The notes beneath the pieces were generated by a model. It was not told the DNA's origin. It did not search any database and saw only the letters and a list, made by a program, of their open reading frames with translations. 64,000 nt of DNA from Cephalotus follicularis (lineage: Eukaryota; Streptophyta; Magnoliopsida; Oxalidales; Cephalotaceae): contig BDDD01005829.1 in assembly GCA_001972305.1 (NCBI GenBank), positions 1-64,000 of the forward strand, given 5' to 3'. Within the stretch, counting starts at the first letter, position 1. Each line of letters starts with the position of its first letter. The position numbers and the translations under genes are program-made. Shown in pieces: positions 1-64,000 of the stretch.

Positions 1-240
1 ATATTTTGTATTGATGTATTATTTCACGCTCCGTTTTGGGCGATCAACAGTTACGTTTGGATTATCGGGCATCACGTAGTTTGGGATGCGTGATGCGTGT
101 TTATTTTCGGCTCGTTTATGTTGTTGCTTCCGCTATTGAAAGTTTTAATTTATCGGTATTTTGCACGAGCTGGATTATTTTATGTTGGTTGCCTTACCAC
201 CTTATATGTTGTCTGTTAAGTTGGAAATCAGGGTGTGACA
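1..240 (+). repeat. 3' end of a family C gypsy LTR
   Basis: The stretch ends in GGGTGTGACA, the usual 3' terminus of the gypsy LTRs here. It aligns by eye with the end of the solo LTR near 31465-31693: both carry 'cacgctccgtttt', a 'cacgtagt..gggatgcgtg' block and a 'gcttccgc' block in the same order. After base 240 the sequence changes abruptly to the interior of a family A LTR, at the point matching 22298. A C-type LTR or element therefore inserted into the A LTR, and only its last 240 bases are in the window. The expected TSD on this side is TAAAG (241-245); its partner is outside the window. A small open frame here is not a gene. Confidence 0.75.
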
Positions 241-1241
241 TAAAGCTTCAGCAGCACTTGACCAACACCTTCGTCAATCTGAAATTGTAGGGGTTAGCCT
301 TTGTCCTCACTCAGCTAAGTAGGAATAAAGCATGAGAAAGAATATATAAATGTAAACATGTGTGACAGTAATTTTGAATAACATATGTAAATAAGTATTC
401 CAATATTTATCAGCAATCATGCCGAGTGACCATAGACAATGCAATTCACGAATACCGCACAAGGGTAAAATCAATTAATACAGTGGTTTGGGTTTCATAT
501 GTCGCTAACTCCTAGCACCGACTGCGCACCACCTAACTATCACCCTACACTCCAAAGATGATATATCAGGTCAATTCTGCCGGCAATAAGGGGGCAGGTA
601 ACAATCAGGATATGCATTACAGATAAGTGTGGTGGAAGCTCTAGCCAACTCCTGGCACATAGGACCACCCCGTAGCCAGTGATGTCTCCTATCACTCGAC
701 TAACGGCATAACATAGACAAACAATTCAATCAATTCAATAGTAATATTACATATATCTATAATATGCAATATAGTAGTAGTTTCTTTTAGAAACATTTAA
801 CGATTTAGTGATCGTACCTTTGTTTTGGAAGAAACAGTATTCAATACAGTGGTAGTACCTCTCAATGGAGGAAAATCAGTAAATCATTTGACAGTAAGTT
901 TTCATTTTGAAAACAATAATAAGAAAATCCATATTTGTGCTTATAGCACTAGTTGGTTCAATCATTAATATTGAGTGCAACAATAGTATTTATGAACACT
1001 TAGTAGCTATACAGTATCATTAAACAGAAGCGGAACAATCACAATTCAAGGGTTCAAACAAGATGTTAGTATACCCTAGTCATTCTTGCACAACTCTCAC
1101 AAGCAGTGCATAAGTTGTTTACTTTTTGTAATGTAACTACATAAGGCCAGGATTGACTGTTACAATCATCCCATGTGGAGGGTAGGGTAATTGCATACAA
1201 TTTAAAGCCTAAACAGTACCTATATCAGCAATTCATCTATT

Positions 1242-1358
1242 AACAGTCGGCTGTTCTCAAGAATAGCTGGTTGTTTACCTTGAGCAGTCGACTGTTTGTT
1301 CTTAACAGTCGGCTGGTTACTTTGAGCAGTCGGTTGTTAGGCTCAACAGTCGACTGTT
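1242..1358. repeat. Palindromic word array, AACAGTCGACTGTT type
   Basis: Five or six copies of a word close to AACAGTCGACTGTT, or its variant ACAGTCGGCTGTT, lie at 12-30 bp intervals inside the family A LTR. The consensus is its own reverse complement. Degeneration is mostly C/T or G/A change at the central CpG. Confidence 0.8.
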
Positions 1359-2269
1359 TTTCCCAGAAATCGGCAGGCAGTAGTTTTTAGTAAAATAGAG
1401 TATGCAGGTTCACAATCAAATTCCAACCAAATCAATGACATGCAATCATACAAAAATCATCCAGGCATGATATACATATCATATCTTCTAAAACATGTCA
1501 ATACCCCTACCTCAAGTGCTATCCCGAAATCAAATTGAGTTGATTTCTCTCTTTAGTGTCCAAAGCTCTTTCACTCCAACAATCCTCCAATCTCAGCAAT
1601 TAATCTATATAGTTGCATGTTTATATGCAAATACATTAAAACCAGTAAGTTATTTTGTTTATCTAATCATGATAACAACTATAATCCAATCAGTAGCTTC
1701 TAGTAATCTTCCTAAGCTTCAAACTCTTCTTTGCCGATTTACTTAATTCAATCCTCAACTCCAGGCTTTATCATGTCTTGTTCATGTTGACAGTGGATAT
1801 ATATAGCTAACATCAGTATCTTTACATCATTAACAACCTTAATATCAGTAATGAACTCGGATTGGTGAATTACTAGGAGAATCAAGCTTTAACTTTCCCT
1901 TTGAACTCCCCACATCAACATGCAATCTCCAGAATTGTCCCTCTCTCGTTAGAGTTTTCTAACATTCGACTTACTCACACAGCCTCTGTTATAAAGGAAA
2001 TTCTATTAACAATTCCGTTTTAGTCATTAACTCCCTTTTCAGCCTTTTCCTCTTTCTCTCTCTCACATGCTCATCTCTCTCGTTTTCTTCTTCACTGTTT
2101 TGCAGGTGTGCAGAGATGGAGAACACATGCAAAGCAATCAGTCTGGCATTGCCAATAGCTGGCGACAATTCCCTTACATGGCTAACACGTCCATGTACAC
2201 ATGTTAAATCAATTGCCACGGTTCTGCTCTGTTTCACACGCCATGCAAAGACACCTGTCTGTGCTAGGC

Positions 2270-2352
2270 CAATCGATTGTCGCCCTGTGACAGTCGACTA
2301 TCACTCCCTGAATCAAACCAGTCGGCCGTTACCCTATGACAGTTGGCTGTTT
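2270..2352. repeat. Palindromic word array, AACAGTCGACTGTT type (second cluster)
   Basis: Four copies (AATCGATTGT, ACAGTCGACTAT, CCAGTCGGCCGTT, ACAGTTGGCTGTT) lie near the start of the LTR as read on the - strand, that is in the U3 region. The same cluster is seen at 24326-24410, 39394-39474 and 61717-61798 in the other A LTRs. Confidence 0.8.
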
Positions 2353-2521
2353 GAGGCTGGTTTTGGTTTGTTAAGTGTATTTCACCACATTTGCATTTCA
2401 GATCAAACCCAACAATTCAATAACCACAATTTATATCATAATTGGACATTAAATCTCAATATAATGCATATTTTATTCATCATTGTGTAATATACATTAA
2501 TTGAAAATTGCGATTATTACA

Positions 2522-2534
2522 TTCCCCCCTCCTT
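2522..2534 (-). promoter_or_regulatory. Polypurine tract of the family A element
   Basis: On the - strand a purine run (AAGGAGGGGGGAA) directly precedes the LTR start TGTAATAA. This is where the plus-strand DNA primer of LTR retrotransposons lies. The same tract sits next to the LTR at 61967-61979. Confidence 0.85.
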
Positions 2535-2773
2535 AAAGAAAATTCTTCCCCGAATTTTGCTTTTACATTCCAAACAAGTGAGGGAACATTTCCATCATAT
2601 CAACTTCACGTTCCCAGGTTTCCTCTTCGACCCCGTGAAACCGCCACAATACCTTTACCATAGGAATAGTCTTATTCCTCAGTACTTTCTCCATTCGATC
2701 CACAATCCTCGTCGGTCTCTCTTTATAAGATAAATTATCACTGATGAATCCAGGGTCGTAGCTCAATATGTGA
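2535..2773 (-). pseudogene. pol: Family A pol C-terminus: integrase chromodomain
   Basis: The frame at 2766-2563 (67 codons) reads through a chromodomain-like end with 'VKVLWRFHGVEEETWERE' and 'FPHLFGM' before a stop. This is the usual C-terminus of chromovirus gypsy integrases, where the domain is thought to steer integration to marked chromatin. Upstream on the - strand the frame should join the integrase tail at 17544-17891; it is separated by the copia chain 2774-17543. The join is not clean: a few codons of pol and the expected repeat of GGTCA (17544-17548) are missing here, so bases were lost at this edge. Confidence 0.85.
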
Positions 2774-3634
2774 TTTCTGAAGCTTTGGACCCTCCTTTAT
2801 ATAGCCAAACAATCCATGTATCCGTTGCTTAAATCATGGAGATTTTGAATTGAAAAACTGATGATTTGCTATAAACTCTGTTATGTAGCCGTTGGAGTAA
2901 AGACGTCGATGTTTTTTTATAAGCGTCGATGTCTTCATCAGTTAACTAGCAGTTGCTAGCATTCAGGGCGTAATTTTGTGTGAAGACATCGATGTCTATA
3001 AATGGCGTCGATGTCTTTTCTGGAGTGGTGGCCAGGCTTTGAAGATATGAGCAACACATCGATGTCTTCAAACTGCGTCGAAGTCTTTTCTGGAAAAATA
3101 GAAATTATGAGAAACACATCGATGTCTTTGACAACGGATCGATGTCTTTTAGTTTGGAGTCGATGTCTTCGTAGGAAATACTCGATGTCTTTGTTCAGAA
3201 ACAACCTGTAACTTTGAAGCATTAAACACATCGATGTCTTTGTGAAGGGATCGATGTCTTTGATTAAAACCGTCGATGTCTTCACTGAAAAAGATCGATG
3301 CCTTTGAATGAAAATAGCCTGTAACTTCATGGGATAAAGACGTCGATGTCTTCCTGAATGGGATCGATGTCTTTGTTGAAAATTGACCTGTAACTTTTGA
3401 GGCTGAAGACGTCGATGTCTTTTGAGAATGAGATCGATGTCTTTCATGAATAACTACCTGTAACTGCTGGTGCTTTAAAGGCGTCGATGTCTTCCTTCAA
3501 TGACGTCGATGTCTTTCATGTGAAACTGTCTTTTTGCATTTTTTTAGTTTTTTTAAGTATCTTGCACATAAAGTAAACTTGTTAAAAGCAAATATGTTAT
3601 CATTAAAACTAGGATTGAGACTAAAACGTCAACA
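2774..3634 (-). repeat. Family B copia LTR 1, truncated
   Basis: On the - strand it starts TGTTGACGTTTTAG at 3634 next to a polypurine tract. It aligns with LTR 2 from about 8034 to 8893. The R/U5 part, about 490 bp, is missing at the left. A likely TATA box (CTATATAAAG, - strand) is at 2795-2804. Most of the remainder is the palindromic word array. Confidence 0.88.
2900..3516. repeat. Array of ~20 palindromic words, CATCGATGTCTTT type
   Basis: About twenty copies of a word centred on TCGATGTCTT lie in roughly 620 bp, at spacings of about 15-50 bp. The full consensus AAAGACATCGATGTCTTT is an 18-bp palindrome; most copies keep the right half well and vary on the left (GACG, GGAT, GCG, CAC). 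On the - strand the array lies in U3 immediately upstream of the TATA box at 2795-2804. Lys/Asp/Arg/His-rich open frames through it (KDID, RHRS repeats) are by-products of the word. Confidence 0.85.
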
Positions 3635-3650
3635 ATCTCCCCTTTTTTGA
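3635..3650 (-). promoter_or_regulatory. Polypurine tract of family B internal 1
   Basis: The - strand reads CAAAAAAGGGGAGAT just before the LTR start TGTTGACG. The same tract is at 8894 and 13011 beside LTRs 2 and 3, and in a close form at 35947 in family E. Confidence 0.85.
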
Positions 3651-4050
3651 TGATGACAAAAATTTGCACATAAAGGGTTAAAAAATGATATATGTATTGA
3701 AAATAAGAGAAAACTGCAAATAAGAAAACTTATAACTATAAAGTTATCTACCCCTTTTTTGGATAGCATCAAAAAGACATGTAATAACATATAACATAAA
3801 CATATAATGCTCCCCCTTAAGAAGTCAAGATTTGAACAAAAACATATAACAAAATATCATCAATAACAGCAATAACATTCAAAGAGCCTAAAAAATATCA
3901 TACACATCATCAACACTTGTTCACATATCAACCATTTGTTCATAGTTACACATCCAAAATATAAACTATTTTTAAAAAAAATACAATCAAAAATCAGAAA
4001 CAGGAGGATCATCATGAGCATATTCATCTCCAGAGGTCTCCTCGCATTTG
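3651..4050 (-). other. Family B 3' internal region, no catalytic domain
   Basis: In a complete copia this place would be preceded by the rest of reverse transcriptase and RNase H. Here only about 400 AT-rich bases separate the broken RT start (4051) from the polypurine tract. A short tail reading 'EETSGDEYAHDDPPVSDF' then a stop is visible near 3985-4040. Small open frames on both strands are not recognisable. The same stretch recurs at 8910-9309 and 13027-13430, so the deletion is ancestral to the chain. Confidence 0.6.
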
Positions 4051-5814
4051 TCAATAGTTTTTGTCAATTGCAACAGGTGCATACGTTTCATCATAATCTA
4101 TACCTACTTCTTGTGAATAACCTTGAGCTACTAGTCTAGCTTTATTTCTAACTATAACTCCTTGATTATCCATTTTATTTCTATACACCCATTTAGTCCC
4201 TATTAGAGAATGATCCTTAGGTCTAGGTACTAAAAACCAAACATTGTTACGTTCAAACTGGTTCAACTCTTCTTGCATAGCTACAATCCAGTTTTCATCC
4301 TTTTCAGCTTCAACAAAGTTCTTAGTTTCAAAGTGAGAAAGAAAAGCAACATAATTACAAGTATTTGCATTAGACCTAGTCATAACACCATGTTGAATAT
4401 TACCAATTATGGATTCATGTGGGTGATCTTTAACTACTTTATAGGTCTTTTCTATAAGATCTTGTTGGTGGATATGCTCAGATTCTACATCTAAGTTCTC
4501 AGATGATTCATGAAAATCTATGCTATCTTGTTTATTAGTACTTACATTATTTGATTCATCAAAGACTATATGCAAAGATTCTTCTACTAACAGAGTGCAT
4601 TTATTAAAACATCTATAAGCTCTACTAGTAAGAGAGTATCCGAGAAAAATACCTTCATCCGCCTTTGAGTCAAACTTACCAAGTTGATCCTTTCAGTTGT
4701 TGTGTATGAAGCACTTGCATCCAAAGGTACGGAAGTGACTTATGTTAGGCTTTCTCTCTCTCCATAACTCGTATGGAGTCTTTTTGAGAATTGGACTAAT
4801 TGATGTTCTATTTAAAATATAACATGCAGTGTTTGTGGCTTCGGCCCAAAAATATTTTCATAGATTATTTTCACAAAGCATGGTTCGTGTCATTTCTTCT
4901 AAAGTCCTATTTCTCCTTTCAACAACACCATTTTGTTGAGGAGTTCTAGGAGTTGAAAATTCATGTTTAAAACCATTTTCGATACAAAAATTATTAAAAG
5001 ATTGATTTTCGAACTCTTTACCATGATCACTTCTTATTTTCAAAATAGAAGATCCTTTTTGTTTTTGAACTTGTTTACAAAAATTTGTAAAGAAGGTAAA
5101 GACTTCACTATTATGTGCTAAAAAGAAAACGCATGTGTACCTAGTGTAGTCATCAACAATAACATATGCATAAGATTTACCACCTAAGCTTTTTATGTTT
5201 ATAGGTCCAAAAAGATCCATGTGAAGTAGTTCGAGTGGCCTAGTAGTTGAAACAATGTTAATAGATTTAAAACTTGTTCTAGTTTGATTTCCTTGTGGAC
5301 AAGCGTCACAAATCTTATCTTTTTAAAAATTCAATTTTGGAAGACCTTTAACCAAGACATGTTTTAAAATCTTTGAAATTGTTCTCATACTAACATGTCC
5401 AAGTCTTCTATGCCACATCCAACTATCTTCGTTTAAAGAAACTAGGCATTTAACGTTTCTGTTTTGAAGACCATCTATGTCTATTGCATAAACATTGCCT
5501 TCTCTTTGTCCTATAAACTTAGTGGTATTATTGATATAATCAATGACTCTACATGATAGATTTTTTAAAATAACTCTACAATTCTTGTCACACAATTGAC
5601 TTATGCTCAAGAGATTGTGTTTGAGTCCTTTAACATGCAATACATTAGTAATAGTAATATATTCGTTACCTATTGAACCTATTTCGATAATTTGTCCTGT
5701 TGCGTTATCTCCAAAAGTTACGTTTCCTCCGTCTTTAGGTTCCCAAGTAACAAACATACTTTTGTTTCCCGTCATGTGTTTGAAGCATCCGCTATCAAGA
5801 TACCAACAGTTCAT
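4051..5814 (-). pseudogene. pol: Family B copia pol, internal 1: GAG-pre-integrase, integrase, start of RT
   Basis: One - strand frame runs from 5814 to 4051 and is broken by three in-frame stops: TAA at 5323-5325 (Glu codon in copy 3), TGA at 4858-4860 and TGA at 4693-4695. In order it shows: a protease-to-integrase linker (NCWYLDSGCFKHMTG) with the DSG-type motif; a GAG-pre-integrase zinc region (WMWHRRLGHVSM, CDAC); the integrase core with VDDYTRYT, RSDHGKEFEN and TPQQNGVVERRNRTL, the DDE signature; and the beginning of copia RT ([25 protein letters not shown]). It ends after 'YAPVA', before the RT catalytic YVDD, so the copy could not copy itself. Confidence 0.9.
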
Positions 5815-6075
5815 TTTTTATGATGTCTTTAGGCACATCTACAAAATAAATGAATTTAAGTTGAAGATTTTGGTACCCGAGTTACTTTGGGTCCAGGGGG
5901 TTAGTGATAAAAGTTCCTTTTGGAACCCATATAGTTGTTATTTTAAACATTTGATTTCTATAAAACATGTTTTGCTTAAATTTATTTCTTTTCTACATAT
6001 CAGTTTTCTTGTGATAACAATTGTGTGTAGTGTGACCATTTCTATGGAAATAGTTACATGTTATGGTAGATGAGG

Positions 6076-7487
6076 TCTTTTTGATATATTTCTTATCAAG
6101 ATATTTTTGAAAGTGCTTCACATTGTTCATCTCATCATAACCTAGGCCAACTTTATTAAAAAAAGATCTTTGAAGACCTAATAGGTTGTCAGGTTTTTTG
6201 CTACTGTTTGAAAACTTTGAAAAGGTTTTCTTAAGAGCATCAACTTATAATTTAAGTGCTTCATTTTCTTTTTCAGGAGATATAACCTTATCATCTAAGG
6301 ACTTATTTGATAAACATTCTATCTCATGCGTTAGACTAACATTTTCTTTATTGGCAGCTTTTATTGTCTTTTTGAGAGATGCATTTTCTAGACTGAATTG
6401 TTCAAGTAGTTCAAGAAGTTCGTTTACCTCATTTTCATCTTCGTCTTCATCGAGATCATCGATTTCCATCAATGCCAATTGTGCTACTTCTTGGTTCTCC
6501 TCTTCTTCGGAGCTGGATTCATCACTGTCCGACCATGTAGCTAGCATTGCTCTCTTCTTTTTTATTGTTGTTCAACCTCGGACATTCACTTTTGTAGTGT
6601 CCGGGTTTGTTGCATTCGAAGCATATGATCTCTTCTTTCTTTGTCTCAGATTTTGAAGGAATTGACTTCTTGAGGTTTTTGCTGCCAAACTTCTTCTTTG
6701 CTAAGAACTTTTTGAATCTCCTTGTTATTAAGGCCATATCATCATCACTATCTTCTTCGCTTGCATCCACTATAGAAGATTTGAACGCTATGACTTTCTT
6801 TTTCTTCTTGCCTTATTCTTCATCATCTTCATGATTTTTGATTGTCATGTCATGTGTCATGAGTGATCCAAGAAGCTTTTCAAGTGGCAATGTGTTAAGG
6901 TCCTTTGCTTCCGCTATGGCAGTGACTTTAGGCATCCAAGTTTTAGGTAGGCACCTGAGTATCTTTCTTACCATCTCATTGTTAGTGTAGCACTTATATA
7001 AAGATTGCAGTGAGTTAATAATATTGGTAAAGCGAACAAACATACTAGAAATAATTTCATTTTCTTTCATTGAGAAGATTTCATATTCTCTAACTAGCAT
7101 ATTTATTTTAGCATCTTTTACCTGATTGGTTCCCTCATAGGTCACCTCAAGTCTATCCCATATCTCCTTTGCTGTAGCGTATGAGGAAACTCTATTGAAT
7201 TCATTTGAATTCAAGGCACATATTATTACATGTTTAGCTTTAGCATTAAGTTGTACCTTCTTTCTATCCTCATCCGTGTATAGACTTCTAGATTTAAGTG
7301 ATTTGGCACCTTCTTTTGTTATGGTTTGAGGAAGTTCAGGGCCGTCAATGATGATGTCCCATAAGTTGAAGTCAAGCGCTTGGATGAAAATGGTCATCTT
7401 TGCTTTCCAGTGACTGTAGTTGTTACCGTCAAAGAAAGGAGGCTTTGAGATGGACATGCTCTCTTTGTTTGTCATATTCAATTCCAT
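6076..7487 (-). pseudogene. gag: Family B copia Gag, internal 1
   Basis: The start ATG is at 7487 on the - strand, 44 bases after the PBS. The N-terminal part (KPPFFDGNNYSHWKAKM; FNRVSSYATAKEIWDRLEVTYEG) is the copia Gag fold common in SIRE-type elements. A TAA at 6813-6815 follows 'HEDDEE', after which the same frame continues to a CCHC zinc knuckle (CFECNKPGHYKSEC, near 6600-6650). Near 6560 the frame must shift by one base, at a run of A, to continue into an acidic coiled-coil-like segment (MLATWSDSDESSSEEEENQ ... LEQFSLENASLKKTIKAA), which stops at 6245. Ser-rich frames on the opposite strand are shadows. Confidence 0.88.
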
Positions 7488-7530
7488 CGCGGATCTTTGT
7501 AACCTCTAACAATTAAGAAATAGGTTAATC

Positions 7531-7542
7531 GCTCTGATACCA
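7531..7542 (-). promoter_or_regulatory. Primer binding site, family B internal 1
   Basis: The - strand reads TGGTATCAGAGC, complementary to the 3' end of plant initiator tRNA-Met. It lies two bases from the LTR end TTATTTCA at 7545, which fixes that LTR boundary. Confidence 0.93.
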
Positions 7543-8053
7543 ATTGAAATAATAAAAAGAGTTCTTGCAATATACAAAAGGGGGGGAAGGAGGGTGAATT
7601 GAATATTGACACAAATAATAACAAATAGAAAATTTTAAAGTAAAGAGAGTAGGGATAGAAAGATTCTCTGTTTTTAGGGTGGTTCGGCTAACTCTTGCCT
7701 ACATCCACTTTTCCCAAGGGAGCTCCTTGAATTTCCAGTAGCTCGAATTGATTAAGGAAGCAATTCATTACACCTCACAGTTTTTTTGTGATTGACCTCA
7801 ATCACTTGATCTTGGCCTCAAGACCTTTGGAGGATTCACTCTCCTCTTTTACAAGTTCGTAATTTGTTTACAATGTACCCTCTCAGTAGGTTTGGCTTAC
7901 AATAAAGAACAAGAGAGAATCACAAAGAAATTCAGAAAGTAAAGCTATGAAGCTTCTTGGAGAAGCTTAAGAGCACTTTGGGATTGTAGAATGTAGCTTG
8001 CTTGATTGCTTGATTACTTTGTTTCTTGAACTTTTCTGAAGTTTTGGACCCTC

Positions 8054-8063
8054 CTTTATATAG
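8054..8063 (-). promoter_or_regulatory. Likely TATA box of family B LTR 2
   Basis: CTATATAAAG on the - strand, followed by GGAGGG. It lies about 95 bp downstream of the word array in the sense of transcription. Equivalent sites are at 2795-2804, 12171-12180 and, degraded, 16703-16712. Confidence 0.65.
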
Positions 8064-8157
8064 CCAAACAATCCATGTATCCGTTGCTTAAATCATGGAG
8101 ATTTTGAATTGAAAAAATGATGATTTGCTGTAAACTCTGTTATGTAGCCGTTGGAGT

Positions 8158-8775
8158 AAAGACATCGATGTCTTTTGATAAGCGCCGATGTCTTCATCAG
8201 TTAACTAGACGTTGCTAGCATTAAGGGCGTAATTTTGTGTGATGACATCGATGTCTATAAATGGCGTCGATGTCTTTTCTGGAGTTGTGGCAAGGCTTTG
8301 AAGATATGAGCAACACATCAATCTCTTCAAAATGTGTCGATGTCTTTTCTGAAAAAATAGAAGTTATGAGAAACACATCGCTGACTTTGGCAACGGATCG
8401 ATGTCTTTTAGTTCGGAGTCGATGTCTTCGTAGGAAATACTCGATGTCTTTGTTCAGAAACAACCTGTAACTTTGAAGCATTAAACACATCGATGTCTTT
8501 GTGAAGGGATCGATGTCTTTGATGAAAACCGTCGATGTCTTCACTGAAAAAGATCGATGCCTTTGAATGAAAATAGCCTGTAACTTCATGGGATAAAGAC
8601 GTCGATGTCTTCCTGAATGGGATCGATGTCTTTGTTGAAAATTGACCTGTAACTTTTGAGGCTGAAGACGTCGATGTCTTTTGAGAATGAGATCGATGTC
8701 TTTCATGAATAACTACCTGTAACTGCTGGTGCTTTAAAGGCGTCGATGTCTTCCTTCAATGACGTCGATGTCTTT
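8158..8775. repeat. Array of ~20 palindromic words in LTR 2
   Basis: I count about twenty words with core TCGATGTCTT between 8158 and 8775. At least two are decayed (ATCAATCTCTTC near 8317, ATCGCTGACTTT near 8376), where LTR 1 and LTR 4 retain the consensus. Words tend to come in pairs about 20-45 bp apart, separated by the recurring filler 'acctgtaact'. Confidence 0.88.
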
Positions 8776-9309
8776 CATGTGAAACTGTCTTTTTGCATTT
8801 TTTTAGTTTTTTTAAGTATCTTGCACATAAAGTAAACTTGTTAAAAGCAAATATGTTATCATTAAAACTAGGATTGAGACTAAAACGTCAACAATCTCCC
8901 CTTTTTTGATGATGACAAAAATTTGCACATAAAGGATTAAAAAATGATATATGTATTGAAAATAAGATAAAACTGCAAATAAGAAAACTTATAACTATAA
9001 AGCTATCTCCCCCTTTTTTGGATAGCATCAAAAAGACATGTAATAACATATAACATAAACATATAATGCTCCCCCTTAAGAAGTCAAGATTTGAACAAAA
9101 ACATATAACAAAATATCATCAATAACAGCAATAACATTCAAAGAGCCTAAAAAATATCATACACATCATAAACACTTGTTCACATATCAACCATTTGTTC
9201 ATAGTTACACATCCAAAATATAAACTGTTTTTAAAAAAAATAAAATCAAGAATCAGAAACAGGAGGATCATCATGAGCATATTCATCTCCAGAGGTCTCC
9301 TCGCATTTG

Positions 9310-9931
9310 TCAATAGTATTTTTCAATAGCACCAGGTGCATACGTTTCATCATAATCTATACCTTCTTCTTGTGAATAACCTTGAGCTACTAGTCTAGCT
9401 TTATTTCTAACTATAACTCCTTGATTATCCATTTTATTTCTATACACCCATTTAGTCCCTATTAGAGAATGATCCTTAGGTCTAGGTACTAAAAACCAAA
9501 CATTGTTACGTTCAAACTGGTTCAACTCTTCTTGCATAGCTACGATCCAGTTTTCATCCTTTTCAGCTTCAACAAAGTTCTTAGTTTCAAAGTGAGAAAG
9601 AAAAGCAACATAATTACAAGTATTTGCATTAGACCTAGTCATAACACCATGTTGAATCAATGACTCTACATGATAGATTTTTTAAAATAACTCTACAATT
9701 CTTGTCACACAATTGACTTATGCTCAAGAGATTGTGTTTGAGTCCTTTAACATGCAATACATTAGTAATAGTAATATATTCGTTACCTATTGAACCTATT
9801 TCGATAATTTGTCCTGTTGCGTTATCTCCAAAAGTTACGTTTCCTCCGTCTTTAGGTTCCCAAGTAACAAACATACTTTTGTTTCCCGTCATGTGTTTGA
9901 AGCATCCGCTATCAAGATACCAACAGTTCAT
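9310..9931 (-). pseudogene. pol: Family B pol, internal 2: GAG-pre-integrase fused to RT start
   Basis: Two - strand frames remain. Bases 9931-9658 code the linker and first half of GAG-pre-integrase (NCWYLDSGCFKHMTG ... SCRVID), then the deletion joins them to the RT N-terminal piece (VMTRSNANTCNYVAFLSHF ... [22 protein letters not shown]) in another frame, ending at 9310. The whole integrase catalytic core and RT active site are missing. The two frames overlap at the join near 9635-9660. Confidence 0.88.
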
Positions 9932-10192
9932 TTTTTATGATGTCTTTAGGCACATCTACAAAATAAATGAATTTAAGTTGAAGATTTTGGTACCCGAGTT
10001 ACTTTGGGTCCAGGGGGTTAGTGATAAAAGTTCCTTTTGGAACCCATATAGTTGTTATTTTAAACATTTGATTTCTATAAAACATGTTTTGCTTAAATTT
10101 ATTTCTTTTCTACATATCAGTTTTCTTGTGATAACAATTGTGTGTAGTGTGACCATTTCTATGGCAATAGTTACATGTTATGGTAGATGAGG

Positions 10193-11604
10193 TCTTTTTG
10201 ATATATTTCTTATCAAGATATTTTTGAAAGTGCTTCACATTGTTCATCTCATCATAACCTAGGCCATCTTTATTAAAAAAAGATCTTTGAAGACCTAATA
10301 GGTTGTCAGGTTTTTTGCTACTGTTTGAAAACTTTGAAAAGGTTTTCTTAAGAGCATCAACTTATAATTTAAGTGCTTCATTTTCTTTTTCAGGGGATAT
10401 AACCTTATCATCTAAGGACTTATTTGATAAACATTCTATCTCATGCGTTAGACTAACATTTTCTTTATTGGCAGCTTTTATTGTCTTTTTGAGAGATGCA
10501 TTTTCTAGACTGAATTGTTCAAGTAGTTCAAGAAGTTCGTTTACCTCATTTTCATCTTCGTCTTCATCGAGATCATCGATTTCCATCAATGCCAATTGTG
10601 CTACTTCTTGGTTCTCCTCTTCTTCGGAGCTGGATTCATCACTGTCCGACCATGTAGCTAGCATTGCTCTCTTCTTTTTTATTGTTGTTCAACCTCGGAC
10701 ATTCACTTTTGTAGTGTCCGGGTTTGTTGCATTCGAAGCATATGATCTCTTCTTTCTTTGTCTCAGATTTTGAAGGAATTGACTTCTTGAGGTTTTTGCT
10801 GCCAAACTTCTTCTTTGCTAAGAACTTTTTGAATCTCCTTGTTATTAAGGCCATATCATCATCACTATCTTCTTCGCTTGCATCCACTATAGAAGATTTG
10901 AACGCTATGACTTTCTTTTTCTTCTTGCCTTATTCTTCATCATCTTCATGATTTTTGATTGTCATGTCATGTGTCATGAGTGATCCAAGAAGCTTTTCAA
11001 GTGGCAATGTGTTAAGGTCCTTTGCTTCCGCTATGGCAGTGACTTTAGGCATCCAAGTTTTAGGTAGGCACCTGAGTATCTTTCTTACCATCTCATTGTT
11101 AGTGTAGCACTTATATAAAGATTGCAGTGAGTTAATAATATTGGTAAAGCGAACAAACATACTAGAAATAATTTCATTTTCTTTCATTGAGAAGATTTCA
11201 TATTCTCTAACTAGCATATTTATTTTAGCATCTTTTACCTGATTGGTTCCCTCATAGGTCACCTCAAGTCTATCCCATATCTCCTTTGCTGTAGCGTATG
11301 AGGAAACTCTATTGAATTCATTTGAATTCAAGGCACATATTATTACATGTTTAGCTTTAGCATTAAGTTGTACCTTCTTTCTATCCTCATCCGTGTATAG
11401 ACTTCTAGATTTAAGTGATTTGGCACCTTCTTTTGTTATGGTTTGAGGAAGTTCAGGGCCGTCAATGATGATGTCCCATAAGTTGAAGTCAAGCGCTTGG
11501 ATGAAAATGGTCATCTTTGCTTTCCAGTGACTGTAGTTGTTACCGTCAAAGAAAGGAGGCTTTGAGATGGACATGCTCTCTTTGTTTGTCATATTCAATT
11601 CCAT
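10193..11604 (-). pseudogene. gag: Family B copia Gag, internal 2
   Basis: Co-linear with the Gag of internal 1 at an offset of 4117. The N-terminal frame is 11604-10930, the zinc-knuckle frame 10887-10639 and the acidic coiled-coil frame 10664-10362. The same stop after 'HEDDEE' and the same one-base frame change between zinc knuckle and acidic tail are present, as expected if this unit was copied as DNA from internal 1 or the reverse. Confidence 0.9.
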
Positions 11605-11647
11605 CGCGGATCTTTGTAACCTCTAACAATTAAGAAATAGGTTAATC

Positions 11648-11659
11648 GCTCTGATACCA
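11648..11659 (-). promoter_or_regulatory. Primer binding site, family B internal 2
   Basis: TGGTATCAGAGC on the - strand, two bases from LTR 3, identical in placing to the site at 7531-7542. Confidence 0.93.
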
Positions 11660-11661
11660 AT

Positions 11662-13010
11662 TGAAATAATAAAAAGAGTTCTTGCAATATACAAAAGGGG
11701 GGGAAGGAGGGTGAATTGAATATTGACACAAATAATAACAAATAGAAAATTTTAAAGTAAAGAGAGTAGGGATAGAAAGATTCTCTGTTTTTAGGGTGGT
11801 TCGGCTAACTCTTGCCTACATCCACTTTTCCCAAGGGAGCTCCTTGAATTTCCAGTAGCTCGAATTGATTAAGGAAGCAATTCATTACACCTCACAGTTT
11901 TTTTGTGATTGACCTCAATCACTTGATCTTGGCCTCAAGACCTTTGGAGGATTCACTCTCCTCTTTTACAAGTTCGTAATTTGTTTACAATGTACCCTCT
12001 CAGTAGGTTTGGCTTACAATAAAGAACAAGAGAGAATCACAAAGAAATTCAGAAAGTAAAGCTATGAAGCTTCTTGGAGAAGCTTAAGAGCACTTTGGGA
12101 TTGTAGAATGTAGCTTGCTTGATTGCTTGATTACTTTGTTTCTTGAACTTTTCTGAAGTTTTGGACCCTCCTTTATATAGCCAAACAATCCATGTATCCG
12201 TTGCTTAAATCATGGAGATTTTGAATTGAAAAAATGATGATTTGCTGTAAACTCTGTTATGTAGCCGTTGGAGTAAAGACATCGATGTCTTTTGATAAGC
12301 GCCGATGTCTTCATCAGTTAACTAGACGTTGCTAGCATTAAGGGCGTAATTTTGTGTGATGACATCGATGTCTATAAATGGCGTCGATGTCTTTTCTGGA
12401 GTTGTGGCAAGGCTTTGAAGATATGAGCAACACATCAATCTCTTCAAAATGTGTCGATGTCTTTTCTGAAAAAATAGAAGTTATGAGAAACACATCGCTG
12501 ACTTTGGCAACGGATCGATGTCTTTTAGTTCGGAGTCGATGTCTTCGTAGGAAATACTCGATGTCTTTGTTCAGAAACAACCTGTAACTTTGAAGCATTA
12601 AACACATCGATGTCTTTGTGAAGGGATCGATGTCTTTGATGAAAACCGTCGATGTCTTCACTGAAAAAGATCGATGCCTTTGAATGAAAATAGCCTGTAA
12701 CTTCATGGGATAAAGACGTCGATGTCTTCCTGAATGGGATCGATGTCTTTGTTGAAAATTGACCTGTAACTTTTGAGGCTGAAGACGTCGATGTCTTTTG
12801 AGAATGAGATCGATGTCTTTCATGAATAACTACCTGTAACTGCTGGTGCTTTAAAGGCGTCGATGTCTTCCTTCAATGACGTCGATGTCTTTCATGTGAA
12901 ACTGTCTTTTTGCATTTTTTTAGTTTTTTTAAGTATCTTGCACATAAAGTAAACTTGTTAAAAGCAAATATGTTATCATTAAAACTAGGATTGAGACTAA
13001 AACGTCAACA
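11662..13010 (-). repeat. Family B copia LTR 3, complete (1349 bp)
   Basis: Same length as LTR 2 and apparently the same sequence, including the decayed words (ATCAATCTCTTC, ATCGCTGACTTT), so LTRs 2 and 3 descend from one recent copy. The word array is 12275-12892 and the TATA box is at 12171-12180. It acts as 5' LTR of internal 2 and 3' LTR of internal 3. Confidence 0.93.
12275..12892. repeat. Array of ~20 palindromic words in LTR 3
   Basis: Same words, spacings and decayed copies as 8158-8775. Confidence 0.88.
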
Positions 13011-13430
13011 ATCTCCCCTTTTTTGATGATGACAAAAATTTGCACATAAAGGGTTAAAAAATGATATATGTATTGAAAATAAGAGAAAACTGCAAATAAG
13101 AAAACTTATAACTATAAAGTTATCTACCCCTTTTTTGGATAGCATCAAAAAGACATGTAATAACATATAACATAAACATATAATGCTCCCCCCTAAGAAG
13201 TCAAGATTTAAACAACAACATATAACAAAATATCATCAATAACAGCAATAACATTCAAAGAGCCTAAAAAATATCATACACATCATAAACACTTGTTCAC
13301 ATATCAACCATTTGTTCATAGTTACACATCCAAAATATAAACTATTTTTAAAAAAAATACAATCAAAAATCAGAAACAGGAGGATCATCATGAGCATATT
13401 CATCTCCAGAGGTCTCCTCGCATTTGTCAA

Positions 13431-15213
13431 TAGTTTTTGTCAATTGCAACAGGTGCATACGTTTCATCATAATCTATACCTCCTTCTTGTGAATAACCTT
13501 GAGCTACTAGTCTAGCTTTATTTCTAACTATAACTCATTGATTATCCATTTTATTTCTATACACCCATTTAGTCCCTATTAGAGAATGATCCTTAGGTCT
13601 AGGTACTAAAAACCAAACATTGTTACATTCAAACTGGTTCAACTCTTCTTGCATAGCTACAATCCAGTTTTCATCCTTTTCAGCTTCAACAAAGTTCTTA
13701 GAATCAAAGTGAGAAAGAAAAGCAACATAATTACAAGTATTTGCATTAGACCTAGTCATAACACCATGTTGAATATTACAAATTATGGATTCATGTGGGT
13801 GATCTTTAACTACTTTATAGGTCTTTTCTATAAGATCTTGTTGGTGGCTATGCTCAGATTCTACATCTAAGTTCTCAGATGATTCATGAAAATCTATGCT
13901 ATCTTGTTTATTAGTACTTACATTATTTGATTAATCAAAGACTATATGCATAGATTCTTCTACTAACAGAGTGCGTTTATTAAAACATCTATAAACTCTA
14001 CTAGTAAGAGAGTATCCGAGAAAAATACCTTCATCCGCCTTTGAGTCGAACTTACCAAGTTGATCCTTTCCGTTGTTGTGTATGAAGCACTTGCATCCAA
14101 AGGTACGAAAGTGACTTATGTTAGGCTTTCTCTCTCTCCATAACTCGTATGGAGTCTTTTTGAGAATTGGACTAATTGATGTTCTATTTAAAATATAACA
14201 TGCAGTGTTTATGGCTTCGGCCCAAAAATATTTTGCTAGATTATTTTCACAAAGCATGGTTCGTGTCATTTCTTCTAAAGTCCTATTTCTCTTTTCAACA
14301 ACACCATTTTGTTGAGGAGTTCTAGGAGTTGAAAATTCATGTTTAAAACCATTTTCGATGCAAAAATTATTAAAAGATATATTTTCGAACTCTTTACCAT
14401 GATCACTTCTTATTTTCAAAATAGAAGATACTTTTTCTTTTTGAACTTGTTTACAAAAATTTGTAAAGAAGGTAAAGACTTCACTATTATGTGCTAAAAA
14501 GAAAACCCATGTGTACCTAGTGTAGTCATCAACAATAACATATGCATAAGACTTACCACCTAAGCTTCTTATGTTTATAGGTCCAAAAAGATCCATGTGA
14601 AGTAGTTCGAGTGGCTACTAGTTGAAACAATGTTAATAGATTTAAAACTTGTTCTAGTTTGTTTTCCTTGTTGACAAGCGTCACAAATCTTGTCTTTTTC
14701 GAAATTTAATTTTGGAAGACCTTTAACTAAGTCATGTTTTAAAATCTTTGAAATTGTTCTCATACTAACATGTCCAAGACTTCTATGCCACATCCAACTA
14801 TCTTCATTTAAACAAACTAGGCATTTAACGTTTCGGTTTTGAAGATCATCTATGTCTATTGCATAAACATTGCCTTCTCTTTGTCCTATAAACTTAGTGG
14901 TATTATTGATATTTTCAATGACTCTACATGATAGATTTTTGAAAATAACTCTACAATTCTTGTCACACAATTGACTTATGCTCAAGAAATTGTGTTTGAG
15001 TCCTTTAACATGCAATACATTAGTAATGGTAATATATTCGTTACCTATTGAACCTGTTCTGATAATTTGCCCTTTTGCGTTATCTCCAAAAGTTAAGTTT
15101 CCTCCATCTTTAGGTTCCCAAGTAACAAACAAACTTTTGTTTCCCGTCATGTGTTTGGAGCATCCGCTATCAAGATACCATCGGTTCCTTTTTGATGATG
15201 TCTTTAGGCACAT
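13431..15213 (-). pseudogene. pol: Family B copia pol, internal 3
   Basis: The fullest pol of the three. GAG-pre-integrase is at 15213-14620 (RWYLDSGCSKHMTG, MWHRSLGHVS, CDACQQGKQTRTSF). A one-base loss near 14612 moves the frame into the integrase core (14596-13931), with VDDYTRYTWVF, RSDHGKEFEN, TPQQNGVVEKRNRTL, then the C-terminal 'YELWRERKPNISHFRTFG' and 'EGIFLGYS'. A TAA follows 'HIVFD' (13931-13933). The RT start (13759-13535) then stops at a TGA after 'NKMDNQ'. The RT catalytic part and RNase H are missing, as in the sister copies. Confidence 0.9.
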
Positions 15214-15361
15214 CTACAAAACAAATGAATTTAAGTTGAAGATTTTAGTACCCAAGTTACTTTGGGTCCAGGGGGTTAGTGATAAAAGTTCCTTTTGGAA
15301 CCCATATAGTTCTTATTTTAAACATTTGATTTCTATAAAACATGTTTTGCTTAAATTTATT

Positions 15362-16520
15362 TCATTTATACATATCAGTTTTCTTGTGATAACAATTGTG
15401 TGTAGTGTGACAATTTCTATGGCAATAGTTAAATGTTATGCTAGATGAGGTCTTTTTGATATATTTCTTATCAAGATATTTTTTAAAGTGCTTTACATTG
15501 TTCATCTCATCATAACCTAGGCCAGCTTTATTAATAAAACATCTTTGAAGACCTAATAGGTTGTCAGGTTTTTCGCCACTGTTTGAAAACTTTGAAAAGG
15601 TTTTCTTAAGAGCATCAACTTCTAATTTAAGTGCTTCATTTTCTTTTTCAAGAGATATAACCTTATCATCTAAGGACTTATTTGATAAACATTCTATCTC
15701 ATGCTTTAGACTAACATTTTCTTTATTGACAGCTTTTATTGTCTTTTTGAGTGATGCATTTTCTAGACTGAATTGTTCAAGTAGTTCAAGAAGTTCGTTT
15801 ACCTCATTTTCATCTTCGTCTTCATTGAGATCATCGATTGCCATCAATGCCAATTGTGCTACTTCTTTGTTCTCCTCTTCTTCAGAGCTGGATTCATCAC
15901 TGTCCGACCATGTAGCTAGCATTGCTCTCTTCTTTTTGATTGTTGTTCAACCTCGGACATTCACTTTTGTAGTGACCGGGATCGTTGCACTCGAAGCATA
16001 TGATCTCTTCTTTCTTTGTCTCAGATTTTGAAGGAATTGACTTCTTGAGGTTTTTGCTGCCAAGCTTCTTCTTTGCTAAGAACTTTTTGAATCTCCTTGT
16101 TATTAAGGCCATCTCAAAATCACTATCTTCTTCGCTTGAATCCACTATAGAAGATTTGAACGCTATGACTTTCTTTCTCTTCTTGTCTTATTCTTCATCA
16201 TCTTCATGATTTTTGATTGTCATGTCATGTGTCATGAGTGATCCAAGAAGCTCTTCAAGTGGCAATGTGTTAAGGTCCTTTGCTTCCTCTATGGCAGTGA
16301 CTTTAGGCATACAACTTTTAGGTAGACACCTGAGTATCTTTCTTACCATCTCACTGTTAGTGTAGCACTTATTTAAAGATTGCAGTGAGTTAATAATATT
16401 GGTAAAGCGAACAAACATACTAGCAATAATTTCATTTTCTTTCATTGAGAACATTTCATATTCTCTAACTAGCATATTTATTTTAGCATCTTTTACCTGA
16501 TTGGTTCCCTCATAGGTCAC
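15362..16520 (-). pseudogene. gag: Family B copia Gag, internal 3, N-terminus missing
   Basis: Starts within the capsid-like region (TYEGTNQVKDAKINMLVREYE), because the upstream half was deleted at 16527. Stop after 'HEDDEE' at 16188-16190, then zinc knuckle CFECNDPGHYKSEC in the frame 16145-15897, then the one-base frame change into the acidic coiled-coil segment. Here that segment stays open much longer (15922-15362), because the stop seen at 6245 and 10362 is a Glu codon. It ends in a second Cys/His-rich tail (YCHRNCHTTHNCYHKK). Confidence 0.88.
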
Positions 16521-16527
16521 CTCAAGT

Positions 16528-17543
16528 CCTCTCAGTAGGTTTGGCTTACAATAAAGAACAAGAGAGAATCACAAAGAAATTCAGAAAGTAAAGCTATGAA
16601 GCTTTTTGGAGAAGCTTAAGAGCACTTTGGGATTGTAGAATGTAGCTTGCTTGATTGCTTGATTACTTTGTTTCTTGATCTTTTCTGAAGCTTTGGGCCC
16701 TCATTTATATAGCCAAACAATCCATGTATCCGTTTCTTAAATCATGGAGATTTTGAATTGAAAAACTGATGATTTGCTGTAAACTCTGTTATGTAGTCGT
16801 TGGAGTAAAGACGTCGATGTCTTTTGATAAGCGCTGATGTCTTCATCAGTTAACTAGCCGTTGCTAGCATTCATGGCGTAATTTTGTGTGAAGACGTCGA
16901 TGTCTATAAATGGCGTCGATGTTTTTTCTGGAGTTGTGGCAAGGCTTTGAAGATATGAGCAACACATCGATGTCTTGAAACTGTGTCGATGTCTTTTCTG
17001 GAAAAATAGAAGTTATGAGAAACACATCGATGTCTTTGGCAACGGATCGATGTCTTTTAGTTTTGAGTCAATGTCTTCGTAGGAAATACTCGATGTCTTT
17101 GTTCAGAAACAACCTGTAACTTTGAAGCATTAAACACATCGATGTCTTTGTGAAGGTATCGATATCTTTGATGAAAACCGTCGATGTCTTCACTGAAAAA
17201 GATCGATGCCTTTGAATGAAAATAGCCAGTAACTTCCTGGGATAAAGACGTCGATGTCTTCTCTGAAAGGGATCGATGTCTTTGTTGAAAATCGACCTGT
17301 AACTTTTGAGGCCGAAGACGTCGATGTCTTTTGAGAATGAGATCGATGTCTTTCATGAATAACTACCTGTAACTGCTGGTGCTTTAAAGGCTTCGATGTC
17401 TTCCTTCAATGACGTCGATGTCTTTCATGTGAAACTGTCTTTTTGCATTTTGTGAGTATTTTTAAGTATCTTACACATAAAGTAAACTTGTTAAAAGTAA
17501 ATATGTTATCATCAAAACTAGGATTGATACTAAAACGTCAACA
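16528..17543 (-). repeat. Family B copia LTR 4, truncated
   Basis: Matches LTR 2 from about 7877 to 8893 and ends with the intact terminus ..ACGTCAACA at 17543, next to gypsy integrase. It is more diverged from LTRs 2 and 3 than those are from each other. The word array (16808-17426) keeps consensus words at places that are decayed in LTRs 2 and 3, and has its own decayed words. TATA is at 16703-16712 (ATTTATATAG on +). Confidence 0.9.
16808..17426. repeat. Palindromic word array in LTR 4
   Basis: About twenty TCGATGTCTT-type words as in LTR 2. Differences include GTATCGATATCTTT near 17157 and GAGTCAATGTCTTC near 17066, both consistent with single substitutions from the consensus. Confidence 0.85.
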
Positions 17544-18680
17544 GGTCAGGTACGTATTTCCGTAACAACGAAACATGAAATACATTATGAACATTCGACA
17601 AACAGGGCGATAGTGCAATCTGATATGCCATTTCCCCCACACTCTCCAATATCTCATAAGGTCCAATGTACCTTGGAGCCACTTCCCCTTGAGTCCAAAA
17701 TGGTGTATCCCTTTCGAAGGCGAGATCTTCAGGAAAACATGATCCCCCTTCTCGAATTCTAGCTTTCTCCTCTTTATATCGGCGTAACTCTTTTGCCGGC
17801 TCTGTGCAGTTAGTAGTCTCTTCTTGATCACTTCCACTTTATCAGTAGTCTCTTGAACCAAGTCTAGTCCCAGCAATTGTCTCTCACCCACCTCGTCCTA
17901 GCAAATAGGCGATCTACACTTTTTCCCATACAAGGCTTCATAGGGAGCCATTCCAATACTGGTGTGATAGCTGTTCTTGTAAGAGAACTCAATCAATGAA
18001 AGATGATCCTAGCAACTCCCAGCAAAATCAATCATACAAGCCCACAACATATCTTCAAGAGACTGAATGGTACGCTCAGATTGTCCATTGGTCTGTGGGT
18101 GGAACGCAGTACTAAAGTTCAATGTTGTTCCCATCACCCCTTGGAACTTCTTCCAGAACCTTGAAGTGAATCTAGCAACACGGTCATAAACAATACTGAC
18201 CGGCACACCATACAATCTCACTATCTCCAGGATGTACAATCGAGCCACCTTCTCGATAGAATACGTCATGTCCATTGGAAGAAAGTGAGCAGACTTAGTG
18301 AGTCTGTCCACTACAACCCACACTGCTTCATGCTGATTCCGTGACCTCGGCAATCCTGACACGAAGTCCATGGTCACATGCTCCCATTTCCACTCAACCA
18401 CTGGTAACGACTGTAGCAGTCCCGCATGTTTCTGATGTTTAGCCTTCACTCTCTGACAGGTCAAACATCTGGCTACATACTCAGAAATCTCTTTTTTCAT
18501 ACCACTCCACTAGTAGTTCCTTTTCAGGTCATGCCACATCTTGGAACTTCTAAGGTGAACACTGTATTTTGACTTGTGGGCTTGCTGCAGTAGCTCATCC
18601 CTGATGCTCTCATCATCCGGAACGCATACCCTTTCTCGGAACCTCAGTATACCATCAGTATGGATGGAGAATTCAGAATC
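17544..18680 (-). pseudogene. pol: Family A gypsy integrase
   Basis: Continuation of the A element pol. The frame 18500-18009 shows the end of the zinc-binding domain (CLTCQRVKAKHQKHAG), the first catalytic Asp (HVTMDFVSGLP), the second in 'YDRVARFTSRFW' (usually SDRDPRFTS) and the Glu in 'NGQSERTIQSLEDML'. The frame 17891-17538 carries the C-terminal part (RRKLEFEKGDHVFLKISPSKG), then loses phase after 'GLKGK'; in the shifted frame the sequence still reads as the GPY/F module. The protein is cut at 17543 by the copia chain and its chromodomain is at 2535-2773. Confidence 0.85.
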
Positions 18681-18689
18681 AGTGTCTAG

Positions 18690-19530
18690 GTTCTCACGAA
18701 TACTCCATAACTCAGTGTCACTGTATTGAGCTGTCAGAATATGCTCCAGGAGTTCCGGTTATGCTCTAAGATTTGCCACAATAACTCCTCGGGAAACCAT
18801 GAATGGATTCCATCTCTGAAATTCCTCCAATAGCTTCCACTGTGAAAGCATTGCTCCAGCAATCATTGCCTTGTGACTCAGTGCATCCGCCACTACATTC
18901 GCCTTTCCTGGGTGGTATTGAATGTTGTAGTTATAATCATTAAAGAAATCCACCCATCGGCTCTGTCTCATGTTGAGTTCCTTCTGGGAAAATAAATATT
19001 TTCAACTTTTATGGTCAGTGAAGATCTCAATTTGAGAACCATAGAGGTATGTATCCATTTCTGCAAAGCGAATACTATGGCTGCCAACTCAAGATCATGT
19101 ACGGGATAATTTTCGTCGTACGGCTTTAACTTTTACGATGCGTATGCAATCACCCTACCATGTTGCATAAGAACGCATCCCAATCCCTTCCCAGAAGCAT
19201 CAGTATAGACAGTAAAACCCTAATTACCCTCCGGTAATGCCAAAACTGGAGTCGAAATCAACAGACTCTTCAACTCTTGGAAACTTGCCCCACAAGATTC
19301 ATCCCACACAAAACTTGACTTCTTTTGAGTCAACTGTGTAAATGGTGTAGCAAGCTTCGAAAACCCTTTGATGAACCTTCGGTAGTAGCCAGCCAATCCC
19401 AAGAAGCTACGCACCTCAGTAACGCTCCTCGGTTGGAGCCAATCAACAATACTCTCTATCTTCAAAGGATCCACCGATAATCCTTCACTCGACACAATGT
19501 GGCCTAGGAAAGTCACAAGATCCAGCCAAA
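18690..19530 (-). pseudogene. pol: Family A gypsy RNase H and connection
   Basis: Frame 19516-19220 carries the RT connection ([36 protein letters not shown]) up to 'ALPEGN', where a TAA interrupts before the RNase H start. Frame 18971-18759 carries the RNase H end ([32 protein letters not shown]). The intervening bases hold the RNase H core in broken frames. In the intact order RNase H removes the RNA strand after reverse transcription. Confidence 0.82.
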
Positions 19531-20262
19531 ACTCGCACTTGCTAAATTTGGCGAATGACTATTCCTTCCGCAATGTCTGCAACACAATCTTCAAATGCCG
19601 CATGTGCTCCTCAATACTCCCTGAATAAATCAGGATGTCGTCTAAGAATATAACAACAAACTGGTCAAGATAGAGCTGGAACACTCTGTTCAACAAACAC
19701 ATAAAGGCTGCAGAGGCATTTGCCAAACCAAATGGCAGTATCAGAAATTCGTATTGCCCATATCTGGTCTGAAATGCGGTCTTCTCCAAATCACCTTCCC
19801 AGAACCTTAACTGATGATAACCTGTTCTCAAGTCAAGTTTGGAGAATACAGTTGAGCCTTGCAATTGGTCGAACAACTCCTCAATATATGAAAGAGGATA
19901 CTTGTTCTTTACAGTTACCTGATTCAGCAGCCTGTAATCGATGCATAACCGCATCGATCCATCCTTCTTCTCACAAACAGGACAGGTGATCCCCACGGTG
20001 ACACACTCGGTCTGATGAAGCCCTTATCAAGATAATCCTGTAATTGAGTCTTCAACTCCTTCAATTCAGAAGGAGCCATTCGGTACGGAGCTTTGGATAT
20101 AGGATCAGTCCCATGCACTAGTTCAATACTGAACTCCACATCTCTCTCCGATGGCAAAGAAGTAAGATCATTCAGAAACACGTTAGGAAAACCACATACA
20201 ATAGGAACTTGCTCAATACTAAGCGTACCTTTCGTATGAGCAATCACATACGCCAAATAGCC
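19531..20262 (-). pseudogene. pol: Family A gypsy reverse transcriptase
   Basis: Frame 20256-19924 carries the RT entry region ([38 protein letters not shown]). A one-base frameshift near 19985 leads into frame 19996-19559 with [32 protein letters not shown], the catalytic box FLDDILIYS and '[11 protein letters not shown]'. The RT active site is intact here, unlike that of the + strand A copy at 45719-45727. Confidence 0.87.
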
Positions 20263-20740
20263 TTCTCATCCTTGCTTGAGATACTTCTGTGCTCGAGTAT
20301 ACGAAATGATCGGAGTAGAAACATTCTTCTCTACGATAAACTTGCACTCAGTCCCATCCCGAAGATAAAAGGTCATTATCTTGTTATAGCAATCAACATA
20401 AGCATGATGAGCATACAGCCAGTCTATCCCCAATATCACATCAAAATCCCGGATAGGCAACACTATTACGTCAGCAGATAACTGAATCCCAGCTACAATG
20501 ATCTCACAATTATTCATTATAGTATCAGACAGAAGACAAGTACCAGCTGGAATACTCACCTCTAATACATAAGGTAAACTAGAAGACACACCATGGAAGT
20601 TGCAAGCAAAATCAGATGCAATGAATGAATGTATCGCACCAGGATCAATCTATACATGAGCTAGTATGCCAGATATAAAAATGGTACCTCCCACAACAGT
20701 AGTAGATTCTGGCACATCATCCTTAGATAAGGTATAGACC
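20263..20740 (-). pseudogene. pol: Family A gypsy aspartic protease
   Basis: A TAG codon (20651-20653) precedes a protease active site reading 'IDPGAIHSFIAS' in the - strand; the usual form is DxGAxHSF. The fold then continues as the frame 20589-20266 (LPYVLEVSIPAGTCLLSD ... LPIRDFDVILGIDWLYAHHA), the gypsy retropepsin core with the second conserved ILGIDW box. Confidence 0.83.
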
Positions 20741-21914
20741 CTACCTTTCAAAATCCCTTTTCTGTTATCCCTTCACGGTTGAACAGCCGCAACACTACCA
20801 CTAGCACCAACACTTCCCTGTTGGCCAGGTGCTTGATGCCTCATCATTGGACAACCATTTAGCATATGTTTTTGTGAGCCACACCTCAAGCATTTCCCCA
20901 TCTTTTTCCAGCACTTAGTCTCATCATGGTTCTGGCGACCACAAAAAGTACATCCACCCGAATTCGATTGACCGCTTCGGTTAGGAGTCCTTGATCGTGA
21001 ATTACTGTGTCGAGAACCTCCTTGACTTTGGTTACCCGACTTTGACCATTTAGCAGGATTATTACTTCCCTGCCCTTGTGATTGTGTAGGCCTCGATTGA
21101 TTAGCACGAGGTCATTCCACTCTCCTTTCATTAGCGTTGGCCTCCAGAATTCTCGCCCTTTCAGCAATATCTGCAAGAGAAGTTAGCTGCAACATTAACA
21201 ATTTAGATCTGATGTCAAGTCGAAGGACTTTCAGAAACCTTCTGATCTTCCTCGATTAACCCTCCATAAGATAAGGTGTATGCCTTACCAACTCCACAAA
21301 TCTAGTCTGGAACCGAGCTACCGTCATATCCCCTCGACGTAACTCCATTAGCTCGGTCTCCCTCCGGTCACGTTCCATCTATGGAACATAAGCTGTAGCG
21401 AACTCAGACTGAAATCTGTCCCAAGTCTTGTCAAGTCCACGAGATTCCCACTTTGCTTCAGTCATCTCCCACCAATAAGTAGCCTCGCCCCATAAGCGAT
21501 ATATAGCAAAGTTGAGTTTTTGTTCATCAGTCACTCCAAGGCAGCAAATATTTTCTCTAGGTCTCTAATCCACTGCTCAGACACAGTAGCACTCAACTCA
21601 CCATGGAATATCGGAGGATTCTGTCTCATGAATCGCTCCAAATCACTGCCAAATCCACCAGTATGACAAGCTTCAGGAGCCTGCTGATAGGCTAGGTTAG
21701 CCTCGTACATCTTCCGAATCTGCTCCATGTTCGCCGCATTGGCTTGAATCTGCTGCTGGAAAAGGTCAGTCATGCAGTCAAAGTTACTCCTCTCATATTG
21801 CACTGGAGGAATATTTACCCCTTCATTCACTGGAGGATCATTTCCATGCACTGGCGGAGCATTGGTTCCTTCGTCGGCTCTACGCCTTCCCCGTCTACCT
21901 CTTCGTAGATCCAT
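20741..21914 (-). pseudogene. gag: Family A gypsy Gag
   Basis: The start is placed at 21914 (MDLRRGRRGRRRADEG), the same start as in the + strand copy at 43447. The basic N-terminus is followed by a Gln/Asn/Met segment (MTDLFQQQIQANAANMEQI) and the beginning of the retrotransposon capsid domain (ERFMRQNPPIFHGE). The frame breaks at 21531, and the capsid middle (21200-21530) is readable only with stops and shifts. The C-terminal zinc region is at about 20850-20960, with two Cys-rich knuckles like those of the other A copies. Confidence 0.85.
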
Positions 21915-22005
21915 TTTGTTTCCTGTATGGAATGACATAATCATTATGAAACAATTCACTTAATTACTGAGAAACATATCCCAGCGATAGCTTATTTAAA
22001 AATAA

Positions 22006-22017
22006 GCTCTGATACCA
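22006..22017 (-). promoter_or_regulatory. Primer binding site of the - strand A element
   Basis: TGGTATCAGAGC on the - strand, three bases after the LTR end GTGTGACA. It is complementary to the initiator tRNA-Met 3' end. Confidence 0.93.
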
Positions 22018-23299
22018 TGCTGTCACACCCCATTTTCCACAGGACAAGATATATGGAGATATCAGTTAAAATAATCTAGCATTCAACATTTAACAAAATT
22101 CATTAAACAATAGTGGAATCATTCCATTGCCGAATCATAAAAATTATCCGCACGTAGCCCATACTACGTGCTTATACAATACCAACAATTATCCTTTTAC
22201 ATATTGGAAATGTAAAATAACAACAACGAAGTATGATCGTTCATTTCAATACAAGACATAGTAAATAACAACCTTAGACAAGATAGAAGCTCTCCAATAA
22301 AGCTTCAGCAGCACTTGACCAACACCTTCGTCAATCAAAAATTGTAGGGGTTAGACTTTGTCCTCACTCGGCTAAGTCGGAATAAAGCATGAGAAAGAAT
22401 ATATAAATGTAAACATGTGTGACAGTCATTTTGAATAACATATGTAAATAAGTATTCCAATATTTATGAGCAATCATGCCGAGTGGCCATAGACAATACA
22501 ATTCACGAATACCGCACAAGGGTAAAATCAATTAATGCAGTGGTTTGGGTGTCACATGTCGCTAACTCCGAGCACCGACTACGCACCGCCTAACTATCAC
22601 CATACACTCCGAAGATGATAGATCAGGTCAATTCTGCAGGCATTAAGCGGGCAGGTAACAATCAGGATATGCATTGCAGATAAGTGTGGTGGAAGATCTA
22701 GCCAACTGCTGGCATATAGAACCACCCCGTAGCCAGTGATGTCTCCTATCACTCGACTAACGGCAATAACATAGACAAACAATTCAATCAATTTAATAGT
22801 AATATTACATATATCTATAATATGCAATATAGTAGTAGTTTCTTTTAGAAACATTTAACAATTCAGTGACCGTACCTCTCTTTTGGAGGAAACAGTATTC
22901 AATATAGTGGTGGTACCTCTCAATGGAGGAAAATCAGTAAATCATTTGACAGTAAGTTTTCATTTTGAAAAGAATAATAAGAAAATCCATATTTGTGCTT
23001 ATAGCACTAGTTGGTTCAATCATTAATATTAAGTGTAACAATAGTATTTATGAAGACTTAGTAGCTATACAATATCATTAAACAGAAGCGGAACAATCAC
23101 AATTCAAGGGTTCAAACAAGATGTTAGTATACCCTAGTCATTCTTGCACAACTCTCACAAGGAGTGCATAAGTTGTTTACTTTCTGTAATGTAACTACAT
23201 AAGGCCATGATTGACTGTTACAATCATCCCATGTGGAGGGCAGGGTAATTGCATACATTTAAAGCCTAAACAGTACCTATATCAGCAATTCATCTATTA

Positions 23300-23418
23300 A
23301 CATTCGGTTGTTCTCAAGAATATCTGGTTGTTTACCTTGAGCAGTGGACTATTTGTTCTTAACAGTCGGCTGGTTACATTGAGCAGTCGGCTGTTAAGCT
23401 CAACAGATGACTGTTTTT
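23300..23418. repeat. Palindromic word array, AACAGTCGACTGTT type
   Basis: Co-linear with 1242-1358 in the partner LTR. Comparing the two shows individual words decaying independently (for example ACAGTCGGCTGTT at 1243 against ACATTCGGTTGTT here). Confidence 0.8.
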
Positions 23419-24325
23419 CCCAGAAATCGCCAGGCAGCAGTTTTTAGTAAAACAGAGTATGCAGGTTCACAATCAAATTCCAACCAAATCAATGACATGC
23501 AATCATATAGAAATCATCCAGGCATGATATATATATCATATTTTCTAAAACATGTCAATACCCATACCTCAAATGCTATCCCGAAATCAAATTGAGTTGA
23601 TTTCTCTCTTTAGTGTCCAAAGCTCTTTCACTCCAACAATCCTCCAATCTCAGCAATTAATCTATATTGTTGCATGTTTACTTGCATATACATTAAAACC
23701 AGTAAGTTATTTTATTTATCTAATCATGATAACAACTATAATCCAATAAGTAGCTTATAGTAATCTTCCTAAGCTTCAAACTCTTCTTTGCCGAATTACT
23801 TAATTCAATCCTCAACATCAGGCTTTATCATTTCATGTTCATGTTGATAGTGGATATATATAGCTAACATCAATATGTTTACATCATTAACAACCTTAAT
23901 ATCAGTAATGAACTCAGATTGGTGACTTACCAGGAGAATCAAGCTTTAACTTTCCCTTTGAACTCCCCACATCAACATGCAATCTCCAGAAAACTCCCTC
24001 TCTCTTTAGTGTTTTCTAAAAATCGACTTACTCACACAGCCTCTGTTATAAAGGAAATTGTATTAACAATTCCATTTCAGTCATTAACTCCCTTTTCAGC
24101 CTTCTCCTCTTTCTCTCTCTCACATGCTCATCTCTCTTGTTTTCTTCTTCACTTTTTTGCAGGTGTGCAGAGATGGAGAACACATCCAAGGTAATAAGTC
24201 TGGCATTGCCAACAGCTAGTGACAATTCCCTTTCATGGCTAACACGTACATGTACACATATTAAATCAATTTCCATGCTTCTGCCCTGTTTCACACGCCA
24301 TGCACAGACACCTGTCTGAGCTAGG

Positions 24326-24410
24326 CCAGTCGTCTGTCGCCCTGTGACAGTCGACTGTCACTCCCTGAATCAAAACAGTCGGCTGTTACCCTATGACAGT
24401 CGGCTATTTG
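24326..24410. repeat. Palindromic word array, U3 cluster
   Basis: CCAGTCGTCTGTC, ACAGTCGACTGTC, ACAGTCGGCTGTT and ACAGTCGGCTATT within 85 bp, co-linear with 2270-2352. Confidence 0.8.
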
Positions 24411-24578
24411 TGGCTTGTTTTGGTTTGTTAAGTGTATTTAACCACATTTGCATTTCAAATTAAACCCAACAATTCAATAACCCCAATTTATATAGTAATT
24501 AGACATTAAATCTCAATATAATGCATATTTTATTCATCATTGTGTAATATACTTTAATTGAAAACTGCGGTTATTACA

Positions 24579-25743
24579 ATCGGTCTCGGACATGTTGTGT
24601 CAAAAGAGAGAATTCAAGTCGATAAAACTAAAATCGAAGTCATCAAACATTTGCCTCCACCTCAAAATGTGAAAGACATCCGAGCATTCCTCGGACATGC
24701 TGGTTTTTATCCAAGGTTCATCAAGGATTTTAGCAAGGTCGCACGACCCTTGGCATTGCTTCTAGCGAAAGATCAAGAATTTCTTCTCTCTGACGAGTGC
24801 CTTGAAGCTTTTGATCACTTAAAGAAGGCACTCAACTCTACTCCTATCATTCTGGCACCCATCTGGACTGAGCCCTTTGAGATTATGTGTGATGTGTCTA
24901 ATAGTGCAATAGGAGCTATTCTTGGGCAAAGTCTGAATAAATTGCCTCACCTCATTTACTACGATGCGCAATTAAATTACCCGACCACCAAGAATGAGTT
25001 TTTAGTGGTAGTCTTCGCACTCGAAAAATTCAGGTCGCACATACTGGGATCACACATCATTGTTTATACTGATCATGGTGCATTTTAGTTACTAGTGGGC
25101 AAAAAGGATGCAAAAGCACGTCTCATCCCTTGGGTTTTGCTACTTCATGAGTTTGACGAGGAAAAATGAGACAAGAAAGGAAGCGATAATCTAGTGGCCG
25201 ACCAACTATCCCGTATCCCAAACACGTAAGAGGTAAAGGGTCTGATTAATGAGAATTTCCCTGATGAGCAGCTTATGCGTGTCGAGAGTGAACCATGGTA
25301 TGCATACATAGTAAATTATCTCGTTACAGGGATCGTACCCTCAAAGTGGTCTACTCAAGATAAGCTTCGGTTTCTCTCACAAGTCAAACATTTTTTTCTA
25401 GGATGACCCTTATCTTTTTAAAACACGTCCTGACAAAATAATGGGAAGGTGCGTTAATGATCATGAGTGTCGTTCAATTCTTTCTTTTTGTCATGACCAA
25501 GCTTGTGTTGGGCATTTTGGCCCAACTAAGATGGCAGCCAAAGTTTTACAGTGTGGATTTTATTGGCCAACTCTTTTCAAAGATGTTGTTCAAAACTATC
25601 GGGCTTGTGCATCTTGTCAATCCCTAGGCCATGTGACAAAGAGAAATATGATGCCTTTAACTTCGATTTTGACAGTTGAGATTTTTGATGTTTGGGGAAT
25701 CTATTTCATGGGTCAGTTTCCTAGCTCTTTTTGGAATTTATAC
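24579..25743 (+). pseudogene. pol: Family D (Athila/Tat-type) gypsy pol, part 1: RT end, RNase H, integrase zinc domain
   Basis: The frame opens inside pol, where the A element cut it. It reads GLGHVVSKERIQVDKTKIEV, then the RT connection FLGHAGFYPRFIKDFSKVA, then RNase H (FEIMCDVSNSAIGAILGQ; TKNEFLVVVFALEKF; VYTDHGAF) up to a TAG after 'DHGAF' (25087). Further stops follow ('EK*DKKG', 'PNT*EV'). The integrase zinc domain (25441-25640) has the His/His/Cys/Cys set (CHDQACVGHFG ... CASCQSLG). The first catalytic Asp motif reads 'DVWGIYFMG', where relatives have Asp at the Tyr. The sequence breaks at 25748 at a solo LTR and resumes at 31694. Confidence 0.88.
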
Positions 25744-25950
25744 ATCTTTGTAACGCCCGAGATTTTTGCACAATGTAATATTTCAATTTTATTGAAATCT
25801 TATTATTGAATTTATGAGAATGGCATGATTTTGACTTAGATGATGCTTTCCAAAATTTAAAAGGTTAGATTTAGGAAGAGGGAATGATTGGAATATTAAA
25901 GAAATTCTAAATGATGCAATTAGAGGCAAAACAGTGTAGTTTTCGGCTAA

Positions 25951-26103
25951 ACGTGTCGACGTCCTTGGAAGACATCGACGCCTTTGGGAACAAAGGGCGC
26001 ACGTAGATGCATGTACATGCACGTCGATACAGATGAAGGCATCGACACCCTTGTACAAAAGAGGAAAAGACATCGACGACTAAAGAAGACATGGACGTCT
26101 TTG
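25951..26103. repeat. Palindromic words in the family C solo LTR, U3 start
   Basis: Words such as GTGTCGACGTCCTTGG, AAGACATCGACGCCTTT, GGCATCGACACCC, AAAGACATCGACGAC and AAGACATGGACGTCTTT in 150 bp. They fit the palindrome AAAGACGTCGACGTCTTT with substitutions. Confidence 0.8.
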
Positions 26104-26365
26104 AAAAGAATATCTGTCACGTTATGAACTGACAGAATAACGTGCAAAGGGAGAGAATGCAAGACCTTTGCAGGAACCAAATGCAATGTGTTGTGCAAGC
26201 TGGAATGTTACCAGGCATGCACAAAAACGTGTCCTTAACCTTGGCATGTGTTGACGATTAAGTCTCAATCCTTGTTTTGATGATAACATATTTGCATCTA
26301 ACTAAGTAACTTGATGTGAAAGGAATTACAAGTTGAATATCAAAGTCTAAAAACCAATCTGCAGA

Positions 26366-26896
26366 AAAAGAAGTCGACTCCTTTCCAAATAGCAACGACG
26401 CCTTTTGTACAGGATTAACTGCAAAGAAGACATCGTCCTCCCAGTTATGGCATCGATGTCCGTACCGAAAGACATCGACTACTTCCCAAAGACGTCGACT
26501 ACATTCAAGAAGACATCGACTACTTCAGTGATAACATCGACGTGTTTAGACATTTTTTGGACCAGAAGCTACTGTATGAAATTGCACTCAAAGACATCGA
26601 TCCTCAACCAAAAGACATCGACGTCCAAGTAAAAGACATCGACGCCTTAAATTAGAGATCGACGCCATTTTCATAATTTCCAGAAAAAGCATCGACACCA
26701 AGTAAAGAGATCGATGCGACATTCAAGACTTGAAGACCTGGAGTTTCCAAGAAAAGACATCGACGCCTTTCAAAAAGAAGTCAACGCCTTTTCAAGTAGA
26801 CAACACCCGGGAAAGCTGGAAAGGCTAGTTTAACCACTTATAACGGCTTCCCACTTAAAGACATCGACGCCTTTCATAAAGAAGTCGACGTCTTTG
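26366..26896. repeat. Palindromic word array AAAGACATCGACGYCTTT in copia solo LTR
   Basis: About eighteen words in 530 bp: AAAGACATCGACGCCTTT occurs almost entire near 26754 and 26858, with half-words such as AAAGACATCGACTACTT and AGAGATCGATGCG between. The left half AAAGACATC is kept best here. In family B, read on the + strand (antisense to that element), the right half is kept best, so both keep the same half relative to transcription. Confidence 0.87.
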
Positions 26897-26987
26897 TACC
26901 AGCAGAGATAAAATTCAAGAATTGTAACTCACATTTTTTAATCAAAAGCTTCCACAAATTAAGCAACGGCTATATACCTTTTCAGGC

Positions 26988-26994
26988 TATAAAA
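26988..26994 (+). promoter_or_regulatory. Likely TATA box of the copia solo LTR
   Basis: TATAAAA in the context GGCTATAAAAGGAAGC, close to the plant TATA consensus, downstream of the word array and upstream of the conserved R/U5 blocks. Confidence 0.65.
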
Positions 26995-27188
26995 GGAAGC
27001 ATGAAACCTCAGACAACATACCAAGAACAACAACAATTCAGTATTATCTACATCAATCACACAACATAAAGAGAAATCCAATTCAAGCTACCTAGTGTGC
27101 CAAAAGCTCAAAGTGCTTTACATTGTTCAACAAAGCTTCTAAGCTTCTTTCTTTGAGTGTATCTAAGTGTTTCTTTTGGTGAGCTATA

Positions 27189-28359
27189 TTTATTCACATC
27201 AACCTATTTAAGAGGTTATTGTAAACACTTTTTATATTACTTGTAAAAGAGGAGAATCCTCTAAGGCTTTGAGGTCAAAGTCTTGTGATTGAGGTCAATC
27301 ACGAACTTGTGAGGTGTAACGATTTGCTGCCTTAATCAAATCGAGATAGTGGAAACTCAAGGAGCTCCCTTGGGAAAAGTGGACGTAGGCAAGAGTTAGC
27401 CGAACCACTCTAAAATTCGGAGAAGTTTTTCTTTCCTTGTCTCTTTAAATTTAAAGTTTTTAAATTTCCGCATTTACTTCAATATTCAATTCACCCCCAC
27501 TCTTGTATATTGCAAGAGTGTTTTATTTCAGCATGCAAGGAAATGAATCTCCATAACCTACAACCTGCAGAAAATAAAGGGCAAAGGAACAAAAACCAAA
27601 AAGGGGAGGGAAGAACACGGGTGTGTGAGTGCATGTGAACCGGGGGAGAAGGAAAGGGTTTCTACCAGCATAAAATGACTATTCCTTCCCTCCTTTCTCG
27701 GATAAACACTGTGAGAAAGAAAAGAAAAGAGACCTGAGAGTTGAAAGGAAAAACGGAGGGAGAAAGAAAGAGGAATACCACCATTGTTGAACACTTGGAG
27801 CTTGGAACTTGGAGCTCCTGGGATTGCAACTTGGGATGAATCTTGGAGCTGTTGTGAGTAATCCTTGGAACACAAAGAGGTGGACTTACAAGGTTTCTAA
27901 CTTGAAACCAAAGGTACGGAAATATATGTACACATTTGAGTTCAAGCTATTGTCTGTCATGAATAAAATGCATGAATTGCATGCCTGTTTGGAGTTGATT
28001 TTGATGTTCGGTTGATAATATGAATACCTAGTTGTGTGGACTATGTATGCATGTTGATTTCTGGATGAATCCCATGTTAGATTGCATGTATATTAGGGTT
28101 GAGTACCCCTGTTTTCTGGATGGAATGAAAGAGACAGTGTTATGGGCTCTTAAACATCGATGCTCACGGGGTAAGCATCAACGTCTTTATGCGATGAGGC
28201 AATAGAAATCGACGCTTAAAATAAGACGACGTCTTTATGCGATGAGGCAATAGACATCGACGCTTAAAATAAGACTTCGACGTCTTGCTCAGACATTTGC
28301 AGACTATAATGTTTACTTTTGAACTTTATGGATTTTTGATGGGTTGATGATCTGGCTAT
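27189..28359 (+). repeat. Tandem duplication copy 1 (1171 bp)
   Basis: Spans the last 342 bp of the copia solo LTR, its TSD and about 830 bp of the surrounding family C LTR. It is repeated immediately at 28360-29530. Differences I see are two adjacent-region substitutions ('gctgccttaatc' near 27327 against 'gctgtcctaatc' near 28498). Because it crosses the solo-LTR boundary, the duplication is younger than the insertion. Small open frames inside are not recognisable proteins. Confidence 0.93.
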
Positions 28360-29530
28360 TTTATTCACATCAACCTATTTAAGAGGTTATTGTAAACACT
28401 TTTTATATTACTTGTAAAAGAGGAGAATCCTCTAAGGCTTTGAGGTCAAAGTCTTGTGATTGAGGTCAATCACGAACTTGTGAGGTGTAACGATTTGCTG
28501 TCCTAATCAAATCGAGATAGTGGAAACTCAAGGAGCTCCCTTGGGAAAAGTGGACGTAGGCAAGAGTTAGCCGAACCACTCTAAAATTCGGAGAAGTTTT
28601 TCTTTCCTTGTCTCTTTAAATTTAAAGTTTTTAAATTTCCGCATTTACTTCAATATTCAATTCACCCCCACTCTTGTATATTGCAAGAGTGTTTTATTTC
28701 AGCATGCAAGGAAATGAATCTCCATAACCTACAACCTGCAGAAAATAAAGGGCAAAGGAACAAAAACCAAAAAGGGGAGGGAAGAACACGGGTGTGTGAG
28801 TGCATGTGAACCGGGGGAGAAGGAAAGGGTTTCTACCAGCATAAAATGACTATTCCTTCCCTCCTTTCTCGGATAAACACTGTGAGAAAGAAAAGAAAAG
28901 AGACCTGAGAGTTGAAAGGAAAAACGGAGGGAGAAAGAAAGAGGAATACCACCATTGTTGAACACTTGGAGCTTGGAACTTGGAGCTCCTGGGATTGCAA
29001 CTTGGGATGAATCTTGGAGCTGTTGTGAGTAATCCTTGGAACACAAAGAGGTGGACTTACAAGGTTTCTAACTTGAAACCAAAGGTACGGAAATATATGT
29101 ACACATTTGAGTTCAAGCTATTGTCTGTCATGAATAAAATGCATGAATTGCATGCCTGTTTGGAGTTGATTTTGATGTTCGGTTGATAATATGAATACCT
29201 AGTTGTGTGGACTATGTATGCATGTTGATTTCTGGATGAATCCCATGTTAGATTGCATGTATATTAGGGTTGAGTACCCCTGTTTTCTGGATGGAATGAA
29301 AGAGACAGTGTTATGGGCTCTTAAACATCGATGCTCACGGGGTAAGCATCAACGTCTTTATGCGATGAGGCAATAGAAATCGACGCTTAAAATAAGACGA
29401 CGTCTTTATGCGATGAGGCAATAGACATCGACGCTTAAAATAAGACTTCGACGTCTTGCTCAGACATTTGCAGACTATAATGTTTACTTTTGAACTTTAT
29501 GGATTTTTGATGGGTTGATGATCTGGCTAT
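28360..29530 (+). repeat. Tandem duplication copy 2 (1171 bp)
   Basis: Second copy of 27189-28359. It begins 'tttattcacatc', mid copia LTR, and ends 'gatctggctat', after which unique family C LTR sequence resumes. A short match (TAT) at the breakpoints could have started unequal exchange or replication slippage. Confidence 0.93.
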
Positions 29531-29654
29531 ACATATGAATGACCTGTTGTGCGTGTTACGCCGTAAGTAATGTATCTGGAATTGCATGCGTGGATGGAGG
29601 ATGAATTCTTCCTTGGAATGGAGATTGGATGAGGTGATACCTCCTGGTACCACT

Positions 29655-29925
29655 TAAACGTCAACGTCTATGGAAGGCATCGACGTCTTCGGTTGCCGTG
29701 TATGAGGTCTAACGCATAACGTGAGTACGTGTTAAGGTTCCTACCTTAAGCGTCGACACGTTGTGATGAACATCGACGCCAAGGGTTTTGGCTCTTAGGC
29801 ATCGACGCCTACAGAAAAACGTCGACGCGTTTCGTACTGTTACAAGCACTGACATTGGAAATGAACCTCGACGCTTTTGGACAATAAGCATCAAAGCGTT
29901 GAGGAAAGGCGTTGACGCCTTTCCT
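29655..29925. repeat. Palindromic words in the family C solo LTR
   Basis: Nine or so words in 270 bp, including AACGTCAACGTCT, GGCATCGACGTCTTC, AACATCGACGCC, GGCATCGACGCCT, AACGTCGACGCG and GGCGTTGACGCCTTT. Confidence 0.8.
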
Positions 29926-31693
29926 CCTGGTTAGAATGGTTCGACTCAATTTGGACTCGTTAGCTCCGAAACGATTCTAGAAATGACTATAGGCACGTTT
30001 GAGCATATGGTTGCATTGCATACTACTGTGAATTGAATTGTTGTGATACCGCATGATTTCTTAAATGACTTTGATTTAAGAAATGTGTATATGATGTTGT
30101 GTGGAAATATATATTTTTTCCAAAAAGGATTGTACAAATGATTGAGATTATGTATACGAAAATAAGTATTTTTTGAAGAATTAAATGCTATGCGAAAAGA
30201 CTAGATATACATTTTGAATAAATGTAATATTGTCAAGTACTTTATACATAATAATCTACTTGGAAATGGATTGTGATGGAAATTCCTTAGGTTACTAATC
30301 ATGGTGTGTAAGGTAACTGGGGGTTTCACATTTGTGATACTGCATGATTTCTTAAATGATTTGATTTGAGAAATGTGTATATTATATTGTACGGAAATGT
30401 ATATTTTCCAAAAAGGATTGCGAAATGGTTTCACATAATTGAAATTATGCTATACGGACATGAGTATTTTTGAAAGATCGGAGTACATTTTTAATGTATT
30501 GTTTTCAAGTATTTTATGACACACTAAAACTACTTGAAAAGGATTGAAAAAGGACTCTTATATATTTGAGCAAAATATATATATGTTTCAAGAATTTATA
30601 CTTATAAATCACTTGAAAAGGATTGTGAAATTTTGATAACTACTAAACTCTGTTGGGTGAGTAGCTGAAGCTGTAAGCCGTGTTAAAAAGGACTGATTGC
30701 CATTTGGGATGTTTTGGTTGCAAGTATTCATTTTAGTTAATTACTTGTGATGGCTTGTTTGGGTTACTAAACTCTGTTGGGTAAGTAGCTAGAATTCTAC
30801 TACTGAGCTCTGTTGGGAAAGTAATTGGAAGTTCCACATACGGTAGCCACTAAACTCTGTTGACTAAGTAGCTAGGGGTTTTCCAAGCAATGGTTACTGA
30901 GCTCTGTTGGGCAAGTAGCTAGGGACTCCCTTTTGGTTACTAAGCACTGCTGTGTAGGTAACCGGTTGTTGAGCCTGGGTGTCAGCAACCTTGATCTGGC
31001 TTGATGGGTCCTTAGTGACCTGATTGTTTTATCTGGCCCCTTTGGGGATAGGCTCGTACTTGTGTTAATGTAACCCTCGAGTGATACCTGCTTTGTGGAT
31101 ATATATATATATATATTCAGGTATATCCTGTGTTATTTATGTACTGTATCATGAATGCATTCATTTCATGTCATTCATTACTTGATCCCAAAATGTATTT
31201 ATACTTAGCCGAGTGAGGACAAAGGCTAACCCCCTACTATTTCAGATTGACGGAGGCAATCGGACAGGTGCAGTTAAGGCTATTTTTGGAGCTGCTATTT
31301 GAAGGTTGCTTAAGCTAATTTTGTATTATGATAATCCTACTCATGTTAGAGAGGATGATAACTCGTACTTGTTCAAATTGGATATTTTGTACTATGGGTT
31401 GAAACAACGTTTTGGGTAATTGATTTATGTATGTGAAATTCTCTTTGGGAGATACATATGGTTTAATGAAGGTTTATTCACGCTCCGTTTTGTGAGCAAT
31501 TAACAATGATGTTGTCTTGTTGTGACACGTAGTATGGGATGCGTGTCGCGTTGTTAGTTCGGCTTATAATTGCAGGCTTCCGCAACTGATATATCTGTTT
31601 TAAAAAGGTTTAAACTTATCATAAAGTGGTTAAGCCAGATTTTTATGTTATTTGCTACCACTTAATGTCATTTTTGGGAAACGGGGTGTGACA

Positions 31694-32544
31694 ATCTTGT
31701 TGGCTGTCGACAACGTTTTGAAGTGGATAGAGGCGATTCCTTGTCAAACTAATAACAACTCAATGGTTGTCAAGTTCCTCAAGGAACAATTCTTTCCCAG
31801 TTTGGCACCCCACTGCCATCATCAGTGATAGGGGTACCCATTTTTGCAATCATTCTTTTGAAGCCCTTATGAAAAGGTATGGGATCACCCACAAACTTGC
31901 CACACCTTACCATCCTCAAACTAGCAGGCAACTTGAGGTATCCAATCTCCAAATTAAGCAAATTCTCGAAAAAATAGTCAACCCAATAGAGAGGATTGCT
32001 CCACTCGATTCGTAGATGCTCTTTGGGCTTATCGGACAACCTTCAAGACTGACCTTGGTCAATCTCCTTACCGGCTTGTGTATGGTAAAGCGTGTTATCT
32101 TTCAGTGGAAATGGAACAACGAGCCTTTTGGGCCATTAAGCAATTTAATTTTGATCATTCCACTGCGGGTCGTCATCGTGCTCTTCAACTATCTGAGTTG
32201 GAAGAGATCCGAAATGATGTCTATGACAATGCTAAGATCTCAAAAGGAAAGACCAAAGCCTTTCATGATGCGGGTATTTTAAGGAAAAATTTCGCAGTAG
32301 GAGATAAAGTGCTTTGTATAACTCCCGTTTACACATGTTTCCTGGAAAACTGAGATCCTGTTGGGATGGTCCTTATATTGTTAAAAATGTTTACTCACAT
32401 AGTGTTTTTGAGATTTGTAAGCCAGGTACTGATGATGCTTTCAAAGTGAATGGGCAGAGGTTGAAGAAATTTCTCGAGTTTACGACTGCACCGATGGAAA
32501 AGGCCATGGACCTTCATGAGCCTCTTTATTTCGAGCCTCCATGA
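31694..32544 (+). pseudogene. pol: Family D gypsy pol, part 2: integrase core and C-terminus
   Basis: Resumes right after the solo LTR: '[16 protein letters not shown]', then the catalytic '[20 protein letters not shown]' region with Asp, then '[12 protein letters not shown]' with the Glu, in a shifted frame (31767-32015) after a frameshift near 31800. The C-terminal module (32314-32544) has '[19 protein letters not shown]' and 'FKVNGQRLKKF', the GPY/F region of OTA-type integrases, and stops with TGA at 32542-32544. There is no chromodomain, which fits the Athila/Tat clade. Confidence 0.88.
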
Positions 32545-33756
32545 TCATATTCGGTACACCCTACCCCTATTGTTCTTTTATTTTGTTCCATGTTTTCATA
32601 TATCTTTCTTGATCATTCATTGTTATTTTTATAGTTGGTTTTTAGTGCATTGAGGACAATGCAAAATTTAAGTATGATGGGGGAGGGGGGCGGGGGAGGG
32701 GTGTGTGTTAGACCAAAGTTCATTTTAATTTTAAAAGTATGAGTAAATGTTTATGTACTTACAAATAATAGAAACCCCATCAGAGAAATAATAAAAAATT
32801 TGTTTTCAAGGAAAATAAAAGGAATACATCTCACGGTAGGAGTCTGTGCAAAAATGAATGAGTAAAAAGAACCGATCTTGTGTGTTTTCAAAGCTTCATA
32901 AATCTTATTAAGGATGAGGATAAAGAATTGATGTTCTTGCATATAAAAAAAAGAAAAAGAAGAAAAATAATATTTATTTTACCTCTTTGAATTCAGTCTT
33001 AGTCTGTAGCCTATTTAATTCGAGTAAGTAAACCCTAGGGGTGTTTTACACCTAGTTACGTAAAGTCAATTGGCTTGAGAGTAACTGGTCCAAAACTTGG
33101 TACATGGGTCTTATAGAAAGCTTAAGAGACTAAGACATTGCATGAATTTAAGTTGGTAATTTTTTTTATCTCATGCGTGAATTAAAAATCTGAAACCACT
33201 TAGTAATTTGGGTGTCTGGTGTATGCTCCACCCATTTCGTTCAAGCCAACAGTAGTGAAGGAATGAGTTATATAAAAGAAAAAGAAAAAAATGTGTGTGA
33301 GTGATAAAGTTCTTTGTCTGACTCCAAAGTAGGATTTTATGTTACTAAGAATGCATATCTTGATTGGTAAACAATGTGGATAATGATTGAAGCTCCTTAA
33401 TTGAGATGTGTTTTGATTCTTGAACTTGGAGCAAGATAATAAAGTTCAAGTATATGGGTGTTTATTAATTTCTAATTAGAGATGGAATTAATTTTCAATT
33501 AGAGATACATTTAACCTATTAGGAAAGTTACGATGAACTGAATTTTCTGTGTTTATTCTTTGAAAACACTCGCGAGACAGAACTCATCCACTAGAGGCAC
33601 CTAAGGGTTTAAAGGCTTGTTGCATATGCTAAATGCAATTGTGATTCCTACGAAAATGAGTTATGGTTTTTGTTTTTGTTTTTTGTTTTTGTTTTCTTGT
33701 TTTAGCTTTCCGTTTCATTTTCTTGAGGACAAGCAACGTTTAAGTATGAGGGTATT
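32545..33756 (+). other. Family D 3' untranslated spacer
   Basis: Non-coding. It contains a pure G/A tract 'gggggaggggggcggggg' near 32681, the phrase 'gaggacaatgcaaaattt' near 32653 and a related phrase 'gaggacaagcaacgttt' near 33724 just before the LTR. Such 'ttgaggacaa.gcaa' phrases are common upstream of the LTR in Athila/Tat elements. No gene is seen in it; a T/G-rich simple repeat is near 33667-33700. Confidence 0.65.
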
Positions 33757-33958
33757 TGTTTAGCATAAAAATATGTTGTTTTTAAGGATTTATTCATTAT
33801 GTTTTTTATGCTTGGAACAGATTACTTTGGTTGTGTTTTATTGATTTTCAGGTAAAAGGCCAAAAAGATCAAAATGCATAGTGCTAGTCAAATTGGTGCG
33901 AATTGAAGATAAGAAGATCAAAGCTTGAAGAATTGACAATTTTCTGCAGAAAAAAGGT

Positions 33959-34255
33959 CAAAGCGTCGACGGGTTTCACTTAAACGTCGTCGCTTAGACG
34001 TAAAGCGCTGACAGAATTTTTGTTAGCGTCGACGCTCAACTCAAACAATATAAAGCTCTGACGAGATACACTTTACCGTCGACGTTTAGATACGTATAGC
34101 AATTCCCACAACTCTCTGTACTGAACCGTTGATGCCTTGCTCATTACCATCGATGCTTAACAACTAAAGCGCAGAACAAGTTCACCTTCACATTTTTAAA
34201 GCGTCAACGCTAAACAACAAACCGTTGATGCCCAGAAGAAAAGTGTCGACGCTTA
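33959..34255. repeat. Palindromic word array AAAGCGTCGACGCTTT type
   Basis: About ten words: AAGCGTCGACGGGTTTC, AACGTCGTCGCTT, TTAGCGTCGACGCTCAA, TTACCGTCGACGTTTA, AACCGTTGATGCC, ATCGATGCTTAA, AAAGCGTCAACGCTAAA, AAACCGTTGATGCC and AGTGTCGACGCTTAT. The consensus is a perfect palindrome with the same TCGA core as families B and C, but GCG/CGC arms. Confidence 0.82.
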
Positions 34256-34349
34256 TGACGTATCAGATGACACAAAAATGGAAAGTTTTAGATTTTACAT
34301 GGATTGTAATTAGGTTAACTTTATTTCCGTTTTTAAGCAGTTTTGTAAG

Positions 34350-34358
34350 TATATAAAG
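34350..34358 (+). promoter_or_regulatory. Likely TATA box of the family D LTR
   Basis: TATATAAAG followed by AAAGAGAGG, about 95 bp downstream of the last palindromic word. Confidence 0.65.
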
Positions 34359-35206
34359 AAAGAGAGGCCATCCATAAATAGTGTGTAGTGAGTTGATTCC
34401 TATAGCCACCTCCTCTCTTTTCATCAGTTTTATTTACCATGTTTTGTAGCTAAACTCTCAAAGTTTTTATGGTTAGAACAAAGCCATTAGATGTATTGAA
34501 ACAACTCCATTAATAAAATCCTTGGATTTTTGATTTGTTCTTCAATTTTCTGACATCTCCCACACTTTTTATGTTTGATTAAAATCCACATACACTTTGT
34601 CTATGAAGAAGAAAGTTGCTGAATGAATGGTGTTTATAAGTGTAGGTCCACAACTAGCAACCTAGAGGGGGGTGAATAGGTTATGCGGAAAATAACCCTT
34701 CTTTTAAATAAAAAACAATAGAAACAAATAATCAAATTACTCTTAAATAATTATAAGCAATTAAATAAATTGCAATTAAATAAAATAGTAAAAGAAAGAG
34801 AGTTGTAAACAATGTATAGTGGTTCGGCCAATAATGCCTACGTCCACTCTCCCAAGCCGCACTTGAGGTTCCACTAGATTGTAATCCTACGATCATAATC
34901 ACAACTTCTAGATTTTTACAAGTTGAATCCTAACTCGGATTTTTGCGAGTTCAATCCTAACTCAGATTTTTGAGAGCTAAATCCTAACTCAGAGTGTAGG
35001 TACTAATGACCTTGTGATACAAATATTCAAGTGGTGTTGTGTTTATAATAACCTCTAGAAAAGTTTGGATATGAAAATAATAAGGCTCAAAAGTTATGAG
35101 AAAATATAACTTGCAAAGATAACTCAAAGTACTTGTAAGAAGACTGATTTCTCTTTCTCAAGTGTTGATGCTTTTCTTGTTGTATTTCTTCACTTGATTC
35201 AGCCTT

Positions 35207-35214
35207 TATTTATA
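35207..35214 (-). promoter_or_regulatory. Likely TATA box of the family E LTR
   Basis: TATAAATA on the - strand in the context GGCTATAAATAAAGG, about 125 bp downstream of the word array. Confidence 0.65.
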
Positions 35215-35338
35215 GCCTTTGTTGAATATAGCCATTGCTTTCATCAAGGAAATCGTCAAAGAGCCATTTGAGTCAAGAATGGTAAGTCTTCACCATTTCA
35301 GCAACTTCAGTTCTTACAGATTTTGTGTCTGTTTGTCT

Positions 35339-35807
35339 TTGACGTTAACGTGTACGATAGGCGTGGACGTCTATCTCCTTATGCGTTGACACCTTTAGCT
35401 CTTTGCGTTGACTCCACAGGCTACTGTTCGATTCTTGCTTTATTTACGTTGACGCGTATTCATAGCATTGATGCGGATCTCATTTGTGAGCGTTAACATT
35501 CTGTTTATGCGTTAATGTCCAATCCTATTTGAGATTTGAGCATGCTTTTGCGTTGACGTCTAATTATAGCGTTGACGTCTTCCTCATCGGTGTTGACACC
35601 AAAAAGTCTTCACGTTAACGTCCAAAGCTACTGTCCGATTTTTCACCTTATGGCTTTAACGTCTTCATAATGGCGTTGACGCCAATAATGCAATCCCCTG
35701 CACATTGACGAGAATAAACACCACGTTGATGAAGATCATCTTGCAAAGCCCAGAACATGTGCTCAAGCCCAGCACGTTGACGCCTAGGGTATAGTCGTTG
35801 ACGCCAA
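35339..35807. repeat. Word array, GCGTTGACGTC variant
   Basis: About eighteen words in 470 bp with the form (G/A)CGTTGACG(T/C)C or (G/A)CGTTAACGTC. Here the core is TTGA or TTAA rather than TCGA. Almost all carry the change on the same strand, so it looks like a fixed variant word rather than random CpG decay, which would also give TCAA. Confidence 0.82.
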
Positions 35808-35946
35808 TATAACTGATATGCACATTTTGCTTCTTTTCACTTGCAACTTTTCCTATTTGTTACTTTCAAACATATCCTTCACATCGACAAACACATTAAG
35901 TGTTTTGTTATCATCAAAACTAAGATTGTAACACACAATGTCAATA

Positions 35947-35960
35947 ATCTCCCCCTTTTT
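35947..35960 (-). promoter_or_regulatory. Polypurine tract of family E
   Basis: The - strand reads AAAAAGGGGGAGAT immediately before the LTR start, matching the family B tract. Confidence 0.82.
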
Positions 35961-36272
35961 GATGATGACAAAACATTCATAATAAAAATGCATAAACAAA
36001 CTCAAACACAATACTAAAAGAAAAAATATTTAAGCACTCATTACTCAGCACATTACTCCCCCTTAATAGGAACTCCCCCTTAAATGGGATCTCCCCCTTA
36101 ATGGGATATGCATCCTTTAATCACTTTCTTTCTACCAATAAATATAAAACACTTATAAACATCAAACATCATACATTCTAAAACATGCATATCTAGCCTT
36201 TTAATTTTCTCCCCCGTTCTGGAAATCATCAAAAGGAATATCATGAAACAATAAAAAAAATGCATATGACAT
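35961..36272 (-). other. Family E 3' untranslated stretch
   Basis: About 310 AT-rich bases between the RNase H stop and the polypurine tract. Repeated 'actcccccttaa' phrases (about 36054-36103) are its only visible structure; no gene is seen. Confidence 0.6.
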
Positions 36273-37580
36273 TTATTCTATTTCACATAAACCTAGTTCT
36301 CTTCTAAGATTAGAGAAAGTATTTTCATTAAGAGGTTTTGTGAAAATATCTGATATTTGCTCTTTTGTGGGAATATATGAGAGAACTATATCTTCTTTTT
36401 CTATATGATCCCTAATGAAATGATGTCTAATGTCTATGTGTTTGGTTCTAGAGTGATGAACAGGGTTTTTTGACAAACAAATACTACTTGTGTTATCACA
36501 TTTTATTGGTATTTTATTAAACTTATAACCATAGTCCACTAGTTGTTGTTTCATCCAAATTGCTTGGGCACAACAACTCCTGGCTGTAATATATTCAGCC
36601 TCGGTAGTGGATAGAGCAACAGAATTTTGCTTTTTACTAAACCAAGATACTAACATGCTTCTTAAGAAATGACATGATCCACTTATGCTCTTCCTATCAA
36701 CCTTATATCCGCCGAAATCGGCATCAGGATAGGTATGCAATTCAAAACTAGATTCCCTCGGATACCATAAGCCTAGCGTAGATGTATATGCAAGATACTT
36801 GAAAATACGTTTTGGAGCAAAAAGATGTGACTCTTTAGGATTAGACTGAAAATGTGCACATAAACACACAACAAACAAGATATCCGATCTACTAGCAGTA
36901 AGATATAATAAAGAGCCTATCATACTTCTATATAGCTTTTGATCGATAGATTTACCTTTCTCATCCTTATCAAGCTTTGTTGTAGTGCTCATTGGTGTCT
37001 TACTATGCTTCGCATTTTCCAATCCGAATCATTTAAGAAGATCCTTCACGTACTTGGATTGGTTGATAAAGATTCCATCTTTGAGTTGTTTTATTTGAAG
37101 TCTGAGAAAGTAGCTAAGCTCTCCCATCATACTCATCTCAAATTCATCTTTCATCAAATTAGCAAAGTCCTTACACATAACTTCGTTAGTAGAACCAAAA
37201 CAATATCATCAACGTAAACTTGTACGATTAATATATCATCATGATTTCTTTTAGTAAACAAGGTAATATCAACAAATCCTCTTTTGAAATTATTTGAAAT
37301 TAAAAAGCTACTTAACCTTTCGTACCAAGCACGTGGAGCTTGTTTCAAACCATACAAAGCTTTTTGCAATTTGAAAACATGGTTAGGAAAATAATGGATC
37401 AACAAAACCAGGAGGTTGTTCAACATAAACTTCTTCTTTTATAAAACCATTAAAAAATGCACTTTTAACATCCATTTGATATAAAGTAAAATTTTTGTGT
37501 GATGAAAATGCAAGTAACACATGAATAGATTCAAGTCTAGCTATAGGGGCATATGTTTCATCAAAATCTATTCCTTCTTC
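36273..37580 (-). pseudogene. pol: Family E copia RT and RNase H
   Basis: Frame 37022-36273 (249 codons) is a copia RT end plus RNase H: 'YRSMIGSLLYLTASRSDI', the Asp-rich 'HTYPDADFGGYKVDRKS', 'ALSTTEAEYITA', 'IKCDNTSSICLSKNPVHHS', 'HIDIRHHFIRD' and the terminal 'DIFTKPLNENTFSNLRREL'. Frame 37426-37154 holds the RT palm with 'LQKALYGLKQAPRAWYERL' and the catalytic 'VYVDDIVL'. Bases 37430-37580 hold the RT start up to 'YAPIARLES' with frame breaks. The catalytic motifs are present, but shifts near 37150 and 37430 break the protein. Confidence 0.9.
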
Positions 37581-39243
37581 CTAGGAATAGCCTTTAGTAA
37601 CTAGTCTAGCCTTATTTCTAACAATAGCACCATGATCATCCATTTTATTTCTAAAACCCCATTTTGTTCCAATAATCGAATGGTCATCAGGCCTAGGTAC
37701 TAGTTCCCATACTTCATTGCGTTTAAATTGATTTAGCTCTTCTTGCATAGCTATAATCCAAAACTCATCATTTTTAGCCTCAGCTATGTTCTTAGGTTCG
37801 ATTGGAGATATAAAAGCTAAATAGTTACAAGCATTATATGAAGACCTAGTAGTTATACCTCTTGTAGGGTTACCTATGATAGCATGAAGAGGGTGATCTC
37901 GTATAAGATTCCTATGACTAACTTGTGGAATGATATTTTCTAATGATTGTGAACTAGATTCTTCTACATGAAGTAAGTCATCATTTAAAGACATATCATC
38001 TACTTTTTCTAAAAGAGTATCTATATCTTCACCACTATCTACTTGAGAAATAACAAGATTAGATTCATTGAATATAACATGTACAAATTCTTCTACAACG
38101 AATCTTTTCTTATTAAAGATTCTATATGCTTTACTAGAGTTTGAGTATCCAAGAAAAATACCTTCATCCGCTTTAGCATCGAACTTACCCAAATTGTCCT
38201 TGCCATTGTAATGCACGAAGCAGTTGCACCCGAATGCATGAAAGTAACTAATATTAGGCTTTCTCTGCCTCCATAATTCATACGGAGTCTTTTTGGCAAC
38301 AGGCCTTATTGTTATACGATTTAACACATAACATGCAGTATTAACAGCCTCAGCTCAAAAAAAAATTGGTAAAGAATTTTCGAAAGGCATTGTTCTAGCC
38401 ATTTCCTGCAAAGTTCTATTCTTTCTCTCTAGAACTCCATTTTGTTGAGGAGTTCTAGGAGTAGAAAAATTATGAACAAAACCATTTTCATTGCAAAAAT
38501 TTTCCAAATCAATGGTTTCAAACTCTCTACCATGATCACTTCTAATAGATTTAATGGTAGAATTCTTTTCATTTTGAATCTTTTTACAAAAAATTTTAAA
38601 CTCGTTGAAAGCATCATTTTTATTTGTTAAAAATAAAGTCCATGTAAATCTTGAAAAATCATCTACAATAATTAAAGCATATTGTTTTCCACCAAGACTT
38701 CTAGTCCTAGACGGTCCAAACAAGTCCATATGCAATAGTTCTAATGGCATGGATGTAGAAACTACATTTTTGCTTTTAAAAGACGATCGAGTTTGCTTTC
38801 CCATTTGACAAGCATCAAAAATTTTATCTTTTTCAAACGAAATTTGGGAAGCCCTTTAACAAGATCATATCTCAATATTTTTGAAATGGTGTTCATGCCA
38901 GCATGACCTAGTCTCCTATGCCATAACCAACTATCATCATTGTTTATAGAGACAAGAAATTTTACATTTTGAAAATCAAGACTTTTTAAATTTATAACAT
39001 AAATATTATCTTGTCTATATCCAATGAACTTGATTGAATTGTCAAAGACATTAACTACAATGCAATGTGTCTTTTCGAAAGTGATTCTATAACCTTTGTC
39101 ACACAATTGACTTATGCTAAGAAGGTTATGTTTGAGTCCCTTGACATACAAGACATTATAAATAGAGGTTGAAGAGTTTTTACCTATGGTGCAAACTCCT
39201 TCAATCTTCCCTTTTACATCGTCTCCGAATGTTACTTGTCCTC
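37581..39243 (-). pseudogene. pol: Family E copia integrase, 5' part of pol
   Basis: Read on the - strand from 39243: remnant of the protease-integrase linker ('QVTFGDDVKGKIEG'); GAG-pre-integrase (39151-38815, 'NDDSWLWHRRLGHAGMNTI'); integrase core (38804-38355) with 'IIVDDFSRFTW', 'IRSDHGREFE' and 'TPRTPQQNGVLERKNRTLQ'; then the C-terminus and RT start (38327-37581) with 'TPYELWRQRKPNISYF', 'DEGIFLGYSNSSKAYR' and 'IGTKWGFRNKMDDHG'. Frameshifts near 38810 and 38340 and a stop after 'VTKGYS' break it. The upstream protease and Gag are absent because the A element lies at 39244. Confidence 0.9.
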
Positions 39244-39393
39244 TGTAATAACCGAAAATTCATTCTGTGTATATTGTACTCTTGATGAATAAAATATGCA
39301 CTTACTTGAATTTAATGTCCAATTATTATACGGAATTATGGTTGCTAATTTAAATTAAGCAAATGAACCTAAAATGACCAAAAACAGCCATCT

Positions 39394-39474
39394 ACAGCCG
39401 ACTGCCATAGGGGAACAGTCGACTGGCTGATGCGTGATGTGACAGTCGACTGCCTGTTAAAGACAGTCGACTGG
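39394..39474. repeat. Palindromic words, U3 cluster
   Basis: Four words in 80 bp: ACAGCCGACTGCC, ACAGTCGACTGGC, ACAGTCGACTGCC and ACAGTCGACTGGA. Confidence 0.82.
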
Positions 39475-40504
39475 AACGGTACAGAACAGGTGTCTGTACA
39501 TGCATATGAGACAGGGTTGTGGCATTGCATGAAGGACAGGTGTTAGGCGAAGTCACCAGCTGCCAGAGCATGCAAAAAGGAGTGCTTGCATGACTTCTAT
39601 CCCTCCTGCAACCTGCAGACAGAAGATGGGAAAGAGAGAAAGTGAATGTAGACAATGAACATGTGAGTGAGAGGAAAGAAAGGGCTGAGTGAATGGGAGT
39701 CTGGCAAATTCTAAGGCTCCTAAGCCTTTATATCAGCTGTTTGGCCTGAATGTGAGTGTTAGAAACACTGAAGTAGAGGAGAGTTGCTGGAAATTAATGG
39801 AGCTTGCATGTTGATGGATTAGAGCTCGAAGAAGGAGTTGAAGCTTTGATTCCTGGTAAGACTCCAATTTGTATTATGATTGAAGTTGTAGGCTGACAGT
39901 AGCACATATGGTTACCTGTATACTGTCCATAGTGTCACATTTAGAAATGGTAATGAAAGGGGAGTAAGAAAAATGAATATGAAGCTTAGAGAATCGTTGA
40001 TAACTCCAATTCGAATTATAGTTGTTGTTAGTTGTCAAGATATATGTATACTGATTCCCTTAAAAATATATATACATCTTCTGTCAACACGTTAAGATCA
40101 AGAATCTGGAATTAAAATATATGTGACACGAGTCCAAGAGTAGTTGTAAAAGAGTAATTAGGAAGCTTAATGAACTAGTGATAAACTACTGTTGGAATTG
40201 TAGTTATAATAAGAGGATTATGGATACTTACTGGTATTAATGCATGTGTCCGTAAACATGCATGATATAGATTAATTCTACTGGAATTGAAGGATTGGTT
40301 GATGGAAAAGGCTTGGAAACTCAAAGAGAGAGATCAATCCCAATTGATCTTGGGATAGCGTTTAAGGTAGGGGTAATGACATATTTTGGAAGATATGAGT
40401 ATGCATATCATGTATTGTTATTTTCTGCTTGATTGCATGCATTGATTGGTTTTGTATTAGGCATTGAATTATACAACCTGCTACTGCCTGCATTTTCTGG
40501 GCAA

Positions 40505-40620
40505 AGCAGTCGACTGTTCTTCATTACAGTCGACTACTCAACCTATCCAGTCGACTGTTAAGAGAAAACAGTCGACTACTCAATCGAAACAGCCGACTGT
40601 TCTTAAGAGCAGTCGACTGT
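40505..40620. repeat. Palindromic word array AACAGTCGACTGTT
   Basis: Six words in 115 bp, at 19-22 bp centre-to-centre, about two helical turns: GCAGTCGACTGTTC, ACAGTCGACTACTC, CCAGTCGACTGTTA, ACAGTCGACTACTC, ACAGCCGACTGTTC and GCAGTCGACTGTCC. This is the best preserved array of this type in the window. Confidence 0.87.
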
Positions 40621-41280
40621 CCTGGGTAAAAATGCTGATATAGGTCCTATTTGGGCCTCAATTTAAATGTAATTAACTTGGCCTCCATACGGATGATTAG
40701 AACAATCAATCCTGGCCTTATACACAATTACGTTACAGAAACTAAACATGTATGCACTCCTTATGAGAGTTGCACATGAATGACTATGGTATACTAAATA
40801 CCTTACTAAATTCCTTGAATTGCTACTGCCTTTTACTATTGTTGCTGTATATGCTACTGTTATATTAGTATATACTGTTTTTGGTGTTATCTAACACCAC
40901 TACCTTTTATATTTCCATGATCGAACCAACTAAGTGCTATATGCACCATTTATGATATCAAATATCATTTTCAAATGAAAGCTTATTGTTAAAAGAACTA
41001 CTGATTTTCCTCCTATGAGAGGTACCTACTGTTTTGTTCCCCAACTGGGAACCACTACTGTACTGATATCGTTTTCCTCCTATGAGTTGTACGATCAATG
41101 AATTGTTAAATGTTTCTAAAGAAAACAACTTTTATATTGCATATTATATATATATATATATGTAGTATTTTTATTGAACTGAATTGATTGAATTGATTGT
41201 CTATGCTATTGCCGTTAGTCGAGTGATAGGAGACATCACTGGCTACGGAGGTGGTCCTCTGTGTCACACCCCGCTTGCGG

Positions 41281-42197
41281 TTCCTGTTCCTCGGGGATTT
41301 CGTCGGGGAACCACTGCCCTGCCACTTGGACGATGCTGGTCTAGACTGACTCTGTGTCTGCCTGCTTTGCTGTGCTCGGGCCCTCTCGGCCCTGTCCTCA
41401 TTCAACACACTTTCCAACAACTTTGCTTTCTGGGTAACCTCCACAAAGGTACCAAGCTCCATCGCTCTGATCCGTGACCAAAGATCCGGTCGCAAGCCCC
41501 TCAAGAACCTCCGGACCTTCTTCTCCTCATCTGCAACCAAGTAGGCTGAATGTCTGGCGAGCTCAACAAACCTGGCCTGGTACTCGGCCACGGTCATCTC
41601 TCCCTGACGTAGCTCCGGGAACTCCGTCTCTCTCCGCTCACGCTCAATGCGTGGCACATTCGCTGCCAGAAACTCCTCCTGGAAACCCTCCCAGGTACCT
41701 ACAACTCTGGTATCCTCCCACTTAGCACTGACCATCTCCCACCAGTGAGTGGCCTCACCCCATAACCGGTACACGGCAAACCTCAATTTATGCCTGTCAG
41801 AACATTCCATCACCTCAAAAATCTTCTCAAGGTCCTGAAGCCATCTCTCAGCGGCGGTAGCATCCAACTCTCCCCTTAAACTGGGTGGGTTCTACCTCAT
41901 AAACTTCTCTAGGTTTCTGCCAAACCGGCTACCATCATCATGTCCACCCTGAGCTGGAGCCATCGGCTGAGCCTGAGCATACATCCTCCGCATCTCCTCC
42001 ATATTTGCGGCATTAACGGCCATCTGTTGCTGATTGGCAGCTATCTGCTGCTGGATATAGTCAGCGATGCGGTCCATGGGGTCTCTCACATTTGGCACTG
42101 CCTCTGGTGGAGCATTATGACCTCCGCCCATATTCACTTCCTCAGGAACATCCTCGTTCATAGGCCTACGCCTTCCGCGCCTTCTACGACCGTCCAT
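41281..42197 (-). pseudogene. gag: Family F gypsy Gag, C-terminus deleted
   Basis: The start is at 42197 (MDGRRRRGRRRPMNEDVPEE). The N-terminal basic and Met/Gln/Asn-rich region ends at a stop near 41892 (after 'NLEKFMR', TAG where relatives have Gln). The same frame continues at 41867 with the capsid domain: 'AERWLQDLEKIFEVMEC', 'YRLWGEATHWWEMVSAKW', 'RQGEMTVAEYQARFVELARH', 'RRFLRGLRPDLWSRI', 'FVEVTQKAKLLESV'. After 'SPTKSPRNRNR' it runs into LTR sequence, so no zinc knuckle is left. It is close to the family C Gag at 49874-51087. Confidence 0.88.
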
Positions 42198-42289
42198 AAG
42201 TTCCTATAAGAAAGATGTCATTAGTTCTCTTGAGGAAACATGTTAATTTCCAAGGATAGTATCCAAGCTAGGCATATAAATGGATATAT

Positions 42290-42301
42290 GCTCTGATACC
42301 A
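42290..42301 (-). promoter_or_regulatory. Primer binding site of the family F fragment
   Basis: TGGTATCAGAGC on the - strand, four bases after the LTR end GTGTGACA at 42306. Confidence 0.9.
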
Positions 42302-42305
42302 CTGC

Positions 42306-42780
42306 TGTCACACCCCGCTTGCATTAACAACATACAACATGGCAATTTAACAGATATTCAGCTTATATCGAGAACGATAAAATTTAAAACTTTTAAACAG
42401 ACTTCATCTTGCGGAAGCATTTGCATATATAAGCTGAAGCAAGCGAAACCATGCGTCCCATACCGCATGATTCCCACAACATCCTTATCATAAACAGGTT
42501 AAAAAGTCCACAAGCGGAGCATGATCCAAAAGTTGATACAACAACAATAGCAAAACATTAGTACATAAACCAAAGTACAACATGTTCGCTACACTGCTTA
42601 ACAAAACTTAAAGCAGAAAAACTCCGTCACTTCACAATCCAAAACAGCCATGGTCGGCAAGGTCCAAACGCAGCATCAATCTGCAACAGTAGGGGGTTAG
42701 CCTTTGTCCTCACTCGGCCAAAGTCATAAAAACAACACAATATCAATAAAACCAAAGTACGAAAGCAGCATCATGCTGCT
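42306..42780 (-). repeat. Partial 5' LTR of the family F fragment
   Basis: About 475 bp starting (in + coordinates) TGTCACACCCCGCTTGC. It holds the block 'gttagcctttgtcctcactcgg', shared with A and C LTRs, and stops where A LTR sequence resumes ('aggagttagcgacatgtgac'). Confidence 0.8.
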
Positions 42781-43341
42781 AGGAGTTAGCGACATGTGAC
42801 ACCCAAACCAAAGTATGAATTGATTGTACCCTTGTTCGGTATTCTTGCATTTGTATTGTCTATGGCCACTTGGCATGATTGCTTAAATATTGGAATACTT
42901 AAATGTTATTTTAATATAAACTGTCATACATGTTGCATTCATATATTCCTTAACATGCATTATCTTCCTACTTAGCCAAGTGAGGACAACGGCTAACCCC
43001 TACAATTTCAGATTAAGTAAGGACGTTCAGAGATTGCTGCTGAAGCTTGGAGAGATTTTATTTTTGACTTAAGGTTGTTATTTTCTGATGTTATACTGTA
43101 TTTGTAATGAACAGTTCATACCCCGTGTTACTGTTGTACTTCCTTATGAAATGATAATTTGTTGGATTGTACCTGCACGTAGTATGGGCAACATGCGGAT
43201 GACTTGTATTTTATATTCCGGCTTTTGAATGCTTCCGCTTATTTATGAATTTGTTGAATCGAATGCTGGAATATTATATTTATTTATGATATCACCATAT
43301 ATGCTTGTGTCTGTACTAGAACCGAAGGGTGGGGTGTGACA
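42781..43341 (+). repeat. Family A 5' LTR, second part
   Basis: Resumes with 'aggagttagcgacatgtgacac' and ends GGGTGGGGTGTGACA at 43341. It includes the conserved block 'ccaagtgaggacaacggctaa' near 42974 (+ strand sense). No gene is seen. Confidence 0.87.
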
Positions 43342-43345
43342 AGCA

Positions 43346-43357
43346 TGGTATCAGAGC
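43346..43357 (+). promoter_or_regulatory. Primer binding site of the + strand A element
   Basis: TGGTATCAGAGC four bases after the LTR end, complementary to initiator tRNA-Met. Confidence 0.93.
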
Positions 43358-43446
43358 ATATTCCATATATGCTAGCTGGGATAAGTTTCTCAAAAATTGA
43401 GTGAAATTGTTTCCTAATGAATATGTCATTCCATATAGGAAACCGA

Positions 43447-45198
43447 ATGGACCTACGAAGAGGTAGAAGAGGAAGGCGTAGAGCCGACGAAGGTGTCGAT
43501 GCACCGCCGGTACCTGGAAATGACCTGGCAGCGAATGAAGGAGTGAATGTTCCCCCAGTACATGACGAGAGGAGTCACTTTGACCACATGGCTGACCTCT
43601 TTCAACAACAGATGCAAGCTAATGAGGCCAACATGGAACAGATTCGGCAAATGTATGAGGCTAACCGGGCCTATCATCAGGCTCTTGAAGCTTGCCATAC
43701 CGGTGGATTTGGCCGAGATCTAGAGCAGTTCATGAGACAGAATCCTCCGACTTTCAATTGTGAGCTGAATGCTTCTGTAGCTGAACAATGGATTAGGGAC
43801 TTGGAGAAGATATTTGCTACCCTAGAGTGTACTGATGAGCAGAGACTCAACCTTGCTGTGTACCGCTTATGAGGCGAGGCTACTTACTGGTGGGAAATGA
43901 CCGAAGCAAAATGGGAATCTCGTGGATTTGACAGGACTTGGGATAGATTTCAGTCTGAGTTCCTTGAGGCTTATGTACAACAGATAGAGCATGACCGGAG
44001 GGAGACAGAATTGATGGAGTTACGTCAAGGAGACATGACGGTAGCTCAGTACCAGACCAGATTTGTGGAGCTAGTGAGGCACACACCTTATCTTGTGGAG
44101 GGTGAATCCTGGATGATCCGAAGGTTTGTAAAAGGCCTTCGACCAGACATGAGGTCCAAAATGTTGATGTTACAACTGACCTCTTTTGTAGATGTTGCTG
44201 AGAGAGCGATGATTATGGAGGCAGATGCGAATGAAAGGAGAGAAGAACGGTCTCGTACTAATCAACCGAGGGCCGCACAGTCACAGGGGCAGGGGAGTAA
44301 TAATCCTACTAAGTCAACTAAGTCTAAAAACAGAGGTCAAGGAGGTTCTCGACGCAGAAACTCAAGATCAAGGACACCTAGCCGAAACAGTCAACAGAAT
44401 ACATGTGGATGTGCATTTTGCGGTCGTCCAAATAATGATGAGACCGAGTGCTGGAAAAAGATGGGGAGATGCATGAGATGTGGTTCACAGGACCACATGC
44501 TAAATAATTGCCCAATGATGAGGGATCAAGCACGCGGCCAACAGGGAAGTGCTGGTGCTAGTGGTAGTGTTGCGGCTGCTCACCCGCGGAAGGACACAGG
44601 GAAAGGGATTGTGAAAGGTAGGGTCTACACCTTATCTAGAGATGATGTGCCAGAATCTACTACTATTGTGGGAGGTACTATTTATATATCTGGCATACTA
44701 GCTCATGTATTGATTGACCCTGGTGCGACGCATTCATTCATTGCATCTGAATTTGCTCGTAGTTTGCATGGTATTACTTCTAGGCTACCTTATGTATTGG
44801 AGGTGAGTACTCCTGCGGGTACTTGTCTTCTATCTGATACTGTTATGAAAGATTGTGAGATCATGGTAGCTAGAATCCAGTTATCTGCTGACTTGATAGT
44901 GTTACATATCCAGGATTTTGAAGTAATCTTGGGGATGGACTGCCTGTATGCTCATCATGCTTGTGTTGATTGCTACAACAAGATGATGACATTTTACCTT
45001 CAAGATGGGACTGAGTGCAAGTTTATCAGGGAGAAGAATGTTTCTGCTCCGATCATTTCATATACTCGAGCACAGAAGTATCTCAAGCAAGGATGTGAAG
45101 GTTATTTGGCATATGTGACTGATCATATGAAAGGTACGCCAAGTATTGAACAAGTGCCTGTTGTATGTGAATTTCCTGATGTATTTCCAGATTAACTC
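43447..45198 (+). pseudogene. gag-pol: Family A gypsy Gag and protease
   Basis: The start is at 43447 (MDLRRGRRGRRRADEG), the ATG shared with the other A copies; 43417 is an in-frame upstream ATG without support. One frame is open except for TGA at 43870-43872 (Trp in 'YRLWGEA' of relatives) and TAA at 45193-45195. Domains: basic N-terminus; Gln/Asn-rich stretch; capsid domain ('ELRQGDMTVAQYQTRFVELV', 'RRFVKGLRPDMRSKM'); two zinc knuckles (CAFCGRPNNDETEC, without His, and CMRCGSQDHMLNNC, complete CCHC); then protease with 'VLIDPGATHSFIASEFA', 'LPYVLEVSTPAGTCLLSD' and 'VILGMDCLYAHHA'. This is the best preserved gag in the window. Confidence 0.92.
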
Positions 45199-46683
45199 AC
45201 TTCGTTGCCACCGGAGAGGGATATAGAGTTCAGTATTGAGCTGTTGCCTGGAACTGCTCCTATATCCAGAGCACCATACCGAATGGCTTCTACCGAATTG
45301 AAGGAGTTGAAGGTTAAACTGCAAGATTATCTTGATAAAGGCGTTATCAGACCGAGTGTATCACCGTGGGGAGCATCGGTTCTGTTTGTGAAAAAGAAGG
45401 ATGGATCGATGTGGCTATGCATTGACTACAGACTGCTAAATCAGGTGACTGTGAAGAACAAGTATCCTCTGCCACATATTGAGGAGTTGCTCGACCAATT
45501 CCAAGGCTCAACTGTATTCTCCAAACTTGACCTGAGAACAGGTTACCATCAGCTGAGGATCAGAGAAGGTGATGTGGAGAAGACTGCATTTCGAACCAGA
45601 TATGGGCATTATGAATTTTTTATACTGCCGTTTGGTGTGACGAATGCTCCTGCAGCCTTTATGTGTTTGATGAACAGAGTGTTCCAACCCTATCTTGATC
45701 AGTTTGTTGTTATATTCTTAGAAGACATCCTGATTTATTCAAAGAGCATTGAGAAACACATGCAGCACTTGAGGATTGTATTGCAGACACTACGGAAAGA
45801 ACAGCTATACGCCAAATTCAGCAAGTGCGAATTTTGGCTGGATCATGTGACCTTCCTAGGTCACATTGTGTTGAGCGAAGGATTGTCCGTGGATCCTTTG
45901 AAGATTGAGAGTATTGTTGATTGGCCCCAACTGAGGAACGTTACGGAGGTTCGTAGTTTCTTGGGATTGGCTGGCTACTACCGAAGGTTCATCAAAGGAT
46001 TTTAGAAACTTGCTGCACCTTTGACACAGTTGACTCAGAAGAAGTCAAGTTTTGTGTGGGATGATTCCTGTGCGGAAAGTTTCCAAGAGTTGAACAGTCG
46101 GTTGATTTCGGCTCCAGTGTTGGCATTACCTGAGGGTAATGAGGGTTTCACTGTCTACACTGATGCTTCTGGGAAGGGATTGGGATGCGTTCTTATGCAA
46201 CATGGTAGAGTGATTGCATACGCATCAAGGAAGTTAAATCCGTATGAGGAAAATTATCCCGTACACGATCTTGAATTGGCAGCCATAGTTTTTGCTTTGC
46301 AAAAATGGAGGCACTACCTCTATGGTGCTCAATTTGAGATCTTTACCGACCATAAGAGTTTGAAGTATTTGTTTTCCCAAAAGGAGCTAAACATGAGACA
46401 GAGGCGATGGGTGGAATTATTTAATGACTACAACTGCAATATTCAATACCACCCAGGGAAGGCAAATGTAGTGGCAGATGCACAGAGTCGCAAGGCAATG
46501 ATTGCTGGAGCAATGGTTTCACAGTGGAAGCTATTGGAGGAATTTCAGAGATGGAATTCGTTCATGGTTTCCCGAGGAGTTATTGTGGCAAGTTTGAGAG
46601 CACAACCGGAACTGATGGAACGTATTCTGACTGCTTAGTATAGTGATTCTGAATTGTGGAGTATCCGTGAGAACCTAGACACT
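45199..46683 (+). pseudogene. pol: Family A gypsy reverse transcriptase and RNase H
   Basis: Same frame as Gag, with stops at 46003-46005 (TAG, Ser in 'KGFSKLA') and 46636-46638 (TAG, Gln in relatives). RT: '[19 protein letters not shown]', '[20 protein letters not shown]', '[17 protein letters not shown]', then the catalytic box reads FLEDILIYS where FLDDILIYS is expected, so one of the metal-binding Asp residues is Glu. RNase H: '[14 protein letters not shown]', '[16 protein letters not shown]', '[11 protein letters not shown]', '[15 protein letters not shown]'. The sequence ends at the copia junction before integrase. Confidence 0.92.
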
Positions 46684-46853
46684 TTGACGCCTAGGGTAAA
46701 GTCGTTGATGCCAATATGACTGATATGCACATTTTGCTTCTTTTCACCTGCAACTTTTCCTGTTTGTTACTTTCAAACATATCCTTCGCATCAACAAACA
46801 CATTAGGTGTTTTGTTATCATCAAAACTAAGATTGTAAAGCACAATGTCAACA
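46684..46853 (-). repeat. Family E copia 5' LTR fragment (170 bp)
   Basis: Aligns with 35774-35946 of the left LTR and ends ..AATGTCAACA, the - strand LTR start TGTTGACATTG. It is the outer end of the right LTR. Confidence 0.87.
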
Positions 46854-47478
46854 ATACGAAATCAATGGATGTCTACTCATACGGTTTGTCATGCTGAACA
46901 CACTCCGTATAGACATAGCATGACTACTCATACGATTTGTCGTCATTGCCACACTCTGTAAAGACATAGCTTCACAACTGATTCAATTTGTAATCACAGT
47001 CACACTCTGTATCTTCCTAGCAGCTGTTGATTACCAAGGTTTGATCATTCAAGTAATAGAGTTTTTCAATACAATCTATGGTGAGTTTCTATACCATAAA
47101 ACTGACTTTATCTTGCATATTTCATTCAGCTTTATTTCCTGCTTTGATACTTAATACTTTGCATGCTTTAATTTCTGTTGGTTTTCAATTCAGTGGTAAT
47201 AATCATCGATGCCTTGCATCAAAGCGTCAACGCTTTCAGTGCTTTTGATTATACCGTTGATGCCTTCGTTCATAGCGTCGACGCTTTCGTGCCCTTTTTC
47301 CACTATCATTTTATTTTTGCATGTTTAGGAGTAGATTTTAATAATAAACCTCGATTTTGCATGCTTCGCCTATGTTGAATAGAATAAAATTAATTTAGCT
47401 TGTTTCCTAGCGTTTGAATCGTTACTACACAATCGTGCACTTGCGGTATAAATTTAAAACATTCAAAATTCGTGAACA
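46854..47478 (+). repeat. Family D 3' LTR, second part (R/U5)
   Basis: Continuation of 33757-34640 after the family E copia. It shows 'actctgtatagacatagcatgactactcatacg'-like sub-repeats (46860-47000, two or three imperfect copies), further words (47203-47290), and the closing region 'cgtttgaatcgttactacacaatcgtgcacttgcgg', which resembles the U5 end of Athila/Tat LTRs. The LTR end is placed at ..CGTGAACA (47478). The sub-repeats are quoted here in condensed form. Confidence 0.7.
47203..47290. repeat. Palindromic words in family D R/U5
   Basis: ATCATCGATGCCTT, AAAGCGTCAACGCTTTC, TACCGTTGATGCCTT and ATAGCGTCGACGCTTTC within 88 bp, the same type as the U3 array at 33959-34255. Confidence 0.8.
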
Positions 47479-48834
47479 TCTATAGTCAACAATTGCTCTA
47501 GGCATCGACTGTTATCTCTTAAGCAAAGCGCCAACGCTCTAATGGAAGGCGTATGCAAACACCAATGGTCGATCATAACTCAAAACCCACTTTAACACTA
47601 AGATCCATACTCTTGGATCCAGAATCAACAGAGAGAAGGGATTATGCTTAAAAGTTCAAAATCTTCATTCTCTCTCAGATTTCTATCTCAGTCCGCTATT
47701 AAATGAATCCAACCTCCTAATTCATTCATCTAGCCCTGATCTATCAGCTAATAGCAATACAAACCATTCAAGGTGGATATATGCATGTATGATGAACCTA
47801 CCTCGATAACGGTCAGGTTTGCAGATCTGGAATAACTGGCGGTTGAATCCTAGATTTGATCCCTCCTTCAGGTTCTATTCTCTGCGACGAGTCCAACGAC
47901 TTATTCCTTGCTCCAATCCGAGCTTTCTCTCTCTAATTCCCTCTCTCACTGTATCTCTAGAAAAGGAGCCGAAAGAATAAGAGTGAATGGGAGATGAGAT
48001 TGGAAGCGTCCTTCAGAAGCTAGACTGTCTATATGCTTATAGACTTTCTTGGGCGAAGAATCCGGAACTTGCCCTTGGTCACTTAACCCACACTATCCAG
48101 ATACAGCCAAAAAAGAAATTATGATAATATCATGCACATGCCACCATACAATATTGCACATTATCATTTTATACAAACATTTTATTCAAGACCCGGGGCT
48201 TACACCTAGTGTGACCACCAGGTCTCCTAGGTGAACTAATTGAACTACTTTATTAAAACTGCAACCATGCATACATTGCCTTCACTTGGTCTTGCAATCT
48301 CCATGTCCTCATCTTCAAGATCCTTTGCACTCCATGTTTACAATACATTTCATATAGAAAGAAAATAAATACAATGGAGGGAGAAGATAATTCCATCCTA
48401 AGAATTTAATAAAGGAAAGGGAAAATTAATTGAGCACATAGGCAACATTATTACATACCAAATAAATGCCATGAAATAAAGTAATTGAATTAATTCAACA
48501 ACAAAAGAAACCAAAAGCTAAGTCTAGTCCCAAGTCTACCATCATGCACAAGAAATTCAATAAAATATATCCTATAAATTAAATTAAATATATAATGGCC
48601 CTTGCATCCTAAATAGCCCATGTACATGTCGTTGGATCAACAAAACAATCCAATGGAATGTCAATTATACAAGTTCACCCTATTAGTTTAACTAATTGGA
48701 TCTTAATACAATCCTATGGTCCTAAATTTTAAAATCCACTTAGGATATGGAGCTAAAAATTTTGGCCATCCCTAAATTACATCAACCAAGCCGCCAAATT
48801 TTTGAATCATGGTCCAATTTGAGCCAATTAGTAG
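47479..48834. other. Non-coding background, probable LTR-element internal sequence
   Basis: No recognisable protein on either strand. The left edge follows the D LTR end; a further word-like 'aggcatcgactgtt' (47501) and 'aaagcgccaacgctct' (47524) suggest old LTR material there. From about 48240 to 48834 the - strand leads away from the PBS-like site at 48835-48846, so this may be the internal region of a non-coding (LARD-like) retrotransposon. Short open frames are not supported. Confidence 0.5.
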
Positions 48835-48846
48835 GCTTTGATACCA
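48835..48846 (-). promoter_or_regulatory. Probable primer binding site of a non-coding LTR element
   Basis: The - strand reads TGGTATCAAAGC, one base from the TGGTATCAGAGC seen elsewhere, two bases after a possible LTR end CTTCCAGCA. No gag or pol lies downstream. Confidence 0.55.
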
Positions 48847-48848
48847 CT

Positions 48849-49548
48849 TGCTGGAAGAAAATAGAAGGGTGTGATGTTATTTAGGGCATATGTGCTAGTT
48901 AGGGACAATTTTATTTTTTCCCATTTTAATGTTCCCAAGCAATGGAACAACCTAAACATCTATGTCCATAACACATCACATTATGCCTAGGATCACTAGT
49001 TAGGTATCCAATTGAACCAATCACACAAAAATAGCCAAGGGTAGCCACGGGTACAAGCATGCATCAACAATAATTCATCTAAAATTCAAACTAGGGTTTG
49101 CCTTGCAAACCCTATCATACCCGTGACTTCCATTGCAAGGAAGCACAAGGAATTTCGGCCATAGGTCTCTTAGACACCAAGAAATAAGAAGCTAGGGTTT
49201 GCTCATTGGAACCCTAGTTTGGAAAAAATTCAAGGAAGAAGAAAACATGAAATTAAAAGATGAAGGAAGAGAGTGATGTTACAAAAAACCAAGACTCCTT
49301 CCATCAAGTGCTCCCTTAACACTTTAGCTCATTCCTTGCACTCCAAGCTTCACCAATAGGCCTCCAAAGTCACGGGTAGATGAAGGATAGGGGATGATCT
49401 CTCTATCACTCAAAATAATAGAACCTACATCACATACTATATAAGGTTCAACAAGGATTATGGTGAAATCCTTGGAACCTAAGTTGTATGGAGGGTTCTA
49501 TGCCTAAGCTAAAGATCAAAATATGTAGAAATGTGTTGCAAAGGAATA
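48849..49548 (-). repeat. Probable LTR of a non-coding element, first part
   Basis: From TGCTGGAAG at 48849, next to the PBS-like site, to the GAATA target site. The stretch near 48930-49030 is similar to the reverse complement of about 58820-58930 (shared 'aggatcacta.tta', 'atccaattgaac' and 'ttcccaagcaatgg'-like parts), so a second copy lies in opposite orientation. It is non-coding. It continues at 53907; its far end is not clear. Confidence 0.5.
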
Positions 49549-49873
49549 TGCCACGCCCCTGTCTATTTTTTTTTTCAAGAGGACAACATTAAAGCGGTAA
49601 GGCAATCAACACACTATAATTCAGCTCATGCGATAAAACGTATAAACAAAATCTTCAGTAGCGGAAGCAATAACATGAAATAAGCTTAATTTAGATATGT
49701 ATCACGCATCCCATACTACATGATACCCAACAAGTTAATATGAACCCAACATCATAGTTGATCGCCCATAACAGAGCGTGATAAAACAGTACCGGGTGAT
49801 AAAATAAACTTCGTTACAATAATCCAATTAACATAACCAATGTTTATTAACTTAGTACAAGAAATAAGAGAAA
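49549..49873 (-). repeat. Family C 3' LTR, terminal ~325 bp only
   Basis: Matches the right LTR from 51200 to about 51524 ('caagaggacaa.attaaagcgg', 'aaataagagaaacaatt'). It joins the end of gag at about 49873/49874. Confidence 0.88.
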
Positions 49874-51087
49874 CAATTTAGTGTACCTCCAACGACCGAG
49901 GTTGACTCCGGAACCTCCGTCTGTGAAAGGGTAAAAACTCTACCTTTCGCAATGCCCTTACCGGTGTCCCTTCGCTGTGAAGGCCCCGTTGCGGCCCCGC
50001 TGCTACTAGCTGGTCCAGTAGGTGCTGTAGCCTGACTCTTCGGGCAATCTCTCACGGAATGGCCAGATGCCCCACACCTCAAACACAGTCCGTTCATCCT
50101 CCAGCAATCTTTCTGTAAGTGACCTTTACGACCACAGTGATAACAAGCTTCAGTTCCTGCATTACTCCCTTGGCTAGGAGTACCCTGTGTGGCAGTCTGC
50201 CCAGATTTGTTCTTCGATGATTTCGTCTGAGAACCACTGCCTTGCCATTTTGAAGAAGCAGGCCTAGTCGGGCTCTGTTTATTTTGTTATGCTCGAGCCC
50301 TCTCTGCTCGGTCTTCATTAGATATGCTCTCCAGCAATCTCGCCTTCTCAGCAACCTCCACAAAAGTTCCCAACTCCATAGCTATGATTCTTGACCAAAG
50401 ATCCGGTCGCAGACCCCTCAAAAATCTTCGTATCTTCTTCACTTCATCAGCTACCAGATAAGGTGAGTGTCTGGCTAGCTCCATGAACCTTGCTTGATAT
50501 TCAGTCACCGTCATTTCCCCTTGTCGCAATTCCAAGAGCTCTGTCTCCCGGCGATCTTGTTCCAACCGAGGAACATATGTCTCCAAGAATTCTTCCTGGA
50601 ATCTTCCCCAAGTACTGTCAAGCCTCTGAGATTCCCATTTTGCCTTAACCATCTCCCACCAATGAGTGGCCTCACCCCATAGGCGGTATACAACAAATTT
50701 CAGTTTCTGAGTTTCAGTACAGTCCATTCCTTCAAAGATTTTCTCCAAGTCCTGCAGCCATCTCTCAGCCACAGTAGCATCAAGTTCTCCCCGGAAACTG
50801 GGTGGATTCTGTCTCATAAACCTTTCGATGTCCCTTCCAAACTGACTACTATCCTCTCCAAGGTAGTGATGGAGAGCTCTATGTTACGGCCGAGCTTGCG
50901 CATAGTACTGGCGCATCTCCTCCGCGTTAGCCAAATTAAAGGCCATCTGTTGCAAGAAATAATCCGCAATCCGGGTCATCGGGTCCCTATCATCTTGGGG
51001 GACATTCACTCCTTGCTGCATATTCGCTTCCTCAGGGGCATTGGCTCCAACAGCTCTAGCCCTAGTACGTGTTCTCCTTCGGTCCAT
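49874..51087 (-). pseudogene. gag: Family C gypsy Gag
   Basis: The start is at 51087 (MDRRRTRTRARAVGANAPEE). After 'QYYAQARP' a stop interrupts. The capsid frame (50817-50287) reads 'AERWLQDLEKIFEGMDC', 'YRLWGEATHWWEMVKAKW', 'LELRQGEMTVTEYQARFMEL', 'RRFLRGLRPDLWSRIIAMEL' and 'VAEKARLLESISNEDRAE'. After a TAA the sequence continues with 'SSKWQGSGSQTKSSKNKS' and two complete CCHC knuckles (CYHCGRKGHLQKDC, CLRCGASGHSVRDC). The last readable part is 'VFTLSQTEVPESTSVVGGTL', the region just before protease, then LTR. It is closely related to the family F Gag. Confidence 0.9.
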
Positions 51088-51184
51088 TTGTTCCTATAAG
51101 AAGGATGACGGTTAGTCACGACTTTAGGAAAAACAATTTATTGATTGCCAAGGAAAGTATCCTATCTAAGCATATATGGAATAT

Positions 51185-51196
51185 GCTCTGATACCA
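51185..51196 (-). promoter_or_regulatory. Primer binding site of the family C element
   Basis: TGGTATCAGAGC on the - strand, three bases from the LTR end GTAACA at 51200. Confidence 0.93.
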
Positions 51197-52325
51197 TGTT
51201 GTTACGCCCCCGTTTTTTTTTTCAAGAGGACAATATTAAAGCGGTAAGGCAATCAACACACTATAATTCAGCTCATGCGATAAAACGTATAAACAAAATC
51301 TTCAGTAGCGGAAGCAATAACATGAAATAAGCTGAATTTAAATATGCATCACGCATCCCATACTACGTGATACCCAACAAGTTAATATGAACCCAACATC
51401 ATAGTTGATCGCCCATAACGAAGCGTGATAAAACAGTACAGGGTGATAAAATAAACTTCGTTACAATAATCCAATTAACATAACCAATGTTCATTAACTT
51501 AGTACAAGAAATAAGAGAAACAATTCAGTCTTCTCCTTAAGTCTCCTTGCATGCTCCATATCATATCCACTCCATCAATCTGTTACAGTAGGGGTTGGCC
51601 TTTGTCCTCACTCGGCTAAGCGAAAAGACTCATAAATGCAGTTCAAGGTATATGATAATGAGCAACATGAATGAATGCATTATGATGCAGTACAGTATAT
51701 ATATGTCGTAGTATATATATCGCAGTATGTACATGTATAAGTATATGCATGTTCACAGTACAGGTGTAACCTCATAAGGCTACATCAACACAAGCAATAG
51801 GTATGTCCCAAAAAGGAACCAGACAAACAAGTCGTCATGACCATCGCCACCTCCTGGCCCCAACATCATGCACTCTTACTCCAATCCCTGTTTGCGAACG
51901 GTTTGGAGCAAGTCCTCCATGCAGGTTGCTTAGCACGACGGCTAAACAATCAACAGGTTATTAGCACAGCGGCCAATAATCAACAAACACAAACACCGTA
52001 TAGTACAAGTCAAGCATTGAATATAATTACTTGATCAAATATATTTGTTTAAAATATATTACTCCGTTCTCAGGTTGTGATAAGTTATAAAACTTAAAAC
52101 AATACATTTTGAATTGTGTAACCAATCCTTTAAAACATTTCTCCCTCTTTGGAAAATACTTTCCCCAATCATTTCGAAAAAATATATATTCATATGTTGA
52201 CAATATACATTTTCGCACAATAATGATTATAATAATCATACAAGCTTTTCAAAATGGTTAACACTTTTTAGAAATCAACCATAATGCAATTCACAGTAAT
52301 AATGCAAACATATGCTCAGGGGATA

Positions 52326-52834
52326 GGCATCGATGCTTATTCCCAGGGCATCGACATCTTTACCCTAAGGCGTCAACCCCTCGTACAGTTATTCCCAGGC
52401 ATTTTCATACCAAAGACGTCAATGCTTTTACAAAGACGTCGATGTCTTTATGATACCAGGAGGTATCAGTTCACAAATCTTGATTCTAGAGGGTAGAATC
52501 CGGCCCTTACTCCTTCATATGATCGAATCTCACCCTCTCAAAATGTAAGGCATGCTACTGGTTATCATAATATGTAACCAGAACATCGTTGCATGAATAA
52601 AACATGCGACTACCAGTTGCATTTCACCATCACAGTAAACACTACTGTTCTGTAATACTCAGAAAAGGCGTCGATGTCTTCCAAAGGACATCGATGTCTT
52701 TTGCATTCACACACAAAGGCATAACATTACTGTTCTACAATGCCCAGAAAAGGCATCGATGTTTTTACAGAACATCGACGCCTTTCACATCCACACACGA
52801 AGGCATCGACATCTTTATGTAGACGTCAATGCCT
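52326..52834. repeat. Palindromic words in the family C LTR, inner zone
   Basis: Twelve or so words in two groups (52326-52456, 52667-52834), including AAAGACGTCGATGTCTTT (52432-52449, a near-perfect 18-bp palindrome), AGGACATCGATGTCTTTTG, AGGCGTCGATGTCTTCC and GGCATCGACATCTTTA. Confidence 0.83.
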
Positions 52835-53576
52835 ATCCAACCCAGAACGTTTTCTCCACAGTTTTAACATACCAAGCTATTATCAAATCCATCCTTTACA
52901 CAAACCAGTTCACATATTCTTGTAATCACACATGCATGGTTACTCCGTATATCACAGTAGTCATCATAGAAGTCCAGAGATTTCAATTCACCTATTAACA
53001 TGCAATTCATCAATGGCATTCATTATCTTAAAACTCAAAATGCATGTATAAGAATCATCACTTTCCCCTACCTTGTTGTTCCAATTTTGGAACTAGAACG
53101 TCCACCTCTTTTCGTTCCAAACTGGTTACAGAAGCCTCTAGGTCCTTCCCGTTGCTGCAAGCCACCAACTCCAAGTTCCAAGCTCCAACCAAGTTCAACA
53201 ATGGTGGTTCTATGTTCTCCTTTTCCTTCTCTGTTCTTTCTCTCATAGTGTTTAACTGAGGAGGAGGGGAAAGAGGAGGTGTTTTATGTTGGCAGAGATC
53301 CTTCCCTTTCCTCTAGTTTCACATGCATCCACACCCGTGTCCTCTTCTCTCTTCTCTGTTTTTGACTCTCTTCCATTTCTCTTCTGCAGGCTGCAGGTGA
53401 AGAGATGGCACAGCCGTTGCATGCACCAGGTGAGGAACACGTTTTGGAGCATGCCTGGCAACACACCAGCATAACCAACACGTCGTATTGTGCATGGAAA
53501 GATGCAAGGATGATGCCTCAAAAGTTTCCCCATTGCATGTTATTCTGTCAGTTCGTAACGTGACTGATATTCATTT

Positions 53577-53731
53577 CAAAGACGTCGACGTCTTCCATAG
53601 ACGTCGATGTCTTTTCCCTTTTTATACGTGGGGGTCGATGCCTTTGCCTACCTCGACGTGCATGTACATGCATTCACGTACGCCTTTTCTCCCATAGGCG
53701 CCGACGTCTTTCCAAAGACATCGACGCGTTT
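53577..53731. repeat. Palindromic words in the family C LTR, U3 zone
   Basis: AAAGACGTCGACGTCTTCC, AGACGTCGATGTCTTTT, GGGTCGATGCCTTT, GGCGCCGACGTCTTTCC and AAAGACATCGACGCGTTTA in about 155 bp, near the LTR start as read on the - strand. Equivalent in place to 25951-26103 of the solo LTR. Confidence 0.83.
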
Positions 53732-53901
53732 ATCCCAAAACTGCATCATTTTGGTTTAAACACACACATTCCTCTCTCCCAAAGCAATATTTAGGGTTTG
53801 GTAAACATTATTGAGGCAAAATCTCCAACATTTTTATTAATTCAAGCATACAATTAAATCTTAGAATGAAATATTACAAAACAAAAATACCGAGCGTTAC
53901 A

Positions 53902-54630
53902 GAATAACACATCTCCACCTATAATGATTTATGGTAGGATGAAGAGGAATTAAGTGTATTTACTTTTCTTCTTTGAAGCTCTTAGCTTCCATTAATGGAT
54001 ACCAAGCCTAAGGAAGAAGAAGAAGAGAAGCAGAGAGAAGAGACAGCTATGGGTATTCTTAGGAAGTTTGTTAGATTATGAGTGTCCTTGCAAGCCACGA
54101 GGTGGCTGCATGCATATGTAATATACATATGTTACACTCCTTATTTATACATTCTTAGTTCCATTTATGTCTTAATGTGCATATTCCTGTAACAATGGCA
54201 TATGCTATATGTATATCCAAAACCATAACTATAGATCAGTTTTAATTAATTGAATACATATATAGCAGCCTATATTTTTAAAGGGTTGGATCTCGTGCCT
54301 AGGAGGTTATGAGAATGAGATCCTTACTCCCTTTTGACAAAACTTTAGAAGTTGTAGGTTCACTTTCTTAGGGCAATTGATGGACCGTATTATGCTTGCT
54401 CCCGGGTTGAGTGGAGGATGGTTAATCTCATTGCCATTTGGGTTTATCCCTAAAGCTGATGCGGGGTGCATGCCTGGTGCATGTTCACCGAACCTACCCC
54501 CATAGGAATCTATTTTAATAGTCATTACCTGTGTCAATAGAATTACTATAGGTATTGGTAGTGTATAGTCAACGGTGACTAGTAGGCCATACGTGACCTG
54601 CGTTGTTTTCTTAGACCTGAGCGGTTGGCA
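53902..54630. other. Non-coding background between two insertions
   Basis: 53902-53906 is the GAATA duplication. The first part continues 48849-49548, with a GAA-rich stretch near 54012. After about 54290 the sequence changes character. It ends with the TGGCA target site (54626-54630). A 116-codon frame on the - strand (54657-54307) runs into the solo LTR and has no familiar motif, so I do not call it a gene. Confidence 0.5.
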
Positions 54631-57548
54631 TGTAATACCCTGTTTGTTCATGTGCATATTTTTGGGCTTTTATTTTTGTTTTGTTATATTATTGGTCCAT
54701 TTTAAATTTTTGGGCTTTCATGTTTTGGGTATGTGATACCATCTTTGGGAATTGGTATATTGTTTGGAATGTGATTATGGACATGTAAAATTAATTGTTT
54801 TATATTATATTAGTATTTTTAAATTAGTTTTTAATATGAGAATGGTAAAATTATTTTATTGGAAACAAAATAAGCTATTTTTGTTTAAAACTTAATTATT
54901 TTCTATACTTTCTCCTCTCCCTCTCCCGTAGGACTCTCTCCCCTCCCTCACAAAATTGTTTATTTCCTTCTTTCTCTCTGACAATCCCAAATTTTAGTGC
55001 CTCTTTCCCAATTCTATTCGATTTTGGACTATTTTCCTTATCAAAACAAATTTTGATCTCCCCTAGTAGGTTTATGTATGCCTTTGCTCTTTATTTTTGT
55101 GCCGTCACCACCTCTCTTGCATAAGAACCGAACCTGCAAGTTTGGAAGCTGTTGTGTCCTTCATTGTTCATCATATCAGGTTTCCTTTCCTTTGTGTTAT
55201 GGTTTAGTAATTAGTTTTGGTGCTAATATCATTCGAATTCCATTGCATATAGGTTACTAGTGTGTTTTGGTTTTTATTTCTACAACTCTAAGTTCTATCA
55301 TGGCTTATGAACCTATAAACATGCATTAGGTAGATGTTACATACAAGTTTTGATAAAGGATAATGATAATTGACAGAAAATTTATCATATAGGCATGTAT
55401 GCAGTGAAATTGAAATTATCTCTTTAAAAGTATGATCACCCTTTGCATGATTCTTTGTGTTTAAATGAAATTGCTAGGTCACATAAGTCTTGTTTAAGTA
55501 ATTATGATCTTCTGGTGTTGTAACATTGGAGTTTTGACAGCAAAATGCATTGAACTGCCATACTTTGTCTTTCTATCGCCCGGAACAGTCGGCTATTGCG
55601 CTTTGAGTAGTCGGCTGCCTTGTAAAACAATCGGCTGTTTTGTCTTGCACAGTCGACTGGACCCCTGTCATAGTCGATTGGTTGTAGCTTTGTTTGAGTA
55701 GTCTGCTGGCTATGATATACAATCGACTACAATCCCCCAAACAGTCGACTGGATTTTGTTACAATCGGGTGGTTTTGTCCAGTAAAATTTTGGTTTCAAG
55801 TTTTGTTATTCGTTTGTTCTTCTAATGAATCAGAATGTGTTTAAATTATTGTTTAACTTCTGTTTTGATATTCGGAAGTAGTTTTTGAATCCTTATGTGT
55901 ACGATATTGTATCTTTTAGATTTTTGTGCTACGATGGACAATTAGAAATTTGTTGCTCAATTCATAAGTCATTTCTGTGATTACTTAAGGTACGGGTTTT
56001 TCGTTCCTTGATACCCTCATATTGGTTTTATTATAGTAAAAAGATAGTTTTACTTTATGAAAGATGTACGAATTCTTCGTTCTTGGCTTATTCCTTCGAT
56101 TTTACTGAAATGAAATCATTTTTGTTTTATGAATATGATTTCTTCGATTTTATGAACTTCGATATGCTCCGAATTTTGATATGTTTAGAAATAAAGTCGG
56201 TATGATATTTTGTGGAAATGAATATTTTCTGGCTTTATAATTTGATTCTGAAATGTTCACGAAATGTTATGAAATCGTCTCTTTATTTTGAAAATAAATA
56301 AGATGATTTTCCGATTATGAAAGTATAATGATTTTGATAAGGAACATGACTTCTACTATCGAAGTATGTTAAACAAACATGACTTTCGCATTAGGAAGTA
56401 TGTTAACTTTGAATAAGGATATATATAGATATTTCCCACCTATGGGGTGTACCATAGGCATGTCGTAGGCCTGGAACGGGGACATGACACTTCCGTAGCG
56501 GTGTGATTAGACTACGGCGTCTCTCTATGTGATGAATAAATCTCATGAGGTTTATTTATGGATCCCTTGTGTATGGGTCGATCCTAGGATATGTTAAGGA
56601 TTCAGATTTTGGGGATTGATTGTGTAGTGCCGTACACGTCTTTCCGGCGGAGCATGTGCGCCTTGAAAACCCCTTGCACTTATGCATATGTGTATGTACT
56701 TGGAATCTCTATGATGAGATTTCGGAATCGGATAAATCTCTGTTATATGTTTTCGATCTCTATGATGAGATTATGGAATTGGATAAGTTTTTATTTTGAA
56801 ATCTTTAATTAGGATAATGTTAAAGAAATTTTGAATATTGTTTCGGATACCGTTTTGAATTTTAGATTTGGCTTTGAAACTTGGATTATGATTTGAAACT
56901 TGAATATTGCTTGAAAATCAGATTTAGCCTTCGGATATCGAATTGAAAAATTGTCAAACGTTTTAAAATGCGAATATTGGTCTTGGAATTGATAGGACTG
57001 TTTATGTGACTGGTTTCCTTAATTTTCAGAAATAATGTTAAATTACTTTATGCATGAGTTACATTCCATTTAAATGTTCCGGTATTTTCTGTTCTTTAAA
57101 GTATTGTTTTATGTTTTATGACTCTATATCCGTACTGAGGTTTGCTCAGTCGCGTTTTGTTATCCATGCTGAAGGCATTCTGGGACAGCATCCGGGAAAT
57201 GTGTGATGAGTGATGTCCACTATGTCTGAGGATTATCTAGCAGTGTGATCTTACTATGTTTCTGTTAGGATTAGTTTATGAACAATAAGTAATTTTTGGT
57301 TTATTATCTTAGTATGTGACTTAAGGATTATGTTTAAGTTTTGACTTATATTTATGTTTTCAGTTTATGAATAAAGTTCCAGTTCATGTCTTAGATTATA
57401 AATGTTATGTTTAGACCATCACGCATTTGAATAAAATATAAACTAAAATTTTTACAAAAGGAATAAAATCGAGCATGGTTATAAGATATGTTATGTTTAG
57501 TTTCGGATTATGAAACCGTAACGACTCCCGCTGTTCAGGAGTGTTACA
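54631..57548 (+). mobile_element. Solo LTR of a further gypsy-like family (2918 bp, TSD TGGCA)
   Basis: Runs TGTAATACCC ... GAGTGTTACA, with TGGCA on both sides (54626-54630, 57549-57553). There is no coding region inside. It carries a palindromic word array of the family A type (55583-55772). Terminal 8-base ends TGTAATAC/GTGTTACA are an imperfect inverted repeat. The small open frames within it are not recognisable proteins. Confidence 0.92.
55583..55772. repeat. Palindromic word array, AACAGTCGACTGTT type, in the solo LTR
   Basis: Nine words in 190 bp, about 20 bp apart: AACAGTCGGCTATT, GTAGTCGGCTGCC, ACAATCGGCTGTTT, ACAGTCGACTGGA, ATAGTCGATTGGT, GTAGTCTGCTGGC, ACAATCGACTACA, ACAGTCGACTGGA and ACAATCGGGTGGT. 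This LTR is otherwise unlike family A. Confidence 0.85.
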
Positions 57549-57553
57549 TGGCA

Positions 57554-59209
57554 TGGATCATGTAGTAACCGCTTGGCTCTGATTTCGGCCTTCCCAGGTC
57601 TAGCCAGAAGCTGGAAAAAGAGTTGTCTTTGGGCATTGTGGGAGCTACATTTGTGTATGGGCGAGTTGGTGCAACATGGGATCGTCACACCTGTAATTGT
57701 GGGTGATCGACTCTATACTATATGTGACCATTGCAGACTTAAAATCTTGGCAAAGTGTAGGCTGATTGGAAACAAGGTTTTCGGGGATGTCCGCAGATAG
57801 TCGCAATGTGTTCATAGATTTATAGTCATCGCGGATTTACCTAGGGTTGACATTTATCCGAACCCTAGGCTACATCGGAGGCAACAATGACGAGGGATAC
57901 ACTGCATATAAACCGATGGTAGGATAGAGTACCGGTTAACCGACTGTCGACTGATAGACATGGAACTAAATTCCACGGAACTGGGGGATGATTAGGATCA
58001 TGTCGGGGGTATTTTGATAGTCGGGGACTATTAGAATGGTCATACCAGAATCATGGGATGTTTATCGTTGTACCGGATTCCAACCGGGCTTTCGGGTCCC
58101 ACCTGATTTTGGAACAGGTTGACATGTTGGGAGACATGTCATTTGTTGAGAGTTTAGCATCTGGGAGATATTACTTTGAAGAGAAAATTTTATTTGCTGG
58201 ACATATGTCACTTCTTTAGAAGTGAGTCCAAGCATCACCAAAATAAAGTGTTCCGATCAAAGGGTTGATTGTTGTACATGTAAACACATTGGGTGTTTAT
58301 TGAGAGAGATCAAGTGGGGGGTTACAAGGGCTTGGGATGCCCTAGCCAATGTTGGGATAAACCCTAGCCATTCTAATGGCAAAGGTTTGGCCAGCCTCAA
58401 TAGCCCAAATTGAAAGACCAAAGGTTGGGCTAAACCCTAGCCAGCCTAAGCATGTGTACCCATGAGTATTGGGACTTTATTGGTGGAATTGGATGCTTGG
58501 ATATTAAAATGTAGAGGGAGCACATCAAGGAAAGAGTTAGAGACTTAGGTGATGGTTCCTAAAACTTCTTTTTTTCGTTGTTGGTTGATAATGGTTTCGG
58601 GTTCAAGCAGGGTTTCCAACCTTAGCCAAACCCTAGATGTTACATATGGGAACATTTACATACCATTAGGGGTTGGCCTTGGGAAGGTTTTAGGTTTGGT
58701 GGCATTAGACTAGGGTTTTGGTGTGCTAACCCTAGCTTAATCATATGTGAACCGAAATTAGGGTTTTGGTAACCTTAGTTCAACCCACCCCTTTAATGTA
58801 TGCTTGGATATTAATGTAGTTCAATTGGATGTTTAATTAGTGATCCTTGGTTTGATTGGGACAATAATGGACCTAGATTTTAGGGTGACCCACTGCTTGG
58901 GGACTAAATGGACTAAAATTTTTAAAATTGTAACCCTAAAGTCCCTATGCCCAAAATTGGACCAATCCGATTTTGAGCCTTACAAAGAGGGAGAGAATGT
59001 CGTGTAAAAATTTCCTTGCACACACAAAGGACTCTTAGTCTTACTCTCTATTTTCCGTTAATGTCGCAGGGTCAAAACAAGGGAGACATAAAGGACATGA
59101 GCCCATACTTTGTTTCATTCTCTTATATGCCTTGCACCATGCTTTGACAAGATTCTTGTCCCACAAGAGGACAAACTATAGGCGGCCAGGAGACATCAAA
59201 GGGTCGACC
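57554..59209. other. Non-coding background, partly LTR-like
   Basis: No recognisable protein. A 75-codon frame (57573-57800) begins inside background and has no known motif. From about 58320 the strand is rich in 'aaccctagcc' variants. The part 58820-58930 is similar to the reverse complement of 48930-49030, suggesting an LTR of the same non-coding family in the opposite orientation. The last five bases CGACC (59205-59209) are the expected TSD of the A element that follows. Confidence 0.5.
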
Positions 59210-60537
59210 TGTCACACCCCGTTTTCGATCACGTTAGTAGACAAGAATATATGGTGATATCAGAAATAAGCATAATAATATTCCAGCACAATTCATAAAT
59301 AAATTTGCGGAAGCATTCGATAAGCCGAAATATAGATACAAGTCATCCGCACGCAGCCCATACTACGTGCAGGCATAATCCAACAATTATCCTTACATAA
59401 GGAAAATACAACAATAACGGGGTATGAACCGTTCGATACGAAAATACAGTACATCATAACAAAATAACAACCTTAAGACGACAAATAGAAGCTCTCCAAG
59501 CTTCAATAGCAAACTTCGATCGTCTTCGCCTAATCTGAAATTGTAGGGGTTAGCCGTTGTCCTCACTTGGCTAAGTAGGAAGATAATGCATGCTAAGAAA
59601 TATGTGAATGCAACATGTATGACAGTTTATATTTAAAATAACATTTAAATGTGCCAATATATAAGCAATCATGCCAAGTGGCCATAAACAATACATATGC
59701 AAGAATACCGCACAAGGGTACAATCAATTCATCCTGGTTTGGGTGTCACATGTTGCTAACTCCTAGCACCAACTATGCACAACCTAACTATCACCCTACA
59801 CTCCGAAGTTGATAGATAGGGTAACATTTACTACCGGCGTTGGCGGGTAGTTTAACAAATAAGATATGCAATGCAGATAAGTTTGGGAGATACTCTGGCC
59901 AACTCCTGGCACCCAGGATCCCTACCGTAGTCGGTGACCTCAGCCATCACTCGTCTACCGGCAATAAGCATAGACAAACAATTCAAGCATTTCAATAATA
60001 ATATTACATATATCAATAATATGCAATATAAAAGTTGTTTTCTTTCGAAACATATAACAATTCATTTATCGTACATCTCATAGGAGGGAAACGATGTCAA
60101 TACAATAATGGTTCTCGATTTCGAGAACAAACAAGTAGTACCTCTCATAGGAGGAAAATCAATAATTTATTTAAACAATGGTTTTCACTTGAAAATGATA
60201 GTTGATGTCATAATTTGGGTACATAGCCCATAGTTGGTTTAAATCATTGAAACATAAGTGGTAGTGGTGTTGAATAGCACCAAAACAGTATATACTAATA
60301 TAAGGTAGCATATACAGTAACATCATTACAATACAGTAGCAATGCAAGGATTCACAAAGAATAGCATTTCATAGTCATTCATATGCAACTCTCACAAGGA
60401 GTGCGTACATTGTTTAGTTTTGGAATGTAATTATATATGAGGCCAGGATTGACTGTTCTAATCATCCACATGGAGGCCAAGATCATTACATTCAAATTGA
60501 GGTCCAAACAGACCTATATTAGCAATTTTTACCCAGG

Positions 60538-60653
60538 ACAGTCAGCTGCCCTCAAGAGTAGTTGGCTGCTTCAGTTGAGTAGTCGACTGCTTTGGCTTAA
60601 CAGACGACTGGATAGGGTTGAGCAGTCGACTGCCATGAAGAACAGTTGACTGC
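60538..60653. repeat. Palindromic word array, inner zone
   Basis: Six words in 115 bp with the same spacing as 40505-40620: ACAGTCAGCTGCC, GTAGTTGGCTGCT, GTAGTCGACTGCT, ACAGACGACTGGA, GCAGTCGACTGCC and ACAGTTGACTGCT. Confidence 0.83.
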
Positions 60654-61716
60654 TTCTGCCCAGAATGTGCAGGCAGTAGCAGTTTGCAATTTTCAATCTC
60701 TAATACAAATCCAATCAAACATGCAACAATGTAGAAAAATAAACATACATGATATGCATGCTCATATCTTCCAAAACATATCGTTACCCCTACCTTAATA
60801 GCTTATCCCAAGATCAATTGAAATGATCTTTCTCTTTGAGTTTCCAAGCTTTTCACCAACAAGCTTCCAAATCCAGTAGAGTATAATCTAACAATGCATG
60901 CATGTTTACAGGCACATGCATTAGTACCAGTAGGTTTCTAATTATCAGTTACAAATACTACTTCAACAAAACCATATTACCAAATCCTTAAGTCTTAACT
61001 TCCATTTTACAACTTCCTCTTTTAACTCCTTGTCAACTATCATTTCATTTCGGATTCCTTGATGTGGACAGAAGGTTTTTATATATACTTAAGAGAATCC
61101 ATGTACATTTCTTAACAACTTACAACATCTATAATTCGAATTAGAGTTGTTAAATCCTCTAAGCTTCATGTCCATTTTCTTACTTTCTTTCATACAATTT
61201 CAATTCCATTCAAGAACTGTTAATCCCTTACCATGTTAACAGAATATAACAAACCTTCCAAGTTACATCATTAACAGTACTACTTAAGCAGGAAGCTCGA
61301 ATTTGGAAACTTACCAGGAGAAATCCAAAGCTTCCAAGTTCCCTTTTGCACTCCAAGCTTTCACATGCATCCACTTACCAACAATTCTCCAGCAATTCCC
61401 TCTTCTCTCAGTGTTTTTCCAACACACATTCAGCTCCTGGACAGCTGATATAAAGATCTGGAGCTTAGAATTCGCCAGGATCAATTACTCAGTTTCTCTC
61501 ATTTCTTCTCTCTCTCACATGCACCTCTTTTCTTACCCTTTTCTCTTCTATTTTGCAGGTTGCAGCTCTCTAATTCTTGCAGAGGGAATAGAGGACATGC
61601 ATGGCACTCCACTTGCATGTTATGGCGGCTAGTGACACGCATTTTGCATGCATGCCACATTTGGGACACTTGGCATCACTGTCTCTGCGTCTGCCATGCG
61701 CCTATTCTGCACCATT

Positions 61717-61798
61717 CCAGTCGACTGTCTTTAACAGGCAGTCGACTGCCCACTCTCGCCTCAGACAGTCGACTGTTCCCCTGTGACAGTCGACTGTC
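61717..61798. repeat. Palindromic word array, U3 cluster
   Basis: CCAGTCGACTGTC, GCAGTCGACTGCC, ACAGTCGACTGTT and ACAGTCGACTGTC: four near-perfect words in 82 bp. Confidence 0.85.
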
Positions 61799-61966
61799 GA
61801 TGGTTGTTTTTGGTTTCTTAAGTTTGATACTTCACCAATTGTACATCCATTCATCCCAAGCAATTACCAATAACAATTTTATAATAATTGGACATTAAAT
61901 TCAAATGAGTGCACATTTTATTAATCAATATTACAATGTCCACGAATTGAATTTGCGGTTATTACA

Positions 61967-61979
61967 TTCCCCCCTCCTT
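61967..61979 (-). promoter_or_regulatory. Polypurine tract of the third A element
   Basis: Purine run on the - strand beside the LTR start, identical to 2522-2534. Confidence 0.87.
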
Positions 61980-61989
61980 AAAGAAAATT

Positions 61990-62881
61990 CGTCCTCGAAT
62001 TTAGCCTTTCATTACATTCCGAACAAGTGGGGAAATGTCTCCCTCATTTCTTCCTCACGCTCCCACGTAGCTTCCTCCGCTCCGTGAAAACGCCACAGCA
62101 CTTTGACCATAGGGATGGTCTTGTTCCTTAATACCCTTTCCATTTGATCCACCTCCGTAACGTTCCTCGGTTGGGGCCAATCCACAATACTCTCAATCTT
62201 CAAAGGATCCACTGACTATCCTTCACTCGACACAATGTGACCTAGGAAAGTCACATGATCCAGCCAAAATTTGCACTTGCTGAATTTGGCGTATAGTTGT
62301 TCCTTCTGTAGTGTCTGCAGTACAATTCTCAAATGCTACATGTGTTCCTCAATGCTCTTTGAATAGATCAGGATGTCATCTAGAAATATAAAGAAAAACT
62401 GGTCAAAATAATGTTGGAAGGCTTTATTCATCAAACACATGAAGGCTGCATGAGCATTTGTCAAACCAAATGGTAGTATCAGAAATTCATAGTGCCCATA
62501 TCTGGTTTGAAATCCGGTTTTCTCCACATCGCCTTCTCGGATCCTCAACTGATGATAACCTCTCCTTAGGTCAAGTTTGGAGAATACAGTTGAGCCTTGA
62601 AATTGGTCGAACAACTCCTCAATATGTGGAAGAGGATGCTTGCTCTTCACCGTTACTTGATTTAGCAGCCTGTAGTCGATGCATAGCCGCATCGATCCAT
62701 CCTTCTTCTTTACAAACAGAACCGGTGCTCCCCATGGTGACATACTTGGTTTGATAAAGCCCTTGTCAAGATTATCCTGTAGTTGAACCTTCAACTCCTT
62801 CAGTTTGGTAGAAGCCATTCGGTACAGTGCTTTGGATATAGCAGCAGTTCCAGGCAACAATTCAATACTGAACTCCCACAA
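61990..62881 (-). pseudogene. pol: Family A RT fused to the chromodomain by deletion
   Basis: RT (62881-62336): '[20 protein letters not shown]', '[19 protein letters not shown]', '[17 protein letters not shown]' and an intact catalytic box [11 protein letters not shown], then a stop. The next frame (62212-62012) starts '[20 protein letters not shown]', the RT connection, and passes without a break into 'DQMERVLRNKTIPMVKVLWR' and 'FPHLFGM', the chromodomain end. The join is near 62150, within 'TEV|DQMERV'. RNase H and all of integrase are missing. Confidence 0.9.
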
Positions 62882-63672
62882 TCGGGATCGTACTATTATC
62901 TATTATCGCATCGGTCAGCAAGTAATCACTATTGGAGAATTCGCCTCCAATTACATATGTAAATAAACAGTAATGTAATGCCAGTCGTACAGAACATGAT
63001 ACAATGAATGATTATGTGGCTAAAGGGTCAATCGACATACGAGCAACTATAACTTCATATTTAGATGAGTATAACCTTACCTTGCATGATTCTTTTGCCG
63101 GTATGTCCTCGCGGTTGAGTAGCCGCGCCAATTCCACCAGCTCCATCATTACTCAGTTGAGTTTTCATAAGGGGACACTTTTTCATGAGGTGATCAGACG
63201 AACCACATCTCAGGCACTTTCCTGCCTTCTTCCAGCACTTAGTTTCCTCATGATTTGGAAGACCACAAAATTTTCACCCTCAAGAATCCGGGCGACCACC
63301 TCGGATAGGAGTCCTTGAACGAGAGGTATCTTGAGTAGCAGTCTGTCAAGGCTGTCTGGAAGCTCGCCTAGACCATCTAGAAGGTTGTCTAATCTGTTGC
63401 GCTTGAACGTACAATCGCTGCATTTCCTCCATGTGAGTGGCATTAGCAGACATCTGTTGTCGGATGAATTCGGTCATCCGTTCCACATTCACCGCGTTAG
63501 CTTGAATCTGCTATTGGAAGAGGTCAGCCATGCGGTCAAAGTGACTCCTCTCATCGTGCGCTGGAGGTACATTCACTCCTTCATGAACTGGTGGATCATT
63601 TCCAGGTACCAGCGGTAAATTGACACCTTCATCGGTTCTACGCCTTCCCCTTCTACCACTTCCTAAGTCCAT
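62882..63672 (-). pseudogene. gag: Family A gag remnant and degenerate protease
   Basis: Gag starts at 63672 (MDLGSGRRGRRRTDEG). A TAG follows 'MADLFQ' (CAG in relatives). The Met/Asn/Gln-rich part is doubled ('QANAVNVERMTEFIRQQMSA' and 'NATHMEEMQRLYVQAQ'). The capsid is deleted, and the sequence goes on to the zinc knuckles (CGLPNHEETKC-like and CLRCGSSDHLMKKC, 63140-63260). A weak protease resemblance ('SIDPLAT' for IDPGAT, then 'SFI') lies near 63010-63040, and the stretch to 62882 is poorly readable. Confidence 0.8.
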
Positions 63673-63761
63673 TCAGTTTCCTATATGGAATGACATAATC
63701 ATTAGGAAACGATTCACTTAATTTCCGAGAAACTTATCCCAGCTTAGCATATATGGAATAT

Positions 63762-63773
63762 GCTCTGATACCA
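63762..63773 (-). promoter_or_regulatory. Primer binding site of the third A element
   Basis: TGGTATCAGAGC on the - strand, three bases from the LTR end at 63777. Confidence 0.93.
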
Positions 63774-63776
63774 TGC

Positions 63777-64000
63777 TGTCACACCCCATTTTTGATCACG
63801 TTAGTAGACAAGCATATATGGTGATATCAGAAAATAAGCATAATAATATTCCAGCACAATTCATAAATAAATTTGCGGAAGCATTCGATAAGCCGTATTA
63901 TAGATACAAGTCATCCGCACGCAGCCCATACTACGTGCAGGCATAATCCAGCAATTATCCTTACATAAGGAAACTACAACAATAACGGGGTATGAACTGT
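63777..64000 (-). repeat. Family A 5' LTR, partial at window end
   Basis: Begins TGTCACACCCCATTTTTGATC and follows 59210-59433 nearly base for base ('acgttagtagacaag.atatatgg', 'ccgcacgcagcccatac'). The rest lies beyond the window. Confidence 0.92.

Follow-up and report, generated by a model that had tools for sequence, protein, structure and literature searches.

Short repeated activator sites in U3 are known from the LTR enhancer boxes of Tnt1, Tto1 and HTLV-1, whose sequences differ from the words described in this work. The closest described arrays are those of Sirevirus copia elements, whose LTRs carry palindromic repeated motifs (RMs) upstream of the TATA box, with a CGG-CCG core in 12 of the 13 printed motifs and a TCGA centre in two, from Vitis (CGGTCGACCG) and Tnd-1 (ACAATCGATTGT) (PMC2829016). 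A comparison with other copia elements led to the RM feature being regarded as specific to Sireviruses, and in the cited passages of the 2010 description no common factor binding the arrays was found (PMC2829016). Furthermore, the palindrome of maize Sireviruses is also the commonest motif in structured Helitron regions, an instance of sharing across element classes (PMC10760457), and a slight preference for palindromes has been described at insertion sites (PMC6911290).

The window studied here, i.e., the single 64-kb stretch of DNA from which all our statistics derive, contains 50 TCGA-centred palindromes of 14 bp, one mispair being allowed, compared with a mean of 2.7 in 10 shuffles, and 195 palindromes in total compared with 111.2. 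The words listed in an earlier sequence-only reading of this DNA were present at their places, and that reading is borne out in part, with the amendments given below. Matrix hits separated two word classes, nearly exclusive of each other and almost confined to LTRs (Table 1). The class I word, AAAGRCRTCGAYGYCTTT, is carried by the Sirevirus copia LTRs B and the solo LTR at 26249 (S), and by gypsy family C, and its forms in the D and E LTRs are weaker; the class II word, AACAGTCGACTGTT, is carried by the chromovirus-like elements A and the solo LTR at 54631 (F). At a threshold at which shuffles yield 2 matches per class per window, 116 of the 125 class I matches fell within the B, S, C, D and E LTRs, the remainder being found in B internal sequence (2), the A3 LTR (1), 46.66-48.85 kb (2) and, by difference, the second copy of the 27183-29530 duplication (4). 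Likewise, class II matches were located in A and F in 36 of 39 cases, with one each in the E LTR, the A3 internal region and 57.5-59.2 kb.

Table 1. Positions of the LTRs, word arrays and TATA-like boxes in the window.
Feature	Coordinates	Strand	Words and remarks	Basis
A1 LTR (cut short)	240..2521	-	class II words 1241-1358, 2288-2351; 3' LTR, partner 5' LTR = A2	
B2 LTR (Sirevirus-like copia)	7545..8893	-	class I array ~8157-8775, 17 words	self-BLAST, LTR ends, junction, words
Other B copies	2774-3634 and 16528-17543 (both cut short), 11662-13010			
TATA-like box, B2	start 8062	-		pattern match only
A2 LTR	22020..24572	-	class II words 23298-23415, 24345-24408	LTR ends, PBS, words
C1 LTR (gypsy C), first part	25749..26248	+	class I array 25948-26102; LTR resumes beyond S	
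S, solo LTR homologous to B	26249..27531	+	class I array ~26366-26895	
TATA-like box, S	26988..26994	+		pattern match only
C1 LTR, second part	27532..28354	+	class I words 28170-28287; repeated in tandem copy ending 29530	
C1 LTR, third part	29531..31630 (right end approximate)	+	class I words 29672-29922	
D LTR (gypsy)	33755..34644 (limits inferred, unpaired in window)	+	degenerate class I words 33958-34256	
TATA-like box, D	start 34350	+		pattern match only
E LTR (Sirevirus-like copia)	34645..35946 (limits approximate)	-	TTGA-core oriented words ~35330-35810	PPT copies, words
TATA-like box, E	start 35214	-		pattern match only
A3 LTR	39246..43341 (split by insert 41267-42773)	+	class II words 39413-39475, 40504-40621	
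Small class I-like cluster	47198..47288	+	in stretch outside named LTRs	words
C2 LTR (gypsy C)	51198..53901	-	class I arrays 53577-53731, ~52250-52836; PBS then gypsy gag	LTR ends, PBS, gag Pfam, words
F, class II words in 54631 solo-LTR-like sequence	55583..55753	+		EM motif, words
A4 LTR	59213..61968	-	class II words 60577-60654, 61715-61798	

The same words emerged segment by segment. The top enriched 8-mer was the GTCGAC/TCGACG/GTCGACTG word or a near variant in 11 of 12 LTR-like segments (in E, the near variant CGTTGACG), the twelfth, 46862-48834, yielding CTCTCTCT. Per-segment EM recovered a symmetric motif in 8 of the 12 (B2, S, C1, C2, D, A3, A4 and F); in E the motif was weak and shifted, and the runs on A1, A2 and 46862-48834 drifted. 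The motifs from separate runs were symmetric, with sharp borders and flat flanks. A TCGA core and palindromy had been proposed as common to all words, which holds for B, S, C, A and F, and loosely for D, but not for E, whose words have a TTGA core and are not self-complementary as had been claimed (plus strand: GTTGA 10, TCAAC 0, GTTAA 4). The word formerly given for D, AAAGCGTCGACGCTTT, has zero exact occurrences, and its one-mismatch matches, at 47221 and 47272, both lie outside D; within the D LTR the EM word is a degenerate consensus. Decay of CpGs from one ancestral word fits the ACG/ACA and CGT/TGT variants and was rejected on the one-sided E core (10 to 0).

The assignment of the carriers relied on their internal sequences and junctions. 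The Sirevirus 5'LTR/PBS junction CA-ATTGG-TATCAGAGC is present in B2 and B3, the 5' end of the E element lying beyond the window, and the Sirevirus AGGGGGAG tract occurs in E in 4 copies within 35947-36275, the last one 10 bp ahead of the 3'LTR; in the B linkers the last tract is AAGGGGAG, with 1, 2 and 0 upstream AGGGGGAG copies in three linkers. C runs, the C-rich Sirevirus signal, lie close to the LTR ends in B, S and E, and the solo LTR S was assigned to Sirevirus from its similarity to B2 (79% over 296 bp and 84% over 74 bp). The protein search with the E pol returned 2,792 matches, which were from plants among the 120 listed, and an ORF running across the B array had no protein match at E 1. 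Among the gypsy elements, family C shows a gag adjoining its LTR and PBS (Retrotrans_gag, 1.3e-21; Ty3_capsid, 1.5e-13; PBS 51185-51196). For D, putatively an OTA gypsy, the matches were limited to gypsy-type RNase H and integrase zinc domains, and no Pfam family matched the 31958-32350 region. The A elements, putatively Del/Tekay, carry a gypsy pol; for the chromodomain that ends the pol of chromoviruses, the Chromo match (E 3.2e-4) reached 21.0 bits, short of the curated cut-off of 25.1. In viral contigs, no related pol was found for two queries, and word matches occurred in 10 contigs, one each.

A matrix trained on B2 and S found 30 sites in gypsy C (5, 5 and 5 in the three C1 pieces and 15 in C2; shuffles, 0.10-0.25 each), compared with A1 0, A3 0, A4 1 and F 0 among the class II carriers; in the reverse test, the C-trained matrix found 19 sites in B2 and 17 in S. 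Once the words were masked, BLAST between B/S and C left zero matches at E 1e-3, and flank homology as origin of the common class I word was thereby rejected for this comparison. The LTRs had been called unrelated, which is too strong a term: each of B, S and E resembles a Sirevirus, and a short LTR segment (44-62 bp) is common to A and C. We regard B/S versus C as the firm cross-superfamily pair, D being weaker. Despite their common segment, A and C bear unlike words, in two arrays each at similar LTR offsets. Since the distribution of words does not follow element relatedness, the proposal that the arrays were either exchanged or converged upon fits, by one route or the other. A transfer of the class I array between copia and gypsy by template switching or recombination, rather than convergence, is quite possible as an origin, if not the expected one, and is compatible with the readings of function weighed below: the sense-strand consensus AAAGACATCGACGYCTTT is common to S and C, imperfect and with the same asymmetry, and a 162-bp gypsy LTR motif (Quinta) is homologous to part of a copia LTR (Gisela) (PMC11302176). 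Conversely, B/S and C share only the words, word orientation in C2 is mixed (9 of 15 forward with the B2 and S matrix), and the array layout common to C1 and C2 would make any transfer older than their split.

Neighbouring words are regularly spaced, with 55 of 97 gaps at 19-22 bp against 17.3 ± 3.4 in random placements (maximum 30 in 5000), an excess that holds for 14-bp and 18-bp words alike; the spacers between them are unlike one another. A spacing of 15-50 bp had been reported, but the smallest gap is 19 bp and the 19-22 bp pitch is dominant. Taken singly, D (1/3), F (1/3) and the 47 kb cluster (1/2) do not show a significant pitch. Many of the longer gaps measure 46-51 bp, out of helical phase, and given these gaps helical phasing past the first neighbour was not established. 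With respect to promoters, the main arrays of B, S, D and E had been placed about 90-125 bp upstream of a TATA-like box; the word closest to this box lies 104 bp away in B, 102 bp in S and 103 bp in D, and in E 125 bp (regular expression) or 151 bp (matrix). In the A and C LTRs a promoter could not be placed, and their arrays are not tied to one.

All five between-lineage comparisons showed higher identity within the words than outside them (Fisher p 0.0004-0.019); these pairs are non-independent, C1/C2 align poorly (54% outside), and arrays may align through their words. In contrast, words were significantly better conserved in 0 of 4 pairs that diverged after insertion or duplication, and in A1/A2 their identity was the lower one (89.3% in words, 94.5% outside). 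The between-lineage result is made weaker by a shifted-mask control, where the observed word identity was reached by 3-9% of shifts in the A lineages, 9-15% in B2/S and, in gypsy C, 8% from C1 to C2 and none from C2 to C1. In the B pairs, CpGs were somewhat better kept in words than outside (25/28 vs 7/9, 23/28 vs 7/11 and 25/29 vs 6/10; p 0.17-0.58), which leaves A1/A2 as the one clear case of the post-insertion contrast, and that on few CpGs. The two arms of the words vary independently, with no covariation: complementary pairs numbered 355 of 531 in class I (59 sites) against 358 ± 6 with right arms permuted, 148 of 196 in class II (28 sites) against 147 ± 3, and 105 in B2 alone against 108 ± 2.

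Taken together, we lean towards the arrays being cis-regulatory modules of the LTRs, within U3 for B, S, D and E, made up of clustered sites at which host proteins, probably activators, would bind DNA as dimers. Each word would be the putative site of one dimer, and neighbouring sites two helical turns apart (~21 bp) could align the dimers on one face of the helix and allow cooperative binding. The array, which in B, S and D stops ~103 bp short of the TATA-like box, may aid transcription of the element or protect it from silencing. The word of a family would select which of several proteins serves and would be replaceable, as suggested by the unlike words of A and C at similar LTR places and the same word in gypsy C and copia B/S. 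The idea of clustered sites for a host regulator, already put forward in the sequence-only reading, fits the symmetric motifs, the 19-22 bp pitch, the independent arms, the between-lineage conservation and the position upstream of the TATA-like box in B, S, D and E; its alternative of a silencing factor appears less likely than an activator, as the element lineages retain the words. Candidate binders (bZIP GACGTC, ARF TGTC, MYB AAC and W-box TTGAC) were considered by motif, and none seemed to fit both classes. More tentatively, plant LTR retrotransposons might commonly use such a swappable module, i.e., rows of dimer sites at a two-turn pitch in which one word can give way to another without a change of place or pitch, so that the copia and gypsy elements within a genome would answer to a single host regulator.

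A role of the arrays as docking sites for a silencing factor of the host that brings in DNA methylation, akin to the Arabidopsis REM proteins with Pol IV, seems unlikely. REM-GDE1 reads 2-3 tandem sites with a 1-nt spacer and recruits CLSY3/4-Pol IV (PMC12270911), and our arrays are CpG-rich relative to their own LTRs (observed/expected 0.70-1.77, against 0.23-0.59 in the remainder of eight LTRs); nevertheless, conservation of the words over their flanks by element lineages is unexpected for purely harmful sites, and the REM sites are other sequences, arranged as non-palindromic direct repeats (PMC12270911). We consider it improbable that the palindromes form hairpins, of RNA or DNA, from which small RNAs are produced, a role proposed in maize Sireviruses, where palindromic clusters show a small-RNA excess (PMC10760457, citing Bousios 2016): RNA folding predictions gave strong structures in A3 (z -6.95) and C2 (-3.53) and moderate ones in B2 (-2.43) and E (-2.06), but weak ones in S (-0.91, -1.79) and D (-1.59), and pairing within words does not rise above that with permuted right arms in class I, class II or B2. 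Neutral tandem duplication of a chance palindrome, the 21-bp pitch being the copying unit, is very doubtful, as the Tandem Repeats Finder units of ~20-22 bp in several arrays (70-112 bp in B) are set against dissimilar neighbouring spacers, two word classes with one pitch, and words better kept than flanks between lineages.

If gypsy elements do share both word and pitch, a host regulator common to different retrotransposons would be indicated, for which the 18-bp word at a 21-bp pitch would be a ready bait. LTR control modules would then move or converge between superfamilies, and the CpG-rich arrays might stay CpG-rich via selection during element replication.

Regarding known systems, the sites of Arabidopsis REM-GDE1 are similar in being short, exactly spaced repeats read by plant DNA-binding proteins, and differ in their sequences, in consisting of 2-3 direct repeats set 1 nt apart, and in their location at siRNA loci (PMC12270911). 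The LTRs of Del chromoviruses resemble ours in having a CpG-rich stretch in their 5' half; however, 'palindrom' has 0 occurrences in the text describing these islands, and eudicot Del LTRs are without one (PMC4029996). In maize Sireviruses, the regulatory part of the LTR likewise holds arrays of palindromes, with other words; these are associated with secondary structure and small RNAs, whereas the arms here lack covariation (Bousios 2016, via PMC10760457). The sequence-only reading knew of no description of such arrays, but palindromic Sirevirus RMs upstream of the TATA box were already in print: they are palindromic, multicopy, CpG-rich and located in the upstream LTR half, just upstream of the TATA box, a pattern that B, S and E fit (PMC2829016), the palindromic word itself being found in B, S, C, A and F, loosely in D, and not in E. 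Our words differ in having a TCGA or TTGA core instead of CGG-CCG, Tnd-1 being the printed exception (PMC2829016), and in carriers that include, besides the Sireviruses B and E, gypsy C (by its gag) and A (by its gypsy pol); gypsy C bears the class I word of copia B/S, and A another. No description of gypsy-borne arrays or of the 19-22 bp pitch was found in the literature searched, and the cited passages on the RMs give no pitch (PMC2829016). The sharing with gypsy elements and the two-turn pitch are what this locus newly adds, extending the known Sirevirus kind of palindromic array (PMC2829016).

The window DNA is plant, mostly nested LTR retrotransposons, and families were mapped by self-BLAST, PBS matches (7 exact), LTR ends and Pfam. 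Family A belongs to gypsy; its LTRs measure ~2.6 kb, and its chromodomain match scores below Pfam's cut-off. B, S (the solo LTR at 26249) and E are copia. The junction CA-ATTGG-TATCAGAGC in B2 and B3, with a C-rich LTR end, and four AGGGGGAG tracts in E, the final one 10 bp upstream of the LTR, correspond to Sirevirus hallmarks in the available part of PMC2829016. In the protein collection, 2,792 proteins are related to the E pol piece; where the 120 matches listed name an organism, it is a flowering plant. Family C is gypsy, the C2 LTR being followed by a PBS and gag (Retrotrans_gag 1.3e-21, Ty3_capsid 1.5e-13); D is gypsy from RNase H and integrase zinc-domain matches, with an inferred OTA label and inferred LTR limits; F is a solo-LTR-like sequence.

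Coordinates of the features observed in the window
Feature	Positions	Observation
B tandem	2774-17543	four LTRs and three internal regions with common LTRs, within A pol (self-BLAST)
B tandem units	5538-9657; 9655-13774	99.4% identity across 4,120 bp (self-BLAST)
A2 and C1 LTR match	22269-22377; 31203-31308	77%; belongs to the A-C segment (self-BLAST)
Tandem duplicate	27183-29530	1,177-bp unit (S solo LTR end and C1 flank), 99.7% identity (self-BLAST)
Insert in A3 LTR	41267-42773	gypsy gag and exact PBS
E-like LTR start fragment	46661-46860	93% over 176 bp to 35773-35948; adjoins the small word cluster of an unassigned stretch
Small class I-like cluster (47 kb)	47198-47288	

The palindrome arrays reported by the sequence-only reading are real: the window holds 50 TCGA-centred 14-bp palindromes against 2.7 in shuffles, and 195 against 111 when palindromes of all kinds are counted. 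Two classes of word were distinguished, with 116 of 125 class I matches lying in the B, S, C, D and E LTRs and 36 of 39 class II matches in A and F, where chance would give ~2 per class. EM run on each segment alone returned a AAAGRCRTCGAYGYCTTT-like motif from B2, S, C1 and C2, AAA.CGTCGACGCTTT from D, AACAGTCGACTGTT from A3, A4 and F, and a weak, shifted motif from E; on A1, A2 and 46862-48834 it drifted.

Class I words are shared by copia and gypsy elements. With training sites chosen by a consensus built from all families, so that cross-family matches are not fully independent, the matrix built on the copia words of B2 and S found 5, 5 and 5 sites in the three pieces of C1 and 15 in C2, where shuffles gave 0.10-0.25; it also found 2 sites in D, 4 in E, 1 in A4 and none in A1, A3 or F. 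The matrix from C words found 19 in B2, 17 in S, 4 in D and 6 in E; that from A3 found 10 in A4, 8 in F and 0-2 in class I LTRs; and that from F, with only four training sites, found 9-12 in the LTRs of A, where shuffles gave 1.4-2.2. Homology of the flanks does not explain the words common to B2/S and C, as no B2-C or S-C BLAST match remained at E 1e-3 once words were masked. The families had been called unrelated, which holds for B2/S and C but not for A and C, related by a common segment of 44-62 bp at 84-90% identity, yet bearing different words. Both also carry two arrays, similarly placed within the LTR (offsets 172-247 and 1165-1385 for A2-A4; 180-345 and 1075-1701 for C). Taken together, these comparisons indicate that the word does not track how the elements are related. 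Read along the sense strand, the imperfect word AAAGACATCGACGYCTTT is common to S and C, which hints at shared ancestry or at a polar binder.

Within the spacing of about 15-50 bp first noted, 19-22 bp, about two helical turns, predominates: of 97 gaps, 55 fall in this range, where 5000 random placements gave 17.3 ± 3.4 and at most 30. The count takes in one of the four B copies and one of the two C1/S repeat units, and leaves out A2; since C1 is counted together with C2, and A1 with A3 and A4, the gaps are not all independent. By family, such gaps make up 14/19 in A, 18/29 in B2 and S, 12/26 in C and 8/15 in E, where a regular expression was used to call cores (p 0.005); D (1/3), F (1/3) and the 47 kb cluster (1/2) are not significant. 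Words taken as 14 bp or as 18 bp give the same pitch, and the spacers between neighbours are dissimilar to one another. Longer gaps include 31 and 40-42 bp but also 46-51 bp, so that two-turn phasing is supported for neighbours rather than for whole arrays.

In between-lineage pairs, with words marked on both members, identity was higher inside than outside words (p 0.0004-0.019): A1/A3 81.4 and 70.5%, A1/A4 78.6 and 68.2%, A3/A4 87.1 and 75.9%, C1/C2 65.0 and 54.3%, B2/S 72.6 and 65.2%. In pairs diverged after insertion or duplication, words were less identical in A1/A2 (89.3 against 94.5%, p 0.033) and similar in B1/B2 (96.6/97.4%), B2/B4 (95.4/96.2%) and B1/B4 (96.3/95.2%; p ~0.5). CpGs retained in both sequences, words against outside, were 8/11 and 7/36 (A1/A3), 6/10 and 10/46 (A1/A4), 7/10 and 14/54 (A3/A4), 16/43 and 10/85 (C1/C2), and 18/31 and 5/17 (B2/S, p 0.075); after insertion they were 5/9 and 21/35 in A1/A2, with a tilt to words in the B pairs (25/28 and 7/9, 23/28 and 7/11, 25/29 and 6/10; p 0.17-0.58). 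Under a less generous shifted-mask control, the observed word identity was reached by 3-9% of shifts in A lineages, 9-15% in B2/S, and 8% and 0% in the two C directions. These patterns are suggestive of words kept by active lineages, with the constraint lost in copies.

A hairpin signal is disfavoured, as complementary pairs within words are in line with the permuted expectation (355/531 against 358 ± 6; 148/196 against 147 ± 3); RNA folding z over seven segments was -6.95 (A3), -3.53 (C2), -2.43 (B2), -2.06 (E), -1.59 (D), and -0.91 and -1.79 (S). The nearest word stands 104, 102 and 103 bp from a TATA-like box in B2, S and D, within the 90-125 bp first suggested; for E the distance is 125 or 151 bp, depending on how words are called. 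Across eight LTRs, CpG observed/expected comes to 0.70-1.77 within the arrays, the remaining LTR sequence having 0.23-0.59. Putative binding sites are the best-supported reading of the arrays; of the regulator or silencing factor originally envisaged, an activator is favoured more than a silencer.

The sequence-only reading knew of no description of this set, but palindromic arrays are on record for Sireviruses. In the available parts of the sources, repeated Sirevirus motifs are palindromic, form CpG islands and lie upstream of TATA (13 elements, 8-32 copies), with TCGA-centred examples in Vitis (CGGTCGACCG) and Tnd-1 (ACAATCGATTGT) (PMC2829016); the maize palindrome is also the commonest motif in Helitron structured regions, and small RNAs over palindromic clusters are attributed to Bousios 2016 (both PMC10760457). 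A gypsy LTR motif has a homologue in copia LTRs (PMC11302176), REM sites (PMC12270911) and Del CpG islands (PMC4029996) are on record, and Retand tandem repeats lie between pol and LTR (PMC11963269); 'palindrom' does not occur in the available part of PMC11656987. Searches of a collection of open-access papers turned up no account of such words in LTRs, of their sharing with gypsy elements or of the pitch. The arrays are a variant of the Sirevirus palindromic array (PMC2829016) that extends to gypsy elements; for their two-turn pitch no description was found in these papers.
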